A stretch of DNA of 59,811 nt from Roseofilum acuticapitatum BLCC-M154 (GTDB lineage Bacteria > Cyanobacteriota > Cyanobacteriia > Cyanobacteriales > Desertifilaceae). Location of the stretch: positions 1 through 59,811 of the forward strand of contig NZ_JAQOSP010000036.1 of NCBI RefSeq assembly GCF_030068475.1, read 5' to 3'. Positions 1-59,811 of the stretch are shown piece by piece; within the stretch, counting starts at the first letter, position 1, and every line of letters begins with the position of its first letter. The notes under the pieces were generated by a model. It was given only the letters and a program-made list of their open reading frames with translations, was not told where the DNA came from and did not search any database. The position numbers and the translations under genes were made by a program.

Positions 1-235
1 TACAGCAGTTTTCGCGCTTTATGTGGGACATCTTGATCCCCCTTTCATGTCCGCTTGCGGAAAATCCCCCTTAAAAAGGGGGACTTTCCTATTCCCCCCT
101 TTTTAAGGGGGGCAAGGGGGGATCTTTTCCTACTGTCCACCGATACGGCGCTTTGCGCTATATCCCTCTCCCCCTCCGAGAGGGACTTTTCCCCCTTCTC
201 CCGTGGGAGAAGGGGTTGGGGGATGAGGGCAAAAT
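1..235. repeat. Composite interspersed repeat, copy 1
   Basis: Non-coding stretch before the first gene. It begins TACAGCAGTTTTCGCGCT, runs through C-rich and G-rich arms around AAAAAGGGGG and TTTTTAAGGGG that can fold as hairpins, and continues through CCTACTGTCCACCGATAC. The same opening, core and CCTACTGTCCA module recur at 14706-14850. The later part (GAGAGGGACTTTTCCCCC and GGGAGAAGGGG) recurs at 27866-27920. The short ORFs here on both strands are repeat shadows. No gene is seen before 264. Confidence 0.75.
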
Positions 236-263
236 CAGGTCTGTTTACCCAGAGCATAAATAA

Positions 264-440
264 ATGACAACTCACTTTATTACAGCCGAAATTGATTTAC
301 AAGCTACGCCCAACCAACTGCATCAAGCCATTGAAGCGGAATTGGAAAAGCGGGGCGAACCCTTGCGTTGGGCAGTGACTGCCGTAGATGAAGAGCAGCA
401 GAAGGCGACGGTGGAAGCAGTGGTGATCGAACAAGCGTGA
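264..440 (+). CDS. Small conserved cyanobacterial protein, 58 aa
   Basis: A 58-residue ORF (MTTHFITAEIDLQA... ending VVIEQA). Its GTGA junction overlaps the next gene by four bases, the usual sign of translational coupling. The protein is acidic, lacks a signal peptide or membrane segment, and looks like one small alpha/beta domain: a first strand FITAEIDL, a helix NQLHQAIEAELEKRG, and further strands. I know of no function. Similar small ORFs upstream of DUF3326 genes are familiar in cyanobacteria, from memory. The clean overlap and sensible composition support a real gene. Confidence 0.7.
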   Translation: MTTHFITAEIDLQATPNQLHQAIEAELEKRGEPLRWAVTAVDEEQQKATVEAVVIEQA

Positions 441-1498
441 ACCGCCCTTATACCGTAGTTTTAATCATCCCCACAGGTATTGGTGCAGCCATTGGGGGCT
501 ATGCGGGGGATGCCTTGCCCGTGGCGAAGGCGATCGCCTCCATTAGCGATCGCCTCATTTCCCATCCCAATGTCCTCAATGGTGCATCCCTCTACTGGAA
601 TATTGCCAACAGCTTTTATGTAGAAGGCTATGCCCTAGACCGGTTTGCCAGTCAACACTGGGGACTGCGCCCAGTCAAAAGTAACCGGATTGGCTTACTT
701 TTGGATCGGGCGATCGAGCCAGACTTACGCACTCGCCATCTACAAGTCGCTGATGCAGCGCGGGCAACCCTGGGCTTAAATATTACCGGCTATGTCATCA
801 CCGACGCGCCCCTAGAAGTGAGCTTAACCCAAGGTGGTAGTCATGCCAGTTGGGGAACCCTGGGCAACCCCGATAGCCTGCTGAGAGCAGCCGAAAAACT
901 CAAGGATGAACAGGGAGCAGAGGCGATCGCCGTAGTCGCCAGATTTCCCGACGACACCGAGAGCGAAGCCTTGCAAAACTATCGCCAAGGGCAAGGAGTC
1001 GATCCGATTGCTGGTCTAGAAGCCATCATCTCCCATCTCGTGGTTCGCACCTTTGGCATCCCCTGCGCCCATGCTCCTGCCCTGCAACCCCTACCCCTTA
1101 ACCCCAAGCTCTCCCCCCGTTCTGCTGCCGAAGAACTCGGCTATACCTTTTTACCTTGCGTTTTAGTCGGCTTAAGTCGCGCCCCCCAACTGCTGACTCC
1201 CCTAGCGCCCTATCGTCCGCAACCGACGGATATTTGGGCGGATCAAGTCGATGCAGTGGTGATTCCCGCAACGGCTTGTGGAGGGAGTGCTATCTTAAAG
1301 TTAAGTCAAACCCAGACTTGCATTATTGCTGTAAATGAGAATAAGACCGAGATGCGATCGCCTCCAGAGCTACTCAAAATTCCAGTAGTGCCAGTAAACT
1401 CTTATTTAGAAGCCCTGGGAGTTTTAGTTGCCCATCGATCTGGCGTAAATCTAGACGCTCTTGGGCCGAACCTATTCCCTTTATCGGGGAAAGAGTAA
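437..1498 (+). CDS. DUF3326 family protein
   Basis: A 353-residue protein beginning MNRPYTVVLIIPTGIGAAIGG from a GTG codon that overlaps the stop of the preceding small gene. The opening glycine-rich IPTGIGAAIGGYAGDA and the phrase SHPNVLNGASLYW are what I associate with cyanobacterial DUF3326, a conserved family of unknown function. The C-terminal half holds further conserved-looking segments (VVIPATACGGSAIL and IPVVPVNSYLEALGVLV). No membrane segments are evident, so it is probably cytoplasmic. The upstream small gene and this one likely form a two-gene operon. Confidence 0.8.
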   Translation: MNRPYTVVLIIPTGIGAAIGGYAGDALPVAKAIASISDRLISHPNVLNGASLYWNIANSFYVEGYALDRFASQHWGLRPVKSNRIGLLLDRAIEPDLRTRHLQVADAARATLGLNITGYVITDAPLEVSLTQGGSHASWGTLGNPDSLLRAAEKLKDEQGAEAIAVVARFPDDTESEALQNYRQGQGVDPIAGLEAIISHLVVRTFGIPCAHAPALQPLPLNPKLSPRSAAEELGYTFLPCVLVGLSRAPQLLTPLAPYRPQPTDIWADQVDAVVIPATACGGSAILKLSQTQTCIIAVNENKTEMRSPPELLKIPVVPVNSYLEALGVLVAHRSGVNLDALGPNLFPLSGKE

Positions 1499-1535
1499 AC
1501 AACCCCGAAATTGACCTTTTTGCACCTAAAACGCC

Positions 1536-2123
1536 GTGACTGACCAACAAAATCCAGACTTAGAACCAATGACGCGATCGCAAATTCTCATTGCCATGGG
1601 AGTCACTGCTATTATTTTACTGATTGTCGCCAAAGTGTGGTTAACCCTGGGTTCGATTACGCACCTTCGCGCCCAATGGCAAGTCGATAAACTGGCGATC
1701 GGTGTTGTTCTTGGCCTAGGAATTACTGCCGCTAGTGCCCTAGTGTATGGCATCTGGCCCGCCTATCGTCAAAGTGCCGATGTTTATCTCGGCCTTGTCC
1801 TCAAACCCTTAACCTATCCCGATATCGTCTGGCTAGGCTTACTACCGGGGTTAAGTGAAGAATTTCTCTTTCGAGGGGTGATGCTCCCTGCCCTAGGATT
1901 AAACATTACTGGTTTGATCTTATCAAGCCTCTGTTTTGGGGTTTTACACTTAAGTGGGAGCAATCAATGGCCCTATGTGATTTGGGCAACCTTAGTCGGA
2001 CTCGCCCTAGGATATAGCGCTTTAGCCACAGGTAACTTGCTGGTTCCGATTTTAGCCCATATTCTCACGAATCTAGTCTCTAGTTTCACCTGGAAAATGG
2101 GCAATCCTAACCTAAGCGCTTAA
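1536..2123 (+). CDS. CPBP family intramembrane metalloprotease
   Basis: A 195-residue, strongly hydrophobic protein from a GTG start. The CPBP (CAAX protease and bacteriocin-processing, Abi) signature is complete: SEEFLFRG near residue 107 supplies the paired glutamates and arginine, FGVLHLSG near 135 supplies the first histidine, and AHILTN near 174 supplies HxxxN. About five or six membrane helices can be drawn. The family cleaves substrates within the membrane. The natural substrate in cyanobacteria is unknown to me. It lies 37 bases after the DUF3326 gene and may share its transcript. Confidence 0.87.
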   Translation: MTDQQNPDLEPMTRSQILIAMGVTAIILLIVAKVWLTLGSITHLRAQWQVDKLAIGVVLGLGITAASALVYGIWPAYRQSADVYLGLVLKPLTYPDIVWLGLLPGLSEEFLFRGVMLPALGLNITGLILSSLCFGVLHLSGSNQWPYVIWATLVGLALGYSALATGNLLVPILAHILTNLVSSFTWKMGNPNLSA

Positions 2124-2167
2124 CCCTCCATTTACTCCGGCTTTTTCAATTCAGCTAGGAGGTTCAG

Positions 2168-5098
2168 GTGAAAACACACCCATACAACTTGCATCAGATT
2201 AGGGTAACTTTGTCAGCTTTGGGTTTATGGAGTTGCTTGTTGTTGTCTGCGTTAGTATTCACCCCTTTAGATAGCACCAACACTCCAATTTTACAGCAGA
2301 TTCATCCCTTCATCCTCCTCCTGATCGCCTTGGTGATGCTTTCCTATTGGGGAGGATTGCGCGTCGGGTTAGCCAGTGCTGCTTTAGTCAATTTAACCCT
2401 GATCTATCAGGTTCTGATTCCTGGCGATCTCCCTGTTTTTCCCCATACCCCTCTAGAATTAACTTTATCTGGATTTCTAGCCCTTAGTATCGCCTTTTTC
2501 ATCGGTCATAGCCAAGATCAGAAGAAATTGCTGCTCGGTAAGCTGCAAGCTACTCAAAGTTCCTTAGATAAAAGTTTAGATAGACTCACCAGTTATAATC
2601 TCTTACTGCAAGAACTCCTGCGGGAAAGCCATGTATATTATCAATCTCTAGCCGATCTTTTACCCCAAATCATCTATCGGGTAGATCTTGAAGGTAAGTT
2701 GACCTTTGGGAATCAAGCCTTTTTAAGAACCATAGGACGGGAATGGAATGAAGCGATCGGACAATCCTTAGATCAACTTTATCCTCCCCAGTTAGCACAA
2801 CAATTTATTGATCAAGATCAATGGGTTCAGAACACAGGAAAAGCCTTAGATCAAGTTGATACTCAGTATTTGACTTCTAGCGATCGCCCCCAGTATTTTC
2901 ATGTGATTAAAACCCCCATAAGTAATGCCCATGGCGAGATTATTGGCACACAATCAATTAGCTTAGATATTACGGAGCATCAAAGCATTTTAGAAGCTCT
3001 GACCAAAAGTCAAAAGCGCTATGAAATGGCAACTAAAGCAGGAAGAGTCGGTATTTGGGAATGGGATTTGCTCGAAAATGAATTTAGGTTAGATACCAGT
3101 TTACAGCAGTTGTTGGGGTATTCAACGGAAGAGAATAAAACCCATGTCAAAGATTGGTCAGAACGAATTTATCATGAAGACAAAATAAAGTTTTTTAGAC
3201 AAATCGATAAAGTCATTAAGGGAGAAATAAAAACCTATGAAATTGTCCAGCGATTACTTCACACAAATGGAAATATTCGCTGGTTTTTGCTGCGAGGAAC
3301 AGTACAAAAAAACGATCTAAATCAAGCGTTTCAGTTGATGGGAACAGGCACAGATATTACAGAACTAAAAGAAACTGAAGAAGCTCTTATAAAAGCGAAA
3401 AAAAAATATCATAGTATCTTTGAAAATGCCATTGAAGGGATTTTTCAAAGCAGATTGGATGGTAAATTTATTAATGTTAATCCTGCGTTTGCGAAGATTT
3501 TAGGCTATAACTCACCACAAACTCTCATCCCAAGTATTGATAATATTGCAGAACAAGTTTATGTAGATATAGAACAGCGAGACAGGTTGATCGCCCTGAT
3601 TGAAGAAAAGGGGGAAATTTTAGGATTTGAATATCAAGTGTATCGTTTAGATCGAAGCAAAATTTGGATTTCCGAAAATTGTCATGCCGTCCGAGATTCT
3701 GAAGGTAATCTGCTATATTTAGAAGGGACAATTGAAGATATTACCGAGCGCAAAAAAGCCCAAAAAATTTTAGAATATCATGCTTTTCATGACCCCTTAA
3801 CCGGTTTATTGAACCGCTCTGCCTTCATCGATAAAATTGAAGAATGCTTAAAAGAAGTACGCGAAAAACCCGGCCGTTTTTTTACGATCTTAACCATCGA
3901 TCTCAATCGATTTAAGATTATTAATGATAGTTTGGGACACTTTGTCGGCGATCAACTCCTGATTAGTGTGGCCAGACGCTTAGAAAGTTATATTGCTAAT
4001 TGTGGGATTGTTTCTCGCTTGAATGGCGATGATTTTGCAGTGCTAATTCCAGAAATTCAGAATTATGAAGAAATTATGGACTTAGCGGATTGTATGGAAG
4101 AAGCTTTTGCGAATGAACCGTTTTGGGTGCAAGGTCATGAAGTATTTATGAGCGCCAGTATAGGGATTGTTTTATCTCATCATGCTTCTACGGGTTTGGT
4201 CTATGAGGATGCAGAACGTTTACTCAAAGATGCAGATACGGCTATTTACCATGCTAAACGCAAGGGAAAAAATCATCACCAACTGTTTGATAGCACTATG
4301 CGCTCGGTGGATGAATGTCAATTTCAATTAGAAATGGATTTACGCCGGGCAATTGAGCGGCAGGAGTTTTGTTTATACTATCAACCGATTATTGATTTAA
4401 ATAAGGGAAAAATCAGTGGTTTTGAATCTTTGATTCGCTGGAAAAATCAGGATAATAAAGTAATTAGTCCTAGTAAGTTTATTCCTTTGGCGGAAGTAAC
4501 AGGACTGATTGTGGCTATAGGAGAATGGGTGATTGATGAAGCCTGTAGACAAATTAAGCAATGGCAAGAGGATGGCTTATTATTACAGCCCATTTATGTG
4601 AATGTGAATGTGGCCGGTCGCCAGTTTGCCCAAGCAGGATTGGTGGAGATTATTATGCAATCTTTGCAGCGCCATCAGTTGCCCCCTGATTATTTCCAAG
4701 TGGAAATTACGGAGGGGTTGATGATGGAAAATTTGGACTCGGTGGTGCGTCAATTATGCCAATTGCAAGAGTTAGGCGTTAATCTTTGTATTGATGATTT
4801 TGGGACGGGTCATTCGAGTTTAAGTCGCCTCCAGTTGTTTCCGATTGATACCCTGAAGATCGATCGATCTTTTATTCCTTTGCATTCTCAGGTGGAAAAA
4901 GATTGGGAGTTGGTAAAATCGATTGTGAATTTGGGCCATAGTTTGTCGATGCGAGTGGTGGCGGAGGGGGTGGAAACGGTGGAACAACAGCAGAAGTTGA
5001 AGGAATTGGGGTGTGATTATGGACAAGGGTATCTGTTTGCGAAACCCTTGGAGCAGGAGGCGGTGAGGGAGTTGTTAGGGCGAAATCCGGTTTTCTAA
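2168..5098 (+). CDS. Membrane PAS-GGDEF-EAL cyclic-di-GMP protein
   Basis: A 976-residue signalling protein from GTG after an AGGAGG-like sequence at 2156-2162. N-terminal membrane helices (about 15-115) are followed by a short coiled coil and three PAS domains (about 160-275, 283-405 and 412-535). A GGDEF domain follows (about 540-700) and then an EAL domain (about 716-970). The GGDEF signature is degenerate (RLNGDDF), so cyclase activity is doubtful. The EAL domain keeps ESLIRW, EITE, IDDFGTG, LKID and VAEGVET and should be a competent cyclic-di-GMP phosphodiesterase. The GGDEF domain may instead bind GTP as a regulator. The 3' end overlaps the convergent wecB gene by four bases. Confidence 0.9.
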   Translation: MKTHPYNLHQIRVTLSALGLWSCLLLSALVFTPLDSTNTPILQQIHPFILLLIALVMLSYWGGLRVGLASAALVNLTLIYQVLIPGDLPVFPHTPLELTLSGFLALSIAFFIGHSQDQKKLLLGKLQATQSSLDKSLDRLTSYNLLLQELLRESHVYYQSLADLLPQIIYRVDLEGKLTFGNQAFLRTIGREWNEAIGQSLDQLYPPQLAQQFIDQDQWVQNTGKALDQVDTQYLTSSDRPQYFHVIKTPISNAHGEIIGTQSISLDITEHQSILEALTKSQKRYEMATKAGRVGIWEWDLLENEFRLDTSLQQLLGYSTEENKTHVKDWSERIYHEDKIKFFRQIDKVIKGEIKTYEIVQRLLHTNGNIRWFLLRGTVQKNDLNQAFQLMGTGTDITELKETEEALIKAKKKYHSIFENAIEGIFQSRLDGKFINVNPAFAKILGYNSPQTLIPSIDNIAEQVYVDIEQRDRLIALIEEKGEILGFEYQVYRLDRSKIWISENCHAVRDSEGNLLYLEGTIEDITERKKAQKILEYHAFHDPLTGLLNRSAFIDKIEECLKEVREKPGRFFTILTIDLNRFKIINDSLGHFVGDQLLISVARRLESYIANCGIVSRLNGDDFAVLIPEIQNYEEIMDLADCMEEAFANEPFWVQGHEVFMSASIGIVLSHHASTGLVYEDAERLLKDADTAIYHAKRKGKNHHQLFDSTMRSVDECQFQLEMDLRRAIERQEFCLYYQPIIDLNKGKISGFESLIRWKNQDNKVISPSKFIPLAEVTGLIVAIGEWVIDEACRQIKQWQEDGLLLQPIYVNVNVAGRQFAQAGLVEIIMQSLQRHQLPPDYFQVEITEGLMMENLDSVVRQLCQLQELGVNLCIDDFGTGHSSLSRLQLFPIDTLKIDRSFIPLHSQVEKDWELVKSIVNLGHSLSMRVVAEGVETVEQQQKLKELGCDYGQGYLFAKPLEQEAVRELLGRNPVF

Positions 5099-6207
5099 GG
5101 TTTGAGGAATTTCCTGACTTGCTCTAGGATGCGTTCAGAGGCGTGGCCGTCTCCGAAGGGGTTGATGGCGGTTGCCATGCGCTGATAGAGGTGGGGTTGC
5201 CAGAGGAGTTCGGAGGCAGCGTTAAGGATAGAGTGGGACTCTGTACCGACTAGGCGGGCGGTTCCGGCGGCGATCGCCTCTGGACGCTCTGTAGTCTCCC
5301 TTAGCACCAATACCGGTTTGCCTAATGAGGGGGCTTCTTCCTGAAGGCCACCAGAGTCGGTTAAGACGAAATGACAGGCGGCGATCGCCCCGACTAATTG
5401 GGCATAATCTAAAGGTTCGGTTAAAAAGATGCGATCGCGGTTGCCCAGCATTCGTTGTAAAGGTTCGCGCACTGTGGGATTGCGGTGTAAGGGCAATACC
5501 AGGGCAGTATCGGGAAATTGGGCTAAAATTTGCAGAAATCCAGTGGCGATCGCCTCTAACGGCTCTCCCCAATTTTCCCGCCGATGCACTGTCGCCAATA
5601 ACACCCGATATTTAGACCAGTCCAACCCCCCAATTTCACACCCGCTCTGAGATTGAGCCACCTTCAAAAGCGCATCAATCACCGTATTTCCCGTTTGGTG
5701 AATCTCTCCCACCACCCCAGAGCGCCGTAAATTCTCCACCGCTAACTCCGTAGGGGCAAAATGTAAACTCGCCAATTGCGAAATTAACCGGCGATTAGCC
5801 TCCTCTGGATAGGGATTCCAAAGCTGGTCTGTGCGTAATCCAGCCTCCACATGGGCAACAGGGATTTTTTGGTAAAATGCCGCTAACGTAGCTGCAAAGG
5901 CCGTCGTTGTATCTCCCTGTACAATCACCAAATCTAACCCCAATTCGGCAAACAGAGCCTCTAAACCCTGCAAACTCCGACAAGTGATATCCGTCAGGGT
6001 TTGCTTCGGCTGCATAATCTCCAAATCATGGTCGGCCCTCAGCCCAAACAATTCCATGACCTGGGACACCATCTCTTGATGTTGACCGGTTAAAACCACT
6101 TGAGTCTCAAACTCTGGGGCCGAGCGAAATTGCCCAATTACAGGCGCTAACTTAATCGCCTCTGGACGAGTGCCCAAAATAATCCCAATTCGCCAAATTT
6201 TAGACAT
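5095..6207 (-). CDS. wecB: UDP-N-acetylglucosamine 2-epimerase (non-hydrolysing)
   Basis: A 370-residue enzyme interconverting UDP-GlcNAc and UDP-ManNAc, which supplies ManNAc units for cell-surface polysaccharide. The family motifs are all present: GTRPEAIKLAPV at the N terminus, QGDTT, HVEAGLRT, NPYPEEANRRL, and near the C terminus SGGLQEEAPSLGKPVL with TTERPE. Length is typical. It starts at ATG and its 3' end meets the convergent cyclic-di-GMP gene. Several GCGATCGC sites lie within it. No other polysaccharide genes adjoin it except the sugar epimerase 2.3 kb away. Confidence 0.94.
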   Translation of the reverse strand: MSKIWRIGIILGTRPEAIKLAPVIGQFRSAPEFETQVVLTGQHQEMVSQVMELFGLRADHDLEIMQPKQTLTDITCRSLQGLEALFAELGLDLVIVQGDTTTAFAATLAAFYQKIPVAHVEAGLRTDQLWNPYPEEANRRLISQLASLHFAPTELAVENLRRSGVVGEIHQTGNTVIDALLKVAQSQSGCEIGGLDWSKYRVLLATVHRRENWGEPLEAIATGFLQILAQFPDTALVLPLHRNPTVREPLQRMLGNRDRIFLTEPLDYAQLVGAIAACHFVLTDSGGLQEEAPSLGKPVLVLRETTERPEAIAAGTARLVGTESHSILNAASELLWQPHLYQRMATAINPFGDGHASERILEQVRKFLKP

Positions 6208-6444
6208 ATTTTATACAAACACAACAAAAAAAGGGGGGTACAATAGAAATTGGCTGGTCTCCCTATGGGCTGACCCATCAATGACGGTCAACCTGAAAAT
6301 TAAAGAGTACAATGAGTTCAACAGTTCTTCAGACCACACCCCTTTGGATGTCATCTTACACCTTAATATTTTGATGTATCGATCGCCGATGTCCGAAGCT
6401 CTATAATTTTCCTATACTTTTGATGTATTCAACAGGACTTGGTT

Positions 6445-7731
6445 ATGACCCAATCTCCCCAGAAAACTCCTCCCTCTCCTCCCCCTCGTCCCCCAGCGCC
6501 TCCACCGCGCACAACCGCCAGCCCGGATGGAGCCACCCAACAAATGCCGGCCCGCACCATGCCCATGAATCCGCAGGCAGCAAAGGCAGCGAAGGCTAAG
6601 GCCGCTCCCCCTCCCGGAGCAGCCCCCAAAGCAGCCAAGCGACAAGCTGCCAAATCCGGGCCAAGTCCGGGTAATCCTACCCTCGAAGAAATTGTCAAAC
6701 GCGCAGACGAAGAAGGGGTCTCCGATATTCACCTAGGGGTCAATGAGCTTCCCCGCTTTCGGAAACGGGGTGATATTACCAGTTTGGAATATCCCAAAAC
6801 TGATCTGAATACATTCATGAGCTGGTTGCGAGAATGTATGACGGATGAAGAAATTCGCCAATTCCAAGACCACCTGGATTTTGACGGTGCGTTTGATTTT
6901 GGCTTTGTGCGAATTCGGATTAATGTCTTTGATTCCTTGGCGGGGCCAGCCATGGTGTTGCGCTTGATTCCATCCAATATTTTGACGATGGAACAATTGA
7001 AATCCCCAGAAGTATTTAAGGATGTCTGTCACTATCACAAGGGACTGGTTCTGGTGACGGGGCCCACGGGTTCCGGGAAATCAACCACGATGGCGGCCCT
7101 GATTGACTATATCAATCGGAACATGGCTCACCATATCATCACGATTGAAGACCCGGTGGAATTTGTCCATGTGAGTCAGAAATCTCTGGTGAAACACCGA
7201 GAAGTTGGCCGCCATACCCGCGAATTTAAGAATGCCCTAAAAGCCGCTCTGCGGGAAGACCCGGATTTGATGTTGGTGGGGGAAATTCGGGACAAGGAAA
7301 CCATGGGCATTGCCCTGAAAGCGGCATCTACGGGTCACTTGGTGATGGGAACCCTGCACACTAATAGTGCGGTAAAAACGATTGAGCGGATTATGGGGAT
7401 GTTTCCCCCGGCAGAACAGCCAGCCCTGCGGGTTTCACTTGCGGAGTCTTTAGTCTGCATCATTGCTCAGGGACTCTGTAAAACCACGGATGGTAAACGG
7501 GCGGCATTCCATGACATTATGATCGCGACCGATGCAGTCAAGGAATATGTGATCAAAAATGACTTAGAGGCGATTACCCAAATCATGCTCCGGTCAGAGT
7601 TTGAAGGGATGACGACCATGAATAAGGCTCTCTATAACCTCTATCAAGAGGGTCGAATTACGGAAGAAACAGCCCTAGAGAAATCGCCAACGCCAAATGA
7701 AATGGCCCAATTCCTCCGAGGTCGGATGTAA
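6445..7731 (+). CDS. pilT: Type IV pilus retraction ATPase PilT
   Basis: A 428-residue hexameric ATPase driving pilus retraction and twitching or phototaxis. I chose ATG at 6445 over TTG at 6439; AGGA lies eight or so bases upstream. The first 75 residues are an unusual Pro/Ala/Lys-rich, probably disordered extension. The PilT core follows: an N2 domain, Walker A GPTGSGKSTT near 205, Asp box IITIEDPVEF, Walker B PDLMLVGEIRD and His box STGHLVMGTLHT. The length and the lack of the classic PilT C terminus suggest the cyanobacterial PilT2-like paralogue, but I cannot prove which. The next gene follows by 15 bases. Confidence 0.9.
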   Translation: MTQSPQKTPPSPPPRPPAPPPRTTASPDGATQQMPARTMPMNPQAAKAAKAKAAPPPGAAPKAAKRQAAKSGPSPGNPTLEEIVKRADEEGVSDIHLGVNELPRFRKRGDITSLEYPKTDLNTFMSWLRECMTDEEIRQFQDHLDFDGAFDFGFVRIRINVFDSLAGPAMVLRLIPSNILTMEQLKSPEVFKDVCHYHKGLVLVTGPTGSGKSTTMAALIDYINRNMAHHIITIEDPVEFVHVSQKSLVKHREVGRHTREFKNALKAALREDPDLMLVGEIRDKETMGIALKAASTGHLVMGTLHTNSAVKTIERIMGMFPPAEQPALRVSLAESLVCIIAQGLCKTTDGKRAAFHDIMIATDAVKEYVIKNDLEAITQIMLRSEFEGMTTMNKALYNLYQEGRITEETALEKSPTPNEMAQFLRGRM

Positions 7732-7746
7732 TTCAGACTGACGGGA

Positions 7747-8463
7747 ATGATTATATCAGAGTCATTCAAGGCGATCGCCCTATTTACACCTGGGGGGGAT
7801 ATCGTTTACTGCATCGATCCGAGTAAACGGAATCGATGGCATATCGATCTGTGTGCTAAATTGCAAACGCTCTTGGATCTTAGTGCTACCCCCCATTTTT
7901 TAGTACCTTGTTATACGGCGACTCTGGATCGGTGGCTCGATCCCCAAACTCAACACCTCCATTGTGTCGCCGAAGCTTACCCCCTAGTCTTTCATTATGC
8001 TCCTCTCTTAAATGCCCTATTTGGCTTAGAGGTGGAGTGGAAACCGGTCTCTGTATCTCCTGAATTGTGCGATCCGATGGCGATCGCCTCCTACTACGAG
8101 CAATTTCCCCAACTGTGGGAAGATCATGATTGGGTGGTGCGAGTCCAAAACCCCTCCCTAGAAGAGACTCCACCGGATTTATCCTTAGAAGAATTCAACC
8201 CCCATGGTTATATTTTTCGCTTATTTGTCTCTGGAAATCACAACAGTACAGAGCGACTATTACAAAAAGTACATTCGTTTCTAGAACAAAGTCTTTCTCA
8301 ACCCTACACCTTGAAAGTCATTGATATTCTCAAACATCCCGATCGCGCTGAACAAGACCAAGTTTTAGCCACCCCCACCTTACTCCGGGTTTGGCCCCAA
8401 CCCATACGTCGCGTGGTCGGAGAAATTGAGCATCAGCAACAACTGGTTCGCTTAATTCATTAG
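7747..8463 (+). CDS. KaiB-domain protein with an N-terminal extension
   Basis: A 238-residue protein in two parts. Residues 1 to about 150 are a domain I do not recognise (ALFTPGGDIVYCIDPSKR...). From about 153 to the end it resembles circadian protein KaiB and the N-terminal domain of SasA: FRLFVSGNHNSTE, then LKVIDILKHPDRAEQD, then VLATPTLLRVWPQPIRR. KaiB itself is about 100 residues and free-standing. Here the fold is C-terminal. It probably has a thioredoxin-like fold and may bind KaiC-type ATPases, which is inference. It sits 15 bases after pilT on the same strand and is probably co-transcribed. Confidence 0.82.
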   Translation: MIISESFKAIALFTPGGDIVYCIDPSKRNRWHIDLCAKLQTLLDLSATPHFLVPCYTATLDRWLDPQTQHLHCVAEAYPLVFHYAPLLNALFGLEVEWKPVSVSPELCDPMAIASYYEQFPQLWEDHDWVVRVQNPSLEETPPDLSLEEFNPHGYIFRLFVSGNHNSTERLLQKVHSFLEQSLSQPYTLKVIDILKHPDRAEQDQVLATPTLLRVWPQPIRRVVGEIEHQQQLVRLIH

Positions 8464-8471
8464 AACGGTGT

Positions 8472-9440
8472 TTAACCGGACTGGATATAAAACTCCCGGC
8501 GAAACCATGCTACCGTTTCTGATAAGCCATCTGAGAGCGATCGCTCCAAAGAAAAGCCAGTAGCGAGCAATTTTTGATTGCAGCCGATCCAGTGGATGGG
8601 ATCGCCGCTTCTACGATCGCCGGTAAAAACAATGCGATCGGGATGGCGATCGGCTAAAGTAACGATGAGGGTGGCTAGGTCGCGGATCGTGATTCCTTCA
8701 GCAGAGCAAACATTGAAGATTGGCGCATTGATTTTGGCTTCGTTCGCCAGCCATATCAAAGCGCGAGCAGCATCGCTGACGTGAACGAAATCGCGCATTT
8801 CGCAGCCATCGCCAAACAGCTCGATCGCCTCGTCAGAAAGCAAAGTTTTACATAGAATATCAAATATCACTTGTTTCTGTTGCCTCGGCCCGTAGAGAGA
8901 AAAGATACGGGCGATCGCGCTTTGAAAGCCGTAGCACTGGGAGAAGACGCGAATGTACTCCTCAGCAGCCAACTTACTCACACCATAAGGAGAAATCGGT
9001 CGAGTCGCTGTCTCTTCGTCAATGGGAACTTGTCGGGGTTCCCCATAGACTGCTGCCGTTGAAGCATAGACCAAGCGACCGGAAAACCCACTGCTGCGGA
9101 GGGCTTCGAGCAGGTTAAAAGTTGCTACCAAATTTTGATTAAAATCCAGAGCCGGAGTTTTCACGGAATCGGCAAAATAAACGAATCCTGCGAGGTGGAA
9201 AACAGCATCAAAGTGCTGGTGAGCCAAAAGATCCAACAAATTTGGGCTAGTCAGATCCAGTTGGATAAAGTCCTGGGGCAACATCAAGGGTTCGGCTGCT
9301 GGCTCTTTTGCTTCCGGTGGATTTCTATCCATACCCGTCACATATCCGCCATGCTTTCTCAGTTGCTGGCAGACTACCCGTCCTAAAAAACCGCTTACTC
9401 CGGTTATGAGAATGCGCTTACCTTGAATTGCGATCGCCAT
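8472..9440 (-). CDS. NAD-dependent sugar epimerase/dehydratase (extended SDR)
   Basis: A 322-residue extended short-chain dehydrogenase/reductase of the GalE/RmlB type. The Rossmann glycine motif is ITGVSGFLG near the N terminus, the catalytic pair is YGVSKLAAE (YxxxK), and the upstream serine region is VYASTAAVYG. The substrate is likely a nucleotide sugar, but the exact sugar cannot be read from sequence. It is the last minus-strand gene downstream of the lasso island, 75 bases beyond the glycosyltransferase, and could supply a sugar for it. That link is inference; the gene may equally be ordinary surface-sugar metabolism. Confidence 0.87.
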   Translation of the reverse strand: MAIAIQGKRILITGVSGFLGRVVCQQLRKHGGYVTGMDRNPPEAKEPAAEPLMLPQDFIQLDLTSPNLLDLLAHQHFDAVFHLAGFVYFADSVKTPALDFNQNLVATFNLLEALRSSGFSGRLVYASTAAVYGEPRQVPIDEETATRPISPYGVSKLAAEEYIRVFSQCYGFQSAIARIFSLYGPRQQKQVIFDILCKTLLSDEAIELFGDGCEMRDFVHVSDAARALIWLANEAKINAPIFNVCSAEGITIRDLATLIVTLADRHPDRIVFTGDRRSGDPIHWIGCNQKLLATGFSLERSLSDGLSETVAWFRREFYIQSG

Positions 9441-9490
9441 TAATCGTTGTCATTAGCCTTACAATTATGCCTCATACCATTTCTGCACTG

Positions 9491-9518
9491 GTAGGGGCGA
9501 ACGGCCGTTCGCCCCTAC
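9491..9518. repeat. 28-bp perfect palindrome (GTAGGGG family)
   Basis: A perfect palindrome whose half is GTAGGGGCGAACGG, followed directly by its reverse complement. The same sequence lies inside mutS2 at 58223-58250, and a variant with TTAACGG is at 39763-39790. Here it overlaps the 3' end of the glycosyltransferase gene: that gene's TAG stop is the TAG of GTAGGGG. It can form a strong hairpin but has no following T run, so terminator function is unproven. Confidence 0.9.
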
Positions 9519-11359
9519 GACCGTTTCGAGACATGAAAAGACCCTACGTTTTCCAGAAAGTTTTCTAAGCCCTTAATACAAGCCCTATCGCCATAAATCT
9601 TATGCTTATTTTCCGCCATTCGCGCCCTCACTCGCTCTCGGAAAGGGGCATCTTTGCCCAGACGAATCGCAATCTCGACATAATCTTCTGGGGAGGTGGC
9701 AATGGTTTCGGTAACTTGCATCTTTCGCAAAATACCACTGCTCACGCGCCCGCGCAAAAATTCCCCTGGTAGAGTGACGATGGGTAGATTATAAGCAATT
9801 CCTTCTAGGGTAGTTGTAGCACCCGCTACGCCGATGCTATCCAGGAAAATATCGGCTAGATCGTTCAGGCGATGGTAACTAGCATGGGATAGGGCTGGCT
9901 GCATGACGACATATTGTTGCATGTCCAGACCTTCAAGCGCAAACGCATCCTGCAATCGTTTGCTAAAGATTTTCGTCAGCGCTTCTGACGTTTTGTGCTT
10001 CAGAAAGATAAACTGACAGTCGCCCACCGCTTGGGCAATGCGCGGGTAGAACCCATCATATTGTGGTAAATATTTAAACAGGGACTGGGGACAAAAGTAG
10101 GCTACGGCTGAAGAACGCAAGCCAAAGTCTTGGCGTTGCTCCGATGAAAGGGTTTCTTCTAGCGGGGTGTAGTACATGGAGAGATTGGGCAATCTAACCA
10201 GTTGTTCAGTGTACTGTTTTTCTGCCCGTTCTGGTTCGATGAGCGCTCCACTTAAATAATAATCAATCGTGGGCAAACCACTGGTTACATAGGTCGCCCA
10301 AGTGGTGACTTGAACCGGAGCGAGTCGCAAGGCGGAAAGCTGAATGGCCTTAGTATTCATGCTGACTTCGGGATAGAGCAAAATATGGGACTCGTCGGCT
10401 TGGATGAGCTGTCCCCATTCCTCTGTTGTATGGGAGCCGGTGACAAATTTGGCTAAACAATTCCGGGCAAATTCGGTTTCTTCATCCTCGGTTTTGTTGA
10501 GCGCGTAGCCAATGAGGTGAAATTTCTGGCGATCGAGTTGATCGATCCATCCTTTGATAACATCTTTCCAGATCGAATGGCGATAAAAATGTCCCGACAC
10601 TATGCCGACTCGGATGGCTTCGTTTGGTTTGGGGGCAACGCTTGGCAGAGACTGCGCCCACTGGGGTGTGGTCAAAATGAGTTGGCTCCGATCCCCCCCA
10701 AACCCCCCCTTACGAAAGGGGGGGCTTCCGGAAGCCCCCCTTTTTAAGGGGGGTTTGGGGGGATCCGACGACTGGGAGAGTCCATGAACGATCGGCTGGT
10801 TTTCACTACACCCCGCCCACTGGGGATAGCGAGCGGCCATTATTCGGGTGATGAGCTGCCCGTAAAGGCGCATTAAGTCTAGATCGTCCTCGCCTTGGTA
10901 GGCTAAATAAAAAGGCGTAATGCGGCCAACTGCGTCTGCTAGGGCGGCGATCGCCTCTGGTATAGCTCGGTCGATTTTCTCGCTCAAGGATATCAGTTGT
11001 TGCTGGTATTGTTTGCGACTGTGCCATACTTCCTCTGGCTGCCGATAGACAATGGGTAATTGCAACATACAGCGATAAAAGTCGGGCTGTAGGGACTCCG
11101 GGTCAATTGCTGCTGCTGTGTTGCAACAATCCCATGCTTCTGGTAATTGACCGATCTGGTGATAGGCTTGTGCTAAAGCCAGATGGGTTGTGATGCAGTT
11201 CGGTTCCACCTCCAGAGACCGCCGATACCAAGCAACGGCTAAGGCGCTGAGTTTGGGGTCTGGTGGATGCCGAAGAAAGGAAGCCGCTATGCGGTTGTAT
11301 TCTGCTGCTTGGGCTGGTGGGTTGGGGTTAAGCAATATTAGTAATTCCTTACGCCTCAA
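9515..11359 (-). CDS. TPR protein with OGT/SPINDLY-like glycosyltransferase domain
   Basis: A 614-residue protein. The N-terminal 150 residues contain TPR-like helical pairs (AVAWYRRSLEVEPN, ALAQAYHQIGQLPEAWDCC). The C-terminal 360 residues resemble GT41-type transferases: VGIVSGHFYRHSIWK, LAPVQVTTWATYVTSG, YFCPQSLFKYLP, FIFLKHK, and GVAGATTTLEGIAYNLPIVTLPG. Between them, residues about 199-224 come from a palindromic repeat inserted in frame. The TTG start overlaps the upstream gene by 11 bases. It could glycosylate the lasso product or a protein target; context only suggests the first. The stop codon lies in a second palindrome. Confidence 0.8.
   Translation of the reverse strand: MRRKELLILLNPNPPAQAAEYNRIAASFLRHPPDPKLSALAVAWYRRSLEVEPNCITTHLALAQAYHQIGQLPEAWDCCNTAAAIDPESLQPDFYRCMLQLPIVYRQPEEVWHSRKQYQQQLISLSEKIDRAIPEAIAALADAVGRITPFYLAYQGEDDLDLMRLYGQLITRIMAARYPQWAGCSENQPIVHGLSQSSDPPKPPLKRGASGSPPFRKGGFGGDRSQLILTTPQWAQSLPSVAPKPNEAIRVGIVSGHFYRHSIWKDVIKGWIDQLDRQKFHLIGYALNKTEDEETEFARNCLAKFVTGSHTTEEWGQLIQADESHILLYPEVSMNTKAIQLSALRLAPVQVTTWATYVTSGLPTIDYYLSGALIEPERAEKQYTEQLVRLPNLSMYYTPLEETLSSEQRQDFGLRSSAVAYFCPQSLFKYLPQYDGFYPRIAQAVGDCQFIFLKHKTSEALTKIFSKRLQDAFALEGLDMQQYVVMQPALSHASYHRLNDLADIFLDSIGVAGATTTLEGIAYNLPIVTLPGEFLRGRVSSGILRKMQVTETIATSPEDYVEIAIRLGKDAPFRERVRARMAENKHKIYGDRACIKGLENFLENVGSFHVSKRS
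10690..10765. repeat. 76-bp palindromic element inside the glycosyltransferase gene
   Basis: Starts GATCCCCCCAAACCCCCC and ends with the reverse complement GGGGGGTTTGGGGGGATC, with GGGGGCTTCCGGAAGCCCCC in the centre. The arms are of the same kind as those of the composite repeats at 1-235 and 14706-14850. It lies in frame within the glycosyltransferase gene and adds about 25 residues rich in Pro, Gly and Lys between the TPR part and the transferase domain without creating a stop. Confidence 0.9.
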
Positions 11360-11675
11360 TACCTTTCAATTGCTCTGCCTTTGCTTGCAAGCGCTTTAGC
11401 ATCCGAGATTCGCCAATCCACTCATCAAAGTCAAAGGTATGCTGTAGCTCGTCGTTATTGAAACGACGCAGAAACTCCTCAGTAGATTGCCGATACTTGG
11501 CCTCAAATTCCTGCAAGCGGTCTTCAGTTTGCCGAATCCCATCTGAGAGAGAACACAATCGTTCTGCCATGGTTCTCTCTATAAATATCTTGAGCGCTTC
11601 TGGATCGCTACATCTAATCTTGAGTTCTGCCTTATCGCATTTTTGTGCAATTACTCTATCGCTTGTTTCTAACAT
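11349..11675 (-). CDS. Hypothetical coiled-coil protein, 108 aa
   Basis: A 108-residue, highly charged, helical protein with no signal peptide. A first segment (AELKIRCSDPEALKIFIERTM) looks like a small alpha/beta start. From about residue 40 on it is a probable coiled coil (IRQTEDRLQEFEAKYRQSTE, then RMLKRLQAKAEQLKG). I do not recognise the family. It lies between the lasso precursor gene at 11801 and the glycosyltransferase, overlapping the latter's TTG start, so translation may be coupled. An adaptor or toxin-antitoxin-like role is possible but nothing in the sequence decides it. Confidence 0.6.
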   Translation of the reverse strand: MLETSDRVIAQKCDKAELKIRCSDPEALKIFIERTMAERLCSLSDGIRQTEDRLQEFEAKYRQSTEEFLRRFNNDELQHTFDFDEWIGESRMLKRLQAKAEQLKGIEA

Positions 11676-11730
11676 CTAATTTACCTTCACTCCGCTCGAA
11701 AAACAATTTCTACGATCGCAATTGGGGTCT

Positions 11731-11763
11731 AGAAACCCGGTTTCTTCAAGAAACCGGGTTTCT
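11731..11763. repeat. 33-bp inverted repeat (GAAACCCGGTTTCTT family)
   Basis: AGAAACCCGGTTTCTT, one base, then its reverse complement. Each arm is itself partly palindromic. A second full copy with altered loop lies at 15787-15819, and half copies at 14683-14696 and 54898-54911. It lies just downstream of the lasso precursor at 11801 and could act as a transcription or stability boundary, which is inference. Confidence 0.85.
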
Positions 11764-11800
11764 AATAGATCCAACGCTACCCGATCAAGGCAATCGTGCA

Positions 11801-11956
11801 TTAAGAAGGCAGAACCGGGGGAGGGGAGCATGCACCACTTTCAGGATTGGGTAGCAACGGACCGCTTTCTGTTTCTCGTACCGCAATTTTATTCAGCTCG
11901 GGGGCAAGCCAGATTTTTTTTGCCGGTTGTGGTTGGTTGTTTGGATTTGTATTCAT
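11801..11956 (-). CDS. Lasso peptide precursor A2
   Basis: A 51-residue peptide, ATG start, with a good AAGGAG Shine-Dalgarno nine bases upstream (11966-11972, read on the minus strand). The leader (residues 1-30) has WLAPELNKIA, matching the RRE-binding core Y/WxxPxLxxxG/A, and a Thr at 29, the usual -2 position. Cleavage after Glu30 gives a 21-residue core starting SGPLLPNPE, so the Ser1 amine and Glu9 side chain are set for a nine-residue macrolactam ring. The tail SGACSPPPVLPS ends in Ser, the residue phosphorylated in paeninodin-type peptides. It lies 39 bases after cyclase C1. The spacing from Trp to Thr is two residues shorter than usual. Confidence 0.82.
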   Translation of the reverse strand: MNTNPNNQPQPAKKIWLAPELNKIAVRETESGPLLPNPESGACSPPPVLPS

Positions 11957-11995
11957 GGTATTGCACTCCTTTCTTAGATAAAGTGACGAAACTAA

Positions 11996-13897
11996 TTAAA
12001 CTCTAAAGCAATTGACACAGGCTAGGGTAATCAACAGGACTTCTACATCCCGTTTCATTTCTTTGGTTTGCGATATCACCTCTTCTAACTTGTTTAAGTC
12101 TACATATTTAGCTGCTGGACGATCGCCCTCCTGCAAGCCAAGCCGATCGCTCAAAACAGGTAGAGCAGGTAGCCATACGCGATCGAGGACAGCAAAAGCA
12201 GCCGCTTCTCGTTTAGAGCGATTCCATTGTACTGCGGCTGGCAATATACCTTCAACTGCTCTACGCATCAAGGATCGTCCGCATCCCTGCTGTACGAACT
12301 GCTCTGGGGGCGTACCCAGACCAAACTCCAGGATGCGTCGGTCTAGCAGGGGGTAAGAATAGAGCAATCCCTGGCGATCGCCATTGACCGCCCAGGCTTC
12401 TATCCGTTTGGTCAAATGCCCGTTATTTAGCCAACGCCACTGATTTGCTTGCACCCCCGGACTCTCCTGCAAGGATGGCCCGCGCATAGCCAAAACTGCC
12501 TCTTCATGTTGCTGGGCAAAGCTGGGATTGATGCAGGTTATGGGGTAGCAACTGCTTCTACTGTTCCGTCCGTACCGCCAAGACCAGATCGCTTCGGGAA
12601 CCAGGGGCAGTAAGACTTTCTTGTAGGCGACACGAGCATCTAATCTGAGAGCGTACAATAGATTAGCGCCCTCCTGTTGGGACAAGCAACGAATTTCTTG
12701 ATGCAGTTTCCCCCAGCGTCCCCGCAAAAATAGCTCCGACCAAAATCCCCAGCCATGACCCGTAATCGCTTCGTCTCCACCCCAGCCCGAAAGCATGATG
12801 CGAACGTCGTCTTGGGCGGCTTGCTCTTGGACGAGTTGCTCGCGAAACATCATCTCTGTTGGGTCGCGGCTGAAGTCTCGCATATAAGTTCTGACCACAT
12901 CCTCCACCTTTAAGTCGATATATTGGCATTCAATCCCTTCTTGTTGACAAACGGCCTGGATTAACCGGCGCTCGTCATCGGGGCATTCACCTGTGGCTGG
13001 GGGCGGCGGAGACCAGGAATAGGCGGTGGGGGTTTTGCCTTGCTGACGGAGCAATTGGGCGGCGATCGCCGTTACGCTAGAGGAATCTAACCCACCACTG
13101 AGGTGGCAGCCTACCGGGAAAGGAGTCCGAATTCGGCACTGCACTGCCTCAAAAAGTAGCTCGCGTAACTGCTCTGCATAAGCTTCATCCGAGGGTAGAC
13201 GTACTTCTCTTACATTATTGAGAGACCAGTATTGAGTCAGTTGGCTAGTCTTTGCAGTCACCGTCAATTGATGAGCTGGCGGCAATTTGACAATATCGGC
13301 CAAAAAGGTCTGGCGCTTTTCTGGAAAATAGGTGTCTTCCTGCAAATAAGCGGCTAGTAAAGGTTCGTTGGGGCGGTGCGGAACCTCCGAGCGAGCCAGC
13401 ACCCCCTCGATATCGGAAGCAAAGATAAAGCTGCGGTTATCTTCGTAGTAATAAAAGGGCTTGAAGCCCATATGGTCTCGACCGCAAAAGAGGATCTGCT
13501 GCTTTCGATCCCAGAGGACAAAAGCAAATTCGCCGATTAGCCGACTTACACAGTCTCGCCCCCATTTTTCGTAAGCCAATAAAATCAGAATACTGTCGGG
13601 TAGGGTTCGAGCCTCGGCAGATGCCACATTTAGGGCTGCCCAGAGTTCCTGCCGATTATCGATGCGGGCATCAGCAGTGATCACCCAATTGGGATTCTTG
13701 GGATGGGCAATGGGCAATTTTTCGTGCAGGGATTCGGGAGTGGAGTGTAACATCAAGTGACCCAATCCCACGGAATTTTCACACCAAGAGCCTTGACCAT
13801 CTTTACCCCAAGCTGCCATAGATCTTCGCATCGGCTCGATAGTCTCTGAGGTAACTGGCGTACCGTCTTTATAAAAAATGCCGTAGATTCCGCTCAA
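11996..13897 (-). CDS. Lasso macrolactam synthetase C1 (asparagine-synthase-like)
   Basis: About 633 residues. A TTG start at 13897 gives MSGIYGIF, matching its paralogue, with AGGGAG about ten bases upstream; an upstream TTG at 13906 is too close to that site. The N-terminal half is a glutaminase-like fold but lacks the catalytic Cys after Met, as in lasso C proteins. The synthetase half has the PP-loop SGGLDSSSV near 264 that adenylates the ring-forming acid side chain. It follows B2 by 26 bases and precedes precursor A2. The order K, B1, B2, C, A supports a lasso role over plain asparagine synthesis. Confidence 0.87.
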   Translation of the reverse strand: MSGIYGIFYKDGTPVTSETIEPMRRSMAAWGKDGQGSWCENSVGLGHLMLHSTPESLHEKLPIAHPKNPNWVITADARIDNRQELWAALNVASAEARTLPDSILILLAYEKWGRDCVSRLIGEFAFVLWDRKQQILFCGRDHMGFKPFYYYEDNRSFIFASDIEGVLARSEVPHRPNEPLLAAYLQEDTYFPEKRQTFLADIVKLPPAHQLTVTAKTSQLTQYWSLNNVREVRLPSDEAYAEQLRELLFEAVQCRIRTPFPVGCHLSGGLDSSSVTAIAAQLLRQQGKTPTAYSWSPPPPATGECPDDERRLIQAVCQQEGIECQYIDLKVEDVVRTYMRDFSRDPTEMMFREQLVQEQAAQDDVRIMLSGWGGDEAITGHGWGFWSELFLRGRWGKLHQEIRCLSQQEGANLLYALRLDARVAYKKVLLPLVPEAIWSWRYGRNSRSSCYPITCINPSFAQQHEEAVLAMRGPSLQESPGVQANQWRWLNNGHLTKRIEAWAVNGDRQGLLYSYPLLDRRILEFGLGTPPEQFVQQGCGRSLMRRAVEGILPAAVQWNRSKREAAAFAVLDRVWLPALPVLSDRLGLQEGDRPAAKYVDLNKLEEVISQTKEMKRDVEVLLITLACVNCFRV

Positions 13898-13923
13898 TGT
13901 TGGCAATCTCCCTAGAGAATTCT

Positions 13924-14385
13924 TTAAGCACCAAAAAAAGAAATGACTTTAAATTGAGATTCAATTGTGCCGCCAGTGATGATTTCCTGGCCGACTCTGA
14001 GCCAGGCATGGGCTTCGAGTTGGTCGGCATTTTTTTTCAGCCCCAGATAGAGGGTACTGGCAATTTTGCGCCGCCGCAACATTATTTTACCGGCGATCGC
14101 CTGTGCCAAACAGTTGCTGCGCCAAGGGGTATAGCGGCTGCTGGTGGCGATCGCCCAAGCGATCTGCCCAACTACTGCCTGTTCTGCTGGCTGAATGCCG
14201 TCTTCTGAGGTTTCTTGGTTTAGACCCCCCAAATAGGGGGCGATCCACCGAAAGGGAAAAAGTAGCACACAGCCCCGCGCTAAACCGAGCCAGAGAAACG
14301 CCTCTAGGAAAGCTATTTTTCTGTGGCTCGGTTGTTGCCAAAATAGAGCGGCTTTATTCTTCAATAATGCGAACCAGTTTTTCAT
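13924..14385 (-). CDS. Lasso leader peptidase B2 (transglutaminase-like)
   Basis: About 153 residues from ATG at 14385 (MKNWFALLKN), overlapping the 3' end of B1 by about 30 bases. The family is the lasso B2 cysteine protease that removes the leader. The catalytic Cys92 sits in WRSNCLAQA and His126 in EAHAWLRVG. I see no clear Asp about 12 residues after the His; Gly or Glu stands there, so the third member of the triad is uncertain. A hydrophobic stretch near 30-50 may touch the membrane. This is the only B2 in the window and may serve both precursors. Confidence 0.85.
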   Translation of the reverse strand: MKNWFALLKNKAALFWQQPSHRKIAFLEAFLWLGLARGCVLLFPFRWIAPYLGGLNQETSEDGIQPAEQAVVGQIAWAIATSSRYTPWRSNCLAQAIAGKIMLRRRKIASTLYLGLKKNADQLEAHAWLRVGQEIITGGTIESQFKVISFFGA

Positions 14386-14650
14386 CGATGATCTTCTGGA
14401 TAAAAGGCAATACATCTTGCTGACAGGTTTGAGCGTCTACGTCAAACTCCTCTTGTAGGAGGCCGCAGAGTTCGGCCACACTCAAAGGTTGATCCAGTAG
14501 CTCCCAGATGCGCGTGCCGACTGGGTTCGTACCGTAGTAGCTATCGCTCTCTATGTTCATCATCACCAGTTCGTCCTCCAGATTGGAGGCCAAAATATCT
14601 GGGTTGCGAACAATTTTTTGAGTCAGAGTAATGGTTTGATTTAATCCCAT
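14354..14650 (-). CDS. Lasso leader-binding protein B1 (PqqD/RRE family)
   Basis: About 98 residues. ATG at 14650 is preferred because AAGGTG lies eight bases upstream; the longer TTG reading from 14674 lacks this. The PqqD-like fold is evident: a beta hairpin ELVMMNIESDSYYGTNPVGTRIW, then a winged-helix part LSVAELCGLLQEEFDVDAQTC, and a C-terminal helix. Such RRE proteins bind the leader motif YxxPxLxxxG and bring the precursor to B2. It is the only B1 in the window. It overlaps B2, implying coupled translation. Confidence 0.88.
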   Translation of the reverse strand: MGLNQTITLTQKIVRNPDILASNLEDELVMMNIESDSYYGTNPVGTRIWELLDQPLSVAELCGLLQEEFDVDAQTCQQDVLPFIQKIIDEKLVRIIEE

Positions 14651-14705
14651 AAAAAACACCTTATTTTTATTCAAACTCTAAAGAAACCCGGTTTCTAGCA
14701 TAGCC

Positions 14706-14850
14706 ATACAGCAGTTTGCGCTATGAGTGAGGGACATTTCGATCCCCCCAACCCCCCTTAAAAAAGGGGGCAGCAAAAGTCCCCCTTTTCAAGGGGGATT
14801 TAGGGGGATCAAAACCTACTGTCCATCAATACAGCGCAAAGGGCCATATC
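14706..14850. repeat. Composite interspersed repeat, copy 2
   Basis: Begins TACAGCAGTTTGCGCT, passes through GGGACATTTCGATCCCCCC and G/C-rich arms around AAAAAAGGGGG, and ends with CCTACTGTCCATCAATAC, paralleling 1-165. It lies between B1 and the lasso kinase K1 and runs into K1: the last dozen K1 codons (MALCAVLMDSRF) and its stop are repeat-like sequence. Confidence 0.75.
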
Positions 14851-15715
14851 TTCTTCCAGACATTCGATCACTTGGCCGAGCGAAAAATAACTTTGCGGTC
14901 GAACCAGCCGTTTGACCTGGATAGTGCCGAGGACTTGAGAAATTTGTTGGAAAACGTTTTCTCTCACGCCCAAAGCTTTAATAAATTCTACTCGGAATAC
15001 ATTCTTCATCAATGCCTCAAACTGTTCCACTTTGGTTAAAGATATCACTGAAACACCGGGCACATCGCCAGGGTCTAGCCAATAGATGCCATACAATTTG
15101 CTGGGATGGCTGGCCAGCAACTCTGGCAAATATTTCGTATATTTGTCTTCTTTGTGCCACACTCGTTGCAGGGTCTGGCGATCGTAGTTTAGCTGTTGCA
15201 AGGTGTCATTCCACAAGCGAATTTGAGCTAAGGCAGGACAAACTTGCGGCCCTTGATCTGGAGAACAGTCAATTACGCATAAGTCATCGGCTAAAATCCG
15301 ATAACCGGCTTTTAGGAATCCAGCCGCTAAGGTGGATTTGCCTGCACCCGAACGACCCAGAAATATACATAGCACCGCGATCGCTCTCAACAGCGCTGGC
15401 ATGGAGGATTAAACGACCCCGTTGGTGCAGCAAGGAGCCGAAACCTTGGGAGAAAAGATAGAGACGTATGAGTTCTTCGGGACAACCGGCAGCAGGATCG
15501 ATGATAATCTCTTTGCCATCAAGCACTAAATATTTGGCAATCTCATCCACTTTTAGCAGATAAGCTCCTGGTTTGATTTGACTGAACCAGTCCTCATAGA
15601 CCGGTTCTATGAGGCGATCGCTCACAGGGCCGACAGAAATGCGGACATCAAAATCGGAGTCATTGCCAGAGTAGGGGCGCAACTCAGGACAGACTAACTC
15701 AGAAGCAATATTCAA
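14809..15715 (-). pseudogene. Frameshifted lasso kinase K1 (HPr-kinase-like)
   Basis: Two reading frames together give one HPr-kinase-like protein. The first (15715-15284) runs through GRLILHASAVESDRGAMYI and then leaves the family. The second (ATG at 15402, ends 14809) resumes with IFLGRSGAGKSTLAAGFLKAG, the Walker A loop, and LADDLCVID. A one-base change near 15345-15365 joins them. No good start is seen: the first frame opens with TTG, and open sequence upstream runs to a repeat at 15787. The 3' end lies in another repeat. Its intact relative is at 21131. It looks like decay, unless the base is an assembly error. Confidence 0.8.
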
Positions 15716-15786
15716 ACCACAAGCCGTATATCGATAGAGAGTGTTAAATTCTTTGATAGCAATCCGCTTGTTGAATGTGATGGCTG

Positions 15787-15819
15787 AGAAACCCGGTTTT
15801 TTGAAAAAACCGGGTTTCT
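15787..15819. repeat. 33-bp inverted repeat (GAAACCCGGTTT family), copy 2
   Basis: AGAAACCCGGTTTTTT and its reverse complement around a central G. It is the same family as 11731-11763. It sits upstream of the lasso kinase remnant, where that gene's true start would be expected, and upstream of the Nif11 peptide on the other strand. Confidence 0.85.
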
Positions 15820-15908
15820 TGCTCCGGCAATATCTGCGCTATCCATTTTTACCTACCTCTCCATTTTCTTGGGTTCTCCAGGACTTTTACCATACCGAAA
15901 GGAAGTTC

Positions 15909-16127
15909 ATGTCTGTCCAAAATGCTTTACAATTTATACAACAGTTTCGTGCAGATAAACAGCTCAAAACGCTACTTTTAGCCACCTGTAAAAGTCCGGA
16001 CTTAGAAAGCTTTGTTAACCTGGGTTCTAACCTTGGACTCCATTTCACAGTTGCCGAACTGGAACAGGCGCACAAACATGACTGGGCAATGCGTGGGTTG
16101 CTCTATTCACAAGACAACTGGCAATGA
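15909..16127 (+). CDS. Nif11-type leader peptide protein
   Basis: A 72-residue ORF from ATG at 15909, with AGGAAG nearby at 15898-15904. The sequence MSVQNALQFIQQFRADKQL, then SFVNLGSNLGLHFTVAELEQ, matches the Nif11 domain: a helix with spaced hydrophobics followed by G-x-FT-x-x-EL. In cyanobacteria such domains serve as RiPP leader peptides. There is no double-glycine site and almost no core after the domain (only about 20 residues), so it may be a stand-alone Nif11 protein or a precursor that lost its core. It is the only plus-strand gene within the island and converges on the P450 gene. Confidence 0.72.
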   Translation: MSVQNALQFIQQFRADKQLKTLLLATCKSPDLESFVNLGSNLGLHFTVAELEQAHKHDWAMRGLLYSQDNWQ

Positions 16128-17339
16128 TTTCAAACCCCGCACGAGGAAAGTTTCCTCCCATTCGAGGGATTCGGTTGCTAAGGATAATTTAGGGAAATGG
16201 CACACTAGCGTACTTACGGAAATTTCTGCTACTAATTGGGCTAAGTGCTTTCCGAGACAAATATGAATGCCTTGACCAAAAGAAAGATGGGGATTGGGTT
16301 TGCGCCTAATATCAAAGGTGTTCGGGTTGGGGAACTGGGCGGGGTCTCGATTGCCAGCAGCTAGAATACAATGAACGACTTGACCCTGAGCAATGGTTTG
16401 ATTTGAGAGTTGGATATCCGAGAAGGCTGTACGGGAGATAAACTGAACCGGATTGTCATAGCGCAGAACTTCAGCGATCGCCATTTGGATCGAGTCCGGA
16501 TTAGCTTGTAGTAGATGGAGCTGCTCTGGGTGATTGAGGAGTGCCAGGACGCTGTTGCCAATTAAATATTTGGTGGTGGAATGTCCGGCAAAAAACATGA
16601 GAATTAGGTTTCCTAAGAGTTCTTCTTCACTTAATTGCCCCTCAGCTTGTGCTTTAATCAGCGTACTAATCAGGTGGTTGTGGGGTTGAGAAGGGTTACG
16701 ATCTTTAGAAATCCAATTGCGGAAGTATTCGGCAAAATTGGCGATCGCCAACAGACCTCGCTCATTGTCTAGCGCACTCACATCAAGGTCAATAATCGAA
16801 GACAAATCGTGAGACCACTGGGGGAACTGAGGATGCCGTTCTTCTGGCAAGATTCCCAATATCTGGCAAATCCCGTACATGGTGAGAGGATAAGCCAGAT
16901 CGCTCATAATGTCTATCCGCTCTAAGCCTTCAAACCCCGCAATTAAGCGATCGGCCTCGGTCTGAATTTGGCTGCGCCATGTTTGCACTTGCCCAATTGT
17001 GAAGGAATTCTGGAACAGTTGGCGAATTCTAGTATGGGTAGGAGGATTACTGAGGATTACCCATAACCTCATCAGTCTTTGGCTTGAGAATCGCAAAGAT
17101 AAGAATCGATCCAGAAGGTTGTGTCCTTGAATGGGATGGGGTGGCAATGACTCTGGATGACCAAAACTTCGATTGTGCAGGACTTCCACCATATCAGCGT
17201 AGCGGGTCAGCACCCAATCTCTTCCTTCCGTTCGGTAGTAGATAGGATGGTGAGTTCGCAGGTAATCATAGGTGGGATAGGGGTTGGCGCGAAATTCTGG
17301 CGATCGCGGATTGAAGGGTAAAGGCATGTTTTCACTCAT
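16107..17339 (-). CDS. Cytochrome P450
   Basis: A 410-residue soluble bacterial-type P450. The I-helix oxygen-binding motif is FFAGHSTTKY (AGxxTT), the ExxR pair is in EVLRYDNP, and the heme loop is SFGQGIHICLGKHLA with the cysteine thiolate ligand. The start ATG at 17339 gives MSENMPLPFNPRSPEF, typical of the group. It lies 11 bases after the methyltransferase and in the same direction as the lasso genes, so oxidation of a precursor side chain is a reasonable guess. Redox partner genes are not in the window. Another small-molecule substrate is equally possible. Confidence 0.92.
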   Translation of the reverse strand: MSENMPLPFNPRSPEFRANPYPTYDYLRTHHPIYYRTEGRDWVLTRYADMVEVLHNRSFGHPESLPPHPIQGHNLLDRFLSLRFSSQRLMRLWVILSNPPTHTRIRQLFQNSFTIGQVQTWRSQIQTEADRLIAGFEGLERIDIMSDLAYPLTMYGICQILGILPEERHPQFPQWSHDLSSIIDLDVSALDNERGLLAIANFAEYFRNWISKDRNPSQPHNHLISTLIKAQAEGQLSEEELLGNLILMFFAGHSTTKYLIGNSVLALLNHPEQLHLLQANPDSIQMAIAEVLRYDNPVQFISRTAFSDIQLSNQTIAQGQVVHCILAAGNRDPAQFPNPNTFDIRRKPNPHLSFGQGIHICLGKHLAQLVAEISVSTLVCHFPKLSLATESLEWEETFLVRGLKSLPVVL

Positions 17340-17349
17340 CTTTTATTCC

Positions 17350-18114
17350 TCAATCTGCAACAATATCGATAAGGGGAAATGACAGAGACCAGGTTACTGG
17401 CGATGCAAGGGCAGCATTGACATAACCGAGAAAGTAGTTAAGCTGTCCAGGAGGCTTATTTTCCCCATAGACCCGATCTAAATTTTCCTTCCAGAGGACA
17501 AACGTTCGCAGTGCTTGAAATCGCCTGCTTTGGGTAAATTGAATTTTCCAGCCTGCTTCCTCCACGTATTGCAGTAATTCCGAAACCGAACACATCAGCA
17601 TCGACCCCCCAAACGTTTCCCTCTCTCCCAAGTAGTGGTCTCCAACGCAGTGGACTGAGATAATCATACGGGGAGCTAAGGAGCGCAGTTGTCGCAGCAG
17701 TTTCAGCTTGTCGCGAATATGGGAGAGGATTTCAATGCCAAAAATCAGGTCATACTTGCCCCCCAACTCATCTCGTTCCAAGTTTTTGTAGGATGCATTG
17801 AAACCCTGACTGCGGCAATAGTCTGCCTGGGTTTCGCTGAAAGAGATACCTTCTACAGAGCAATGACATTCGGTAATTAACATCTTGGTGACTCCTCCCC
17901 AACCGCAGCCAATATCTAATACATGGGAACCGGTCGTAATGTAGGGATAAAAATTCCGAATCGTTTGTTTCAAACCGGTTTCTAAATCTTCAGAACCACG
18001 AAAAAAACCACAATGGTACAGTAATTCCTCACCAATCACCTTTTGCCATTCGGCAACGGGTACGCTGCCATAAAAATCATTTAGATCGAGGTATTCTTCG
18101 AGATTGATGTTCAT
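17350..18114 (-). CDS. SAM-dependent methyltransferase
   Basis: About 254 residues from ATG at 18114, just four bases after the upstream stop; a TTG 30 bases earlier would overlap that gene. The class I SAM-binding motif I is HVLDIGCGWGGVT, with the acidic end of strand 2 in VEGISFS and motif IV near DLIFGIEILSH. The layout resembles the cyclopropane-synthase/small-molecule methyltransferase group. The substrate is unknown. It is tightly packed between the unknown 350-residue protein and the P450, so the three probably act together. Confidence 0.85.
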   Translation of the reverse strand: MNINLEEYLDLNDFYGSVPVAEWQKVIGEELLYHCGFFRGSEDLETGLKQTIRNFYPYITTGSHVLDIGCGWGGVTKMLITECHCSVEGISFSETQADYCRSQGFNASYKNLERDELGGKYDLIFGIEILSHIRDKLKLLRQLRSLAPRMIISVHCVGDHYLGERETFGGSMLMCSVSELLQYVEEAGWKIQFTQSRRFQALRTFVLWKENLDRVYGENKPPGQLNYFLGYVNAALASPVTWSLSFPLIDIVAD

Positions 18115-18118
18115 GATG

Positions 18119-19177
18119 TTATCCAGAGACAAACTTATGTTCAAACCAAAGATAGGCTTTAGCTTCTAGGGGAGATTGGGGACGGTAAACAAGTTTTAGG
18201 TGGCTTAATCGGCGATCGAAGAGAGTAAAGCACTCTTTCGACTGTAAAAGAGAAGCAACAATCAACTGACTGGGCCAAGATGCTTGAGCATTGACGGGAG
18301 TGGTTTGACCTGGCCAGGTTAACAATGCCTCTTGCTTTTCAGGCAAGCATAACCCTCGTTTGACTAAAAAATCTAAAAGCATAGCCCAGCGAGATTCATG
18401 AGGAGGCTGTCCGTGCAAAATACATTCTAATCCAATTTGGGGATAAATGAGCTGACCGACATCAAGACAGACGGTGAGGAGATCGACAAACTCTAACAAC
18501 TGTTTCATCAAAGCTTGCAGTTCCTGGGTGTCCTGTTGCCAGCCAATCTCTTGTAAGTAGTCTACGAGTGCATCGGGTTGCAAATGTTTGACATTCACTC
18601 GTAAAGCAGGCGAGTTTCGAGAGAGCATTACACCAATATGGCTGACAAATACCCCATGGGGACAAGCTCTAAAGCACCGTTCCAGATTATCTTGCCACTT
18701 GTGCCAAACCGAACAATCTAGGAGTAAGTTTAGGGATTTTGTGGCAATGGCATAGGTATCGACAGTTGGATTCTTTTCTTGGGGAAAGCCGACAAAAATG
18801 GCGGGGAGAGGTAGAAAATCTGATGAGTTGTCGCGATCGTATTCCAACCAAATTTCTGGAATTTCATGAAGAGATAATTCCCATTGTGCCAGAAAATTCT
18901 GTAATTGCGACCATCTAGCATCCGTCGGTATGCTCTGGCCTGTAGCAATAGCCATTGCCTGTTGCAGCGATTTTAACTGACTCTCATCCCGGATAATACA
19001 TTGTTGAAAATCCACCTGGGAAGTATCGGAACTCAGGCGACATTCAAACCCCCCTCGGAGAATCGGAGCCAGATTATCCGTTAATGCTTTTAATCCCCAG
19101 ATTGCATCGGGTGCAACTAATTTTGGCACGAGATGGGGCAATAGTATATCGATAGACTCTGTTAGAGGTGAGTGCAT
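18119..19177 (-). CDS. Hypothetical protein of the lasso island
   Basis: About 352 residues from ATG at 19177 (MHSPLTESID), preferred over an upstream TTG at 19210 that overlaps the Uma2 gene. I do not recognise the family. It is soluble, without signal peptide, alpha/beta in look, with notable stretches VFVSHIGVMLSRNSPALRVN, GLECILHGQPPHESRW, and LLDFLVKRGLCLPEKQEALL. Four bases separate it from the methyltransferase. No catalytic motif is obvious. Its place with a methyltransferase and a P450 suggests a biosynthetic enzyme or substrate-binding partner, but the sequence does not say which. Confidence 0.7.
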   Translation of the reverse strand: MHSPLTESIDILLPHLVPKLVAPDAIWGLKALTDNLAPILRGGFECRLSSDTSQVDFQQCIIRDESQLKSLQQAMAIATGQSIPTDARWSQLQNFLAQWELSLHEIPEIWLEYDRDNSSDFLPLPAIFVGFPQEKNPTVDTYAIATKSLNLLLDCSVWHKWQDNLERCFRACPHGVFVSHIGVMLSRNSPALRVNVKHLQPDALVDYLQEIGWQQDTQELQALMKQLLEFVDLLTVCLDVGQLIYPQIGLECILHGQPPHESRWAMLLDFLVKRGLCLPEKQEALLTWPGQTTPVNAQASWPSQLIVASLLQSKECFTLFDRRLSHLKLVYRPQSPLEAKAYLWFEHKFVSG

Positions 19178-19199
19178 GGTTTTCTTTGGGGTAGTAATA

Positions 19200-19760
19200 T
19201 CAAACCGCAAAAACGTCCGATACAGAAATTACAATATCCGGAAATGCGAAGGGAGAAACAACTTCTGTTACTGAAAATTCTTGCCTTTCTTGATAGTCAC
19301 TATCTTGAGGAGCGCGATAAACAATTAAGGTTTTATTCTGAATATCTACAATCCAATATTCGGGTATAGTTTCGCGGGCATAGAGTTCTTTTTTCGCTGA
19401 AATATCATAATTTCGAGTTGCTTTAGAGACTTCAACAACTAGCTCGATATTCTCAGGAAAGGGGTGATGGTCGATGTATTGCGATCGCGGCAGTTTAGCC
19501 ACTACGATATCTGGTTCTGGCTCCGATTGAGATAATGTAATCGGTTTAGCTTCTCGAACATAGCCTCGTCCTGCGGTTAGCCTCTCCAGTATTTTCGCTA
19601 AGTTTTCTTCAAAATAAGCATGTTCCGTGCCTTGAGGAGACATTTCTACGATCGCTCCGTTAATTAATTCTACTCGGCGTTCTTTAAATAGACCGATCGC
19701 GACCATTTGATGGTACTCTTCCACGCTGAACTTGGCAATTTCTGGAGCTATCGCGGTCAT
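19200..19760 (-). CDS. Uma2 family (DUF820) endonuclease-like protein
   Basis: A 186-residue protein of the very common cyanobacterial Uma2 family, with a PD-(D/E)XK restriction-like fold. Typical phrases are FSVEEYHQMVAIGLF, RVELINGAIVEMSPQG, the catalytic run EPDIVV, then LVVEVSKATRNYD and KKELYARETIPEYWIVD. Its substrates are unknown. Many cyanobacterial genomes carry dozens of copies, often near mobile or decaying regions, so its presence need not be part of the lasso pathway. Confidence 0.9.
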   Translation of the reverse strand: MTAIAPEIAKFSVEEYHQMVAIGLFKERRVELINGAIVEMSPQGTEHAYFEENLAKILERLTAGRGYVREAKPITLSQSEPEPDIVVAKLPRSQYIDHHPFPENIELVVEVSKATRNYDISAKKELYARETIPEYWIVDIQNKTLIVYRAPQDSDYQERQEFSVTEVVSPFAFPDIVISVSDVFAV

Positions 19761-19819
19761 CTTATCTTCCTCAATCTATTGTTCTTAGGAGCAGCCAGCT
19801 CACCCATAAAAAATCAAAA

Positions 19820-20611
19820 TTACTCAGTGCGACGAACCAAGAATACCTTGCCATAGTTATCACCGGGAAAGTAACTATAACTGCCCATTTCAGTCGCAGT
19901 AAACTCGCGATTCTCTTGCAGAAATTCATCAAAAGCACGTTTCTCGCCTTTACCTCGATCTGCTAACCCTTGAAAATTCCATTCATCGAAAAAGATAATA
20001 GTTTTATCAAGGATGAGAGGCTTACAAAAATTGAGAGCCTCCTTTGCTGATGCATATAAATCGACATCAATCATGATCAAACTTGCCTTGCGTAACTTAT
20101 GTTTCTGGATGAGGTCAGAATTTAGCGTGTCAGAGTATAACCCTTTGATTAAACTACATCGCGACCAATCAATGTTCTTAGCACTCAGAGACTCTACAAC
20201 ATAATTATAATCAATGGCAAAAAAACCTTGCGGCCATATTCCTTCTTCGTCATAGGGTAAGCCTTCAAAAGAATCAAATCCAAAAAGGCGAACGTGATTC
20301 AGCTTCGCCTTCAGTAATGCACTGTACATCAAAGAGAACGAAGTTCCCTGACAAACTCCAAATTCTAAATAGTCGCCAATATTTTCAGCCCCTAGTGCTT
20401 CTTGTAAATATTTAATCGCTGCCTTGTATTGCGGAAGCAGCTCGCGCTCGTTGACTAGTAACCCCAACTTGGGAAAACCCAATTGAGGAAAGAATTTACA
20501 CATTACCCAACGATAACGCCTCCTTATATCCCCAGCCATTTGATAACGGATGTACCTGTAGGGAAATTTTAAAGTATCAATCAGCGTCATAATTTCTGTC
20601 GATCGCGTCAT
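19820..20611 (-). CDS. TylF/MycF-type class I methyltransferase
   Basis: A 263-residue protein resembling macrocin O-methyltransferase (TylF) relatives. SAM-binding features are YLEFGVCQGTSFSLMYSA, RLFGFDSFEGLP and, later, ASLIMIDVDLYASAKEAL followed by KTIIFFDEWNF. The paired aspartates of IDVDLY and the Asp-Glu-Trp of FFDEWNF are the metal-binding type residues of this family. It is often found with sugar or peptide tailoring genes. The start at 20611 overlaps a fragmentary ORF; ATG at 20590 is a possible alternative. Target unknown; a tailoring role is inferred from the island. Confidence 0.82.
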   Translation of the reverse strand: MTRSTEIMTLIDTLKFPYRYIRYQMAGDIRRRYRWVMCKFFPQLGFPKLGLLVNERELLPQYKAAIKYLQEALGAENIGDYLEFGVCQGTSFSLMYSALLKAKLNHVRLFGFDSFEGLPYDEEGIWPQGFFAIDYNYVVESLSAKNIDWSRCSLIKGLYSDTLNSDLIQKHKLRKASLIMIDVDLYASAKEALNFCKPLILDKTIIFFDEWNFQGLADRGKGEKRAFDEFLQENREFTATEMGSYSYFPGDNYGKVFLVRRTE

Positions 20612-20678
20612 CTAGAGTTAGAATGAGTTTTCGTTGCGCTCTCGTCTCTGAATCAGGTATTTTCAGTTTGCTATTCAT
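20577..20678 (-). pseudogene. Short duplicate of the start of the 65-aa ORF upstream
   Basis: A 33-codon reading frame beginning MNSKLKIPDSETRAQR, closely like the start MNSQPQIPDPETRTRS of the gene at 20941-21138, including the preceding TCATGAATAGC. After that the similarity fades and the frame closes inside the methyltransferase start. It is probably a remnant of a small tandem duplication and may even carry the promoter-side region of the methyltransferase gene. Confidence 0.45.
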
Positions 20679-20713
20679 GACAGATTCCAATTGTCTCTAA
20701 TGTTGGGCAAAAA

Positions 20714-20896
20714 CTAGACATCTTTTTCTAGAGGTGGGATTTTATCGCTCTCAATGGTGATAACTCTTCCATCTTGCCAAATACTAATGGATTCGCCCAG
20801 TTTCCGATGTTTCTCGATCGCCTCGGCAATAGCTTGTTTCACGCCAGCATCAATTTTCTGATGTAGGGGAGAAAGAGTTGGATTTTTAGGATTCAT
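20714..20896 (-). CDS. Small conserved protein, 60 aa
   Basis: ATG at 20896 is chosen because GGAG lies seven bases upstream; a longer reading from 20944 lacks such a site. The protein has a helical first half (LHQKIDAGVKQAIAEAIEKH) and then SISIWQDGRVITIES, a beta turn resembling small cyanobacterial proteins that often sit beside a partner gene. It follows the 65-residue ORF by 44 bases. I do not know a function. A toxin-antitoxin-like pair is conceivable but no known family is matched. Confidence 0.6.
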   Translation of the reverse strand: MNPKNPTLSPLHQKIDAGVKQAIAEAIEKHRKLGESISIWQDGRVITIESDKIPPLEKDV

Positions 20897-20940
20897 CGAT
20901 ATCTCCAATAATTGCACTCCAGGTTTCAGATGGAATGACC

Positions 20941-21138
20941 TCATTTAGTTTCTAGTAAATTTCTGGCTCGCTGTCGTCGCTCAACATTAATCGGACTATT
21001 GCGAATATCAGCTTCGGCAAGGGCGATCGCTTCATCGAGCAGCATATTCACATCATCAAACATTAGACAGATCTCTCGCCAGCGAGCAATAGACCTTGTT
21101 CTTGTCTCCGGATCGGGGATTTGGGGTTGGCTATTCAT
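20941..21138 (-). CDS. Hypothetical protein, 65 aa
   Basis: A 65-residue protein beginning MNSQPQIPDPETRTRS, helical and acidic (DDVNMLLDEAIALAEADIRN), ending with a basic segment ERRQRARNLLETK. Its start overlaps the end of the lasso kinase gene by eight bases, so it is probably translationally coupled to the kinase. A degenerate copy of its beginning lies at 20577-20678. I do not recognise the family and give no function. Confidence 0.6.
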   Translation of the reverse strand: MNSQPQIPDPETRTRSIARWREICLMFDDVNMLLDEAIALAEADIRNSPINVERRQRARNLLETK

Positions 21139-22189
21139 GAGTACATTTCTCTGACTTCGTTATACGAGCCGCATCTGCTGTAATCGCGTCGCACAATTGA
21201 GGCAATGCGTCCAAACTATCGCGACGAGTCACGTTTCGCAGGGGCACTCTCTTCGCGACTTGGCTCAGAGCCACAAACTCTTGGGCTTGCTTATCTGTAT
21301 CTAATTTTAAGAAGGTTGCCGATCGCTGCTTCATCAAGGTTACCACTGCCATGGCTGGAGGAATAGACTCAATGACCGGTGCTGCCAATCCCGGTTGCCG
21401 TTCTCCCAGAACGTAGATAGCAGCTAAAGGAAGGGGTTCCTTCTGAAATTGCCACGGGCTTTGATTGGCTACAGGTTCATCACTGCTATAAGTCAGATCG
21501 ATAAAGCGCTTTTCGGATAAGCGCAGCACGCGCGCCAAGCCTTCTTCCGAGCCGTAGAGGGCGTTAACCGACTCCGGCCACAGTCGCAGACGGGGATAGC
21601 CGGGGTGGACGAGGAAATGATCCGATGATTCGGTCAGAAGAGCGACATCATCGGAAAGAATGGGGTATCCTTGTCCGGCAAGAGCGGCTGCTGTTGTCGA
21701 TTTACCCGCTCCTGAATCGCCCAAAATCGCGATCGCCTGCTCACCCACTGCCAACACGCAACCATGCAGACAAACCTTTCCCTGCAACCGCAGGGCCAAC
21801 TTCAACACTGACCCCAGCAACAACACCGTCACATCTTCTATAATCGAATTCGTCCAATTGGGCGAACTAATGCGACTGCCATCGGCTTCGAGCTGGAGAT
21901 CGATTGGCTCCATGTATTCGTTACCGCGATACCAAAAGTTGAAATAGCTGCTTCCATCTGCACGAGAGCGTTTTTCAATCTGAGAGTCAAAATTAGCAGG
22001 CCCCTGTGGATGGAAGGGAACCCTGCCAATGGCGGAATCGGATTCGGGAGCATCTTTCAAATCCACCCAGATATCGACAGACATATCATTATCGCAAGCC
22101 AATAGCCCCGGCAAGGATTGATTGCTCGCCAGGGTTAAGCCGTAAACTTGGTAGGTGAAGATTTGACCACCGTTACGGGGAATGCTCAT
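21131..22189 (-). CDS. Lasso peptide kinase K2 (HPr-kinase-like)
   Basis: A 352-residue protein with the HPr kinase C-terminal fold: CLHGCVLAVGEQAIAILGDS, Walker A GDSGAGKSTTAAAL near 155-165, and ILSDDVALL with the paired aspartates. In lasso clusters of the paeninodin type this family phosphorylates the side-chain hydroxyl of the precursor's C-terminal Ser. The upstream precursor A1 ends in Ser, as does A2. It lies 144 bases after A1 and its 3' end overlaps the next small gene. It is intact, unlike K1, and may serve both peptides. Confidence 0.84.
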   Translation of the reverse strand: MSIPRNGGQIFTYQVYGLTLASNQSLPGLLACDNDMSVDIWVDLKDAPESDSAIGRVPFHPQGPANFDSQIEKRSRADGSSYFNFWYRGNEYMEPIDLQLEADGSRISSPNWTNSIIEDVTVLLLGSVLKLALRLQGKVCLHGCVLAVGEQAIAILGDSGAGKSTTAAALAGQGYPILSDDVALLTESSDHFLVHPGYPRLRLWPESVNALYGSEEGLARVLRLSEKRFIDLTYSSDEPVANQSPWQFQKEPLPLAAIYVLGERQPGLAAPVIESIPPAMAVVTLMKQRSATFLKLDTDKQAQEFVALSQVAKRVPLRNVTRRDSLDALPQLCDAITADAARITKSEKCTHE

Positions 22190-22333
22190 AGGAGATTGAG
22201 AAGAGATTCGACTTTGGGTTCGGGGTCGATCGCGATCGCCTGGCTCCTAGAGCTTCGTTTTTGGCGATCGCTCAACCCCTAAGCTTGAAATATTGGGTCG
22301 ATGAGACTAACTGATCTCATTTTCCTGGATTCT

Positions 22334-22507
22334 TTACGATCCAGCAGCAACATAGCTATTCGGAAATGCACCGCCATCAAAACTGCTATTGCCAGCAAAA
22401 GGCGAGGTTAGCGTCAGATCGCTGACACTCCCAAACTTCTTCAGTTTGGGAGTATGGTATGGACGGTTGTTGGCAAGATTTGCTTGATTAGAATCGGTTG
22501 CAGACAT
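22334..22507 (-). CDS. Lasso-type precursor peptide A1
   Basis: A 57-residue peptide, ATG at 22507, between cyclase C2 and kinase K2. Residues 17-32, YHTPKLKKFGSVSDLT, match the lasso leader motif YxxPxLxxxGxxxxxT exactly, including spacing. The expected cleavage two residues after Thr32 gives a core beginning TSPFAGNSSFD whose only acidic residue is Asp44, at position 11, beyond the usual 7-9. Cutting elsewhere (before Ala38) would give a seven-residue ring but breaks the Thr rule. The C terminus is Ser57. So the leader is convincing, the ring is not. No strong Shine-Dalgarno is seen. Confidence 0.8.
   Translation of the reverse strand: MSATDSNQANLANNRPYHTPKLKKFGSVSDLTLTSPFAGNSSFDGGAFPNSYVAAGS
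22427..22453 (-). other. Perfect hairpin inside the A1 leader codons
   Basis: In the message, ACTCCCAAACT, loop GAAGA, AGTTTGGGAGT: eleven paired bases with no mismatch. It exactly covers nine codons for TPKLKKFGS, the RRE-binding part of the leader. It may be chance from the codon pattern, or may affect translation or mRNA stability. Confidence 0.6.
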
Positions 22508-22582
22508 GGTAGTTTACTTCAGATGGGGTTAACGCAAGAGTTTTCACCAGCAATTATAGTTGATGATACTCCACAATGGACA

Positions 22583-24415
22583 TTAATCAAGGTTTTGGTG
22601 GTGCAGCCAATAGGCTAATTGCAGGGCTGGAATCGTCTGGTTGTAGTTCGTAGGGGTGAGTTCGGCTAAAGTCTTCCATCTGAATAACAGAGCTTCTGGA
22701 TTAATGTAGGGAGTCAGAGTGGGCAAAGTTGCCAATTCCACTATCCAGGGTTGAATCCCTCGCTGCTGCATGAGGTTGTAATGGGGAAATCCTCTCAGGG
22801 GTGTTTTGGGTCGCTCTCGCACGGAATCTGGCAACAGACCTCGCATCGCTTCCCGCAGCAAGAATTTATTCTTAAACCAAGGTTCTGGTGGAACTGAGAG
22901 TAGGTAGAGTACCAGAGATACATCAAAAAAGGGATAGCGAACTTTAACCGGAAACCCACTAAACCCCGGATCTCCCCAAGCAAAAATATTCGACCATAAA
23001 GGAGCCGTTTCCATCCCATAGCGTTCGAGTTCCGGTGAAGCGGTTAATCTCTCTTGCAGTCGTGCCTGCATTTGCATTCGTTCAGCAAACTCTGGGTTCA
23101 ACCAGTCGGGAAACTCCTTCTGTGGCGGCTTGCGGCCAGTAACGTTCGACTGTGGTTGTTGCCCACTTTGCCGCCACTGACGTAATCGAGTCCGCAACCG
23201 CACCCGCGCACGAAGCAAACGGATATAGTCCCGGATAGTATGCGGATTCTGTAGCGACTTACCCTGGGAAGAAGGTGGCGGATGAAATGCTGGATCGCCA
23301 CCAAACCCAGCCAGCAGTACCCGACTGTACCCGGCTACGCGGCGCATCGTTTCCAGTTCAGCAGTTTGGTTAGCAATGAGTAGGGGTTCGGGACAGAGAT
23401 ATTCGGAATTGTCCTCCGGAGCTTGCTGAATATAGTCTTCAGCCACGACGTACTCTATGGGGAAGCCGGCCATTTCGGCAACTTGGGTGGCATAGTCTCC
23501 TTCATCGTCGGGAATCAGATGTTGGTAAACAATGGCATATCCGCGAAAGTCAACAGGCGCACCCGTTTCGGTCATTAATTTATAAGCCGTGGCTGCAATA
23601 CTGGTGGAGTCCATTCCTCCACTTAAATGGGTTCCCGCACTGTTAGTCCGCAGTCGGTCTGCCACTGAGCGCTCGAATAACTCCCGAAAGTGTTCGATAT
23701 AGTCCTCTGGACGCTGATAATTGAGGTATTCCACCTCTTCAGGTAATTGCCAGTAACGCTGAATGCGAACTTGACCTTTGGAGTAAGTCAGGGTGTGAGC
23801 GGGAGGCAGCTTGTGGATATCGGCAAACGTGGTGGTCGCCCGATCCATATTCATGCTAAAGAGGAGGTAATCGGCGATCGCGCTCTCATTGAGCTTATCC
23901 GATACTCTAGGATGAAAGCGCACGGTATTCAGATGATTGCTAAACACCAGAGTTTGACCCATTTGTGCATAATAAAACGGAACAATCCCAAACTGGTCTC
24001 TAGCACAGAACAAGCGCTGCTGCTGACTATCCCAAATGGCAAACGCAAAATCTCCACTGAGTTGTTCTAAACAAGCATCTCCCCAAACCCAGTAGCCATG
24101 CAACACCAGATCAACATCAGGTGCATCGTTCTCTAGATTGCGTCCACAAGCACGCAAGCGGTCAATTAGCTCCTGACGGCGATCCAAACGGATATCCCCA
24201 GTAATCCAAACTTTTCCATTTAAACCGAGAGGTTGCTGTTCATGTTCCGATTCCCAAGTCGTCCGCAAGAGAGCATGACCCAAACCCACATAACCCTCAC
24301 TCCAGATATTCTGAGCATCAGGAGCTTGAGGTCTCATCAAATCGGTCATTTGCTGTAAAAGATTGGCATCAATGGGTTGACCGTCCCCATTGACAATACC
24401 GACAATACCACTCAT
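22583..24415 (-). CDS. Lasso macrolactam synthetase C2 (asparagine-synthase-like)
   Basis: About 610 residues from ATG at 24415 (MSGIVGIVNGDG); a longer reading from 24448 has no good ribosome site. The glutaminase-like domain lacks the Cys nucleophile next to Met, so ammonia production from glutamine is not expected. The synthetase domain has the PP-loop SGGMDSTSI near 261 and AGFGGD further on. It precedes precursor A1 by 75 bases. It and C1 share the same architecture, so each may be matched to its adjacent precursor. Asparagine synthesis proper is less likely given the missing Cys and the context. Confidence 0.85.
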   Translation of the reverse strand: MSGIVGIVNGDGQPIDANLLQQMTDLMRPQAPDAQNIWSEGYVGLGHALLRTTWESEHEQQPLGLNGKVWITGDIRLDRRQELIDRLRACGRNLENDAPDVDLVLHGYWVWGDACLEQLSGDFAFAIWDSQQQRLFCARDQFGIVPFYYAQMGQTLVFSNHLNTVRFHPRVSDKLNESAIADYLLFSMNMDRATTTFADIHKLPPAHTLTYSKGQVRIQRYWQLPEEVEYLNYQRPEDYIEHFRELFERSVADRLRTNSAGTHLSGGMDSTSIAATAYKLMTETGAPVDFRGYAIVYQHLIPDDEGDYATQVAEMAGFPIEYVVAEDYIQQAPEDNSEYLCPEPLLIANQTAELETMRRVAGYSRVLLAGFGGDPAFHPPPSSQGKSLQNPHTIRDYIRLLRARVRLRTRLRQWRQSGQQPQSNVTGRKPPQKEFPDWLNPEFAERMQMQARLQERLTASPELERYGMETAPLWSNIFAWGDPGFSGFPVKVRYPFFDVSLVLYLLSVPPEPWFKNKFLLREAMRGLLPDSVRERPKTPLRGFPHYNLMQQRGIQPWIVELATLPTLTPYINPEALLFRWKTLAELTPTNYNQTIPALQLAYWLHHQNLD

Positions 24416-24467
24416 AAAGTCATATACTACGTTTGACTTGCTATTCAATTAAACCAAAATTTGTACC

Positions 24468-24587
24468 ATGTTCGATCAATTAACCCTGTTTGAGCGCTTA
24501 GGTGTCTTTATACTGATGCATGAAGTGAAGCCAGTGACAGCCGGTGAGAGGTTTACGATTGTCAGTTGGTTCTTGGGAGAAGAATAA
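24468..24587 (+). pseudogene. C-terminal fragment of a 2OG-Fe(II) oxygenase-like gene
   Basis: A 39-codon frame with the run LMHEVKPVTAGERFTIVSWF, the pattern of the last strands of prolyl-4-hydroxylase-type 2-oxoglutarate/iron oxygenases: the distal iron-binding His, then VxPVTxGxR, which holds the Arg that binds 2-oxoglutarate. The rest of the domain is absent, so it is probably the tail of a lost gene. It ends six bases before the chosen start of the ABC transporter, and its GGGAGAAG would provide that gene's ribosome site. Confidence 0.55.
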
Positions 24588-24592
24588 CACGG

Positions 24593-26386
24593 ATGCAATT
24601 TCAATTACAACTGCTCAAAAATCTGAAAAGAGCGATCGGTCTAGTTTGGCGAAGTACACCATTTTGGACATCTTGTACGATTATTCTCGTGTTTTTACAA
24701 GGTGTATTACCCTTAGCCTCCCTGTATTTAATGAAGTTACTCATCGATACCGTGACTGCGGGTATTGGCAATGGCATGTCTGCCTTGTATGATGTCCTGA
24801 AGATCGTTCTTCTGGTGGGAATAACGGCACTCATCACCAATCTTTTACGGTCTTTATCGGGATATGCGACCCAAGCTCAATCCCAGATTGTTACTGATTT
24901 TGTCAATGATATTTTACACAGTAAATCCGTTGAACTTGACTTAGAATATTACGAAAACGCTAATTTCTATAATTCCCTGCACCGCGCTCAACAAGAAGCC
25001 AGCTATCGACCGCAAAATTTACTGAATAATTTGCTACATTTGGCTCAAAATGCGATTTCTCTGGTGGCGATCGCCGGATTACTGCTTTCCCTCCATTGGT
25101 CGATTAGTATCGTCTTATTAGCCGCAGCACTTCCAGTCTTATTCGTTCGCTTACAGCAGAGTAAAATACTCTATCGACAGCAAAAAACTTGGACAGCAAA
25201 AGAACGTATGGCCTGGTACTTTCACTGGATGCTGACCATCGAAAGTTATGCCAAGGAAGTACGGCTATTCGATCTCGGAGCTTTATTCCGAAAACGCTAC
25301 CATAACCTAAGACAGGACATTCGTCAAGAAAAGTTAGCTCTAGCTCGAAAACGGGCGATCGCCGATTTTTTAACTCAACTCAGTGGAATTCTCGCTCTTT
25401 TTGCCGTATTTAGCCTTATTGCCTATCAAACCATTCAAGGACAGATCACCCTAGGAAGTTTGGTGATGTATTATCAAGGTTTTCAACGGGGACAGGCATT
25501 TTTAGGCCAACTTCTGTCTAGTTTTGCCGGTTTATACGAAAATAGTTTATTTCTCTCCCATCTTTACGAATTCCTGGACTTAAAACCCACGATTGCTAAT
25601 CCGATCTATCCCCAATGGGTTCCCCAACCCATCAAACAGAGCTTGAAATTTGAAAATGTTTCTTTTCAATATCCCCATAGCAGTCGTCCCTTACTCCAAA
25701 ACATTAATCTCACCATTCCCGCAGGAGAAACAGTTGCCTTAGTCGGAGAAAATGGAGCCGGAAAAACCACCTTAATTAAATTATTATGTCGCCTCTACGA
25801 TCCGACTTACGGACGAATTACCATTGATGGCATTGACTTACAGGAATTCAATGTTGTAGATTGGCGACGACAAATTAGTGTGGTATTTCAAGATTATGTC
25901 CGCTACAGTTTAACCGTTCGAGAAAATATTGGTTTGGGAAATATTGCCCACATGGACAATGATGCTGAGATTATCGAAGCCGCCCAAAAATCAGGAGCAG
26001 AGAAGGCAATTTATGGACTTCCTAAAGGCTATGATACCATGTTAGGAACCCAATTTGAGGAAGGAGAAGAATTGAGCATTGGGGAATGGCAAAAAGTAGC
26101 GATCGCTCGCGCCTTTTTGCGTCATGCTCAACTGCTAATTCTCGACGAACCTACCAGCGCACTCGATCCTGAAGCAGAATATGAAGTGTTTGAAAAATTT
26201 CGTCAACTGATTGAAGGAAAAACAGCTATTCTGATCAGCCATCGCTTGTCTACGGTTCGGATGGTCGATCGCATCTTTGTTTTAGAAAAAGGTAGAATTG
26301 TAGAAACGGGTTGCCACGAAGAGTTATTACAGCTCGGTGGAACTTATGCCCGTTTATTTTCTATTCAATCCAAGTATTATCAATAA
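24593..26386 (+). CDS. ABC exporter of the lasso island (type D)
   Basis: About 597 residues, ATG at 24593 (a TTG at 24566 would extend it by nine residues). It is a half-transporter: six membrane helices over residues 1-310, then a nucleotide-binding domain with Walker A GENGAGKTTLIKLL, a signature LSIGEWQKVAIARA that departs from LSGGQ, Walker B LLILDEPTSALD and switch ILISHRLST. It would act as a homodimer to export the mature peptide and give self-immunity. No C39 peptidase domain is present, in line with leader removal by B2. Divergent from C2, so a two-way promoter region lies between them. Confidence 0.9.
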   Translation: MQFQLQLLKNLKRAIGLVWRSTPFWTSCTIILVFLQGVLPLASLYLMKLLIDTVTAGIGNGMSALYDVLKIVLLVGITALITNLLRSLSGYATQAQSQIVTDFVNDILHSKSVELDLEYYENANFYNSLHRAQQEASYRPQNLLNNLLHLAQNAISLVAIAGLLLSLHWSISIVLLAAALPVLFVRLQQSKILYRQQKTWTAKERMAWYFHWMLTIESYAKEVRLFDLGALFRKRYHNLRQDIRQEKLALARKRAIADFLTQLSGILALFAVFSLIAYQTIQGQITLGSLVMYYQGFQRGQAFLGQLLSSFAGLYENSLFLSHLYEFLDLKPTIANPIYPQWVPQPIKQSLKFENVSFQYPHSSRPLLQNINLTIPAGETVALVGENGAGKTTLIKLLCRLYDPTYGRITIDGIDLQEFNVVDWRRQISVVFQDYVRYSLTVRENIGLGNIAHMDNDAEIIEAAQKSGAEKAIYGLPKGYDTMLGTQFEEGEELSIGEWQKVAIARAFLRHAQLLILDEPTSALDPEAEYEVFEKFRQLIEGKTAILISHRLSTVRMVDRIFVLEKGRIVETGCHEELLQLGGTYARLFSIQSKYYQ

Positions 26387-26388
26387 AA

Positions 26389-27618
26389 TTAACCTTTGAA
26401 TAAACTCCAGAGAGACGATATTTTTTCTTTGCTGATTTTATGTTTTCCGATTAACCTGACAATTCTCAGGGGATAATAGAGAAAAAACAAAAGATCGGGC
26501 AGGGGAAATAATTCTCGATCTCTTGCATTCACATGAAAAATAATCTTTAGCAAATATTGCAACCTACTCCATAAAGTGTTTTCTCTTCTCTCCCACAAAC
26601 TGATAATCAAGAAGATATAGCCATATTCCATGTTTTTATGATACATATACTCTTCATGTTGCCGGGCAACTTTCACCACTTCTGGAAACTGCTTCAGCTT
26701 TTCTGAAAATCTTTCAGGAAGGGAAATTTGTAGATAGGTTTGGGCGATCGCAATTCCTAGCAAAAATACGCGATCGTTCTCATCCGTTCCACATTGAGCG
26801 ATGACTTCCTGCCAATTTGCTTCTGGATAAGTCTGAATTAAGGCTCCAAAATCACAGATTCTTTTTAATGAATTCCAACTGTCTTTTGCTCCCTGGAGAT
26901 AACCAAGAGCGAGACAATTTTCTGGAGAGAATGTGGCGACTTCTTTACCCGAAAGAGATAAAGTTTGCAAGTTATCGAAAAACGATTCCGTCTCGATCTG
27001 TAGATAAAAGTTTTGTGGCGTTAACTTATAATGCAGGTCGATGTTGACTCGGCCATCGGGTAACACCATCTGAGCTTCTCCAATACTCTCTTCAAGTCCA
27101 CCAAAGTGTTTGTCATAATACCCTTGCTCGATCAGTACATCTTTAGCTTTAGAATAATCTTCAGGACGCACTAAAACATCCAAATCAGAAAACTCTCGAA
27201 GTCCCATATTGCCATAGGCTAAGTGTGCCCAGATTGGCCCCTTAAAAGGAATAGCTTGGATACTATGTTCTGCAAATAATTTAAGCACTTGTAACAATTT
27301 ATTGGTCAAAAATAAATTATACGTCATCCGTTTTTGAGCTTCGTTTTCTATTCTCTCAAATACAGATAAAGGCACACCCTCTGACTGATTTTGTTTTAGG
27401 GTTCGATAGAGCAGCATAAATACATTCTGCCTCACTGCATTTTGAACCAGAATATCCCAATCTAAATCAGTTCTTAGCAAATCTTGAACCTCAGAAGCCT
27501 TGGCTGAATTGAGTTGGTAACGAATACAGCACAACAGTAATTGATTTTCAGGCGAATACATTTTAGTGGAACTGGATATTGGCAAGTCTATAGATTGTTT
27601 TTCTATGTCTTTAATCAT
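26389..27618 (-). CDS. Nucleotidyltransferase family protein of the lasso island
   Basis: A 409-residue protein of the NTP_transf_5 type. The nucleotidyltransferase signature is in AIPFKGPIWAHLAYGNMGLR followed by EFSDLDVLVRPED, with the metal-binding Asp-x-Asp. Similar genes accompany HPr-kinase-like genes in phosphorylating lasso clusters; I recall PsmN of pseudomycoidin, tied to sugar addition on the phosphorylated peptide. Here it converges with the ABC exporter with only two bases between stops. Its product may add nucleotide or sugar groups to the C-terminal phospho-Ser, which is inference. Confidence 0.83.
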   Translation of the reverse strand: MIKDIEKQSIDLPISSSTKMYSPENQLLLCCIRYQLNSAKASEVQDLLRTDLDWDILVQNAVRQNVFMLLYRTLKQNQSEGVPLSVFERIENEAQKRMTYNLFLTNKLLQVLKLFAEHSIQAIPFKGPIWAHLAYGNMGLREFSDLDVLVRPEDYSKAKDVLIEQGYYDKHFGGLEESIGEAQMVLPDGRVNIDLHYKLTPQNFYLQIETESFFDNLQTLSLSGKEVATFSPENCLALGYLQGAKDSWNSLKRICDFGALIQTYPEANWQEVIAQCGTDENDRVFLLGIAIAQTYLQISLPERFSEKLKQFPEVVKVARQHEEYMYHKNMEYGYIFLIISLWERRENTLWSRLQYLLKIIFHVNARDRELFPLPDLLFFLYYPLRIVRLIGKHKISKEKISSLWSLFKG

Positions 27619-27782
27619 GAGTTAAGCTGTGAAATTTGACCGTTACTCTAGAATAGCACTAAGGGCTGTTAACTTTTGGTGCCCTTTTGTGACGAGTATG
27701 ATTTTATAGGGCTTTGGATCGTCGCGGACATGAAACACACTGCTATGAGGTACACTGTTGATTTACAGTTTTTAGGATTATA

Positions 27783-27949
27783 TAGCTAGTCTAAATGAGT
27801 TGTACAACGGGAAATGCCCTCTCCCTTTCATGTCCGCTTTGCGGAAAATCAGGAATCCCACGGGAGAGGGACTTTTTCCCCCTTCTCCTGCGGGAGAAGG
27901 GGGTAGGGAGATGAGGGGCAGCCATTACACAACTCATTTAGGTTTGCTA
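27783..27949. repeat. MITE-like element with long inverted ends
   Basis: Ends TAGCTAGTCTAAATGAGTTG and, in reverse complement, TAGCAAACCTAAATGAGTTG: about 20 of 23 positions pair. The inside holds the TTCATGTCCGCTTTGCGGAA and GAGAGGGACTTTTTCCCCC modules seen at 36-222. It is about 167 bp with no gene. It fills much of the 384-base space between the nucleotidyltransferase and ktrA. The remaining 27619-27782 shows no recognisable feature. Confidence 0.75.
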
Positions 27950-28002
27950 TACATTAAACTTGAAATTTGGAGTACCCATATCAACTCAGGGGAGATCGTA
28001 CA

Positions 28003-28701
28003 GTGAAAAAAGAGTCTTTCGGGTGGTTTCGTCGCCTGCGTCAAAATAATCAACAGTTTGCCGTTATTGGGTTGGGACGGTTTGGGCGAGCGGTTTGTGG
28101 AACCCTATATAATATGGGTTATGAAGTTATGGGAATTGATTCGAGCGAACAGCAAGTGAATCAGGCGATCAATAGTCAAATTGCTACCCATGTATTGACT
28201 TTGGATTCTACCGATCCGATGGCCCTGAAACAGGCGGGTGTTTTTGAGTTTGATACGGTGATTGTCAGTATTGGTAATTATGTGGAAGAAAGTGTGATTA
28301 CGACATTGAATTTGAAAGAGGCTGGGGTGAAGTTTGTGGTAGCGAAAGCGTCTTCTAAAATTCATGATAAATTGCTCAATAAGGTGGGAGCGGATTGGGT
28401 GGTTTTCCCGGAATATGAGATGGGCTGTAATTTAGCGATTTCTTTGACGAAACCGAATATCTTGGAGCGGGTAGAACTCGATCCAGATAATAGTATGGTG
28501 GAATTGTTAGTTCCGGAAGAGTTTGCTGGCAAAACTCTTTTAGAGTTGGATTTAAGAAATGAGTATGGATTGACGGTGATTGCGATTAATCATCAGGGGA
28601 ATAAGTTGGAGGTAAATCCTCAAGCGAATCAACGGATGGAAAAGGGTGATTCAATGGTGTTAATTGGCCATAATAAATCGATTAATCGGTTGCCAATTTA
28701 G
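28003..28701 (+). CDS. ktrA: TrkA/KtrA-type potassium uptake regulator
   Basis: About 232 residues. The GTG at 28003 is chosen because GGGGAG lies eight bases upstream; a TTG at 27967 would extend it without a ribosome site. The RCK-N Rossmann domain opens with [21 protein letters not shown] and [12 protein letters not shown], and an RCK-C domain follows from about residue 145. Such proteins form octameric rings that bind nucleotide and gate the Ktr channel subunit. The membrane partner KtrB is not next to it, as is common in cyanobacteria. It is probably cytoplasmic at the inner membrane. Confidence 0.86.
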
Positions 28702-28724
28702 GAATTTTAAAGGCAGTAAAAATC

Positions 28725-29879
28725 ATGTATATTATTGGTTTGATTAGTGGTACATCGGCAGATGGAATTGATGCGGCGCTGGTGGATATTTCTGGAGAGG
28801 GATATGATTTAAAGGTGGATTTAGTGGCAGGGGAAACCTATGCTTATGGGGAGGAATTGCAACGGGAGATTTTGGCGATCGCCTCTGGCACAGCTCTCTC
28901 CCTTCCCCAACTCGCCACCCTCGATGACCGTATTGCCCACGCCTTTAGCCAAGCTGCGCTTAACATACAGCAAGGGCATCCCCCCGCCCAACGGATCGCC
29001 TCCCACGGGCAAACCGTCTTCCATCGTCCCCCCCATGGAGGACTCGGCTACAGTCTGCAACTCGGACGCGGAGAGGCGATCGCCTACAATACCCGTATTC
29101 CCACCATTAGTAATTTTCGCCAAGCCGATATCGCCGCCGGTGGCCATGGGGCCCCCCTCGTCCCCCCCGTAGATGCCTGCCTCCTCAGCCATCCCACCCA
29201 CAGCCAATGCATCCAGAATCTAGGCGGCATCGGCAATCTAACCTATCTACCCGCCAATAGTCATCAACACCTCGACCAAGTGCGGGGATGGGATACCGGC
29301 CCCGGTAATAGCCTCCTAGATCTCGCCGTAGAGCAGCTCACCAACGGCGCTCAACACTATGATAATCAGGGCGCTTGGGCCGCCAGTGGAACCCCCTGCC
29401 AACCCTTGGTAGACCAGTGGATGCAAGACCCCTATTTTCAGCAACCGCCCCCCAAATCCACCGGCCGCGAATATTTTGGGCTAGACTTCTGGCAGCGCTG
29501 TTGGCAACAGAGCCAAGCTTACGATCTCTGCGATGCCGATCGCCTAGCCACCCTGACAGAATTTACAGCCATTTCTGTGGTGCAAAACTATCGCCAATTT
29601 CTGCCCCAGATGCCCGATCGCGTGCTACTGTGTGGAGGAGGCAGTCGTAATCTCTACCTCAAAGACCGCATTCAACACCATCTGAACCCCATTCCAGTCC
29701 TCACAACTGAAGAAATGGGCTTAAATGCCGAATTTAAAGAAGCGATCGCCTTTGCCGTCCTCGGCTATTGGCATCATCTCGGTCTACCCGGTAATCTGCC
29801 CCAAGTCACCGGAGCCAACTCTGGGCAAATTTTGGGACAGTTGCACCCCGTTGGAAGCGATCGGACAACAATGTTATGA
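28725..29879 (+). CDS. anmK: Anhydro-N-acetylmuramic acid kinase
   Basis: A 384-residue kinase that hydrolyses and phosphorylates 1,6-anhydro-MurNAc to MurNAc-6-phosphate in peptidoglycan recycling. Family motifs are [20 protein letters not shown] at the N terminus, [22 protein letters not shown] and LCGGGSRN. Length is typical. It starts 23 bases after ktrA with AAAGG upstream. Codon use shifts to G+C-rich after the first 50 codons, with many GCGATCGC sites, an odd local change between N-terminal and later parts. Confidence 0.93.
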
Positions 29880-29952
29880 TCCCTCACAGGCTCATAAGCA
29901 GTGTTGCTTAAAACTAGAAACGATCTGAGACAAGAATTTAGAGGCGATCGAA

Positions 29953-30402
29953 GTGGCTCATACATTCTTAATGGAACCCGGACGCTGGACACTCGAAGGA
30001 AACTGGCTAGAAAAAGATGGCCTGCCGATCGCCATCCGAGGCGCAACCCTAGTACGGTGGTCTCAGGATAACTGGTTTACCATGGTCATGAAACTCACCT
30101 TTACCGACAGCGATCGCTCCCCCATCTCCTTTCAGTACAAAGGCCGTCTCGACAGTGGCGAACGCCAATATACCTTCGTCCTTCAACACAGCGTCCTCGG
30201 AAAAGTCGAAGGAGAAGGTTGGGTAGCTCCCGACTCCATCATTCAGCGCTATTGGGTTCTCGGAGACAAAGAACGGCGCAGCAGCTTTGAAACCCTCTAT
30301 CGCATCGACTACGACACCTATCATCTCTCCAGTGCAGTCATGGCAGGACATTACTTAACCAGTGCCATGGAAGCTCGACTCGAAAGGCAAACCGAAAGCT
30401 AA
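29953..30402 (+). CDS. Conserved hypothetical protein, 149 aa
   Basis: A 149-residue protein from GTG at 29953 with AGAGG about eight bases upstream (ATG at 29971 possible). It is rich in beta strands: GRWTLEGNWLEKDGLPI, SISFQYKGRL-like segments, and FVLQHSVLGKVEGEGWVA, which suggests a lipocalin-like or barrel fold. It has no signal peptide or membrane helix. I believe it is a conserved cyanobacterial protein of unknown function. It follows anmK by 73 bases and may share its transcript. Beyond it, 30403-30644 shows nothing but a small AAAGCTAATCTC duplication. Confidence 0.72.
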   Translation: MAHTFLMEPGRWTLEGNWLEKDGLPIAIRGATLVRWSQDNWFTMVMKLTFTDSDRSPISFQYKGRLDSGERQYTFVLQHSVLGKVEGEGWVAPDSIIQRYWVLGDKERRSSFETLYRIDYDTYHLSSAVMAGHYLTSAMEARLERQTES

Positions 30403-30644
30403 TCTCAAAGCTAATCTCAGTGAACCTTTACGAACTCAAGCTACAATTGAAAGTAAAGGTGGAAATCCTAGAAACCCTTAACTATCCAACCAACACTCTA
30501 AATCAGTTCATGAATTTAGAGTAGACGGTAAAATCCGATAGGATCAGCAGAATTTGGATGAGGTGCATTTGCTCTCCTTACCGATACCGTCCTCAACTAT
30601 ACTAAATAATTCGATTTCATTCGAGTATCCCGGTGTAACGTCTA

Positions 30645-32285
30645 ATGAGTGACCCCAATATTGGCCGTGTTTTATTTAATCGCTATGAGCTTGTTGAACT
30701 CCTCGGTAAGGGAGCAATGGGGAAAGTCTACCTAGCCAAAGATGCCAGAGTCGGCGGAGTATTGGTTGCCGTTAAATTTCTCTCCCAAGCCCTTCTCAAT
30801 AAAAAAATGCGCGATCGCTTCGAGCGAGAAGCCACCACCTGCGCCCTCCTCGGACAACATAGCCTCCACATTGTCCGCGTCATGGACTATGGCGTAACCG
30901 ACGAAATCCCCTTCTACGTCATGGAATACCTCCAAGGAGACAGCCTCAGCGATGTCATCCGCGAAGACAACATCAAACTAGAACGCTTCTTAAGTCTAGC
31001 CCGACAAATTGCCCTCGGCTTACAATGCGCCCACGAAGGCATTCAAAAAGACGGCAAAACCGTCCCCATCGTCCATCGAGACATCAAACCCAGCAATATC
31101 CTCGTCACCCAAGATTCTAGTTTTGGGGAAATGGTGAAAATTCTCGATTTTGGCATTGCCAAACTACTCCAAGAAGAAACAGCCGGACAAACCAACTGTT
31201 TTATGGGGACTTTAGCCTATTCCTCCCCCGAACAAATGGAAGGCAAAGAACTCACCAGCAGCTCCGACCTCTACAGCTTAGGGGTGATGATGTTCCAAAT
31301 GCTCACCGGTCATATGCCCCTGACCGCAGAAACCCATACCTTTGGCGCATGGTATAAAACTCATCACTTCCAAACCCCCCGCTCCTTTGAATCCGTTGCC
31401 CCTTATCTCAAACTGCCTTCAGAACTGAAAAGCTTAGTCTTTCGATGTTTAGCCAAAAAACCCAAAGAACGGCCCCAGAGTGCGCGAGAAATCGTCCAAA
31501 CTCTAGAACAACTAGAAAAAGATCACAAAAATCTCCACAGCTCCCCAAAACCTACCGAAAATGGTAAGCAACCCTCCTCTACTTCCCCACCCGCTCAAAA
31601 AACTCCCTCTACCCCTGTCGATCCTTCTCCCGCCGTTAAACCCACTTCTTCAACCCAAGTTTCTCCTAACCGTAGTCTTGGAAAAGACACCGGAAAATTG
31701 CAAGTGATTGAGACCACACCGGCCATTGATATGATCTGTTGGGAACAAACTTGGCCGAAAGGCAAACCCCTGGCTCAAATTGTCTTTCCGCAAGTTTTGC
31801 AAACTCAAACAGAACAATCTGTAGTCACCCTGTGGGCAATGCTGAAAAAAAAGGAAATCGAACAGCGACAAATCAGCCGACTATACAATAAAACCTATAA
31901 AAATTTCTTGTATTCTGTTTCTCCCCATCCCATGATTTTGTGGCTCACCGTTTTATACGATCCCAAACAGGGGCCCAGATGGTTGAGATATTATATGGAT
32001 CTCAAAAGTAATAAAGGTAAGCGTTTAGCTAATCTATTAGCCCATACAGGGCGTTACTGCTTGTTATTTTTTGCCTTAGAAGAACCCGGCCGTTGTGCTG
32101 ATGTGATTAATATAGATGTTAACTATTCCCAACGGCAAAGGCTACAAGATTGGGCAAGCGCCAGTGATTCTCTGGCTGGCGGTCAACCGACACGCAGTAA
32201 AGAACTATTGCAAAAAGAATTTGAGAAACTCCAACCCCAAATTATGATGAAGTTGGAAGCTGGAGTTCCAGATTCTTCCTTTTAG
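30645..32285 (+). CDS. Serine/threonine protein kinase with cyanobacterial C-terminal domain
   Basis: A 546-residue Hanks-type kinase. The catalytic domain (about 15-285) has GKGAMGKVYLAKD, the ATP Lys in VAVKFL, HRDIKPSN near 143, DFGIAK and the SSPEQMEGK activation-end motif. A Pro/Ser/Thr-rich linker (about 300-350) leads to a C-terminal domain of about 190 residues (IDMICWEQTWPKGKPLAQIV...) that I cannot name. It has no membrane helix, so is cytoplasmic. Targets are unknown. The PP2C phosphatase 1.4 kb away on the other strand is a plausible opponent. Confidence 0.88.
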   Translation: MSDPNIGRVLFNRYELVELLGKGAMGKVYLAKDARVGGVLVAVKFLSQALLNKKMRDRFEREATTCALLGQHSLHIVRVMDYGVTDEIPFYVMEYLQGDSLSDVIREDNIKLERFLSLARQIALGLQCAHEGIQKDGKTVPIVHRDIKPSNILVTQDSSFGEMVKILDFGIAKLLQEETAGQTNCFMGTLAYSSPEQMEGKELTSSSDLYSLGVMMFQMLTGHMPLTAETHTFGAWYKTHHFQTPRSFESVAPYLKLPSELKSLVFRCLAKKPKERPQSAREIVQTLEQLEKDHKNLHSSPKPTENGKQPSSTSPPAQKTPSTPVDPSPAVKPTSSTQVSPNRSLGKDTGKLQVIETTPAIDMICWEQTWPKGKPLAQIVFPQVLQTQTEQSVVTLWAMLKKKEIEQRQISRLYNKTYKNFLYSVSPHPMILWLTVLYDPKQGPRWLRYYMDLKSNKGKRLANLLAHTGRYCLLFFALEEPGRCADVINIDVNYSQRQRLQDWASASDSLAGGQPTRSKELLQKEFEKLQPQIMMKLEAGVPDSSF

Positions 32286-32295
32286 GGTTTGCCAG

Positions 32296-33174
32296 TTAGT
32301 GTTTAGGAGAGAAGTAAATAATTGGATGCCAACTCCGACGCAAGATTTGACTGCTCACACTGGGGGATGACCATTCCAGAATTTTGTTTCTGCGACTTGA
32401 CGAAACGGCGATCGCACTAATATCATGCATTAAAGCTGACTCAAAAATCTGAGGAATGATTTCCCCTTGGCGAACTTCAAGCTCTACTTCTAAATTCAGA
32501 CTCGACAAGTCTTCCTTGGCTTTTTCCAGCTCAGTGTGCGCTTTCTCCAACTCATAATTCACATCTTTATATTCTCTCCGGCTCCCTTCTTCAACTACCC
32601 AGACAAGTAGCAATTTTTCTAGGGAGTTTTCTGGCCGGCTTTGGGCATAGTCCTTAACTCGCTTTAACAAGTATTGGGCACTCGGACTGCCATCATAGGT
32701 GAGCATTAAATACCGAAATAGATAACGACACCGCAGATCTAATTCTTCAGAGGTATAGGTCGAAATCAGTTGGGGACGCAAAACCATAATCGGGATATCC
32801 GTATGTTCGGCTAAACTCCGACTGGTACTGCCAAAGATTTTTTCATCCATGAGAGTATGGATATTCGCTCCCATGATAATCACATCAGAATTGTGTTTTT
32901 TGGCGACATCCAGAATTGTTTCATGGGGTTTGACTGAAGGAACAACTTCACCCTTGATTTCTAGACTATCAGGAATATTCGGACGCAGCACAGATAATTG
33001 AGATTTTGCCCATTCAATCTTTTCATTATCTGCTTTAGGAATGATTCCTTCTAAAGCCACACAATGGGTAAATACAATTTGCTCTAAACCACTTTGAGCA
33101 AGAGCGGGAACTGAGTTAACCAGACGATATAATCCATCCGATAAATCCGTTGAGATTAAAGCACGCTTGAACAT
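32296..33174 (-). CDS. Universal stress protein with two Usp domains
   Basis: A 292-residue tandem UspA protein. The first domain (1 to about 140) ends with VIIMGANIHTLMDEKIFGST and SRSLAEHTDIPIMVLRP, the Gx2Gx9GS/T nucleotide-binding pattern in nearly usual form. The second (about 155-292) is less regular, with SSSRRNKILEWSSPSVSSQIL in the same place and no proper glycine motif. Soluble. These proteins respond to stress or energy state and may bind ATP. It converges with the kinase gene, ten bases between stops. Confidence 0.88.
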   Translation of the reverse strand: MFKRALISTDLSDGLYRLVNSVPALAQSGLEQIVFTHCVALEGIIPKADNEKIEWAKSQLSVLRPNIPDSLEIKGEVVPSVKPHETILDVAKKHNSDVIIMGANIHTLMDEKIFGSTSRSLAEHTDIPIMVLRPQLISTYTSEELDLRCRYLFRYLMLTYDGSPSAQYLLKRVKDYAQSRPENSLEKLLLVWVVEEGSRREYKDVNYELEKAHTELEKAKEDLSSLNLEVELEVRQGEIIPQIFESALMHDISAIAVSSSRRNKILEWSSPSVSSQILRRSWHPIIYFSPKH

Positions 33175-33301
33175 AAGGGGTAAGTGTAATACCGAAGTGT
33201 TAATCTACCCTTACCCTAGCACTCTCAAGAGGGAGTTAGACGCAGGATTGAACAAATCTTGAGCTTCACCTTCTGAATAGATACGATAAGTTATCCTGAA
33301 T

Positions 33302-33481
33302 CTAATCTAAACCCCACTCGTGTTTGAGAACTTCCTGATACATGCTTTCTCGCAGCATCATCTGTTCATAGAGCTTCACCAGGAATTCCTGAGCTTGCTC
33401 GCGACTCATCTTCTCCACTTGGGTTTGGAAAGACCGAAGGCTAAATTGTTGTTCTAGGGAGAGTTGCATGGGTTCGTTCAT
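33302..33481 (-). CDS. nblA: Phycobilisome degradation protein NblA
   Basis: A 59-residue protein, just below common ORF cut-offs. ATG at 33481 follows GAGGAG by six bases. The sequence LSLEQQFSLRSFQTQVEKMS with QEFLVKLYEQMMLRE and a terminal KHEWGLD matches NblA, the two-helix adaptor that binds phycobiliproteins and brings Clp protease to dismantle phycobilisomes during nitrogen or other starvation. Upstream 33482-33705 has no gene; I see no convincing NtcA site (GTA-N8-TAC) there. Presence of NblA fits a phycobilisome-bearing cyanobacterium. Confidence 0.93.
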   Translation of the reverse strand: MNEPMQLSLEQQFSLRSFQTQVEKMSREQAQEFLVKLYEQMMLRESMYQEVLKHEWGLD

Positions 33482-33705
33482 TGAAGACTCCTCAATTTAG
33501 ATTCAGTGGGACTAAGAAGAGCGAGAAGTGTTTTACTTCTGCTTCATGTTACGAAATATAACAAATATTTGACAGATTGGCCACCTTAGTTTCCTGCCTT
33601 GAGTGATGTTGTAGCAAGTTCACAGAAGTAAAAATGCTCACGATGAACAAATCCCTAGTTTTTCATCTGGGGATGGGGGGATGGAAGGGATGGAGGGATT
33701 AAGTC

Positions 33706-34458
33706 CTATTCACTTTCTAGAACAACAATAGTGACGGTGATATTATCGCGTCCGCCTTTTTCTTTGGCCTGTTCAATTAATTTCTGTCCGGCCATGTCAC
33801 AGGCACGAATCGATTTGAGGGTAGAGGCGATGGTTCCGTCGGGGAGTTCTTCGGTTAAGCCGTCGCTACAGAGGAGGAGGCGATCGCCCCCTTGTAACTC
33901 GATGGGGTCTACATCAATATCTTCATCTTGGGTATCTTCCCGTCCCAAACACTGGGATAACACATGCCTCCAGGGATGGGTGCGCCCTTGTTCGGGGTCG
34001 AGGACTCCCGAAGCCATGGCTTTAGCCACCCAAGTATGATCGAGGGTTATCTGTTGTAGAGTATGGCCCCTGAGTCTATAAAGACGGGAGTCACCAATAT
34101 GAGCCACCCAAGGTTCTTCCCTCTCCTGCTCTGGGGATTTGCGGAAGAGCAGGACTACGGCTGTCGTTCCCATATCCGAGCGTTCGGGATGTTGGCGCTG
34201 GTCTTCAATAATGGCATCATTGGCTTTTAAGAGGGCTGCCTTCAACAAGCGATCGGAAGACTTATCGGAGTCCCAATGGGCTAAAAGATACTCCTTAATG
34301 GTTTTGGTGGCCAACTTACTCGCTTCTTCGCCACCAGCATGGCCGCCCATACCATCGGCAACAATAAAAAATCGACCTTCCGGGTCATTATAGAAGTCAT
34401 CTTGGTTAACAGAACGGACTCGCCCCGTATCAGTTAGACCCGTGAAGATGCGTTTCAT
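33706..34458 (-). CDS. PP2C-type serine/threonine phosphatase
   Basis: About 250 residues from ATG at 34458 (MKRIFTGLTDTGRVRSVNQD); a GTG at 34473 would add five. It is a Stp1/PphA-like PP2C with metal-binding acidic motifs VNQDDF, VADGMGGHAGGEEAS, HIGDSRLYRLR, LCSDGLTEELPD and GGRDNITV. It needs Mg or Mn and removes phosphate from Ser/Thr. In cyanobacteria PphA acts on PII; which target this one has cannot be read. The kinase at 30645 is a possible counterpart. Confidence 0.92.
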   Translation of the reverse strand: MKRIFTGLTDTGRVRSVNQDDFYNDPEGRFFIVADGMGGHAGGEEASKLATKTIKEYLLAHWDSDKSSDRLLKAALLKANDAIIEDQRQHPERSDMGTTAVVLLFRKSPEQEREEPWVAHIGDSRLYRLRGHTLQQITLDHTWVAKAMASGVLDPEQGRTHPWRHVLSQCLGREDTQDEDIDVDPIELQGGDRLLLCSDGLTEELPDGTIASTLKSIRACDMAGQKLIEQAKEKGGRDNITVTIVVLESE

Positions 34459-34544
34459 AAGTTTGCTGACCACAACAGTAAGTAAGGGATGGGTATGAAG
34501 AGATTTCTCCCCTCTGATTGTAACCCCTGGTGGGGGATTTTGGA

Positions 34545-36296
34545 TTAAGGCATTCGATCAAAACGATTAATGCGCCGCAGGAGACGGAATAACATGATTG
34601 CTAAGGCGATCGCCAACACAGCCACCACTACAGCCAGTCCGAGTTTATCGGCACTCAGTAAAATCGCCGCCGCAATGGTCAAGCCACTAATCAAAATACC
34701 ATAGGTATTCACCAAACTCATACTACTAATGCGTCTGAGGATGCGATCGCTCTCCGTTGCTCTCACCCGCAGGCGAATATCCCCCTGCTCCAACTTATCC
34801 AAAGCATCCTCTAAACGCCGGGGCAACCCCAAAGCCGTATTACTCATCTGAGTCGCTTGGCGACTGAGTTCGCCCAACAAATCATTTCCTGGCGATCCAT
34901 TTCCACTATTCATAAGCTCTGTTGCAAAGGGTCTAGCTACTTCCATAAAATTAAACTCTGGGTCAAGACCTTTACCCACTCCTTCCAAGGTTGAAAACGC
35001 TCGCATCACGAACGTAAAGGTTGCTGGGAACCGGAAGGGTTGATCGTAGGCAATCTCATAGAGATCGTCACTAATTTGACTCACGGACTGGGTTTCAAAA
35101 GGCTGATCCATAAAATGATCCAACATATATTGGATCGATCGCCTCACCGGCCCCGTATCCCCAGTTGGGGCCAGTGCCCCCAAAGCAATCAAAGAATTCA
35201 TCACCCGATTCCCATCTTTCTGGGCAATGCCAAAAAACGTATCTAACAGTTTTTCACGGGTAACCGCCTGAATTTGGCCCATCATGCCAAAATCATAAAA
35301 AATCAGCGATCCATCTGGACTCACGGCAATATTACCCGGATGGGGGTCAGCATGGAAAAACCCACTATAGAGAATTTGCATTAAGTAGGCTTTTGCTCCC
35401 AACTGAGCCAACTGTTTCCGGTCTAGGCCGGCTGCTTCTAAGGCTTCATACTGACTAATTTTAATCCCCGGAGCATATTCAAGGGTTAAGACACGGGGAG
35501 AAGTATAGCGCCAATAGACTCTGGGCACTTTCACCCAATTTTCTTGGCGGAAGTTGCGCCGAAAGGTATCTGCATTACGACCTTCATTGAGATAGTCAAT
35601 TTCTTCCCACAAAATGCGGCAACATTCGTCATAAATGCCGAGCCAGTCTCGTCCCTTGCCCCAGTCGGGATGATTTTGGAAATAGCGGGCAATCCCTTTG
35701 AGAATTGCTAAATCGATGGTAAAGAGTTGTCGCAAACCGGGCCGCTGGACTTTAACGACCACTTCTTCGCCACTATGGAGTTGGGCACGATGAACCTGGC
35801 CTAAACTGGCAGCAGCCATAGGGATAGGGTCAAAACTGCGGTAGAGGTCTTGAACAGACTTGCCTAGGTCTTCTTTGATAATGCTTTCGGCTTTTTCATA
35901 GCTAAAAGCCGGTACGCGGTCTTGGAGTTTGGAGAGTTCTTCTACATATTCAAGGGGGAATAAGTCCGCACGGGTGGAGAAGAGTTGGCCGAGTTTAATA
36001 AACGTGGGCCCTAGATCGAGGAAGGTATCCCGAATCCAAATGGCTTGCTGTCGCCGTCTTTTTTGGATTTTTTCCTCGGTCATACCGCCTTGGTAACTCC
36101 AGGCTTTACCATTGAGCCATAGAGAGCCTAAAAACAGCCAGAAGAAACTCCAAATATCAAGAAAACGACGGTTTCGGGAATATTTGGGGCGATTCCAGCG
36201 ATAGGATTTGCTGCTATAGCCTTGTTCCATAACACTGGAGGGGGAAAGGGCTGATGGGTTGTCGGATAGGTTAGAGAGCGCAGATACAGAGGTCAT
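34545..36296 (-). CDS. ABC1/UbiB family atypical kinase (AarF-like)
   Basis: About 583 residues; I chose ATG at 36296 (MTSVSALSN), 25 bases after the upstream stop, over a longer frame that overlaps it. Motifs of ABC1 kinases: FIKLGQLFSTRADLFP (KxGQ), the Ala-rich loop AAASLGQVHRA, VVVKVQRPG with the ATP Lys, HADPHPGNIAV, and FYDFGMMGQI. Two C-terminal membrane helices (from about 535) anchor it. In plants and cyanobacteria such proteins act in prenylquinone metabolism at thylakoids. The coupled upstream gene encodes a small protein of unknown role. Confidence 0.92.
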   Translation of the reverse strand: MTSVSALSNLSDNPSALSPSSVMEQGYSSKSYRWNRPKYSRNRRFLDIWSFFWLFLGSLWLNGKAWSYQGGMTEEKIQKRRRQQAIWIRDTFLDLGPTFIKLGQLFSTRADLFPLEYVEELSKLQDRVPAFSYEKAESIIKEDLGKSVQDLYRSFDPIPMAAASLGQVHRAQLHSGEEVVVKVQRPGLRQLFTIDLAILKGIARYFQNHPDWGKGRDWLGIYDECCRILWEEIDYLNEGRNADTFRRNFRQENWVKVPRVYWRYTSPRVLTLEYAPGIKISQYEALEAAGLDRKQLAQLGAKAYLMQILYSGFFHADPHPGNIAVSPDGSLIFYDFGMMGQIQAVTREKLLDTFFGIAQKDGNRVMNSLIALGALAPTGDTGPVRRSIQYMLDHFMDQPFETQSVSQISDDLYEIAYDQPFRFPATFTFVMRAFSTLEGVGKGLDPEFNFMEVARPFATELMNSGNGSPGNDLLGELSRQATQMSNTALGLPRRLEDALDKLEQGDIRLRVRATESDRILRRISSMSLVNTYGILISGLTIAAAILLSADKLGLAVVVAVLAIALAIMLFRLLRRINRFDRMP

Positions 36297-36321
36297 CAGT
36301 GGGCGATTGATGGGTTGGTTT

Positions 36322-36648
36322 TTAGGTGGAACGGGAGCGATATTTTTGCAGTTCAGAACGCAGTTGGGCAATTTCGGCCCGCAAATCATCTAGGGTTTCT
36401 TGCAGGTCACGGGTAGGGGTATTGGGTTGTCCAGGAGTGGGGGAAGGGTTGCCGTTGCGGGCGGCGGATTCTGCTGCTGTTGCCCGGTCTAAGACCATTT
36501 GTGGGAAGTTTTTCAGCCTCTCTTGTTGTTCTGCGTCTGCTTTGCCAAAGTTACTGAGGGCATGGGTTAGGGTGTATTCGACTTCTTCGGCGATCGCCTC
36601 GGATAGGGCGCGACCGACAAAGAAGGCATGGAGTGGGCTGTTACTCAT
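36322..36648 (-). CDS. Small conserved cyanobacterial protein (probably DUF6825)
   Basis: A 108-residue protein beginning MSNSPLHAFFVGRALSEAIA, with a helical part HALSNFGKADAEQQERL, a Pro/Thr-rich linker, and a short C-terminal coiled coil (LRAEIAQLRSELQKY). From memory this resembles the DUF6825 group, which occurs beside ABC1 kinases in cyanobacteria and has plant thylakoid relatives; I am only fairly sure. It precedes the kinase by 25 bases and is probably co-transcribed. A Shine-Dalgarno-like AAGGA lies upstream of the ATG. Confidence 0.72.
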   Translation of the reverse strand: MSNSPLHAFFVGRALSEAIAEEVEYTLTHALSNFGKADAEQQERLKNFPQMVLDRATAAESAARNGNPSPTPGQPNTPTRDLQETLDDLRAEIAQLRSELQKYRSRST

Positions 36649-36773
36649 GGAAGGATGCTCAATTCAAGTTTGTTTACAAAAATTATAATAACGTTGGTTC
36701 TTTTCAGAATACAGAACAATGGGCAGAATTGTCAGGTTGGGAGATGGGGAGATGGGGAGATGGGGGGATGGGG

Positions 36774-37397
36774 CTATAACTGGCTGAGGTGTTTTAAGAT
36801 TCGTAGCACTTCGTAGAGTTGATTACCGCGATTGCGAAGACTGAAAACATCTGATAAAGCATAGCGGTTGATTTCGCCCCGGACGAGCTTGATAAAAATA
36901 AAGCTGCCTCCTGTAGCAATCATACCAAAACAGGGGCGTTCGGGGTGAGGACTGGCGAGCATGTAGACGAGGATCTGGGGGAGGGCTTCTTCGATGGAAA
37001 AGGCAGCTTTTTTGGATTCGATCGCCACGATCCAAAATTGTTCTTTCAAAATCAAGGTATCAATTCGACCCTTGATGATTACGCCATCGTCTTCGGCGCT
37101 AATCTCTATGGGTTCTTCGCTTTTGATATAGAAGGGGGAGATATAGAAGTTGCCGATGAATAGGATGGGGTCTAATATCGCCATTCTAACGACATTTTCG
37201 AGTAAGGGGGGATGGTTGAGGAGGTTAATGTAACCCGCTTTGACTTTATCGAGGAGTTGGCGATCGCTCGGAGAAATATCGGGTAAATTTTCTTGCCATT
37301 CGGGGAAAAAGTTTTCATCTTCAGTTAAAGTTAAGCCAAAGCGATCGATCAGGTCTCTGAGGGTGATGGTTTGTGCGGATAAGGTTTCAGTCATCAT
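36774..37397 (-). CDS. HSDR_N-like restriction endonuclease-fold protein
   Basis: A 207-residue protein common in cyanobacteria and often labelled restriction endonuclease subunit R. The core KGRIDTLILKEQFWIVAIES followed by KKAAFSIEEALPQ has the spacing of a PD-(D/E)XK active site (Asp, then Glu-x-Lys). It is far shorter than a type I R subunit, lacks helicase motifs, and no M or S subunit is near, so it is not a restriction system in itself. It stands alone between the DUF6825 and YdcF genes. Function unknown. Confidence 0.75.
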   Translation of the reverse strand: MMTETLSAQTITLRDLIDRFGLTLTEDENFFPEWQENLPDISPSDRQLLDKVKAGYINLLNHPPLLENVVRMAILDPILFIGNFYISPFYIKSEEPIEISAEDDGVIIKGRIDTLILKEQFWIVAIESKKAAFSIEEALPQILVYMLASPHPERPCFGMIATGGSFIFIKLVRGEINRYALSDVFSLRNRGNQLYEVLRILKHLSQL

Positions 37398-37440
37398 AGC
37401 GCTGAGGGTTTATCCTAATTCTAACTTTGCCTATCGGGAC

Positions 37441-38145
37441 TTAAGGCATATCCTTGAAAATAGGGCGTAAATCCCATTGATCTTCACAGTCATATCCTTT
37501 GTCTATCCACTCTTGTAAATTAGCATCGACTAGAGGATAGAATTGGTTACAGGTGGGTTGATAAAATTGGCTAATTCCTGCCCAAATGAGGCTACGAATG
37601 ACATCTAATGTGGTTTTTAAACCCGATTCAGTATTACCGGGAATTCCTTTTTCTTTGACGGTATAAGTTTCCATCCAAATGCCATGACTGCCGAGGATGA
37701 TTTGTCCTAACCATTGGGCGCGGGGGAGGTGACGGGCAGAGGTAATCATTTGCACATGATGAACGCCCCATTGTTTAAGAATGGGTAAAGTATAGTAAAA
37801 ATTCTCAAAGGTAGAATTGGCACAACGTTCTAACCAGATTCGATCTTGAGGGGAAGCATTCACTTCAAAGAGGCGTAAAATACAAGGATCGTCGGCCCCT
37901 TGGGAGATTAAAATGGGAATGTTGGGATGATCCTTAGCGACTTGGGTGATATGTACTTCCCGGCGAATACTGCCCCCTAACATTAAATAGGCATCGAGGG
38001 GGGATTGGGAAGCCGCAGAAAGTTTTTGGGAGGTGGCGATCGCCCACCCACTGACAACCACTACAATCAGGCTAAGGAGTACCCAAGTGCCCAACCGCCG
38101 CCAACGACGCAGTACAGGAGAGCCTAGTTGTGCCCAAATCTTCAT
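37441..38145 (-). CDS. YdcF family (DUF218) membrane protein
   Basis: About 234 residues from ATG at 38145, with GGAG seven bases upstream. One N-terminal membrane helix (GTWVLLSLIVVVVSGWAIA) is followed by the DUF218 domain: LDAYLMLGGSIRREVHITQ, ILISQGADDPC, NSTFENFYYTLPIL and TSARHLPRAQWL. These match the usual order of a conserved Gly pair, Glu-Asn and Ser-x-x-His motifs. The family includes SanA and ElyC, linked to the envelope. It probably faces the periplasm. The first 60 bases of the mRNA contain no special feature. Confidence 0.85.
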   Translation of the reverse strand: MKIWAQLGSPVLRRWRRLGTWVLLSLIVVVVSGWAIATSQKLSAASQSPLDAYLMLGGSIRREVHITQVAKDHPNIPILISQGADDPCILRLFEVNASPQDRIWLERCANSTFENFYYTLPILKQWGVHHVQMITSARHLPRAQWLGQIILGSHGIWMETYTVKEKGIPGNTESGLKTTLDVIRSLIWAGISQFYQPTCNQFYPLVDANLQEWIDKGYDCEDQWDLRPIFKDMP

Positions 38146-38437
38146 CACTATCTCCATAGGATTGGCTAGGGGGATGCGATTTGAGTATAGGCGATCGCCA
38201 TTTTCCTTAGCCGATGTAAAGTTATGTTATGTTCCCTGGTGGCAATTCGGGAAAAGTGTCACACAATAGGGAAAGTGAGTGATTTATCTTGAAGTAGAAT
38301 CAAAGCGCTCTCCTTAAGCATTTTGCATTCTTCGATCAACTGAGTATCCCTGTCCACTGGATCGGTTGATGGGTAAAACGGAAGATCAAGATAGACTAGG
38401 ACAGCTCACTCTCTAACCTCGATCGCGGCTAATCCCA

Positions 38438-39742
38438 ATGAACTGGTATAAAAATTGTTTAAAACCGCTTCAGATTGCGTTGCTTACGGGCACAGTTACC
38501 ACGACAGCAACCTTATCTTTACTTGGTACAGCCTGGTGTCAATCAGTCCGTGCAGCCCTACAGGATAGTCCCAAAGCCATTGTGGATGAAGCCTGGCAAA
38601 TCGTAAACCGTGAGTATGTTGACCCCAATTTTAATCAAGTAGACTGGTTAAACGTGCGACAGGAACTCTTAGATCGCCAATATACCAGTCCAGACCAAGC
38701 CTACAAAGCCATTCGTGTTGCCTTGCAACAGCTCAATGACCCCTATACCCGTTTTCTTGACCCCAACCAGTTTCAGCAACTCACCGAGCAAACCTCTGGA
38801 GAGTTATCCGGAGTCGGTATTTCCTTAGAAATCCATCCCCAAACCCGCCAATTGACCGTGATTAAACCCTATGACCACTCTCCAGCCTTCAAAGCGGGGA
38901 TTATTGCTGGAGATATCATTTTAGCCATTGATGGTCGCTCTACAGAGGGAATGTCCATACAAGCGGCTACTCAACTGATTCGAGGAGATGTAGGAAGCAA
39001 AGTTCAACTGCAAGTCACCCGACCGGGATGGGGCCCCTTTGAGTTAGAGTTAGTGCGAGCAACGGTAGAAGTTCCTTCTGTAAATGCTGAAGTGAAACAA
39101 GAGGGTTCTTTGCGAGTGGGGTATATTCGTTTAGATGAGTTTAGTTCCCATGCAGCCGAACAAATGGAGCGCTCGATTAAGGATTTAGAGCATCAAAAGG
39201 TAGATGCATTTGTCTTAGATTTGCGCGGTAATCCAGGGGGATTATTAGAATCGAGTATTGAAATTGCCCGCATGTGGCTGGAAAATGGAGCGATTGTGAG
39301 TACCATTGACCGTAATGGTCATCGGGAGTCTGTGCGAGCGAATCGTACTGCCTTAACTCAACGTCCTTTAGCGGTTTTAGTCGATCAAAGATCGGCGAGT
39401 TCGAGCGAAATCCTGACGGGCGCTCTGCAAGATAATCATCGAGCTAAGATTGTAGGGACGAAAACCTTTGGTAAAGCTTTGGTGCAAGCGGTTCATTCTC
39501 TCTCTGATGGCTCCGGATTAGCGGTGACGATCGCCCATTATTACACGCCGAAGGGAACGGATATTAGCAAAACCGGGATTACGCCCGATGTAGCGATAGA
39601 GTTGAGTCAACAAGATCAACGACGCTTGGTGCAAAATGCTCGTTTACGAGCTACGTCTTCCGATCCTCATTATACCCAGGCGATCGCCTCTTTGGTGGCT
39701 CAATTGTCTCCGAAACCCTTAGCTACGACATTTGAAAATTGA
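38438..39742 (+). CDS. Carboxyl-terminal processing protease (S41, Ctp)
   Basis: A 434-residue secreted serine protease. A signal peptide (IALLTGTVTTTATLSLLGTA, cleavage near SVRA) is followed by an N-terminal helical part, a PDZ domain (about 110-200) and the S41 domain with FVLDLRGNPGGLLESS. The catalytic Ser lies in SASSSEIL near 320 and Lys in TFGKALVQ near 345; the usual form is FGKGLVQ. It may be CtpA, which matures photosystem II D1, or a paralogue CtpB/C; sequence reading alone does not settle it. It lies alone, divergent from ydcF, with 292 bases of plain upstream sequence. Confidence 0.92.
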   Translation: MNWYKNCLKPLQIALLTGTVTTTATLSLLGTAWCQSVRAALQDSPKAIVDEAWQIVNREYVDPNFNQVDWLNVRQELLDRQYTSPDQAYKAIRVALQQLNDPYTRFLDPNQFQQLTEQTSGELSGVGISLEIHPQTRQLTVIKPYDHSPAFKAGIIAGDIILAIDGRSTEGMSIQAATQLIRGDVGSKVQLQVTRPGWGPFELELVRATVEVPSVNAEVKQEGSLRVGYIRLDEFSSHAAEQMERSIKDLEHQKVDAFVLDLRGNPGGLLESSIEIARMWLENGAIVSTIDRNGHRESVRANRTALTQRPLAVLVDQRSASSSEILTGALQDNHRAKIVGTKTFGKALVQAVHSLSDGSGLAVTIAHYYTPKGTDISKTGITPDVAIELSQQDQRRLVQNARLRATSSDPHYTQAIASLVAQLSPKPLATTFEN

Positions 39743-39762
39743 TTTAATCCTCATTTTTAACT

Positions 39763-39790
39763 GTAGGGGTTAACGGCCGTTAACCCCTAC
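39763..39790. repeat. 28-bp palindrome, GTAGGGGTTAACGG variant
   Basis: A perfect palindrome of half GTAGGGGTTAACGG and its complement, the variant of the element at 9491 and 58223. It lies between the convergent protease and phosphate transporter genes, and the TAG stop of the transporter is the TAG of its right-hand GTAGGGG. A hairpin here could separate the two transcripts. Confidence 0.88.
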
Positions 39791-41268
39791 TCATTTTTTG
39801 GATCATAAAAGAGTTTTTCTAGATAAAGGAATTGGTCGTCTAACTGCTCTTCTCCCGGTTGTTTTTGCCAGGCAGTAGTTTGTACGCCTAACGCTTGCTG
39901 AAATTCCCATTTATAATCAAAGGATTGACCGGTTAAGCGCTGAAGGGCTAAAAGTTGCTCTGGAGTTAAGGCTTGAGCATCAATCTTGTTAATCGCTTCT
40001 GGAGTAATGTGTAGGGGATAGAGTTCTGCTGCTGCTATCACCTGGGATTCTTGTTCTGGGGTTAAGGTAGCGACTCGTCTTAAGGCTGTGCGAAAATTAA
40101 TGGGTTTAGTCAGGGTTTGACCTTCTAGGGGGGCAATTTCGGCAGTGGGCACACCTTGCTTTTGTAGATACATTAATACGGGTTGGGAGAGGCGAAAGTG
40201 GATTTCCTCATACACCGGTTGGTTAAAGACATTTTGTACAATAAAGAGGAGGATAATACTGATTAAAGTGGCGATCGCCGGAGTCGCCACCCAACCCGAT
40301 CCAATTTCCCCTAAAACCCGCCAGCGAATTTGTCTTACGCCTCGCATTCCCTGTAATAGCCCAATACCAATCACTGCACCAATTACCGCTTGGGAACTCG
40401 ACACCGGAATTAGGGGAATCGGAGGCAGTCCCCAGTTAATCAACGTTTGTTGTAATTCCCTCGAAGAAAACACAAATAACACTAAAGAATGGGCAACCAC
40501 CACCACAAAAGCAGCAATGGGCGATAACTTCATTAAACTCCCGCCCACCGTCATCATCACTTTCTTAGAATAAGTATAGACTCCAATGGCAATGGCAATT
40601 CCTCCGAGTAAAAATAATTGCTGCACAGAACTAACCCGCACGGTCTCCCCTAGACTAAACTCCGTAAACGGAGAAGAGGGAATAAACACCCCCATCACAT
40701 TACCAATATTATTCGCGCCCAAGGCATAGGAACCAAAAACTCCCGCTAAAATCAACCCCCAACGGGTATATAAATCCAATTGCAACAAATGGGGTTTAAC
40801 TTGATTAATAATACTGACAATCAAGCGATATAAAATTGCCGCAAATATGCCCCCCAAAACCGGACAAGCCACCCAAGTCAGGGCAATTTTTGATAACACC
40901 GCTAAATCGGTAATTGCTCCACTAAATAGATTCCAACCCATAATCGCCCCCACCACCGCTTGAGAGGTAGATACGGGTAGACCTAACTTAGTCATCCAAA
41001 ACACGGTGATAGCGGCTGATAATGCCACTGTAAAGGCTCCCGGCAAGGCATTTAACGATCCCAGTTCTCCCAGTCCTCCGGCAGCCCCTGCGCCCCCAAT
41101 AACTGCCCCTAAAATCACAAAGACGCTGCATAAAAAGGCGGCTGTGGAAAAGCGAATCATCCGACTACCCACCGCAGTACCAAACACATTAGCAGCATCA
41201 TTAGCACCGAGAGACCATCCTAAAAATAGTCCACTGGAGAGGAAGATTAAAGCGGTAATAACATCCAT
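39787..41268 (-). CDS. Inorganic phosphate transporter of the PiT family
   Basis: A 493-residue membrane transporter. The duplicated family signature is seen as LGANDAANVFGTAVGSRMI near the N terminus and LGANNIGNVMGVF midway, each with the paired Asn/Asp. About ten helices occupy residues 1-370. The last 120 residues (from about VYEEIHFRLSQP) are a soluble extension rich in Leu and Gln that ordinary PiT proteins lack, though I believe cyanobacterial relatives carry it. DUF47 upstream is its usual partner. The stop codon is supplied by a palindromic repeat. Confidence 0.9.
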   Translation of the reverse strand: MDVITALIFLSSGLFLGWSLGANDAANVFGTAVGSRMIRFSTAAFLCSVFVILGAVIGGAGAAGGLGELGSLNALPGAFTVALSAAITVFWMTKLGLPVSTSQAVVGAIMGWNLFSGAITDLAVLSKIALTWVACPVLGGIFAAILYRLIVSIINQVKPHLLQLDLYTRWGLILAGVFGSYALGANNIGNVMGVFIPSSPFTEFSLGETVRVSSVQQLFLLGGIAIAIGVYTYSKKVMMTVGGSLMKLSPIAAFVVVVAHSLVLFVFSSRELQQTLINWGLPPIPLIPVSSSQAVIGAVIGIGLLQGMRGVRQIRWRVLGEIGSGWVATPAIATLISIILLFIVQNVFNQPVYEEIHFRLSQPVLMYLQKQGVPTAEIAPLEGQTLTKPINFRTALRRVATLTPEQESQVIAAAELYPLHITPEAINKIDAQALTPEQLLALQRLTGQSFDYKWEFQQALGVQTTAWQKQPGEEQLDDQFLYLEKLFYDPKNE

Positions 41269-41343
41269 GATGGTAATAGGGGGATGGGGGGATGGGGGGA
41301 ATGGGGGAATAGTTTTCCCATTACTCTTCTGTCGCGTGAAATA

Positions 41344-42006
41344 CTATAATGCTCGTTTAATGGCATAAATCGATAATTTATCGGCCACATCTTCGGATGC
41401 ATCGGCTAATTCATCAATCACATCAATCACATCTCGCAATTGAGTTTTGTGTGCCAGGGGTAAAACGGAGCGAAAAATTTCCCGTTTGAGGCGAAAGGAA
41501 ATTTGATCGGCTTCTGCTTCATAAACTCGCACTTTATAAGCATAGTCGCGCACGGTTCTGGAGTCGCGGAAAAAGGCGCGAGAGGTGAGGACAATCGTTT
41601 CTAAACATTGAACAGCCATGGAAACTAACTGCTTAAAATCACTATGATAGGGAGTGGGAATAATCGGTTCTTCGATCATTAAGTTTTGGAAATTATCCCC
41701 AATTAAGCCAATGAGATAATATAAGGCTTCGAGCAAGCTTAATACATCTCCCCGTGCATCGGGAATGAGCATTTCGGTGTAGAGTTCGGATTCAATTTCC
41801 CGGCGCAAGGTATTACAGCGATGTTTAACTTGGTTGATTTGTTGCATTTTTTCTTCACAGCCTGGGGTTAGGGCTTCGGTCTCTAGGTATAGTACCATAC
41901 CCATCTCAAAGTACATTCCCCCTTCTGAGAGGCGATCGAAAAATTCATTGAGTTGATTTTCGATGAATTGGGTTTTACCAAACAGGGGGAGTGAGGAGTG
42001 ATTCAT
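41344..42006 (-). CDS. DUF47 (PhoU-like) phosphate transport regulator
   Basis: A 220-residue helical protein of the TIGR00153/DUF47 family, related to PhoU. Marks are FFDRLSEGGMYFEMGM, the metal-binding-like helix QVKHRCNTLRREIESELYTE and a second repeat ending VIDVIDELADASEDVADKLS. These proteins regulate or assist the adjacent PiT transporter. It lies 75 bases upstream of the transporter on the same strand and is likely in one operon with it. Confidence 0.9.
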   Translation of the reverse strand: MNHSSLPLFGKTQFIENQLNEFFDRLSEGGMYFEMGMVLYLETEALTPGCEEKMQQINQVKHRCNTLRREIESELYTEMLIPDARGDVLSLLEALYYLIGLIGDNFQNLMIEEPIIPTPYHSDFKQLVSMAVQCLETIVLTSRAFFRDSRTVRDYAYKVRVYEAEADQISFRLKREIFRSVLPLAHKTQLRDVIDVIDELADASEDVADKLSIYAIKRAL

Positions 42007-42459
42007 AGCTGCAATTCCTTATTTCGTCGCATAAATTATCCTTGCCGAACCTAAAATATTTTCTTGACGAATATTGAGCCAAACAGAGCAAACTCGACAA
42101 GCTAACACTTTTGACAGAATTCAGCGATTTTCTCTGCTGTGGTACTAGAGGTGCTAATAAATCCGATCCAGAGATAATTGGGGGTTGATCTGAGTTTGCC
42201 TTTCTTGTGGCAATGTCATTCATTTAGGGGTGATATTTATGATTTTTTGCATCCTAAATATGGAGAAAAATAACCTAAATCCGAACCGTAAATTCCATCG
42301 CTTTACAAAATTTTACTTCTAGTTCAGCTAATTCGCAAAAATAAGATTCAAAAATGAGTATAAAGTTATAATTGTTTACAATATAGTCTTTTTAAGGAAG
42401 TTAAACTAAAGTATACCTCTGAATTATCGGTTATTTTTTTGACTTCTCACTCAATTATC
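42007..42459. other. 453-base intergenic region, A+T-rich
   Basis: Divergent space between the DUF47 gene and the pentapeptide-repeat gene. It is A+T-rich, with several TATAAT-like runs (for instance AGTATAAAGTTATAATTG at 42357-42374) that may hold promoters for the right-hand gene. I see no Pho box I would defend, no hairpin and no ORF worth reporting. Confidence 0.5.
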
Positions 42460-44388
42460 ATGACTGATCCAACACCAAACCCCCAGGAACAAGCTCATCC
42501 AACCAGTGAAGAAAGAAATCTTGATGAAACCCAAGCTGCTTCATCTCCTGAAACAACAGGGTCAAAGAATCCCCAGAGGGAATTTCAACAACTCGATCCT
42601 GATTTAAATTTGATTAAGGAGAAAATACTTGAAGATATTGCCCGCAAAATAGCAGAGAACTACTCAGAGCATTTAAGTGAGCAAAAATTGCGTGACTTTT
42701 TCTTGGACAAAAACGACCATGCTTTTGAAGATTTAAAAGCATTATTAGAAGACAAAAAGTATCAAGAATTAATTCAACCTAAAAATGTCATTCAAAGACT
42801 CAAATCTCGATTAGAGTGGCTTGAAGATTTCAAAACCATATTCCCCACAGCGATTGTTGTTGGTTTATGTGCTGGAATATTTGGTGTTTACTCAAATTAT
42901 AAAGCTGATTTAAGGGAACGTAAAACAACTAATGAACTCAATAATCAAAGAATTCTTGAAGGGTATATGAATACGATTAAGGAAATAGAGCTTTCTAGGG
43001 ATTATTCTGAAGAATCGAAAAAAGAAAGAGAAAGTTTTATTCAAAATTTAACTGTAGTTACTTTGCGGGAGTTAACTGAAGGAAATGATAGAAAAGCTAG
43101 ACTTGTGCTTTTTCTCCACCAATTAGGTATTCCTGAAAAAAATCCAAATGATCCTTGTGATATAAGCAATTCAGCCAGTCATCCTGACCAATGTCAATTT
43201 TACAAGGGAGGAAATCTGAAGTTTGTTCATTTTACGGGATACAACTTAAATAATATCAATTTATCCTACGCAGATTTAAGAGGAGCAAGCTTTTTGAACA
43301 CACAATTACTTGAAGCAAAGCTTATAGGGTCAGACCTTAAATGTGAGATGCTTCAAGAGGCTGATATTTTGTCTGAATTTCCTATTCTTGAATTGTTCAG
43401 AGTCTTCAACTTAAACCAAACAGCAAAACAAAAATGTACTGACTTAAGGGGCGCTAAATTAATGGGTGCTGACTTAAGAGGCGCTGAATTAATAGGCGCT
43501 AACTTAAGTGGTGCTGACTTAAGTGTAACTGCTAGTGATAAATCAAGTGGTAATATCTTAATTGAAAAAGGAGCTAATTTAACTATGACTGACTTAACAG
43601 GCGCTAACTTAACTGGTGTTAACTTAAGTTATGCTACATTAAAAGGCGCTCTTTTAAACGATGCTTATTTAGAAATTACTCAATGCCCTAAGCCAAATTG
43701 TTTGAATCTAGCTTTTGCGAACTTGAGTAATGCTTATTTAAATAGGGCAAACTTAACTAATGCTAACTTAACGGATGCTTATTTAAATAGGGCAAACTTA
43801 ACTAATGCTAACTTAACGGGTGCTAACTTAACGAGGGCTGAGTTAAGAGGTGCTAATTTAACCGGTGCTAATTTAACCGATGCTAATTTAGCAGGTGCTA
43901 ATTTAACCGGTGCTGATTTAACCGGTGCTGATTTAACCAGTGCTGATTTAACCGGTGCTAATTTGAAAAGCTACGATAACTTAATTGATGATTTAGAGGA
44001 GAGTATTGATAAATATTTAGATAATCCTAAAAACCATTCTTTGTCATTTAACCAAGAGACAATAGATAAGGTGAATCAAGATGTGAATTTTAAGCAAGAA
44101 CTCGAAGAGCTTCGAGAGCGTGTCAAGCAATTCGACAACTCAAAGAATCCATTGGAAGCACAAAAAATGGCAGTAGAACAATTCAAAAAGAATATCCAGA
44201 AATATCGAAATCGAAGGATACCGAAAACGGACTTAACTAATGCAACTCTTATAGGTACTAACTTGACAGATGTTACGCTTGATGAAGTCCCACAAGCAAA
44301 GGATGCAAAATTTATTAATAATCCAGGGATATCTGATAAATTAGAACAACAATTACTTAATGGAGGGGCTAGAAAAGGTTATTTTTAG
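42460..44388 (+). CDS. Membrane-anchored pentapeptide-repeat protein
   Basis: About 642 residues from ATG at 42460 (a TTG at 42439 would add seven). An acidic, disordered start is followed by a charged helical part (about 35-130), then one membrane helix IFPTAIVVGLCAGIFGVYS, then a helical linker. Two blocks of A(N/D)LxxA pentapeptides follow (about 250-340 and 345-510), then a helical insert (SYDNLIDDLEES...), and a short final repeat block. The repeat DNA contains near-identical 45-bp tandem stretches (43730-43810). Function unknown; such beta-helices often act in protein contacts. Confidence 0.85.
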   Translation: MTDPTPNPQEQAHPTSEERNLDETQAASSPETTGSKNPQREFQQLDPDLNLIKEKILEDIARKIAENYSEHLSEQKLRDFFLDKNDHAFEDLKALLEDKKYQELIQPKNVIQRLKSRLEWLEDFKTIFPTAIVVGLCAGIFGVYSNYKADLRERKTTNELNNQRILEGYMNTIKEIELSRDYSEESKKERESFIQNLTVVTLRELTEGNDRKARLVLFLHQLGIPEKNPNDPCDISNSASHPDQCQFYKGGNLKFVHFTGYNLNNINLSYADLRGASFLNTQLLEAKLIGSDLKCEMLQEADILSEFPILELFRVFNLNQTAKQKCTDLRGAKLMGADLRGAELIGANLSGADLSVTASDKSSGNILIEKGANLTMTDLTGANLTGVNLSYATLKGALLNDAYLEITQCPKPNCLNLAFANLSNAYLNRANLTNANLTDAYLNRANLTNANLTGANLTRAELRGANLTGANLTDANLAGANLTGADLTGADLTSADLTGANLKSYDNLIDDLEESIDKYLDNPKNHSLSFNQETIDKVNQDVNFKQELEELRERVKQFDNSKNPLEAQKMAVEQFKKNIQKYRNRRIPKTDLTNATLIGTNLTDVTLDEVPQAKDAKFINNPGISDKLEQQLLNGGARKGYF

Positions 44389-44394
44389 GATAGA

Positions 44395-44847
44395 ATGAGT
44401 TACGATCGCCCTTTTCAGACTATGCTCTACGAAACTGATATCATCCAATGGGTTGAACAACAGGTCGCTCTGATTCGGCAAGAGCGCTATGGTGAAGTGG
44501 ATTGGGAGAATCTGTTACCAGAGATTGAAGACTTGAGTAAACGAGAGCGCGATCGCTTTTTATCGTCTATTCGCTTAATTATTCAGCATCTTTTGAAATG
44601 GGAATACCAACCCGAAAAACGTTCTCGCTCTTGGGAAATTACCATTAAACGAGAACGAAATAATCTGAAACGTTATCTCAGAGATACACCTAGCTTAAAG
44701 CGATATTGGCAAAATCTATCGAAGGTTTATGAAGATGCTAGAGCGGATGCTGCGAATGAAACGGGTATTTTGGATTGGGAGTTTCCAGAAACATGCCCCT
44801 ATTCTATTGAACAGATTCAAATGGATTGGTTTCCGGAAATGAATTGA
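44395..44847 (+). CDS. DUF29 family protein
   Basis: A 150-residue protein of the DUF29 family, abundant in cyanobacteria. Marks are LYETDIIQWVEQQVALIRQ, YGEVDWENLLPEIEDLSKRE, LLKWEYQPEKRSRSWEIT and, near the end, PYSIEQIQMDWFPE. It is helical, soluble, and of unknown function. It begins six bases after the stop of the pentapeptide-repeat gene, so the two are probably co-transcribed. It converges with the squalene-hopene cyclase gene. Confidence 0.92.
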   Translation: MSYDRPFQTMLYETDIIQWVEQQVALIRQERYGEVDWENLLPEIEDLSKRERDRFLSSIRLIIQHLLKWEYQPEKRSRSWEITIKRERNNLKRYLRDTPSLKRYWQNLSKVYEDARADAANETGILDWEFPETCPYSIEQIQMDWFPEMN

Positions 44848-44867
44848 ATATTCATACTTACTCATTG

Positions 44868-46829
44868 TTAAGGGTTAGTGATTAATTGGTGATATCTGCT
44901 GAGGGCAATGAGGGGAAAGTATTGGGCATAAAAGTGGTATTTGATATAGAAGTGGCAGGGGAAACCGGTTCCGGTAAATTCGGCTTCTTCCCATTCTCCA
45001 TTAGGCAGTTGGCAGGAGAGTAAATAGTTGATTCCCCATTCTAAATTCTGCCAGGGAAAGATTCCGGTGGCTTCTCCGGCGGCTAATAATCCGATTAAGG
45101 CCCAAGCGGTTTGGGAGGGGGTGCTAACTCCGATGCCTTTTAAGCTGGGGTCATGATAACTGTGGCAGGTTTCGCCCCATCCACCATCGGCGTTTTGGCA
45201 AGAAATGAGCCAGTTGGCGGCTTTTTCGATTTGGGTTTTATGGCTATCTGGAGCGATGAGGGCGAGGGCGGAGAGTACGCCACTGGTTCCATAGATGTAG
45301 TTTACGCCCCAACGGCCAAACCAAGGGCCTTCGGGTTCTTGTTGTTGTTGGAGGTAGGTTAATGCTCTTTGGGTGCGCTCATTGCGACTCTGCTCGGTGA
45401 GCGCGGGGGGGTTGAGTTGGTGAGTATGGGGTTTGAGTTCGCCGAGCATTTCGAGGACTCTGGCGGTAACGTCGGCGGTGTTGGGGTCAATCATGGCTTT
45501 GAGGTCTGCGTAGGGGAGACTGTTTAACCAATCTTGATTGTTGTCGAGGTCAAAGGCTGCCCATCCTCCGGCCTGACATTGCATGGTCATGATCCAGTCT
45601 ACACAACGGGCGATCGCATCCCATTTTTTTTCTGCGTCGGGTAGCTCTAACTCGATTAAACTCATGACGGCAGCGGCCGCATCGTCGATATCGGGATAAA
45701 ATTGGTTGTCAAACTCGAATGACCAACCGCCGGGTTTACCGACTTTATTCTTAATGGCCCAATCTCCATAGGCTAAAACTTGTTTATCGAGTAGCCATTC
45801 TCCCCCTTTGACGAGGGCGGGATGGTTGGGGGCTAATCCAGATTCGACTAGGGCGCGTAATACCCAAATGGTATCCCAAACGGGGGAAACACAGGCTTGG
45901 GTGCGATAGGTGTCTTCGGTTTCGATGCAAAAGCGGTCTACGGCGGCTAATCCCCGTTGTACGAAGGGGTCGCGGATACTGTATTCTAAACAACGAAGAG
46001 CTAGAAGGGAGTTGAGCATGGCGGGAATGATGCCACCCCAGTCTCCGCTCGGTTCTTGGCGCTCTAATATCCAGCGCTCTGCTGCTTGCAGTCCTTCTTG
46101 ACGAAAGGGAATCCAATTAAGGTTTTCTGCGAGTTTGAAGCCTTGGTCAAACCAGACGAAGATATCTGTCCAATCTTGGTTTTGGGGCAGTTCGTAGCGG
46201 ACGTTGTGGATGCCTTCGCTGTAGAGTTCGTTGAGGTTGAAGTTGGGGGTGGGGCGATAAATGGGGCGGCGATCGCATACAATAATCAGAGGTACGGTGC
46301 TACTTCTGGCCCAACTGGAGAGTTCATAGATATTAAACCCAAAGTCATTGGGTAAGAGCATCACCCAAGGGGGAATAGAGGGCACACCGCGCCACTCATA
46401 GCACCCCAAAAGGGCGAGATGAATTTTGGTAAAAATGCGGCTTTTGCTGATGCCTCCCTTTTGCAGAATCAGGGTTTTGGCTTTTTGCAATGCGGGGTCA
46501 GAGGCAGGCACACCCAGCAATCTGAGGGCCATGTAGGCTTCGATAGAGGTACTCAGGTCACCCCCATCCCCATAATACAGTTCCCAGCCGCCATGGTCTC
46601 GTTGTTGCGATCGCAGATAAGCTTCTGTTTTATCCAGGGGTCGAGTTTTGTCCGTTCCCCAAATCTTATGCAACATCACCATCTCTGCCGTGATGGTAAC
46701 ATTCGATTCGAGTTCCGCCCACCAGTACCCCTGGGGATATTGTTGCGAGAGCAGATAGGTTTGACTGTTTTTAATCGCTTCTTTGAGGGACAGAGAAGGC
46801 TGGGAACTGAGAGGGGTTTGAGTGGACAT
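44868..46829 (-). CDS. shc: Squalene-hopene cyclase
   Basis: About 653 residues from ATG at 46829 (MSTQTPLSSQ); a TTG 24 bases upstream overlaps less plausible sequence. It cyclises squalene to hopene for hopanoid membrane lipids. The catalytic DxDD is in FYPDIDDAAAAV near 380, and QW repeats include GYWWAELESN, GGWAAFDLDN and QNADGGWGETCHSY. It is a monotopic membrane enzyme. Codon use is ordinary for the window. No other hopanoid genes adjoin. Confidence 0.95.
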   Translation of the reverse strand: MSTQTPLSSQPSLSLKEAIKNSQTYLLSQQYPQGYWWAELESNVTITAEMVMLHKIWGTDKTRPLDKTEAYLRSQQRDHGGWELYYGDGGDLSTSIEAYMALRLLGVPASDPALQKAKTLILQKGGISKSRIFTKIHLALLGCYEWRGVPSIPPWVMLLPNDFGFNIYELSSWARSSTVPLIIVCDRRPIYRPTPNFNLNELYSEGIHNVRYELPQNQDWTDIFVWFDQGFKLAENLNWIPFRQEGLQAAERWILERQEPSGDWGGIIPAMLNSLLALRCLEYSIRDPFVQRGLAAVDRFCIETEDTYRTQACVSPVWDTIWVLRALVESGLAPNHPALVKGGEWLLDKQVLAYGDWAIKNKVGKPGGWSFEFDNQFYPDIDDAAAAVMSLIELELPDAEKKWDAIARCVDWIMTMQCQAGGWAAFDLDNNQDWLNSLPYADLKAMIDPNTADVTARVLEMLGELKPHTHQLNPPALTEQSRNERTQRALTYLQQQQEPEGPWFGRWGVNYIYGTSGVLSALALIAPDSHKTQIEKAANWLISCQNADGGWGETCHSYHDPSLKGIGVSTPSQTAWALIGLLAAGEATGIFPWQNLEWGINYLLSCQLPNGEWEEAEFTGTGFPCHFYIKYHFYAQYFPLIALSRYHQLITNP

Positions 46830-46855
46830 GGGTATTGATAAGGGCGATCGCAAAC

Positions 46856-47206
46856 TTATTCTACCGTAACTGCTCCATAACCTGAAAACTGGCGCATGAA
46901 AGGCGAATGCAAACCCAAAATAATATCCTCCTTCTTTACCCCTATTGCCGTTAACTTCTCTCCCAAATCCACATCCGTAAAATTGCGTTGCACCCAGATT
47001 TTACTATCCTTAATGTCAATATGAATAAAAGGATCATAAATATACTGCTTTCCTTTCCAACCTACATCTAACAAAAGATAATGATCTCGTTCCTTATCCA
47101 AAATAATCTCTGAAAAAACATCCTTTTCTTGACGGGAAGTATTATAACAGTATAACTCTTCCAAGACTTGAATGACTGCACTGCGTAAATGTTCTAAGGT
47201 AGCCAT
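46856..47206 (-). CDS. xisI: XisI-like protein
   Basis: A 116-residue protein matching XisI, the fdxN element excision controlling factor partner: LRSAVIQVLEELYCYNT, HYLLLDVGWKGKQYIYDPFI, HIDIKDSKIWVQRNFTD and DIILGLHSPFMRQFSGYGA. Its ATG overlaps the 3' end of the XisH gene by 13 bases. The two often occur as pairs unrelated to the heterocyst fdxN element. I see no recombinase gene near, so excision is not implied. Confidence 0.93.
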   Translation of the reverse strand: MATLEHLRSAVIQVLEELYCYNTSRQEKDVFSEIILDKERDHYLLLDVGWKGKQYIYDPFIHIDIKDSKIWVQRNFTDVDLGEKLTAIGVKKEDIILGLHSPFMRQFSGYGAVTVE

Positions 47207-47607
47207 TGTTCAATGATCTCCTCCTCTGGATTGTAGATGATTAAACTAATTTCCTGTTTAGCGATTACAGCTTGGGCAAATTCCGACCGAAATAAAGTTT
47301 CATAAATAACATCTGGAACAGCAAGATAAAGGCGGCGATCGGGTTCTAGTTTCTCAAGCATAACTTTATAGTTCACAAATTGTCCAACAGCCACATGAAA
47401 AGCAAACATGGGAGAAATATCAGAAAAGGTTTTGATTTCAACTGCTATTTTTTTCTCTTCTTTTGTGGCCATCAATAATTTTTCTGCTCCCAGATCGATA
47501 TAGGTCGTTGTATTTCCCCACTTCAAAAATAACGGGTCGTCAGTCACCGCCCAGCCTTCTTTTTCCAATCCCCTCTTAACTTGTTCGTGAAAAGTATCCT
47601 TTGCCAT
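47194..47607 (-). CDS. xisH: XisH-like protein
   Basis: A 137-residue protein matching XisH. It has a PD-(D/E)XK-like fold: ATG start MAKDTFHEQVKRGLEKEGWA, then TYIDLGAEKLLMATKEEKK, IAVEIKTFSD (the Glu-x-Lys), and VGQFVNYKVMLEKLEPDRRLYL. Paired with XisI downstream. The pair resembles a toxin-antitoxin or nuclease-regulator unit, though no function beyond the fdxN element is established to my knowledge. It starts 11 bases after the pyruvate kinase gene. Confidence 0.93.
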   Translation of the reverse strand: MAKDTFHEQVKRGLEKEGWAVTDDPLFLKWGNTTTYIDLGAEKLLMATKEEKKIAVEIKTFSDISPMFAFHVAVGQFVNYKVMLEKLEPDRRLYLAVPDVIYETLFRSEFAQAVIAKQEISLIIYNPEEEIIEQWLP

Positions 47608-47617
47608 CTCAGGTTAA

Positions 47618-49375
47618 TTACATTCTCGATGAGCCAGAATAGACCAAACCCCGCGCCATATCTAAGGTGACAAACTCCCCATCACGGATAACTTCTGTCG
47701 CTCGCTGAACGCCTACAAGCACCGGAATTCCTAAGCGCAAACCAATAATAGCTGCATGGGAGGTGGTGCTGTCTATTTCCACAATAATTCCCCCGGCTTT
47801 GCGAATCGCTTCAATAAAATCGGCTCCCGTTTCTGGCGCAACCAAGATATCACCGGGATGAAAATGGGTGGCTTCTAACCCATTGTGGGCAATTCTGGCT
47901 CGACCACTGACTAAGCCTTGGCCAATTCCCGTTCCTTTGCCTAGAACCGCCGTGACAATTTGTACTTTAATCAAATCCGTTGAACCGGGCACTCCAGTTA
48001 AAGTCCCTGCCGTCATCACCACTAAATCCCCTTCCTGGAGTAAATGCTGCTCTTGGGCTGTATTAATTGCCGCTTCAAACGTCTGATTCATGGAGGGTAA
48101 ATCGAGAACCAAGAGGGTGTCTACTCCCCACACCAATTGCAACCGCCGTGCCACCGAGACTTGGGGGGTAATGGCTAAAATGGGAGCGATGGGACGGAAT
48201 TTAGACACATTGCGAGCTGTTGAACCGGTTTTCGTCAAGGTCATGATGGCGGCGGCATTGAGCTGTTCGGCAATGCGGCTTACCCCTTGGGAGATGGCAC
48301 TGGGAATGGACTGGCGACCATTGGTCTCTGCGTTGCGGGTATGGGGTTCTTTTTCGATCCGTTGGGCAATGCGGGCCATAGTAGCAACGGCTTCTACGGG
48401 GAATTTACCGACGGCGGTTTCGTTGGAGAGCATTACCGCATCGGTTCCATCGAGGATGGCATTGGCAACATCGGAAATTTCTGCACGGGTGGCACGGGGG
48501 GAGCTGACCATGCTATCAAGCATTTGGGTCGCCGTGATTACGGGAATACCGAGACGGTTGGCGGTAGAAATTAGGCGTTTTTGCAACATGGGTACGTCTT
48601 CGGCGGGCACTTCTACTCCCAGATCTCCGCGAGCGACCATGACCCCATCGGATAAGCTCAGAATAGCGTCCATTTGCTCGATCGCCTCATGTTTTTCGAT
48701 TTTGACGATCACCGGCACTTGTTTGCCTGCATTGGAGATAATTTCCTTAATCTCCAGAACATCCTGGGGGTTGCGGACAAAGGAGAGGGCTATCCAGTCT
48801 ACCCCTTGATCTAAGCCAAAGGCTAGATCCACCCGGTCTTTATCGGTTAAGGCTTTAACGGAGAGATAAACCCCCGGAAAGTTGACCCCTTTGTTGTTGG
48901 AGAGGGTTCCGGGAACTGTGACGCGACAGTGGAGTTGTTGGGTGCTGCGATCGATCTCTTCCACTTTCATTTCGACTCGACCATCATCGAGGAGAATGGT
49001 GGAGTCTACAGGGACTTCTTCTGCGAGGCGATCGTAGCTGACAAAACTAATTTCTTGTGTTCCCAACATGCGATCGCTCGTTAGCGTGAAGCGATCGCCC
49101 TTTTTCAGTACCACCGATCCCTGCTCGAATTTCCCCAACCGAATTTTCGGCCCCTGTAAGTCCTGTAAAATACCCACCGGCTGATTCAGCTCAAAGGACA
49201 CTTGGCGAATCAGACGGATATTGCGCTGATGATCTTCATGGCTGCCGTGGGAAAAATTCAGTCTGAGGGTCGTTGCTCCGGCTAGGATTAGCTCACGAAG
49301 CACCTCTGCACTGCTAGTAGCTGGGCCAATGGTAGCAACAATCTTGGTTCGACGGGGGGAATACTGCGATCGCAT
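47618..49375 (-). CDS. pyk: Pyruvate kinase with C-terminal PEP-utiliser-like domain
   Basis: About 585 residues from ATG at 49375 (MRSQYSPRRTKIVATIGPATSS); longer readings from 49408 or 49438 are possible but no ribosome site favours them. The catalytic barrel has LNFSHGSHEDH, GPKIRLG, KIEKHEAIEQMD and MVARGDLGVEVP. The last 95 residues (ARIAHNGLEATHFHPGDI, then IDSTTSHAAIIGLRLGIPVL) are the PEP-utiliser swivelling domain, with TSHAAI at the His region. Such extensions occur in cyanobacterial and Bacillus enzymes and are regulatory. It makes pyruvate and ATP at the end of glycolysis. Confidence 0.95.
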   Translation of the reverse strand: MRSQYSPRRTKIVATIGPATSSAEVLRELILAGATTLRLNFSHGSHEDHQRNIRLIRQVSFELNQPVGILQDLQGPKIRLGKFEQGSVVLKKGDRFTLTSDRMLGTQEISFVSYDRLAEEVPVDSTILLDDGRVEMKVEEIDRSTQQLHCRVTVPGTLSNNKGVNFPGVYLSVKALTDKDRVDLAFGLDQGVDWIALSFVRNPQDVLEIKEIISNAGKQVPVIVKIEKHEAIEQMDAILSLSDGVMVARGDLGVEVPAEDVPMLQKRLISTANRLGIPVITATQMLDSMVSSPRATRAEISDVANAILDGTDAVMLSNETAVGKFPVEAVATMARIAQRIEKEPHTRNAETNGRQSIPSAISQGVSRIAEQLNAAAIMTLTKTGSTARNVSKFRPIAPILAITPQVSVARRLQLVWGVDTLLVLDLPSMNQTFEAAINTAQEQHLLQEGDLVVMTAGTLTGVPGSTDLIKVQIVTAVLGKGTGIGQGLVSGRARIAHNGLEATHFHPGDILVAPETGADFIEAIRKAGGIIVEIDSTTSHAAIIGLRLGIPVLVGVQRATEVIRDGEFVTLDMARGLVYSGSSRM

Positions 49376-49537
49376 GGAGTGTTTATCAACGATGAAGTCG
49401 TTGTTCATTGTACCGAGGAACCTAGGCCAATGGATCATTTCAGTCTAACAATTCCTTTTCCCCTTCGCCTACCCTTCCCTCTCCTCACCTACATGGCTTC
49501 AGAAGTTTTTTGATACAAATCCTAAAAGTAGGGAATG

Positions 49538-49965
49538 CGAGCGTCTCGCTCGCTACAAATTAACGAGCGAGCAAGATGCTCGCACTCCTCTCGGAATCAA
49601 CGAGCGAGCAAGATGCTCGCACTCCTCATCGGGATTAACGAGCGAGCAAGATACTCGCACTCCTCTCGGAATTAACGAGCGAGCAAGATGCTCGCACTCC
49701 TCTAGAGATCAACAGCCAGCAAGATGCTCGCACTCCTCTCGGAATCAACTAGCGAGCAAGATGCTCGCACTCCTCATCGGGATTAACGAGCGAGCAAGAT
49801 GCTCGCACTCCTCTCGGAATCAACTAGCGAGCAAGATGCTCGCACTCCTCTCGGAATCAACTAGCGAGCAAGATGCTCGCACTCCTCATCGGGATTAACT
49901 AGCGAGCAAGATGCTCGCACTCCTCTCGGAATCAACTAGCGAGCAAGATACTCGCATTCCTGTAT
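49538..49965. repeat. Tandem REP array, 11 direct hairpin units
   Basis: Eleven copies of a 37-39 bp unit containing GCGAGCAAGATGCTCGC (seven-base stems, AGA loop) joined by spacers of two kinds, CTCTCGGAATCAAC and CTCATCGGGATTAAC, that recur in a mixed order. One inverted variant at 49538-49557 (GCGAGCGTCTCGCTCGC) opens the array. One unit (near 49712) is decayed (CAGCCAGCAAGATG). It adjoins the RAYT gene 49984. The 162 bases 49376-49537 before it show no feature. Confidence 0.93.
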
Positions 49966-49983
49966 TGTCCTCTACAAAAAGAA

Positions 49984-50433
49984 TTAAAAACTTTCCCACA
50001 AGAAAGGATAATCTTCTGGAGCATCAGCATATTTTGCTTTAACTGGGTTTTCTCTGATATAGTCCAAAATATTCAGAAAATGTTCGCGATTTTTGATCAA
50101 TACATCATAGCATCCATCTTGCCAAACCTTGCCCATATGTTTCATCACTTTAGGAACTTGGTTAGAGCTATAACTTTTTATGCTATGCATAATACTACCC
50201 ATTGACCAATATTCTTGTTCCGATTTTCGATAGGGTTTGATTAACAAATGAACATGATCTGACATCACAACAGTACTATACAAAAAATAGCGTTTTTCAT
50301 GAAAATATAGACAAGCATCTAAGACTATTTTTCGCGCTTCATCATTCAGCTCTAATCTTTCATAAGTGGTAAAAGTAATAAAGTAAATCCCTCCTTGAAT
50401 TTCTAATTTAGGCAAGGGCTTTTTATAAGTCAT
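49984..50433 (-). CDS. REP-associated tyrosine transposase (RAYT), first copy
   Basis: A 149-residue protein of the Y1_Tnp/IS200-like family: GGIYFITFTTYERLELNDEA, then the metal-binding STVVMSDHVHLLIK (the HUH variant HVH), GSIMHSIKSYSSNQV where the helix with the nucleophile usually follows, and NPVKAKYADAPEDYPFLWES. A Tyr lies in DGCYDVLIKN and in LDYIRENPVKA. RAYTs act on REP hairpins. Here matching hairpins lie on both sides (49538-49965 and 50440-50785). No other mobile gene is near. Full length, so probably functional. Confidence 0.9.
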   Translation of the reverse strand: MTYKKPLPKLEIQGGIYFITFTTYERLELNDEARKIVLDACLYFHEKRYFLYSTVVMSDHVHLLIKPYRKSEQEYWSMGSIMHSIKSYSSNQVPKVMKHMGKVWQDGCYDVLIKNREHFLNILDYIRENPVKAKYADAPEDYPFLWESF

Positions 50434-50439
50434 AATAAT

Positions 50440-50785
50440 GAAATCTCCTGCTCGCTCTTACTATCCTTAGTGAGCGGGACCCTCACACTCCTGAAATTTC
50501 ATCATTATATTATGGAGTGCGAGCATCTTGCTCGCTAAAGACCCATTAAATCTCCTACTTGCTAAAGACCCATCAAATCTCCTGCTCGCTCTTACTATCC
50601 TTAGTGAGCGAGACGCTCACACTCCTGAAATTTCATCATTATATTATGGAGTGCGAGCATCCTGCTCGCTAAAGACCCATTAAATCTCCTGCTCGCTAAA
50701 GACCCATTAAATCTCCTGCTCGCTAAAGACCCATCAAATCTCCTGCTCGCTAAAAACCCATCAAATCTCCTGCTCCCTATGATTA
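50440..50785. repeat. REP array upstream of the first RAYT
   Basis: A 110-120 bp block (CTCGCTCTTACTATCCTTAG ... ATGGAGTGCGAGCAT ... GCTCGCTAAAGACCC) occurs twice, at about 50450-50560 and 50585-50695. After that the 27-bp unit AAATCTCCTGCTCGCTAAAG plus ACCCATT is repeated four or five times up to the nrdB stop. Each unit has TGCTCGCT as in the opposite array. The ORF at 50601-50801 on the minus strand is made by these repeats. The last repeat sits next to the nrdB gene end. Confidence 0.9.
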
Positions 50786-51853
50786 CTAAATTTCGTCCCA
50801 ACCGGTTACCCCGGAAGACATCACATAACTGGTGACTCCCGCTTCAAAGAAATTTGCCTTCGTATGGCCTTCTTTCTTCGTATCCGAAAAACGCTCTAGA
50901 TGAGCATAGGGACTCTTCTTATATTTATCATCCGGATACATCGGCGGCAAACCGATCGCACCTAAGCGAATATTAGCCAAGTATTTGGTGTACTGCTCCG
51001 TACTCCCCTCCGTAATTCCCAGAATTTGATTGCCAATAATATGGTTTGTCCACTGGCATTCATGCTGCACAGCTTGATCGAACATTTCATAAACTTGATC
51101 CATCGAATTGGGAAACACCGTCATTGCCTCCGGCAGGATTTTTTGATAGAGCCGGACATGGGATAATTCATCTCGATTAATCAACTTGAAAATATCCGCA
51201 CTCCCTGGCATCAACATCCGGGAAGCTAGATTATAGAAAAAGCAAAAGCCATTGTAAAAGTATAGCCCTTCTAAAATATAATCTGCCACCAAAGAAACAA
51301 AGTATTTTTCTGGAGTCGGATCGTCGATATACTGCTGATAAAGTGTCGCTACAAACCGACATCGGTCTTTGAGAACTTTATCCGTGCGCCAGAAATCATA
51401 AACTTGATTCCTTTTTTCTGAAGGAATAATCGTCTCAATCATATATTGATAAGATTGATTGTGCATTCCCTCTTGGGCAATTTGTTCTGCCATACAGAGA
51501 CTCACTTCTGGAGCAGTTACCGTGCTTTTTAAGTGGGGAATATTGCAGGTTTGAACGGAATCCAAAAAGGTTAAATAGGACAAAATTCCATCAAATGCTT
51601 GTCTTTCTTCTGGGGTCAAATTCCAATAATCTACCACATCTTGAGTAATGTCCAATTTTTCGGGAATCCAGAAGTTCTCACGCATCATTTTATAGAGACT
51701 GACTGCCCAAGGATAGCGGACATCATTGAGTTGCATGAGGTTGGTGGTTTCCCCAAACCAAATGGTGCGATGTTCGGTATCGTCATTTCCCCCAGGGTTA
51801 AAGATGGGGTTCATCGTCATTTTTTGCCGATCGATGATGTGTGTATGATTCAT
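50786..51853 (-). CDS. nrdB: Ribonucleotide reductase class Ia, small subunit
   Basis: A 355-residue NrdB. The di-iron and radical site is intact: Asp98 in FLDSVQ, Glu128, His131 and Tyr135 in QEGMHNQSYQYM (the E-x2-H-x3-Y pattern with the radical Tyr), then ILEGLYFYNGF and INRDELSHVRLYQ for the second half. It therefore should form the stable tyrosyl radical, as class Ia enzymes do. The start may be ATG 51853 or ATG 51820. It lies 89 bases after nrdA on the same strand. REP hairpins adjoin its stop. Confidence 0.95.
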   Translation of the reverse strand: MNHTHIIDRQKMTMNPIFNPGGNDDTEHRTIWFGETTNLMQLNDVRYPWAVSLYKMMRENFWIPEKLDITQDVVDYWNLTPEERQAFDGILSYLTFLDSVQTCNIPHLKSTVTAPEVSLCMAEQIAQEGMHNQSYQYMIETIIPSEKRNQVYDFWRTDKVLKDRCRFVATLYQQYIDDPTPEKYFVSLVADYILEGLYFYNGFCFFYNLASRMLMPGSADIFKLINRDELSHVRLYQKILPEAMTVFPNSMDQVYEMFDQAVQHECQWTNHIIGNQILGITEGSTEQYTKYLANIRLGAIGLPPMYPDDKYKKSPYAHLERFSDTKKEGHTKANFFEAGVTSYVMSSGVTGWDEI

Positions 51854-51942
51854 GATTTTTGTAGTCCAATTAGGAGTTAATGACCAAAAAATGGAAGCAG
51901 CTTATAATCTACTTCCATTTCCCGAATTTAGCAAATATTCGG

Positions 51943-54228
51943 TTAATTGGCGCAAGAACTACAATCGGTTAACCCTTCCTTAAAGTCGTCCCGTTGAACG
52001 GTGCGGACATAGTATACGGCTTTACATTCTTGTTGCCAAGCCATGACTAAAGTTTCAAAAATATCTTTAGCTTTGAGGGTGCGCTCTGGTTCATCCTGAA
52101 AATAGACACCGGAGTTTAAGTTAAAGAGCAATTCCATAGAAATGCCGGTATCAATCCACTGTTGAATGGTAGCAACAGCAGCGACGACTTTTTTCTGTTC
52201 TAAGTTTTTGCTTTCTTGGTAGTACCAGAAGAAATCGGTGATAAATGGGGGGGCAATGGGTACGCTGCCTTTTGCCCATTTATCGTAGAAGAAACGGCTG
52301 TAGGTGGGGAGAATGCTGGCGGTGCAGCCTTGGACGAGGGAGGAGGAGGTGTTAGGGGCGATCGCCGTAATATGACTATTACGAATACCATATTTCTGGA
52401 TATCCTGTGACAATTGTTCCCAGCGTTCTGGCTCCTGGGAATGTTCCCGAAACCACTCTACCGGTTTAGATCCAATTAAATGCCCCTTACTCCACTGACT
52501 GCCCGCAAAGTATTCATAAGCACCGCGCTCTTTCGCCAGTTCCATAGAAGCATGGGTACACCAATAGCCCATTTCCTCAAATAAATGACTCATTTGAGGC
52601 AAGTCTTCATAAGATAGTTGGCGTTTGGCTAACCAATCCGCTAATCCCATAGCTCCTACCCCAATCGTGCGATATCTGTCGTTATGGGTTTTACTGGCTG
52701 CGAAAGGAGGATGGGTGACTTCAATGGTATTGTCCAACATGCGGACTGCCGTTTGGCAAATGTCGGCCAATTCCTCGGCTTCTAGGTTGGCAAAATTGAG
52801 GCTATTTAAGTTGCAACAATGGGCTTCTTCTCCAGGACTAACATTACTGAAGGATTCACAACAGAGATTAACGCCGGGAATATAGCCTTTATGAGAGTTG
52901 GGATTAGCCCGGTTAATCGTATCTTTGAAAGCCAGATAGGGCATACCCGTTTCTACCTGGGTACGCATGATGGTTTTAAACAGTTCCCTGGCATTAATCC
53001 GGTTATACAAGGCTAGAGTATGACCCACTTCAGCTTCAATTTTTTCATAAGCTTGCTCGAAGTCTTTGCCCCAAAGCGTCGGTAAGTCAATGCCCAGTTT
53101 GGTTTTTACTTCATAGGGATCGACTAATGTCCAGTTTTGTTGGGCAATAACCCGTCTCATGAATTCATCGGCAATCACCAATTGGGGGAAAATATCATAA
53201 GCTTTACGCCGTTGATCCCCATTCTCGGTTTGCATTTCCAGGAATTCGAGGATATCTAAATGCCAGATATCGAGGCTGACGGTGACTGCTCCTGCGCGTC
53301 TTCCGCCTTGGTTCACGGCGATCGCCGTATCATTGAGCAGTTTAATCCAGGGCACAACTCCCCCAGAAGCATTGGGTTTACCCATCACCCAAGATCCTGT
53401 CGCCCGAATGCGGCTCACATTTACCCCCACACCGCCGCCATTTTTGGAAATGCGAGCTGTATCGGTTAGGGTTTCGTAAATGCTCTCTAGGTTGTCATCC
53501 ATGGCGGTAATGAAGCAACTCGACAGAGAACCCCCAGGAATGCGGAGGTTGGCGAGGATGGGAGTCGCTAAGGAAATTTTCCGTTGGGCGATCGCCTCAT
53601 AAAACTTTTTCGCCCACTTCAACCGATTCTGCGGCTCCTCCACCGACGCAAGCAACAGCGCACAAGTCAGATAAGCCTCTTGCGGTAATTCATCTTTGAG
53701 CAAATACCGCTTCGTCAACAGAGTGGCTCCAGCATAATCATAATCCGTATCCCAATCGGGGTTAATCCAACTGCCTGCCCGTTCCAATTCATCCGGAGAA
53801 TAGGTTAAAATCCGTTCGTCATACTCATTGGCTGCCACCTTGCGAGCCACCGTTTTCGGATAATTGCTATATTGGTAGCCACGGTTGACTAGAGTATCTT
53901 TCCACAAGCTCCATATATGGAGCCTTCCAGCCACATAGCGCCAATCCGGTTCTGTCGGGCTACACAACTCTAAGCTACAGTTAATCAAGTTTTCCTGGAT
54001 TTCTCTGGTGGTTACCCCATTGCGTAGACGAGTCGTTAGCCCTGCCTCTAGAGGAATAGGACTCGTCTGGGTTCCCAGACATGCCCACTCCACAACAGCA
54101 CGAATCTTGGTGACATCTAGGGCAGCATGAGTGCCATCTCGCTTAACCACATAGATAGGGGTTGTGTGGGGGGCATGGGCTGTTATGGAGAGGGTTTCCG
54201 CGATCGGACATGAAGGTTGCATCATAAG
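51943..54228 (-). CDS. nrdA: Ribonucleotide reductase class Ia, large subunit
   Basis: About 761 residues, ATG at 54228 (or GTG 54249). An ATP-cone (IYVVKRDGTHAALDVTKIRA) opens the protein. Catalytic Cys residues lie in GSLSSCFITAMD, GVNLCCESFSN (NLC-x-E) and EAHCCNLNSLNFA, and the C-terminal redox pair in DCSSCAN. Reduces ribonucleoside diphosphates with nrdB; dATP and ATP control it through the cone. Many cyanobacteria instead use class II, so class Ia here is of taxonomic interest. Possible NrdR boxes upstream are listed separately. Confidence 0.95.
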   Translation of the reverse strand, partial: LMMQPSCPIAETLSITAHAPHTTPIYVVKRDGTHAALDVTKIRAVVEWACLGTQTSPIPLEAGLTTRLRNGVTTREIQENLINCSLELCSPTEPDWRYVAGRLHIWSLWKDTLVNRGYQYSNYPKTVARKVAANEYDERILTYSPDELERAGSWINPDWDTDYDYAGATLLTKRYLLKDELPQEAYLTCALLLASVEEPQNRLKWAKKFYEAIAQRKISLATPILANLRIPGGSLSSCFITAMDDNLESIYETLTDTARISKNGGGVGVNVSRIRATGSWVMGKPNASGGVVPWIKLLNDTAIAVNQGGRRAGAVTVSLDIWHLDILEFLEMQTENGDQRRKAYDIFPQLVIADEFMRRVIAQQNWTLVDPYEVKTKLGIDLPTLWGKDFEQAYEKIEAEVGHTLALYNRINARELFKTIMRTQVETGMPYLAFKDTINRANPNSHKGYIPGVNLCCESFSNVSPGEEAHCCNLNSLNFANLEAEELADICQTAVRMLDNTIEVTHPPFAASKTHNDRYRTIGVGAMGLADWLAKRQLSYEDLPQMSHLFEEMGYWCTHASMELAKERGAYEYFAGSQWSKGHLIGSKPVEWFREHSQEPERWEQLSQDIQKYGIRNSHITAIAPNTSSSLVQGCTASILPTYSRFFYDKWAKGSVPIAPPFITDFFWYYQESKNLEQKKVVAAVATIQQWIDTGISMELLFNLNSGVYFQDEPERTLKAKDIFETLVMAWQQECKAVYYVRTVQRDDFKEGLTDCSSCAN

Positions 54229-54448
54229 GAATGGAGATACTACGGTCACATAAAATGAAGTGATGAGATCTTAATGTACTCCATTTTCCACATCTGGTGA
54301 AATAAATTGACATTTTTTTAATTTTACGCTATATGTGGAGTATTTAATAGGGGGACATTAACTTCAGATTTTCTCTGTCCCAAAGAAATTTCTATAAGGC
54401 ATTACGGTCAAACCGAAATGTTTCTGATTGATACAGGAGTTCTTGTAC
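54229..54448. promoter_or_regulatory. Upstream region of nrdA, possible weak NrdR boxes
   Basis: CCACATCTGG at 54288-54297 and CTATATGTGG at 54329-54338 are partial matches to NrdR boxes, spaced 41 bp or about four helical turns. The match is poor and I would not rely on it. The region is otherwise A+T-rich and also serves the DUF433 gene on the plus strand. Confidence 0.25.
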
Positions 54449-54694
54449 ATGATGCCGGAGTACCAACAACTGATTATTTCCGATCCCCAAATTATGATGG
54501 GAAAACCAACGATTCGGGGAACTCGAATTACCGTTGAATTGATTCTAGAAAGTCTTGCGGCTGGAGAAACTGAGGAACAACTCTTACAAGCTTATCCTAG
54601 ACTCGATCGCCAGTCTATCCTCGCCGCCCTTGCCTTTGCTGCTGAAGCGTTAAAGGCGGATGTGGTGTATCCAGTGTTAGATGTAGCTTCGTGA
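54449..54694 (+). CDS. DUF433 antitoxin-like protein
   Basis: About 81 residues from ATG at 54449, with AGGAG nine bases upstream; a TTG at 54428 is less likely. It matches DUF433: LIISDPQIMMGKPTIRGTRI, TVELILESLAAGETEEQLLQ and PRLDRQSILAALAFAAEAL. The fold is a winged helix-turn-helix, and the protein is the usual partner of a DUF5615 PIN-like toxin. Its stop overlaps the GTG of the next gene (GTGA). The partner here is shortened, so the antitoxin may have lost its role. Confidence 0.9.
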   Translation: MMPEYQQLIISDPQIMMGKPTIRGTRITVELILESLAAGETEEQLLQAYPRLDRQSILAALAFAAEALKADVVYPVLDVAS

Positions 54695-54873
54695 ACTTGT
54701 TGGCAGATGAAAATATTAATCAACTGATTGTGGATCGCCTGTTAATAGGGTTATCCAACGAGAAAAAGGTAACAATCATTGCTAATGCGATCGCTCAATA
54801 CGCCGATCAACTACCGGGTGCTTTTACTGTAATTGCCCCTACCACAATTCGGATTCGGAAAATGGAGATCTGA
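54691..54873 (+). pseudogene. Internally deleted DUF5615 PIN-like toxin
   Basis: A 60-codon frame from an overlapping GTG. Its start (MNLLADENINQLIVDRL) and its end (GLSNEKKVTIIANAIAQYAD then AFTVIAPTTIRIRK) are both as in DUF5615 proteins, which are usually about 110-120 residues. The middle, which in relatives carries the second acidic cluster (LLTxDKDFGEL type), is missing; the join falls near 54744 in frame. It keeps the first Asp/Glu pair only. It is expected to be inactive. An in-frame loss also keeps the reading frame open. Confidence 0.75.
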
Positions 54874-54970
54874 GGGATGAAGGAAATTAGCCGTCCAGAA
54901 ACCCGGTTTCTCCTGGGAAGTGCGTATCGGCAGCAGAAATTTAATAAAAATTTAAACTCAATGACACCAA

Positions 54971-55915
54971 ATGCTACCGACATTTGTCCTACTTCAGCAG
55001 TATACTCAGGGCGTGCATTTTGGTGATACAAATGGGCTGAGTGACCATCCATCTAGTCAAAATCAACCTAGTCAAAATCGTGTACAACCTATTAGAGAAA
55101 CACAAGATCCTAAACCAACTGGAGACCGCTATCATGGAGAACCTCCTCCAAATCCCTATACAAATGATGATGATGATCCTCCTGAAGATAATCAAGGAAC
55201 GGGTCAATCAGAATCATTTGGGCCAGTTCAAGAGATTCCTAAAGTCCCAAACTTCGACGTTGACCCCCAAAACTTTAACCAATTTTCTATTCCAGTAGAA
55301 GAAATTACCACGTTTCTTTGGGCAGTTGCGATAGTTGGAGTAGTAATAGTATTAGTCGCAGCAGCTCCTCAAATACTAGCATTTCTCGCAGCTGCTGGTT
55401 TAGGAGTTGGAATGCGAGCTTCTCTTATTGCTATAGCTGCACTTTTTGCTACATCAACTCCGACTCTAGCTGAAGAGAATCCGACTGCCCAACCTAATAA
55501 TCGACTAGCAGAATTACCAGGGCAGCCAAGTGGTGATGTGTTGTATGTAGGCACGATAAATTTTACGCAACTCTGCGATAGGAAAAAGCCAGAAGGCTAC
55601 TATTATAATGAGTATCCAAAGACTGATAATTTAACTCAAGGCCTATGTACGGTAACGAAACCGATGGGTAGAGAATTAGCTCCACGAATTGAAATTAACT
55701 TTGATATTGCAGATGGCGCACAATATTGTAGAGAAAGGTTCTCTCAACATCAAGATCCTGGAATTAGGCAAGTTGCTAGTTCTGCCTTTGTCCAAGTTTC
55801 TATGTCTCATTGGAACAGAAATAGAGAAAAACGATGGGACTGTTGTGTTTCCTGTCCTCCAAACGATACTCGCTGTTCGCCATTTAATCCCCAGAATGGG
55901 CCATTTTCTAGGTGA
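54971..55915 (+). CDS. Hypothetical membrane protein with Cys-rich C terminus
   Basis: A 314-residue protein I cannot name. Residues 20-105 are acidic, Pro/Gln/Asn-rich and probably disordered. Two hydrophobic segments follow: TTFLWAVAIVGVVIVLVAAA (about 113-132) and a second up to ATSTPTLAEEN, which looks like a signal-peptidase site. The C-terminal part (about 170-314) has seven Cys, among them a DCCVSCPPNDTRC cluster, suggesting disulphides outside the cytoplasm. ATG at 54971 lacks a good ribosome site. It stands between a dead toxin gene and the second REP family and has an A+T-rich look. Confidence 0.6.
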   Translation: MLPTFVLLQQYTQGVHFGDTNGLSDHPSSQNQPSQNRVQPIRETQDPKPTGDRYHGEPPPNPYTNDDDDPPEDNQGTGQSESFGPVQEIPKVPNFDVDPQNFNQFSIPVEEITTFLWAVAIVGVVIVLVAAAPQILAFLAAAGLGVGMRASLIAIAALFATSTPTLAEENPTAQPNNRLAELPGQPSGDVLYVGTINFTQLCDRKKPEGYYYNEYPKTDNLTQGLCTVTKPMGRELAPRIEINFDIADGAQYCRERFSQHQDPGIRQVASSAFVQVSMSHWNRNREKRWDCCVSCPPNDTRCSPFNPQNGPFSR

Positions 55916-55960
55916 ATATGAATAATAGGTTTTTTACAGAGAATAATAGCGAGAAAATTT

Positions 55961-56125
55961 GTAGGGGCGGGTTCTGCAACCATTTGGGAATCCCACCAAT
56001 AACCTTTGTGAACCCGCCCAACACGATGTCGATATCATCATTTCCTGTGGTTTGTTGGTGGGGTGGGGGCGAGTTTACGTCATTGATTTGTGGGTGTCCT
56101 AGATTTGGGTATAACCCGCCCCTAC
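55961..56125. repeat. 165-bp element with GTAGGGGCGGGTT inverted ends, copy 1
   Basis: Begins GTAGGGGCGGGTT and ends with its exact reverse complement AACCCGCCCCTAC. Inside are GATGTCGATATCATCATTT and GGTGGGGTGGGGGCG. It lies upstream of the second RAYT gene and matches the 165-bp copy at 56652-56816 in length and order. Confidence 0.93.
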
Positions 56126-56144
56126 GGATTGTTGTTTTGGTGCT

Positions 56145-56693
56145 ATGAACATGAAATATAATCCCAAAATTCATCATCGTCGTTCCATTCGCCTGCCGGA
56201 ATATGATTACAGTCAACCGGGTTTCTATTTTGTTACGATTTGTATTTACCAGCGCGAATGTTTGTTGGGCAAGATTGAAGATGGAATGATGAAATTCAGC
56301 CGTTACGGTCAAGTTGTTGAAGACAATTGGTTCAATTTAACGAAAATTTATTCCCATATTGCCTTAAATATATTTGTGATTATGCCCAATCATTTCCATG
56401 GTATTATCGAGATTAAAGAACAGGATAAAAAACACGACCTAGCCAAAATTATTAGAACATTTAAAACCTTTTCAGCGCGTCGGATCAATCAAATCCGGTC
56501 AATGAAAGGAATTCCGGTATGGCAAAGGGGATATTACGAACACATTATCCGCGATGAAGGTTCATTAGCCACAATTCAACAATATATTATGGATAATCCG
56601 TTAAAATGGGAAACGGATGAATTGTATCCATCACACGATATAAATCAATCCGTAGGGGCGGGTTTTTCAACCATTTTGGAATCCCACCAATAA
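56145..56693 (+). CDS. REP-associated tyrosine transposase (RAYT), second copy
   Basis: A 182-residue Y1_Tnp-like protein with HRRSIRLPEYDYSQPGFYFV at the start, NIFVIMPNHFHGIIEI (the HxH of the HUH motif), and GYYEHIIRDEGSLATIQQYI, in which the likely catalytic Tyr lies, followed by DNPLKW. ATG 56145 (or 56151). Its last 14 codons (SVGAGFSTILESHQ, with stop) lie inside the 165-bp repeat copy, so the repeat supplies the C terminus. It differs from the first RAYT, and its neighbours are a different repeat family, the usual one-to-one link of RAYT and REP. Confidence 0.9.
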   Translation: MNMKYNPKIHHRRSIRLPEYDYSQPGFYFVTICIYQRECLLGKIEDGMMKFSRYGQVVEDNWFNLTKIYSHIALNIFVIMPNHFHGIIEIKEQDKKHDLAKIIRTFKTFSARRINQIRSMKGIPVWQRGYYEHIIRDEGSLATIQQYIMDNPLKWETDELYPSHDINQSVGAGFSTILESHQ

Positions 56694-57056
56694 CATTCGT
56701 AAACCCGCCCAACACGATGTCGATATCATCATTTCCGGTGGTTTTTTGGTGGGGTGGGGGCGGGTTTACGTCATTGATTTATGGGTGTCCTAGATTTGGG
56801 TATAACCCGCCCCTACGGTGAACCTGCCCAACCCGATGTCGATATCATCATTTCCGGTGGGTTTGTTGGTGGGGTGGGGGCGGGTTTACAAGATTGATTT
56901 GTGGGTGTCCTAGATTTGGGTATAACCCGCCCCTACGGTGAACCCGCCCAACTCGATGTCGATATCATCATTTATGGTGGATTTGTTGGTGGGGTGGGGG
57001 CGGGTTTACAAGGTTGATTTGTGGGTGTCCTAGAGTTTGGTATAACCCGCCCCTAC
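56652..57056. repeat. 165-bp element copy 2 plus two 120-bp tandem units
   Basis: A full 165-bp copy (56652-56816) is followed by two further 120-bp units (56817-56936 and 56937-57056). Each contains the GATGTCGATATCATC core and ends AACCCGCCCCTAC. The units differ at only a few bases. They fill the space from the RAYT to the mutS2 stop. No gene is seen. Confidence 0.93.
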
Positions 57057-57066
57057 GGTGATGGAA

Positions 57067-59487
57067 TTATCCGATTAAATAGGCAATGGTTACCCCTGTG
57101 CCGCCGTTTTTTTGATCCGCTAATTCAAAGCGCTCTACTTGGGGATGACTCCGGAGAAATTCATGGACTCCTTCCCTTAATTTACCCGTGCCTTTGCCGT
57201 GAATAATCCAGACATTGGTACAATTAGCATTATAGGCTTTGGTAATCCCTTGATCGAGTTCTGCTTCAGCCGTTACCACGCGCAAGCCTCGGATATCTAA
57301 GGTATTGTGAGAGGTTTGGATAACTGGGGCAGTGGGTTTTGGAGGGGGCGTTTTCTCTTTTTCCGTAACTGTTTTTTTGCTCGTTTCCTTAGTGGGAACT
57401 TCCGCTTTTTTGCCGTCTAAGGATTCGATTTCTGCCAGTCCTACGGTCATTTTCATTAACCCAAAGCGCACGGTTAATTCTTGCCCGTCTTCGTCGATTT
57501 GTAGCACTTCTCCGGTTTGTCCTAAACTGGGAATGCGTACCCGTTCCCCGACTTGCGGTTTATAACCGGGTTTGGGTTTGGGGGGATTGACTTTAGAGGG
57601 CAGATATTGCTCGGCAATGCGATCGAGTTCTTGGGTGGCTTTGTGGGTGTCTTGGGCAGTGCCTTGTTGTAGGCGTTTGATGGCTTGGGCGACTTCTTTT
57701 TTGGCTTGCGAAATTGCCTTTTGGATCTCGATTTCCTGTTGTTGGCGTAACTGTTGTTCCCGCTCTTTGAGTTGTTGCGCTTTGAGTGCGACTTCTTGGT
57801 GGAGTCGTTCAGTTTCCGAAAGTAGGCTGGAGGTTTCCTTGACTTGGGTTTCCTGACGACGACGCTCGGCTTCTAAACCGGCGATCGCCTGATTCACGTC
57901 TTCAGAACCCGTGCCTATCCACTGTTGCGCCTCTTCGATCACCTCCACATTTAACCCCAAACGGCGGGCAATAGCTAGAGCATTGGAGCGCCCCGGAATG
58001 CCCCAGAGTAGGCGATAGGTGGGTTGCAAGGATACCTCGTCAAACTCCACCGAGGCATTCTCAAACCGCTCATCCTCATACTTGAGGGCTTTGAGTTCCC
58101 CGAAGTGGGTGGTGGCAATGGTAAGTTGGGCGTTGGTGGCGAGATGTTTCAAGAGGGCGATCGCCAACCCAGTGCCCTCGGAGGGATCGGTTCCCGCACC
58201 CACCTCATCTAATAGTACCAATGTAGGGGCGAACGGCCGTTCGCCCCTACAAGCGGCAACACTGTCCAAAATCCGACAAATGCGGCGAATATGTCCCGAA
58301 AACGTCGATAAACTTTGCTCCAAGGACTGTTCATCGCCAATATCGGCTAAAATCTGGCTAAACCAAGGCAGTTCCACCGGTTCCCGCGCTGGCACAAATA
58401 AGCCCACCTTCGCCATCAGTGCCGCCAGAGCCAAGGTCTTCAAAGTAACCGTCTTTCCTCCCGTATTCGGCCCCGTAATTGCCACTACTCGGATCGGCGG
58501 TTCAATACACACCGTCACCGGAACCACCTCTTGCCCCTGTTCGTGACGCTGTTGCCACACCAGCAGGGGATGGCGCAATTGCCGTAGGGTAATCATTTCC
58601 GTGGATTCAATGAAACGAGGTGGATTAGCTTGTAACCAATAACTATATCTGGCTTTCGCTGTAGCTAAATCCAGAATGGTAGCAATCTCGACCAAATGTT
58701 CTAAATCGTCGTAAACCTCCGCCACCTTCTCCGTGAGAGCGCGACAAATGGCTTCTTCTTCCTTACTTTCCTCTTTTTGCAACTGTCGCAAATCATTCCC
58801 CAAGGAGACGATCGCATGGGGTTCGATATACAGAGTTGCGCCGCTCGCAGAGGAGTCATGAACGATACCGGGGATCGTTTCCTTGTGATTCGCTTTCACC
58901 GGCAGCACGTAGCGATCGCCCCGTTGGGTAATCAAATTCTCCTGAATGGCGTGAGATTTCCGTTGCAGCAGGTTTTGCAGGGTTTGCGTAATGCGATCGC
59001 GCTGATTTTTCAATTGACGGCGTAGATTACCGAGCTTCACACTAGCGCGATCGGCAACTCTCCCCTGTTCATCAATACAGTGATTAATCTCCTGTTCCAA
59101 TTCCGGATAAGTCCGGATAGTGCTAATCAAATCCAGTAAAATCGGCACATCATCCTGTTCCTCAATAAACCGGCGCAGTCGTCGCATCCCCGCCAATGTA
59201 CTCGCCACATCCAGCAGTTCATCCCCATACAGTACCCCTTTGAGTGTCGCCCGTTTAACAATGGTGCGAATATCCCGAATACCCCCAAACGGTAGCTCTG
59301 TAGTTAGGGTTTGCTCAAGGGTATACACTTCCTGAGTTTGTGCCAATAGGGTGATACTTTCTGCCTGAGTTTCGGGGATCGGCAAGTTTTGGGCGGCGAT
59401 CGCCCCCATTTTCGTCGCTGCAAACGTCGATAAATGCTCGCATAACCGCGACCATTCTAACAGCTCTAGGGTTTCGTCTTGGATCAC
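57067..59487 (-). CDS. mutS2: Endonuclease MutS2
   Basis: An 806-residue MutS2 from GTG. The ATPase domain has GPNTGGKTVTLKTL (Walker A near 336) and TLVLLDEVGAGTDPSEG (Walker B near 424-438), then STTHF-like TIATTHFGELK. A coiled-coil linker and KOW-like part lead to a C-terminal Smr domain (LDIRGLRVVTAEAELDQG, then IHGKGTGKLREGVHEFL). MutS2 limits recombination or, in Bacillus, rescues collided ribosomes. Ten codons just before Walker B (CRGERPFAPT) come from the palindrome 58223-58250 inserted in frame, a place where relatives have only a few residues. Confidence 0.95.
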   Translation of the reverse strand: MIQDETLELLEWSRLCEHLSTFAATKMGAIAAQNLPIPETQAESITLLAQTQEVYTLEQTLTTELPFGGIRDIRTIVKRATLKGVLYGDELLDVASTLAGMRRLRRFIEEQDDVPILLDLISTIRTYPELEQEINHCIDEQGRVADRASVKLGNLRRQLKNQRDRITQTLQNLLQRKSHAIQENLITQRGDRYVLPVKANHKETIPGIVHDSSASGATLYIEPHAIVSLGNDLRQLQKEESKEEEAICRALTEKVAEVYDDLEHLVEIATILDLATAKARYSYWLQANPPRFIESTEMITLRQLRHPLLVWQQRHEQGQEVVPVTVCIEPPIRVVAITGPNTGGKTVTLKTLALAALMAKVGLFVPAREPVELPWFSQILADIGDEQSLEQSLSTFSGHIRRICRILDSVAACRGERPFAPTLVLLDEVGAGTDPSEGTGLAIALLKHLATNAQLTIATTHFGELKALKYEDERFENASVEFDEVSLQPTYRLLWGIPGRSNALAIARRLGLNVEVIEEAQQWIGTGSEDVNQAIAGLEAERRRQETQVKETSSLLSETERLHQEVALKAQQLKEREQQLRQQQEIEIQKAISQAKKEVAQAIKRLQQGTAQDTHKATQELDRIAEQYLPSKVNPPKPKPGYKPQVGERVRIPSLGQTGEVLQIDEDGQELTVRFGLMKMTVGLAEIESLDGKKAEVPTKETSKKTVTEKEKTPPPKPTAPVIQTSHNTLDIRGLRVVTAEAELDQGITKAYNANCTNVWIIHGKGTGKLREGVHEFLRSHPQVERFELADQKNGGTGVTIAYLIG
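58223..58250. repeat. 28-bp palindrome inside mutS2
   Basis: Identical to the palindrome at 9491-9518 (half GTAGGGGCGAACGG). Read on the minus strand in the mutS2 frame it yields CRGERPFAPT without a stop and lies immediately before Walker B. Being 28 bases, it must have come with a changed flank to keep the frame. Confidence 0.93.
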
Positions 59488-59579
59488 TCGTATTTTATCG
59501 ATTTAACGCCACACTGTTTATTGTATCGACTTTTGCCACGATCCTCCTACTATCGCCCCCTCTCCCGTGGGAGCTAATC

Positions 59580-59662
59580 TATCATATCAAGTCCGGATAA
59601 AGGGTGAAGAAGGGGGCCAGATGCCCGCACTCCTCTAATCCCTTGATATTACTGGAGTGGGA
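59580..59662. repeat. 83-bp direct repeat, copy 1
   Basis: Begins TATCATATCAAGTCCGGATA and ends ATATTACTGGAGTGGGA, with GCCAGATGCCCGCACTCCTC inside. An identical copy begins 149 bases on and runs off the window. It lies in the 324-base space after mutS2's start, which otherwise holds only a GTCCGCGAAGCGGAA-like hairpin near 59698-59711. No gene is seen from 59488 to the end. Confidence 0.92.
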
Positions 59663-59728
59663 GCATCTTACTCCCTGGATTTTTAATTAGGGTATTTCCG
59701 CTTCGCGGACATGAATAAGCGAACTTGA

Positions 59729-59811
59729 TATCATATCAAGTCCGGATAAAGGGTGAAGAAGGGGGCCAGATGCCCGCACTCCTCTAATCCCTTGATATTA
59801 CTGGAGTGGGA
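59729..59811. repeat. 83-bp direct repeat, copy 2 (cut by window end)
   Basis: Identical over 83 bases to 59580-59662. The space between the copies holds TGGGAGCATCTTACTCCC and TTCCGCTTCGCGGACATGAA, the reverse of the TTCATGTCCGC module at 46-66 and 27829-27848. It may be the start of a tandem array with a 149-bp period that goes on beyond the window. Confidence 0.9.

Follow-up and report, generated by a model that had tools for sequence, protein, structure and literature searches.

Two adjoining predicted lasso-peptide gene clusters in Roseofilum acuticapitatum, one with a P450, a methyltransferase and a probable prenyltransferase

Does an island with doubled lasso-peptide genes form one locus that makes two peptides, or do two systems adjoin there? 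The question is raised by a stretch of 59,811 nucleotides of Roseofilum acuticapitatum BLCC-M154 (the window), in which an earlier sequence-only reading had seen one locus with leader-processing proteins B1 and B2 shared by both peptides. By its gene content the island appears to be a lasso gene cluster, holding a lasso-leader precursor, B1, B2 and cyclases, and the inventory claimed before is recovered for the two short precursors, two asparagine-synthase-like cyclases lacking the Cys nucleophile, one PqqD/RRE protein, one B2 protease, an ABC exporter, a PF14907 nucleotidyltransferase and a P450. The lasso genes are real, yet on comparative evidence the island is two separable, adjoining clusters rather than one, because cluster 1 and cassette 2 occur separately in relatives. 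The explanation that we favour, with a little better than even confidence, is that two lasso systems came to lie together around an exporter (ABC) and a nucleotidyltransferase (NT) that they share, the cassette 2 peptide being prenylated and processed in trans. Gene content, recurrence, insertion boundaries and the kinship of P7, B1' and B2' are read from the sequence, and we infer all chemical steps.

Cluster 1 is arranged as A1-C1-B2-B1-K1, all on the minus strand, and is accompanied by ABC and NT. The precursor A1 (11801..11956) matches no family model, its support being conservation in two sister species (83 % in locus L034, 77 % in L035). Its leader ends in IWLAPELNKIAVRETE and, if Thr is at -2, its core is SGPLLPNPESGACSPPPVLPS, with E9 as ring acceptor and a C-terminal Ser; this Ser is kept in 3/3 A1 precursors, and Tyr occurs in 0/3 of their cores. 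The cyclase C1 (11996..13906) matches PF00733 and reaches 512 bits with NF033535, below the cut-off of 525. AsnB has an N-terminal Cys, and at this position C1 (..LSGIYGIF) has Ser. Next to it lie the leader peptidase B2 (13924..14415; NF033537, 100.9 bits, cut-off 33) and the PqqD-like RRE B1 (14354..14674; PF05402; NF033536, 80.2 bits, cut-off 80). The HprK-like kinase K1 (14809..15715), whose family matches are below cut-off, is intact in the sister species G034 and G093 (loci L034 and L035) and here is frameshifted near the P-loop into two ORFs (15284-15715 and 14809-15402). Both proposed HprK-like kinase genes are found, with PF07475 scores of 30.9 and 20.2 bits that are both below the cut-off of 33.3, but with K1 frameshifted the notion of two working kinases is not supported. 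Cluster 1 would give an ordinary lasso peptide, its kinase gene being broken here.

Cassette 2 (Nif11-P450-MT1-P7-K2-A2-C2) spans 8.7 kb between K1 and ABC. By itself it holds only C2, the B1 and B2 in cis being members of cluster 1. Its precursor A2 (22334..22507, minus strand) reaches 19.3 bits with lasso_leader_L3 (NF033521; cut-off 19) and has the leader Y..P.L.KFG.V..LTLT and a core with DGG, Tyr and a C-terminal Ser, the Tyr and the Ser each present in 6/6 A2. Taking Thr/Ala as the -2 residue of a presumed cleavage site, the Asp falls at core position 8 or 9, lasso rings having 7-9 residues, and four of the six cores start with Pro, which is unusual as a ring-closing amine. The cyclase C2 (22583..24448, minus strand; NF033535, 372 bits, below the cut-off of 525) begins with MSGIVGIV, again placing Ser at the AsnB Cys position. 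The HprK-like lasso kinase K2 (21131..22189, minus strand), with family matches below cut-off, has the H..K..DD motif, so that together with the C-terminal Ser of A2 the features of a paeninodin-type kinase appear to be present.

Some further genes lie within the cassette, all of them on the minus strand. Both methyltransferases proposed earlier are present, but only MT1 is kept in the core: the TylF-like MT2 (19820..20611; PF05711) was rejected, since none of the other loci compared has a homologue at E 1e-10 and since the G057 cassette lacks it together with its neighbour (19180-20705). This neighbour, an ORF that we presumptively name Uma2-like (19200..19760), is likewise not counted as core; it has nothing above cut-off in the NCBIfam scan, is absent in L065 and has a 73 % homologue in L062. 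The small ORFs sm1 and sm2 (20714..21138) occur only in the genus (84-97 % in L065; sm1 87 % in L066). P7 and the core-less Nif11 gene had not featured in the sequence-only reading.

The separation of the two clusters is seen most directly in the sister species G034 and G093, which have cluster 1 alone, A1-C1-B2-B1-K1 standing beside ABC-NT with no gene found between; positions 15870-24607 of the window are absent as a single block from G034, where 232 unmatched bases stand instead. Cassette 2 recurs in G057, G076, G130, G121 and G277, and G066 has P450-Nif11-B2-B1-ABC up to the contig edge. ABC (24566..26386, plus strand) and NT (26389..27618, minus strand; PF14907) flank both cluster types, with no NT seen in the 19.9 kb available from G121; an exporter is likewise part of pseudomycoidin- and paeninodin-type clusters. 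The pattern shows lasso cassettes that come and go while the exporter and the nucleotidyltransferase stay in place. Promoter-like sites (32 vs 22.5, sd 5.8, in shuffles) and terminator-like sites (14 vs 16.4 in shuffles) from the respective scans were not used.

A single locus, in which the cluster-1 B1 and B2 process A1 as well as A2 while two kinases, the P450 and two methyltransferases tailor the products, now seems rather unlikely. B1 and B2 are open and physically adjoin the cassette here, and a B1/B2 pair also lies beside the cassette in G130, G277 and G121, all of which would suit it. However, besides the separate occurrence of the clusters, the frameshift in K1 and the lack of MT2 from every other locus compared, the two leaders are unlike (IWLAPELNKIAVRET vs YHTPKLKKFGSVSDLT), and the kinship of B1 and B2 points elsewhere. 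This genome has a third lasso locus, with the RRE B1', and a B2 without lasso neighbours, B2'. Towards the B1 and B2 beside cassette 2 in G130, G121 and G277, B1' is 49-54 % and B2' 48-49 % identical, and B2' matches the short second B2 of G121 at 64 % over 77 residues, whereas the B1 and B2 of the window reach only 32-37 % and 25-28 % in long alignments, and 40-44 % over stretches of 43-52 residues. G057 and G076 manage without the cluster-1 B1/B2. In both, the single PqqD match and the single B2 match lie on contigs other than that of the cassette, which makes processing in trans probable for A2; the proteins that recognise and cleave its leader would then probably come from another locus. 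The B1/B2 pair of G121 may serve that genome's own second cluster, and the neighbouring pair in G000 could serve A2. Joined but separable systems, with A2 processed by another pair, accommodate this evidence better than the shared B1/B2 proposed at first. At the third locus, the A3 precursors have a C-terminal Ser in 0/6 cases, though they lie beside a kinase, K3.

Whether the tailoring genes belong with the lasso genes can be judged from their recurrence. The P450 (16107..17339, minus strand) is 57-65 % identical in six relatives, and MT1 (17350..18144, minus strand), a SAM methyltransferase with CMAS / cyclopropane-synthase models nearest, is intact in 5/6 cassettes, G277 having an internal deletion. 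Among 388 genomes of the order, seven have a C2 orthologue, and these seven represent five families; close P450 genes (6 of 147 genomes searched) and close P7 genes (6 of 388) are all found among them, and a scan of genome contigs with C2 gave one locus, L003. P450 and MT1 belong to the cassette-2 system, because each of the seven C2 genomes has the P450 and the core-less Nif11 gene next to each other. The earlier proposal that a P450 and methyltransferases are conserved with the lasso genes is thus borne out for one methyltransferase and for the P450, which is present in 6/6 readable cassettes and, in the remaining C2 genome, lies next to Nif11-B2-B1. That the island is recombination debris without a product is very improbable: the K1 frameshift, a K1 remnant in G057, the MT1 deletion in G277 and a truncated C2 in G066 speak of decay, but A2, C2, K2, P7, MT1 and P450 are all open in this genome, all or part of the cassette is kept in seven genomes of five families, and dN/dS is well below 1 (0.14-0.31 for P450, P7, K2 and C2, with 0.23-0.31 for P450 alone, and 0.18-0.51 for MT1; dS 0.8-1.7 in most pairs).

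P7 (18119..19210, minus strand; 363 aa) is a probable alpha-beta-beta-alpha (MppC-like) RiPP prenyltransferase by kinship to a gene of locus L100. Its residues 40-359 are 35 % identical to the product of L100:9036-10229, which starts about 400 bases 3' of a Nif11 precursor with the core ACWRWSG. With L66, L71, W80 and W82 this precursor equals MppE at all positions given in the text of PMC12715784, which describes MppC, the partner of MppE, as an alpha-beta-beta-alpha prenyltransferase. It is because the P7 homologue lies directly 3' of an MppE-like precursor that P7 is probably a prenyltransferase; the other nine L100 ORFs scanned are all assigned otherwise. The L100 homologue matches no Pfam model, so calling it MppC depends on where the gene lies and on residue numbering. 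MppC Phe340 aligns with a Phe in this homologue, and position 336, Trp in the available text of PMC12715784, is Leu in L100; the exact WxxxF of MppC (W336, F340) was rejected there, with only Phe340 fitting, and because of this Leu L100 may represent a cluster related to mpp and not mpp as such.

Within the P7 family, Nif11-docking position 340 is Leu in 6/6 cassette P7s and Phe in 6/9 other aligned rows, and the G277 P7 has an insertion of about 53 residues. A Nif11 gene lies within 5 kb of 22 of 35 P7 places (0.29 expected), the remaining 13 having none within that distance. Searches of Pfam, NCBIfam and PDB gave P7 no match above chance level, and a profile of 12 P7 relatives gave nothing in PDB to E 10; phmmer with the L100 homologue gave one weak match, MmcR (E 0.042), judged to be chance. 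Fifteen P7 sequences did not match eight PF19156 cyanobactin prenyltransferase proteins (hhalign probability 0.2 %; the eight remained from 14 loci after six had been set aside, either for excessive length or because the protein was not recovered), nothing was found in the viral contigs searched, and the single-sequence AlphaFold model was unusable (pLDDT 37). A family matching no model thus appears to be spread across cyanobacterial RiPP clusters, its members probably being prenyltransferases.

The other unexpected member of the cassette is a 72-aa Nif11-domain protein (15909..16127, plus strand). A search of 31 genomes gave orthologues in seven, and these are the same seven that have C2. All seven copies lack the GG site and core and keep HKHDW in the tail. 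According to the available text of PMC12715784, MppC requires a Nif11 leader in cis, and A2 is without such a leader: its own is a short lasso leader, and Nif11 is a separate protein, not in cis with the substrate. Since A2 must have lost its own leader before the lasso can close, the core-less Nif11 may be a detached leader that acts in trans, docking on P7 and switching the prenyltransferase on, an idea that we put forward tentatively and at well below even confidence. If true, lasso and Nif11 RiPP logics would be combined in one cassette, with the leader function freed from the substrate. The cassette also points to a natural experiment on leader peptides acting as separate proteins. It seems less probable still that Nif11 is a second RiPP precursor (tail HKHDW-MR-L-Y/H) and the substrate of P7, P450 and MT1, with the lasso genes as mere neighbours. 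P7 relatives elsewhere do adjoin GG-site Nif11 precursors, some with core Trp, and the kept HKHDW would fit such a role; but the GG site and a variable core are missing, the tail is conserved although variation would be expected there in a core, and close P7, Nif11 and close P450 occur only with C2 among the 388, 31 and 147 genomes, respectively.

With Nif11 taken as a helper in trans, cassette 2 (Nif11, P450, MT1, P7, K2, A2, C2) would produce a heavily tailored lasso peptide. By analogy with paeninodin, K2 would phosphorylate the C-terminal Ser of A2; B1' from the third lasso locus, together with B2', the peptidase encoded apart from it, would remove the leader in trans, and C2 would form the ring at the Asp that precedes GG. 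P7, as an MppC-like soluble prenyltransferase aided by Nif11, would prenylate the peptide, perhaps at the Tyr kept in the tail, though Tyr is not special to P7 clusters: the third locus lacks P7, and yet 4/6 of its A3 precursors have a core Tyr. MT1 would methylate and the P450 oxidise the peptide or its prenyl group, NT may extend the phosphate, and ABC would export the product. That the P450 joins two aromatic residues of the A2 lasso in a biaryl link, P7 not being a prenyltransferase, is highly doubtful: such linked lasso peptides are known in the literature as far as consulted, the best NCBIfam model for the P450 is the cyclodipeptide-synthase-associated TIGR04538 (185 bits, below the cut-off of 500) and Phe and Tyr occur together in 5/6 A2 cores, but only one aromatic residue is present in the core from G121, and P7 and Nif11 would be left unexplained. 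The cassette thus points to lasso peptides in which phosphorylation and prenylation would occur together with oxidation and methylation.

Each of the known systems shares a part of this arrangement. Titles and abstract openings in the literature gave no comparable cassette. Prenylation, hydroxylation, methylation-derived aspartimide and cross-linking are known in lasso peptides according to the available text of review PMC13352647, whose main text never mentions P450, cyanobacteri or nucleotidyltransferase and whose available passages do not describe a Nif11 protein in a lasso cluster. A Roseofilum lasso cluster from coral black band disease (PMC9967302) likewise has stand-alone RRE, B2, 633-aa cyclase and ABC genes, while kinase, P450, prenyltransferase and Nif11 are not mentioned in the part of that paper available. 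In the mpp cluster of Moorena producens the P7 homologue similarly adjoins a Nif11 gene, but the mpp product is a lanthipeptide with its own Nif11 leader in the account given by PMC12715784, whereas cassette 2 would act on a lasso peptide and has its core-less Nif11 as a separate protein. The sequence-only reading was right to liken the island, with its kinase and nucleotidyltransferase, to pseudomycoidin-type clusters: as far as the available text of PMC9266682 describes them, pseudomycoidin- and paeninodin-type clusters have separate B1 and B2, C, an HprK-like kinase with H-K-D-D and a C-terminal Ser, and that of pseudomycoidin also a nucleotidyltransferase. To these the island adds the P450, a methyltransferase, P7 and Nif11, and it differs from them, at the level of genes alone, in consisting of two adjoining clusters with probable processing in trans (compare PMC9266682, available part).

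Comparison of the lasso island of the window (11801-27618) with relatives reveals not one lasso cluster, as the sequence-only reading had it, but two lying side by side, each found without the other in related genomes. In G034 and G093, from a genus sample of six genomes, the genes for precursor A1, cyclase C1, peptidase B2, RRE protein B1 and kinase K1 are followed by a divergent exporter gene (ABC) and the nucleotidyltransferase gene (NT), with no intervening gene found. Collinearity of the window with G034 stops at 15869 (94 %) and resumes at 24608 (96 %), so the block from the Nif11 gene to cyclase C2 is missing from G034, which has 232 unmatched bases in its place. Conversely, G057 and G076 carry this block and lack cluster 1, while G127 has neither. 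The K1 remnant of G057, comprising the first 72 codons (96 %), runs directly into the counterpart of window gene 8472-9440, judged by eye to be an NAD-dependent epimerase. On the simplest reading, cluster 1 was deleted in G057 from a composite resembling the present one, which would therefore predate this species. Uma2 and the methyltransferase MT2 (19180-20705) are absent in G057, and no MT2 homologue at E 1e-10 was found in any other locus compared.

The draft genome containing contig C36, the window, amounts to 5.22 Mb and is 99.84 % complete. Family scans back B1, B2, two cyclases, HprK-like kinases, a P450, two methyltransferases, the exporter and the PF14907 protein, with the cyclases scoring under the lasso-cyclase cut-off and the kinases under the HprK cut-off. 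Both C1 and C2 have Ser at the AsnB Cys position. Precursor A2 exceeds the NCBI lasso leader cut-off, and A1 is recognisable solely through conservation in two sister species. Of the two kinase genes proposed earlier, K1 is not intact: near the P-loop its reading frame shifts, leaving two separate ORFs, whereas the gene is unbroken in G034 and G093. Two further genes had escaped the sequence-only reading: P7 (18119-19210) and, on the opposite strand, a short gene for a Nif11 protein (15909-16127).

Cassette 2 recurs. Among 388 genomes of the order, seven have a C2 match at E < 1e-170, and all six with a P7 match at E < 1e-75 are among them. The suggestion that the P450 is kept with lasso genes is borne out, since close P450s (E < 1e-100) are confined to C2 genomes (6 of 147 searched), and the core-less Nif11 protein occurs in precisely the seven C2 genomes out of 31. 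Five relatives carry C2, A2, kinase K2, P7, methyltransferase MT1 (a remnant in G277) and the P450, with Nif11 convergent to the latter. In the seventh genome, G066 (71 % complete), C2 is cut short on one contig, and another holds P450-Nif11-B2-B1-ABC, ending at the P450. MT1 is intact in five of six cassettes and internally deleted in G277 (L064 11500-11830), where only its N-terminal part remains and P7 and P450 are still open. With dS of 0.8-1.7 for most pairs, dN/dS is 0.14-0.17 for C2, 0.17-0.31 for P450, P7 and K2, 0.18-0.51 for MT1 and 0.29-0.40 for Nif11.

Between G057 and G076 (L065/L066), P450 and MT1 are 95 % and 92 % identical, yet K2 and Nif11 only 59 % and 70 %, a mosaic divergence that suggests gene exchange within the cassette. 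The G076 cassette also contains an extra P450 (L066 8643-9899, 44 % identical) with an FGYGMRSCMG heme motif and without the usual I-helix Thr pair. G121 offers a second natural composite: immediately next to its cassette 2 (L063 11453-16508) lie another cyclase, a kinase, a single B1, two B2 copies of which one is short, and a pair of near-identical precursors.

A2 is probably cleaved in trans by a second RRE protein, B1', and a separate peptidase, B2', judging from gene counts, kinship and leader likeness. B1' belongs to a third lasso locus in this genome (L091, B1'-C3-A3-K3-methyltransferase-ABC-NT; G000:C132 3126-10898), whose C3, A3, K3, ABC and NT adjoin in all six genus genomes and B1' in five; in G093, a second B1 sits on C12 beside B2. 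B2' (L041; G000:C152 2232-2714) has no lasso neighbours. The other genus genomes each have a counterpart, and in 5/6 genomes, this one included, no other adjoining lasso gene was found; that of G093 adjoins its second B1, and that of G076 lies ~127 kb from B1'-C3 on the same contig. In both G057 and G076, PqqD and B2 each gave only a single match, on contigs other than that of the cassette. To the B1 and B2 beside cassette 2 in G130, G121 and G277, B1' is 49-54 % and B2' 48-49 % identical, against 32-37 % for the window B1 and 25-28 % over long alignments for the window B2. B2' and the short second B2 of G121 share 64 % over 77 residues, and the G121 B1/B2 may also serve its second cluster. 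In its leader (Y..P.L.KFG.V..LT), A2 is similar to A3 and to the precursors of the second G121 cluster (Y..P.L..YG.I..[IL]T), but not to A1 (IWLAPEL.KI.V.ET).

P7 and its relatives match Pfam, NCBIfam and PDB at chance level only, and P7 gives no profile match to cyanobactin prenyltransferases. Distant relatives (25-39 % identity) occur in other cyanobacteria, and a Nif11 gene lies within 5 kb of 22 of 35 P7 places (the G401 place left out) versus 0.29 expected by chance, or 16 of 29 once the six cassettes are set aside; 13 of the 35 have none within 5 kb. Several of these Nif11 genes encode true precursors that carry GG sites. One P7 relative (L100:9036-10229) lies downstream of a LanM gene, as well as of a Nif11 precursor with core ACWRWSG, whose Leu66, Leu71, Trp80 and Trp82 are the positions given for MppE in PMC12715784. 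According to that paper, the alpha-beta-beta-alpha prenyltransferase MppC geranylates MppE at Trp82 and docks the Nif11 leader with its Phe340. The L100 homologue shares Phe at 340 but has Leu, not Trp, at 336; all six cassette P7s have Leu in place of MppC Phe340. Because the L100 homologue matches no family model, its assignment as a prenyltransferase is by exclusion, none of nine other L100 ORFs scanned having prenyltransferase likeness. P7 is likely a member of the MppC-like prenyltransferases.

Some P7 relatives are fusions with a SAM methyltransferase (three, called by eye, with Pfam agreeing for one) or, in a single case identified through Pfam, with a 2OG-Fe(II) oxygenase (L070, L097, L053 and L055). 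Among 13 Nif11 peptides compared, five end in -K(I/A)KW. Cores beside P7 relatives in L094, L095 and L098 end in this motif, a possible Trp prenylation site; the L098 precursor adjoins MBL-fold, 2OG-oxygenase and ADH-like genes, and these three precursors look like an uncharted RiPP family.

All six A2 precursors have a DGG core motif and a C-terminal Ser, with a Tyr not far before it; no A3 precursor (0/6) ends in Ser, despite kinase K3 at the locus. If the -2 residue is Thr (Ala in G277), Asp would fall at core position 8 or 9, but the core would then start with Pro in 4/6, which is unusual. Core Tyr is found in 6/6 A2 versus 0/3 A1, a weak hint that it is the tailored residue, as four of six A3 hold Tyr at a locus without P7. 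The best models for MT1 are cyclopropane synthases, enzymes that methylate C=C bonds; together with the methyltransferase fusions of P7 relatives, this invites the speculation that MT1 could methylate a prenyl group.

Phosphorylated, prenylated, hydroxylated and cross-linked lasso peptides have each been described (PMC13352647), and the present systems match paeninodin in the kinase and C-terminal Ser of A2 and pseudomycoidin in the kinase and nucleotidyltransferase (PMC9266682). The literature listings searched showed no lasso cluster reported to carry a Nif11 protein or the cassette 2 gene set. A trans-acting Nif11 leader would, if true, be the new principle.
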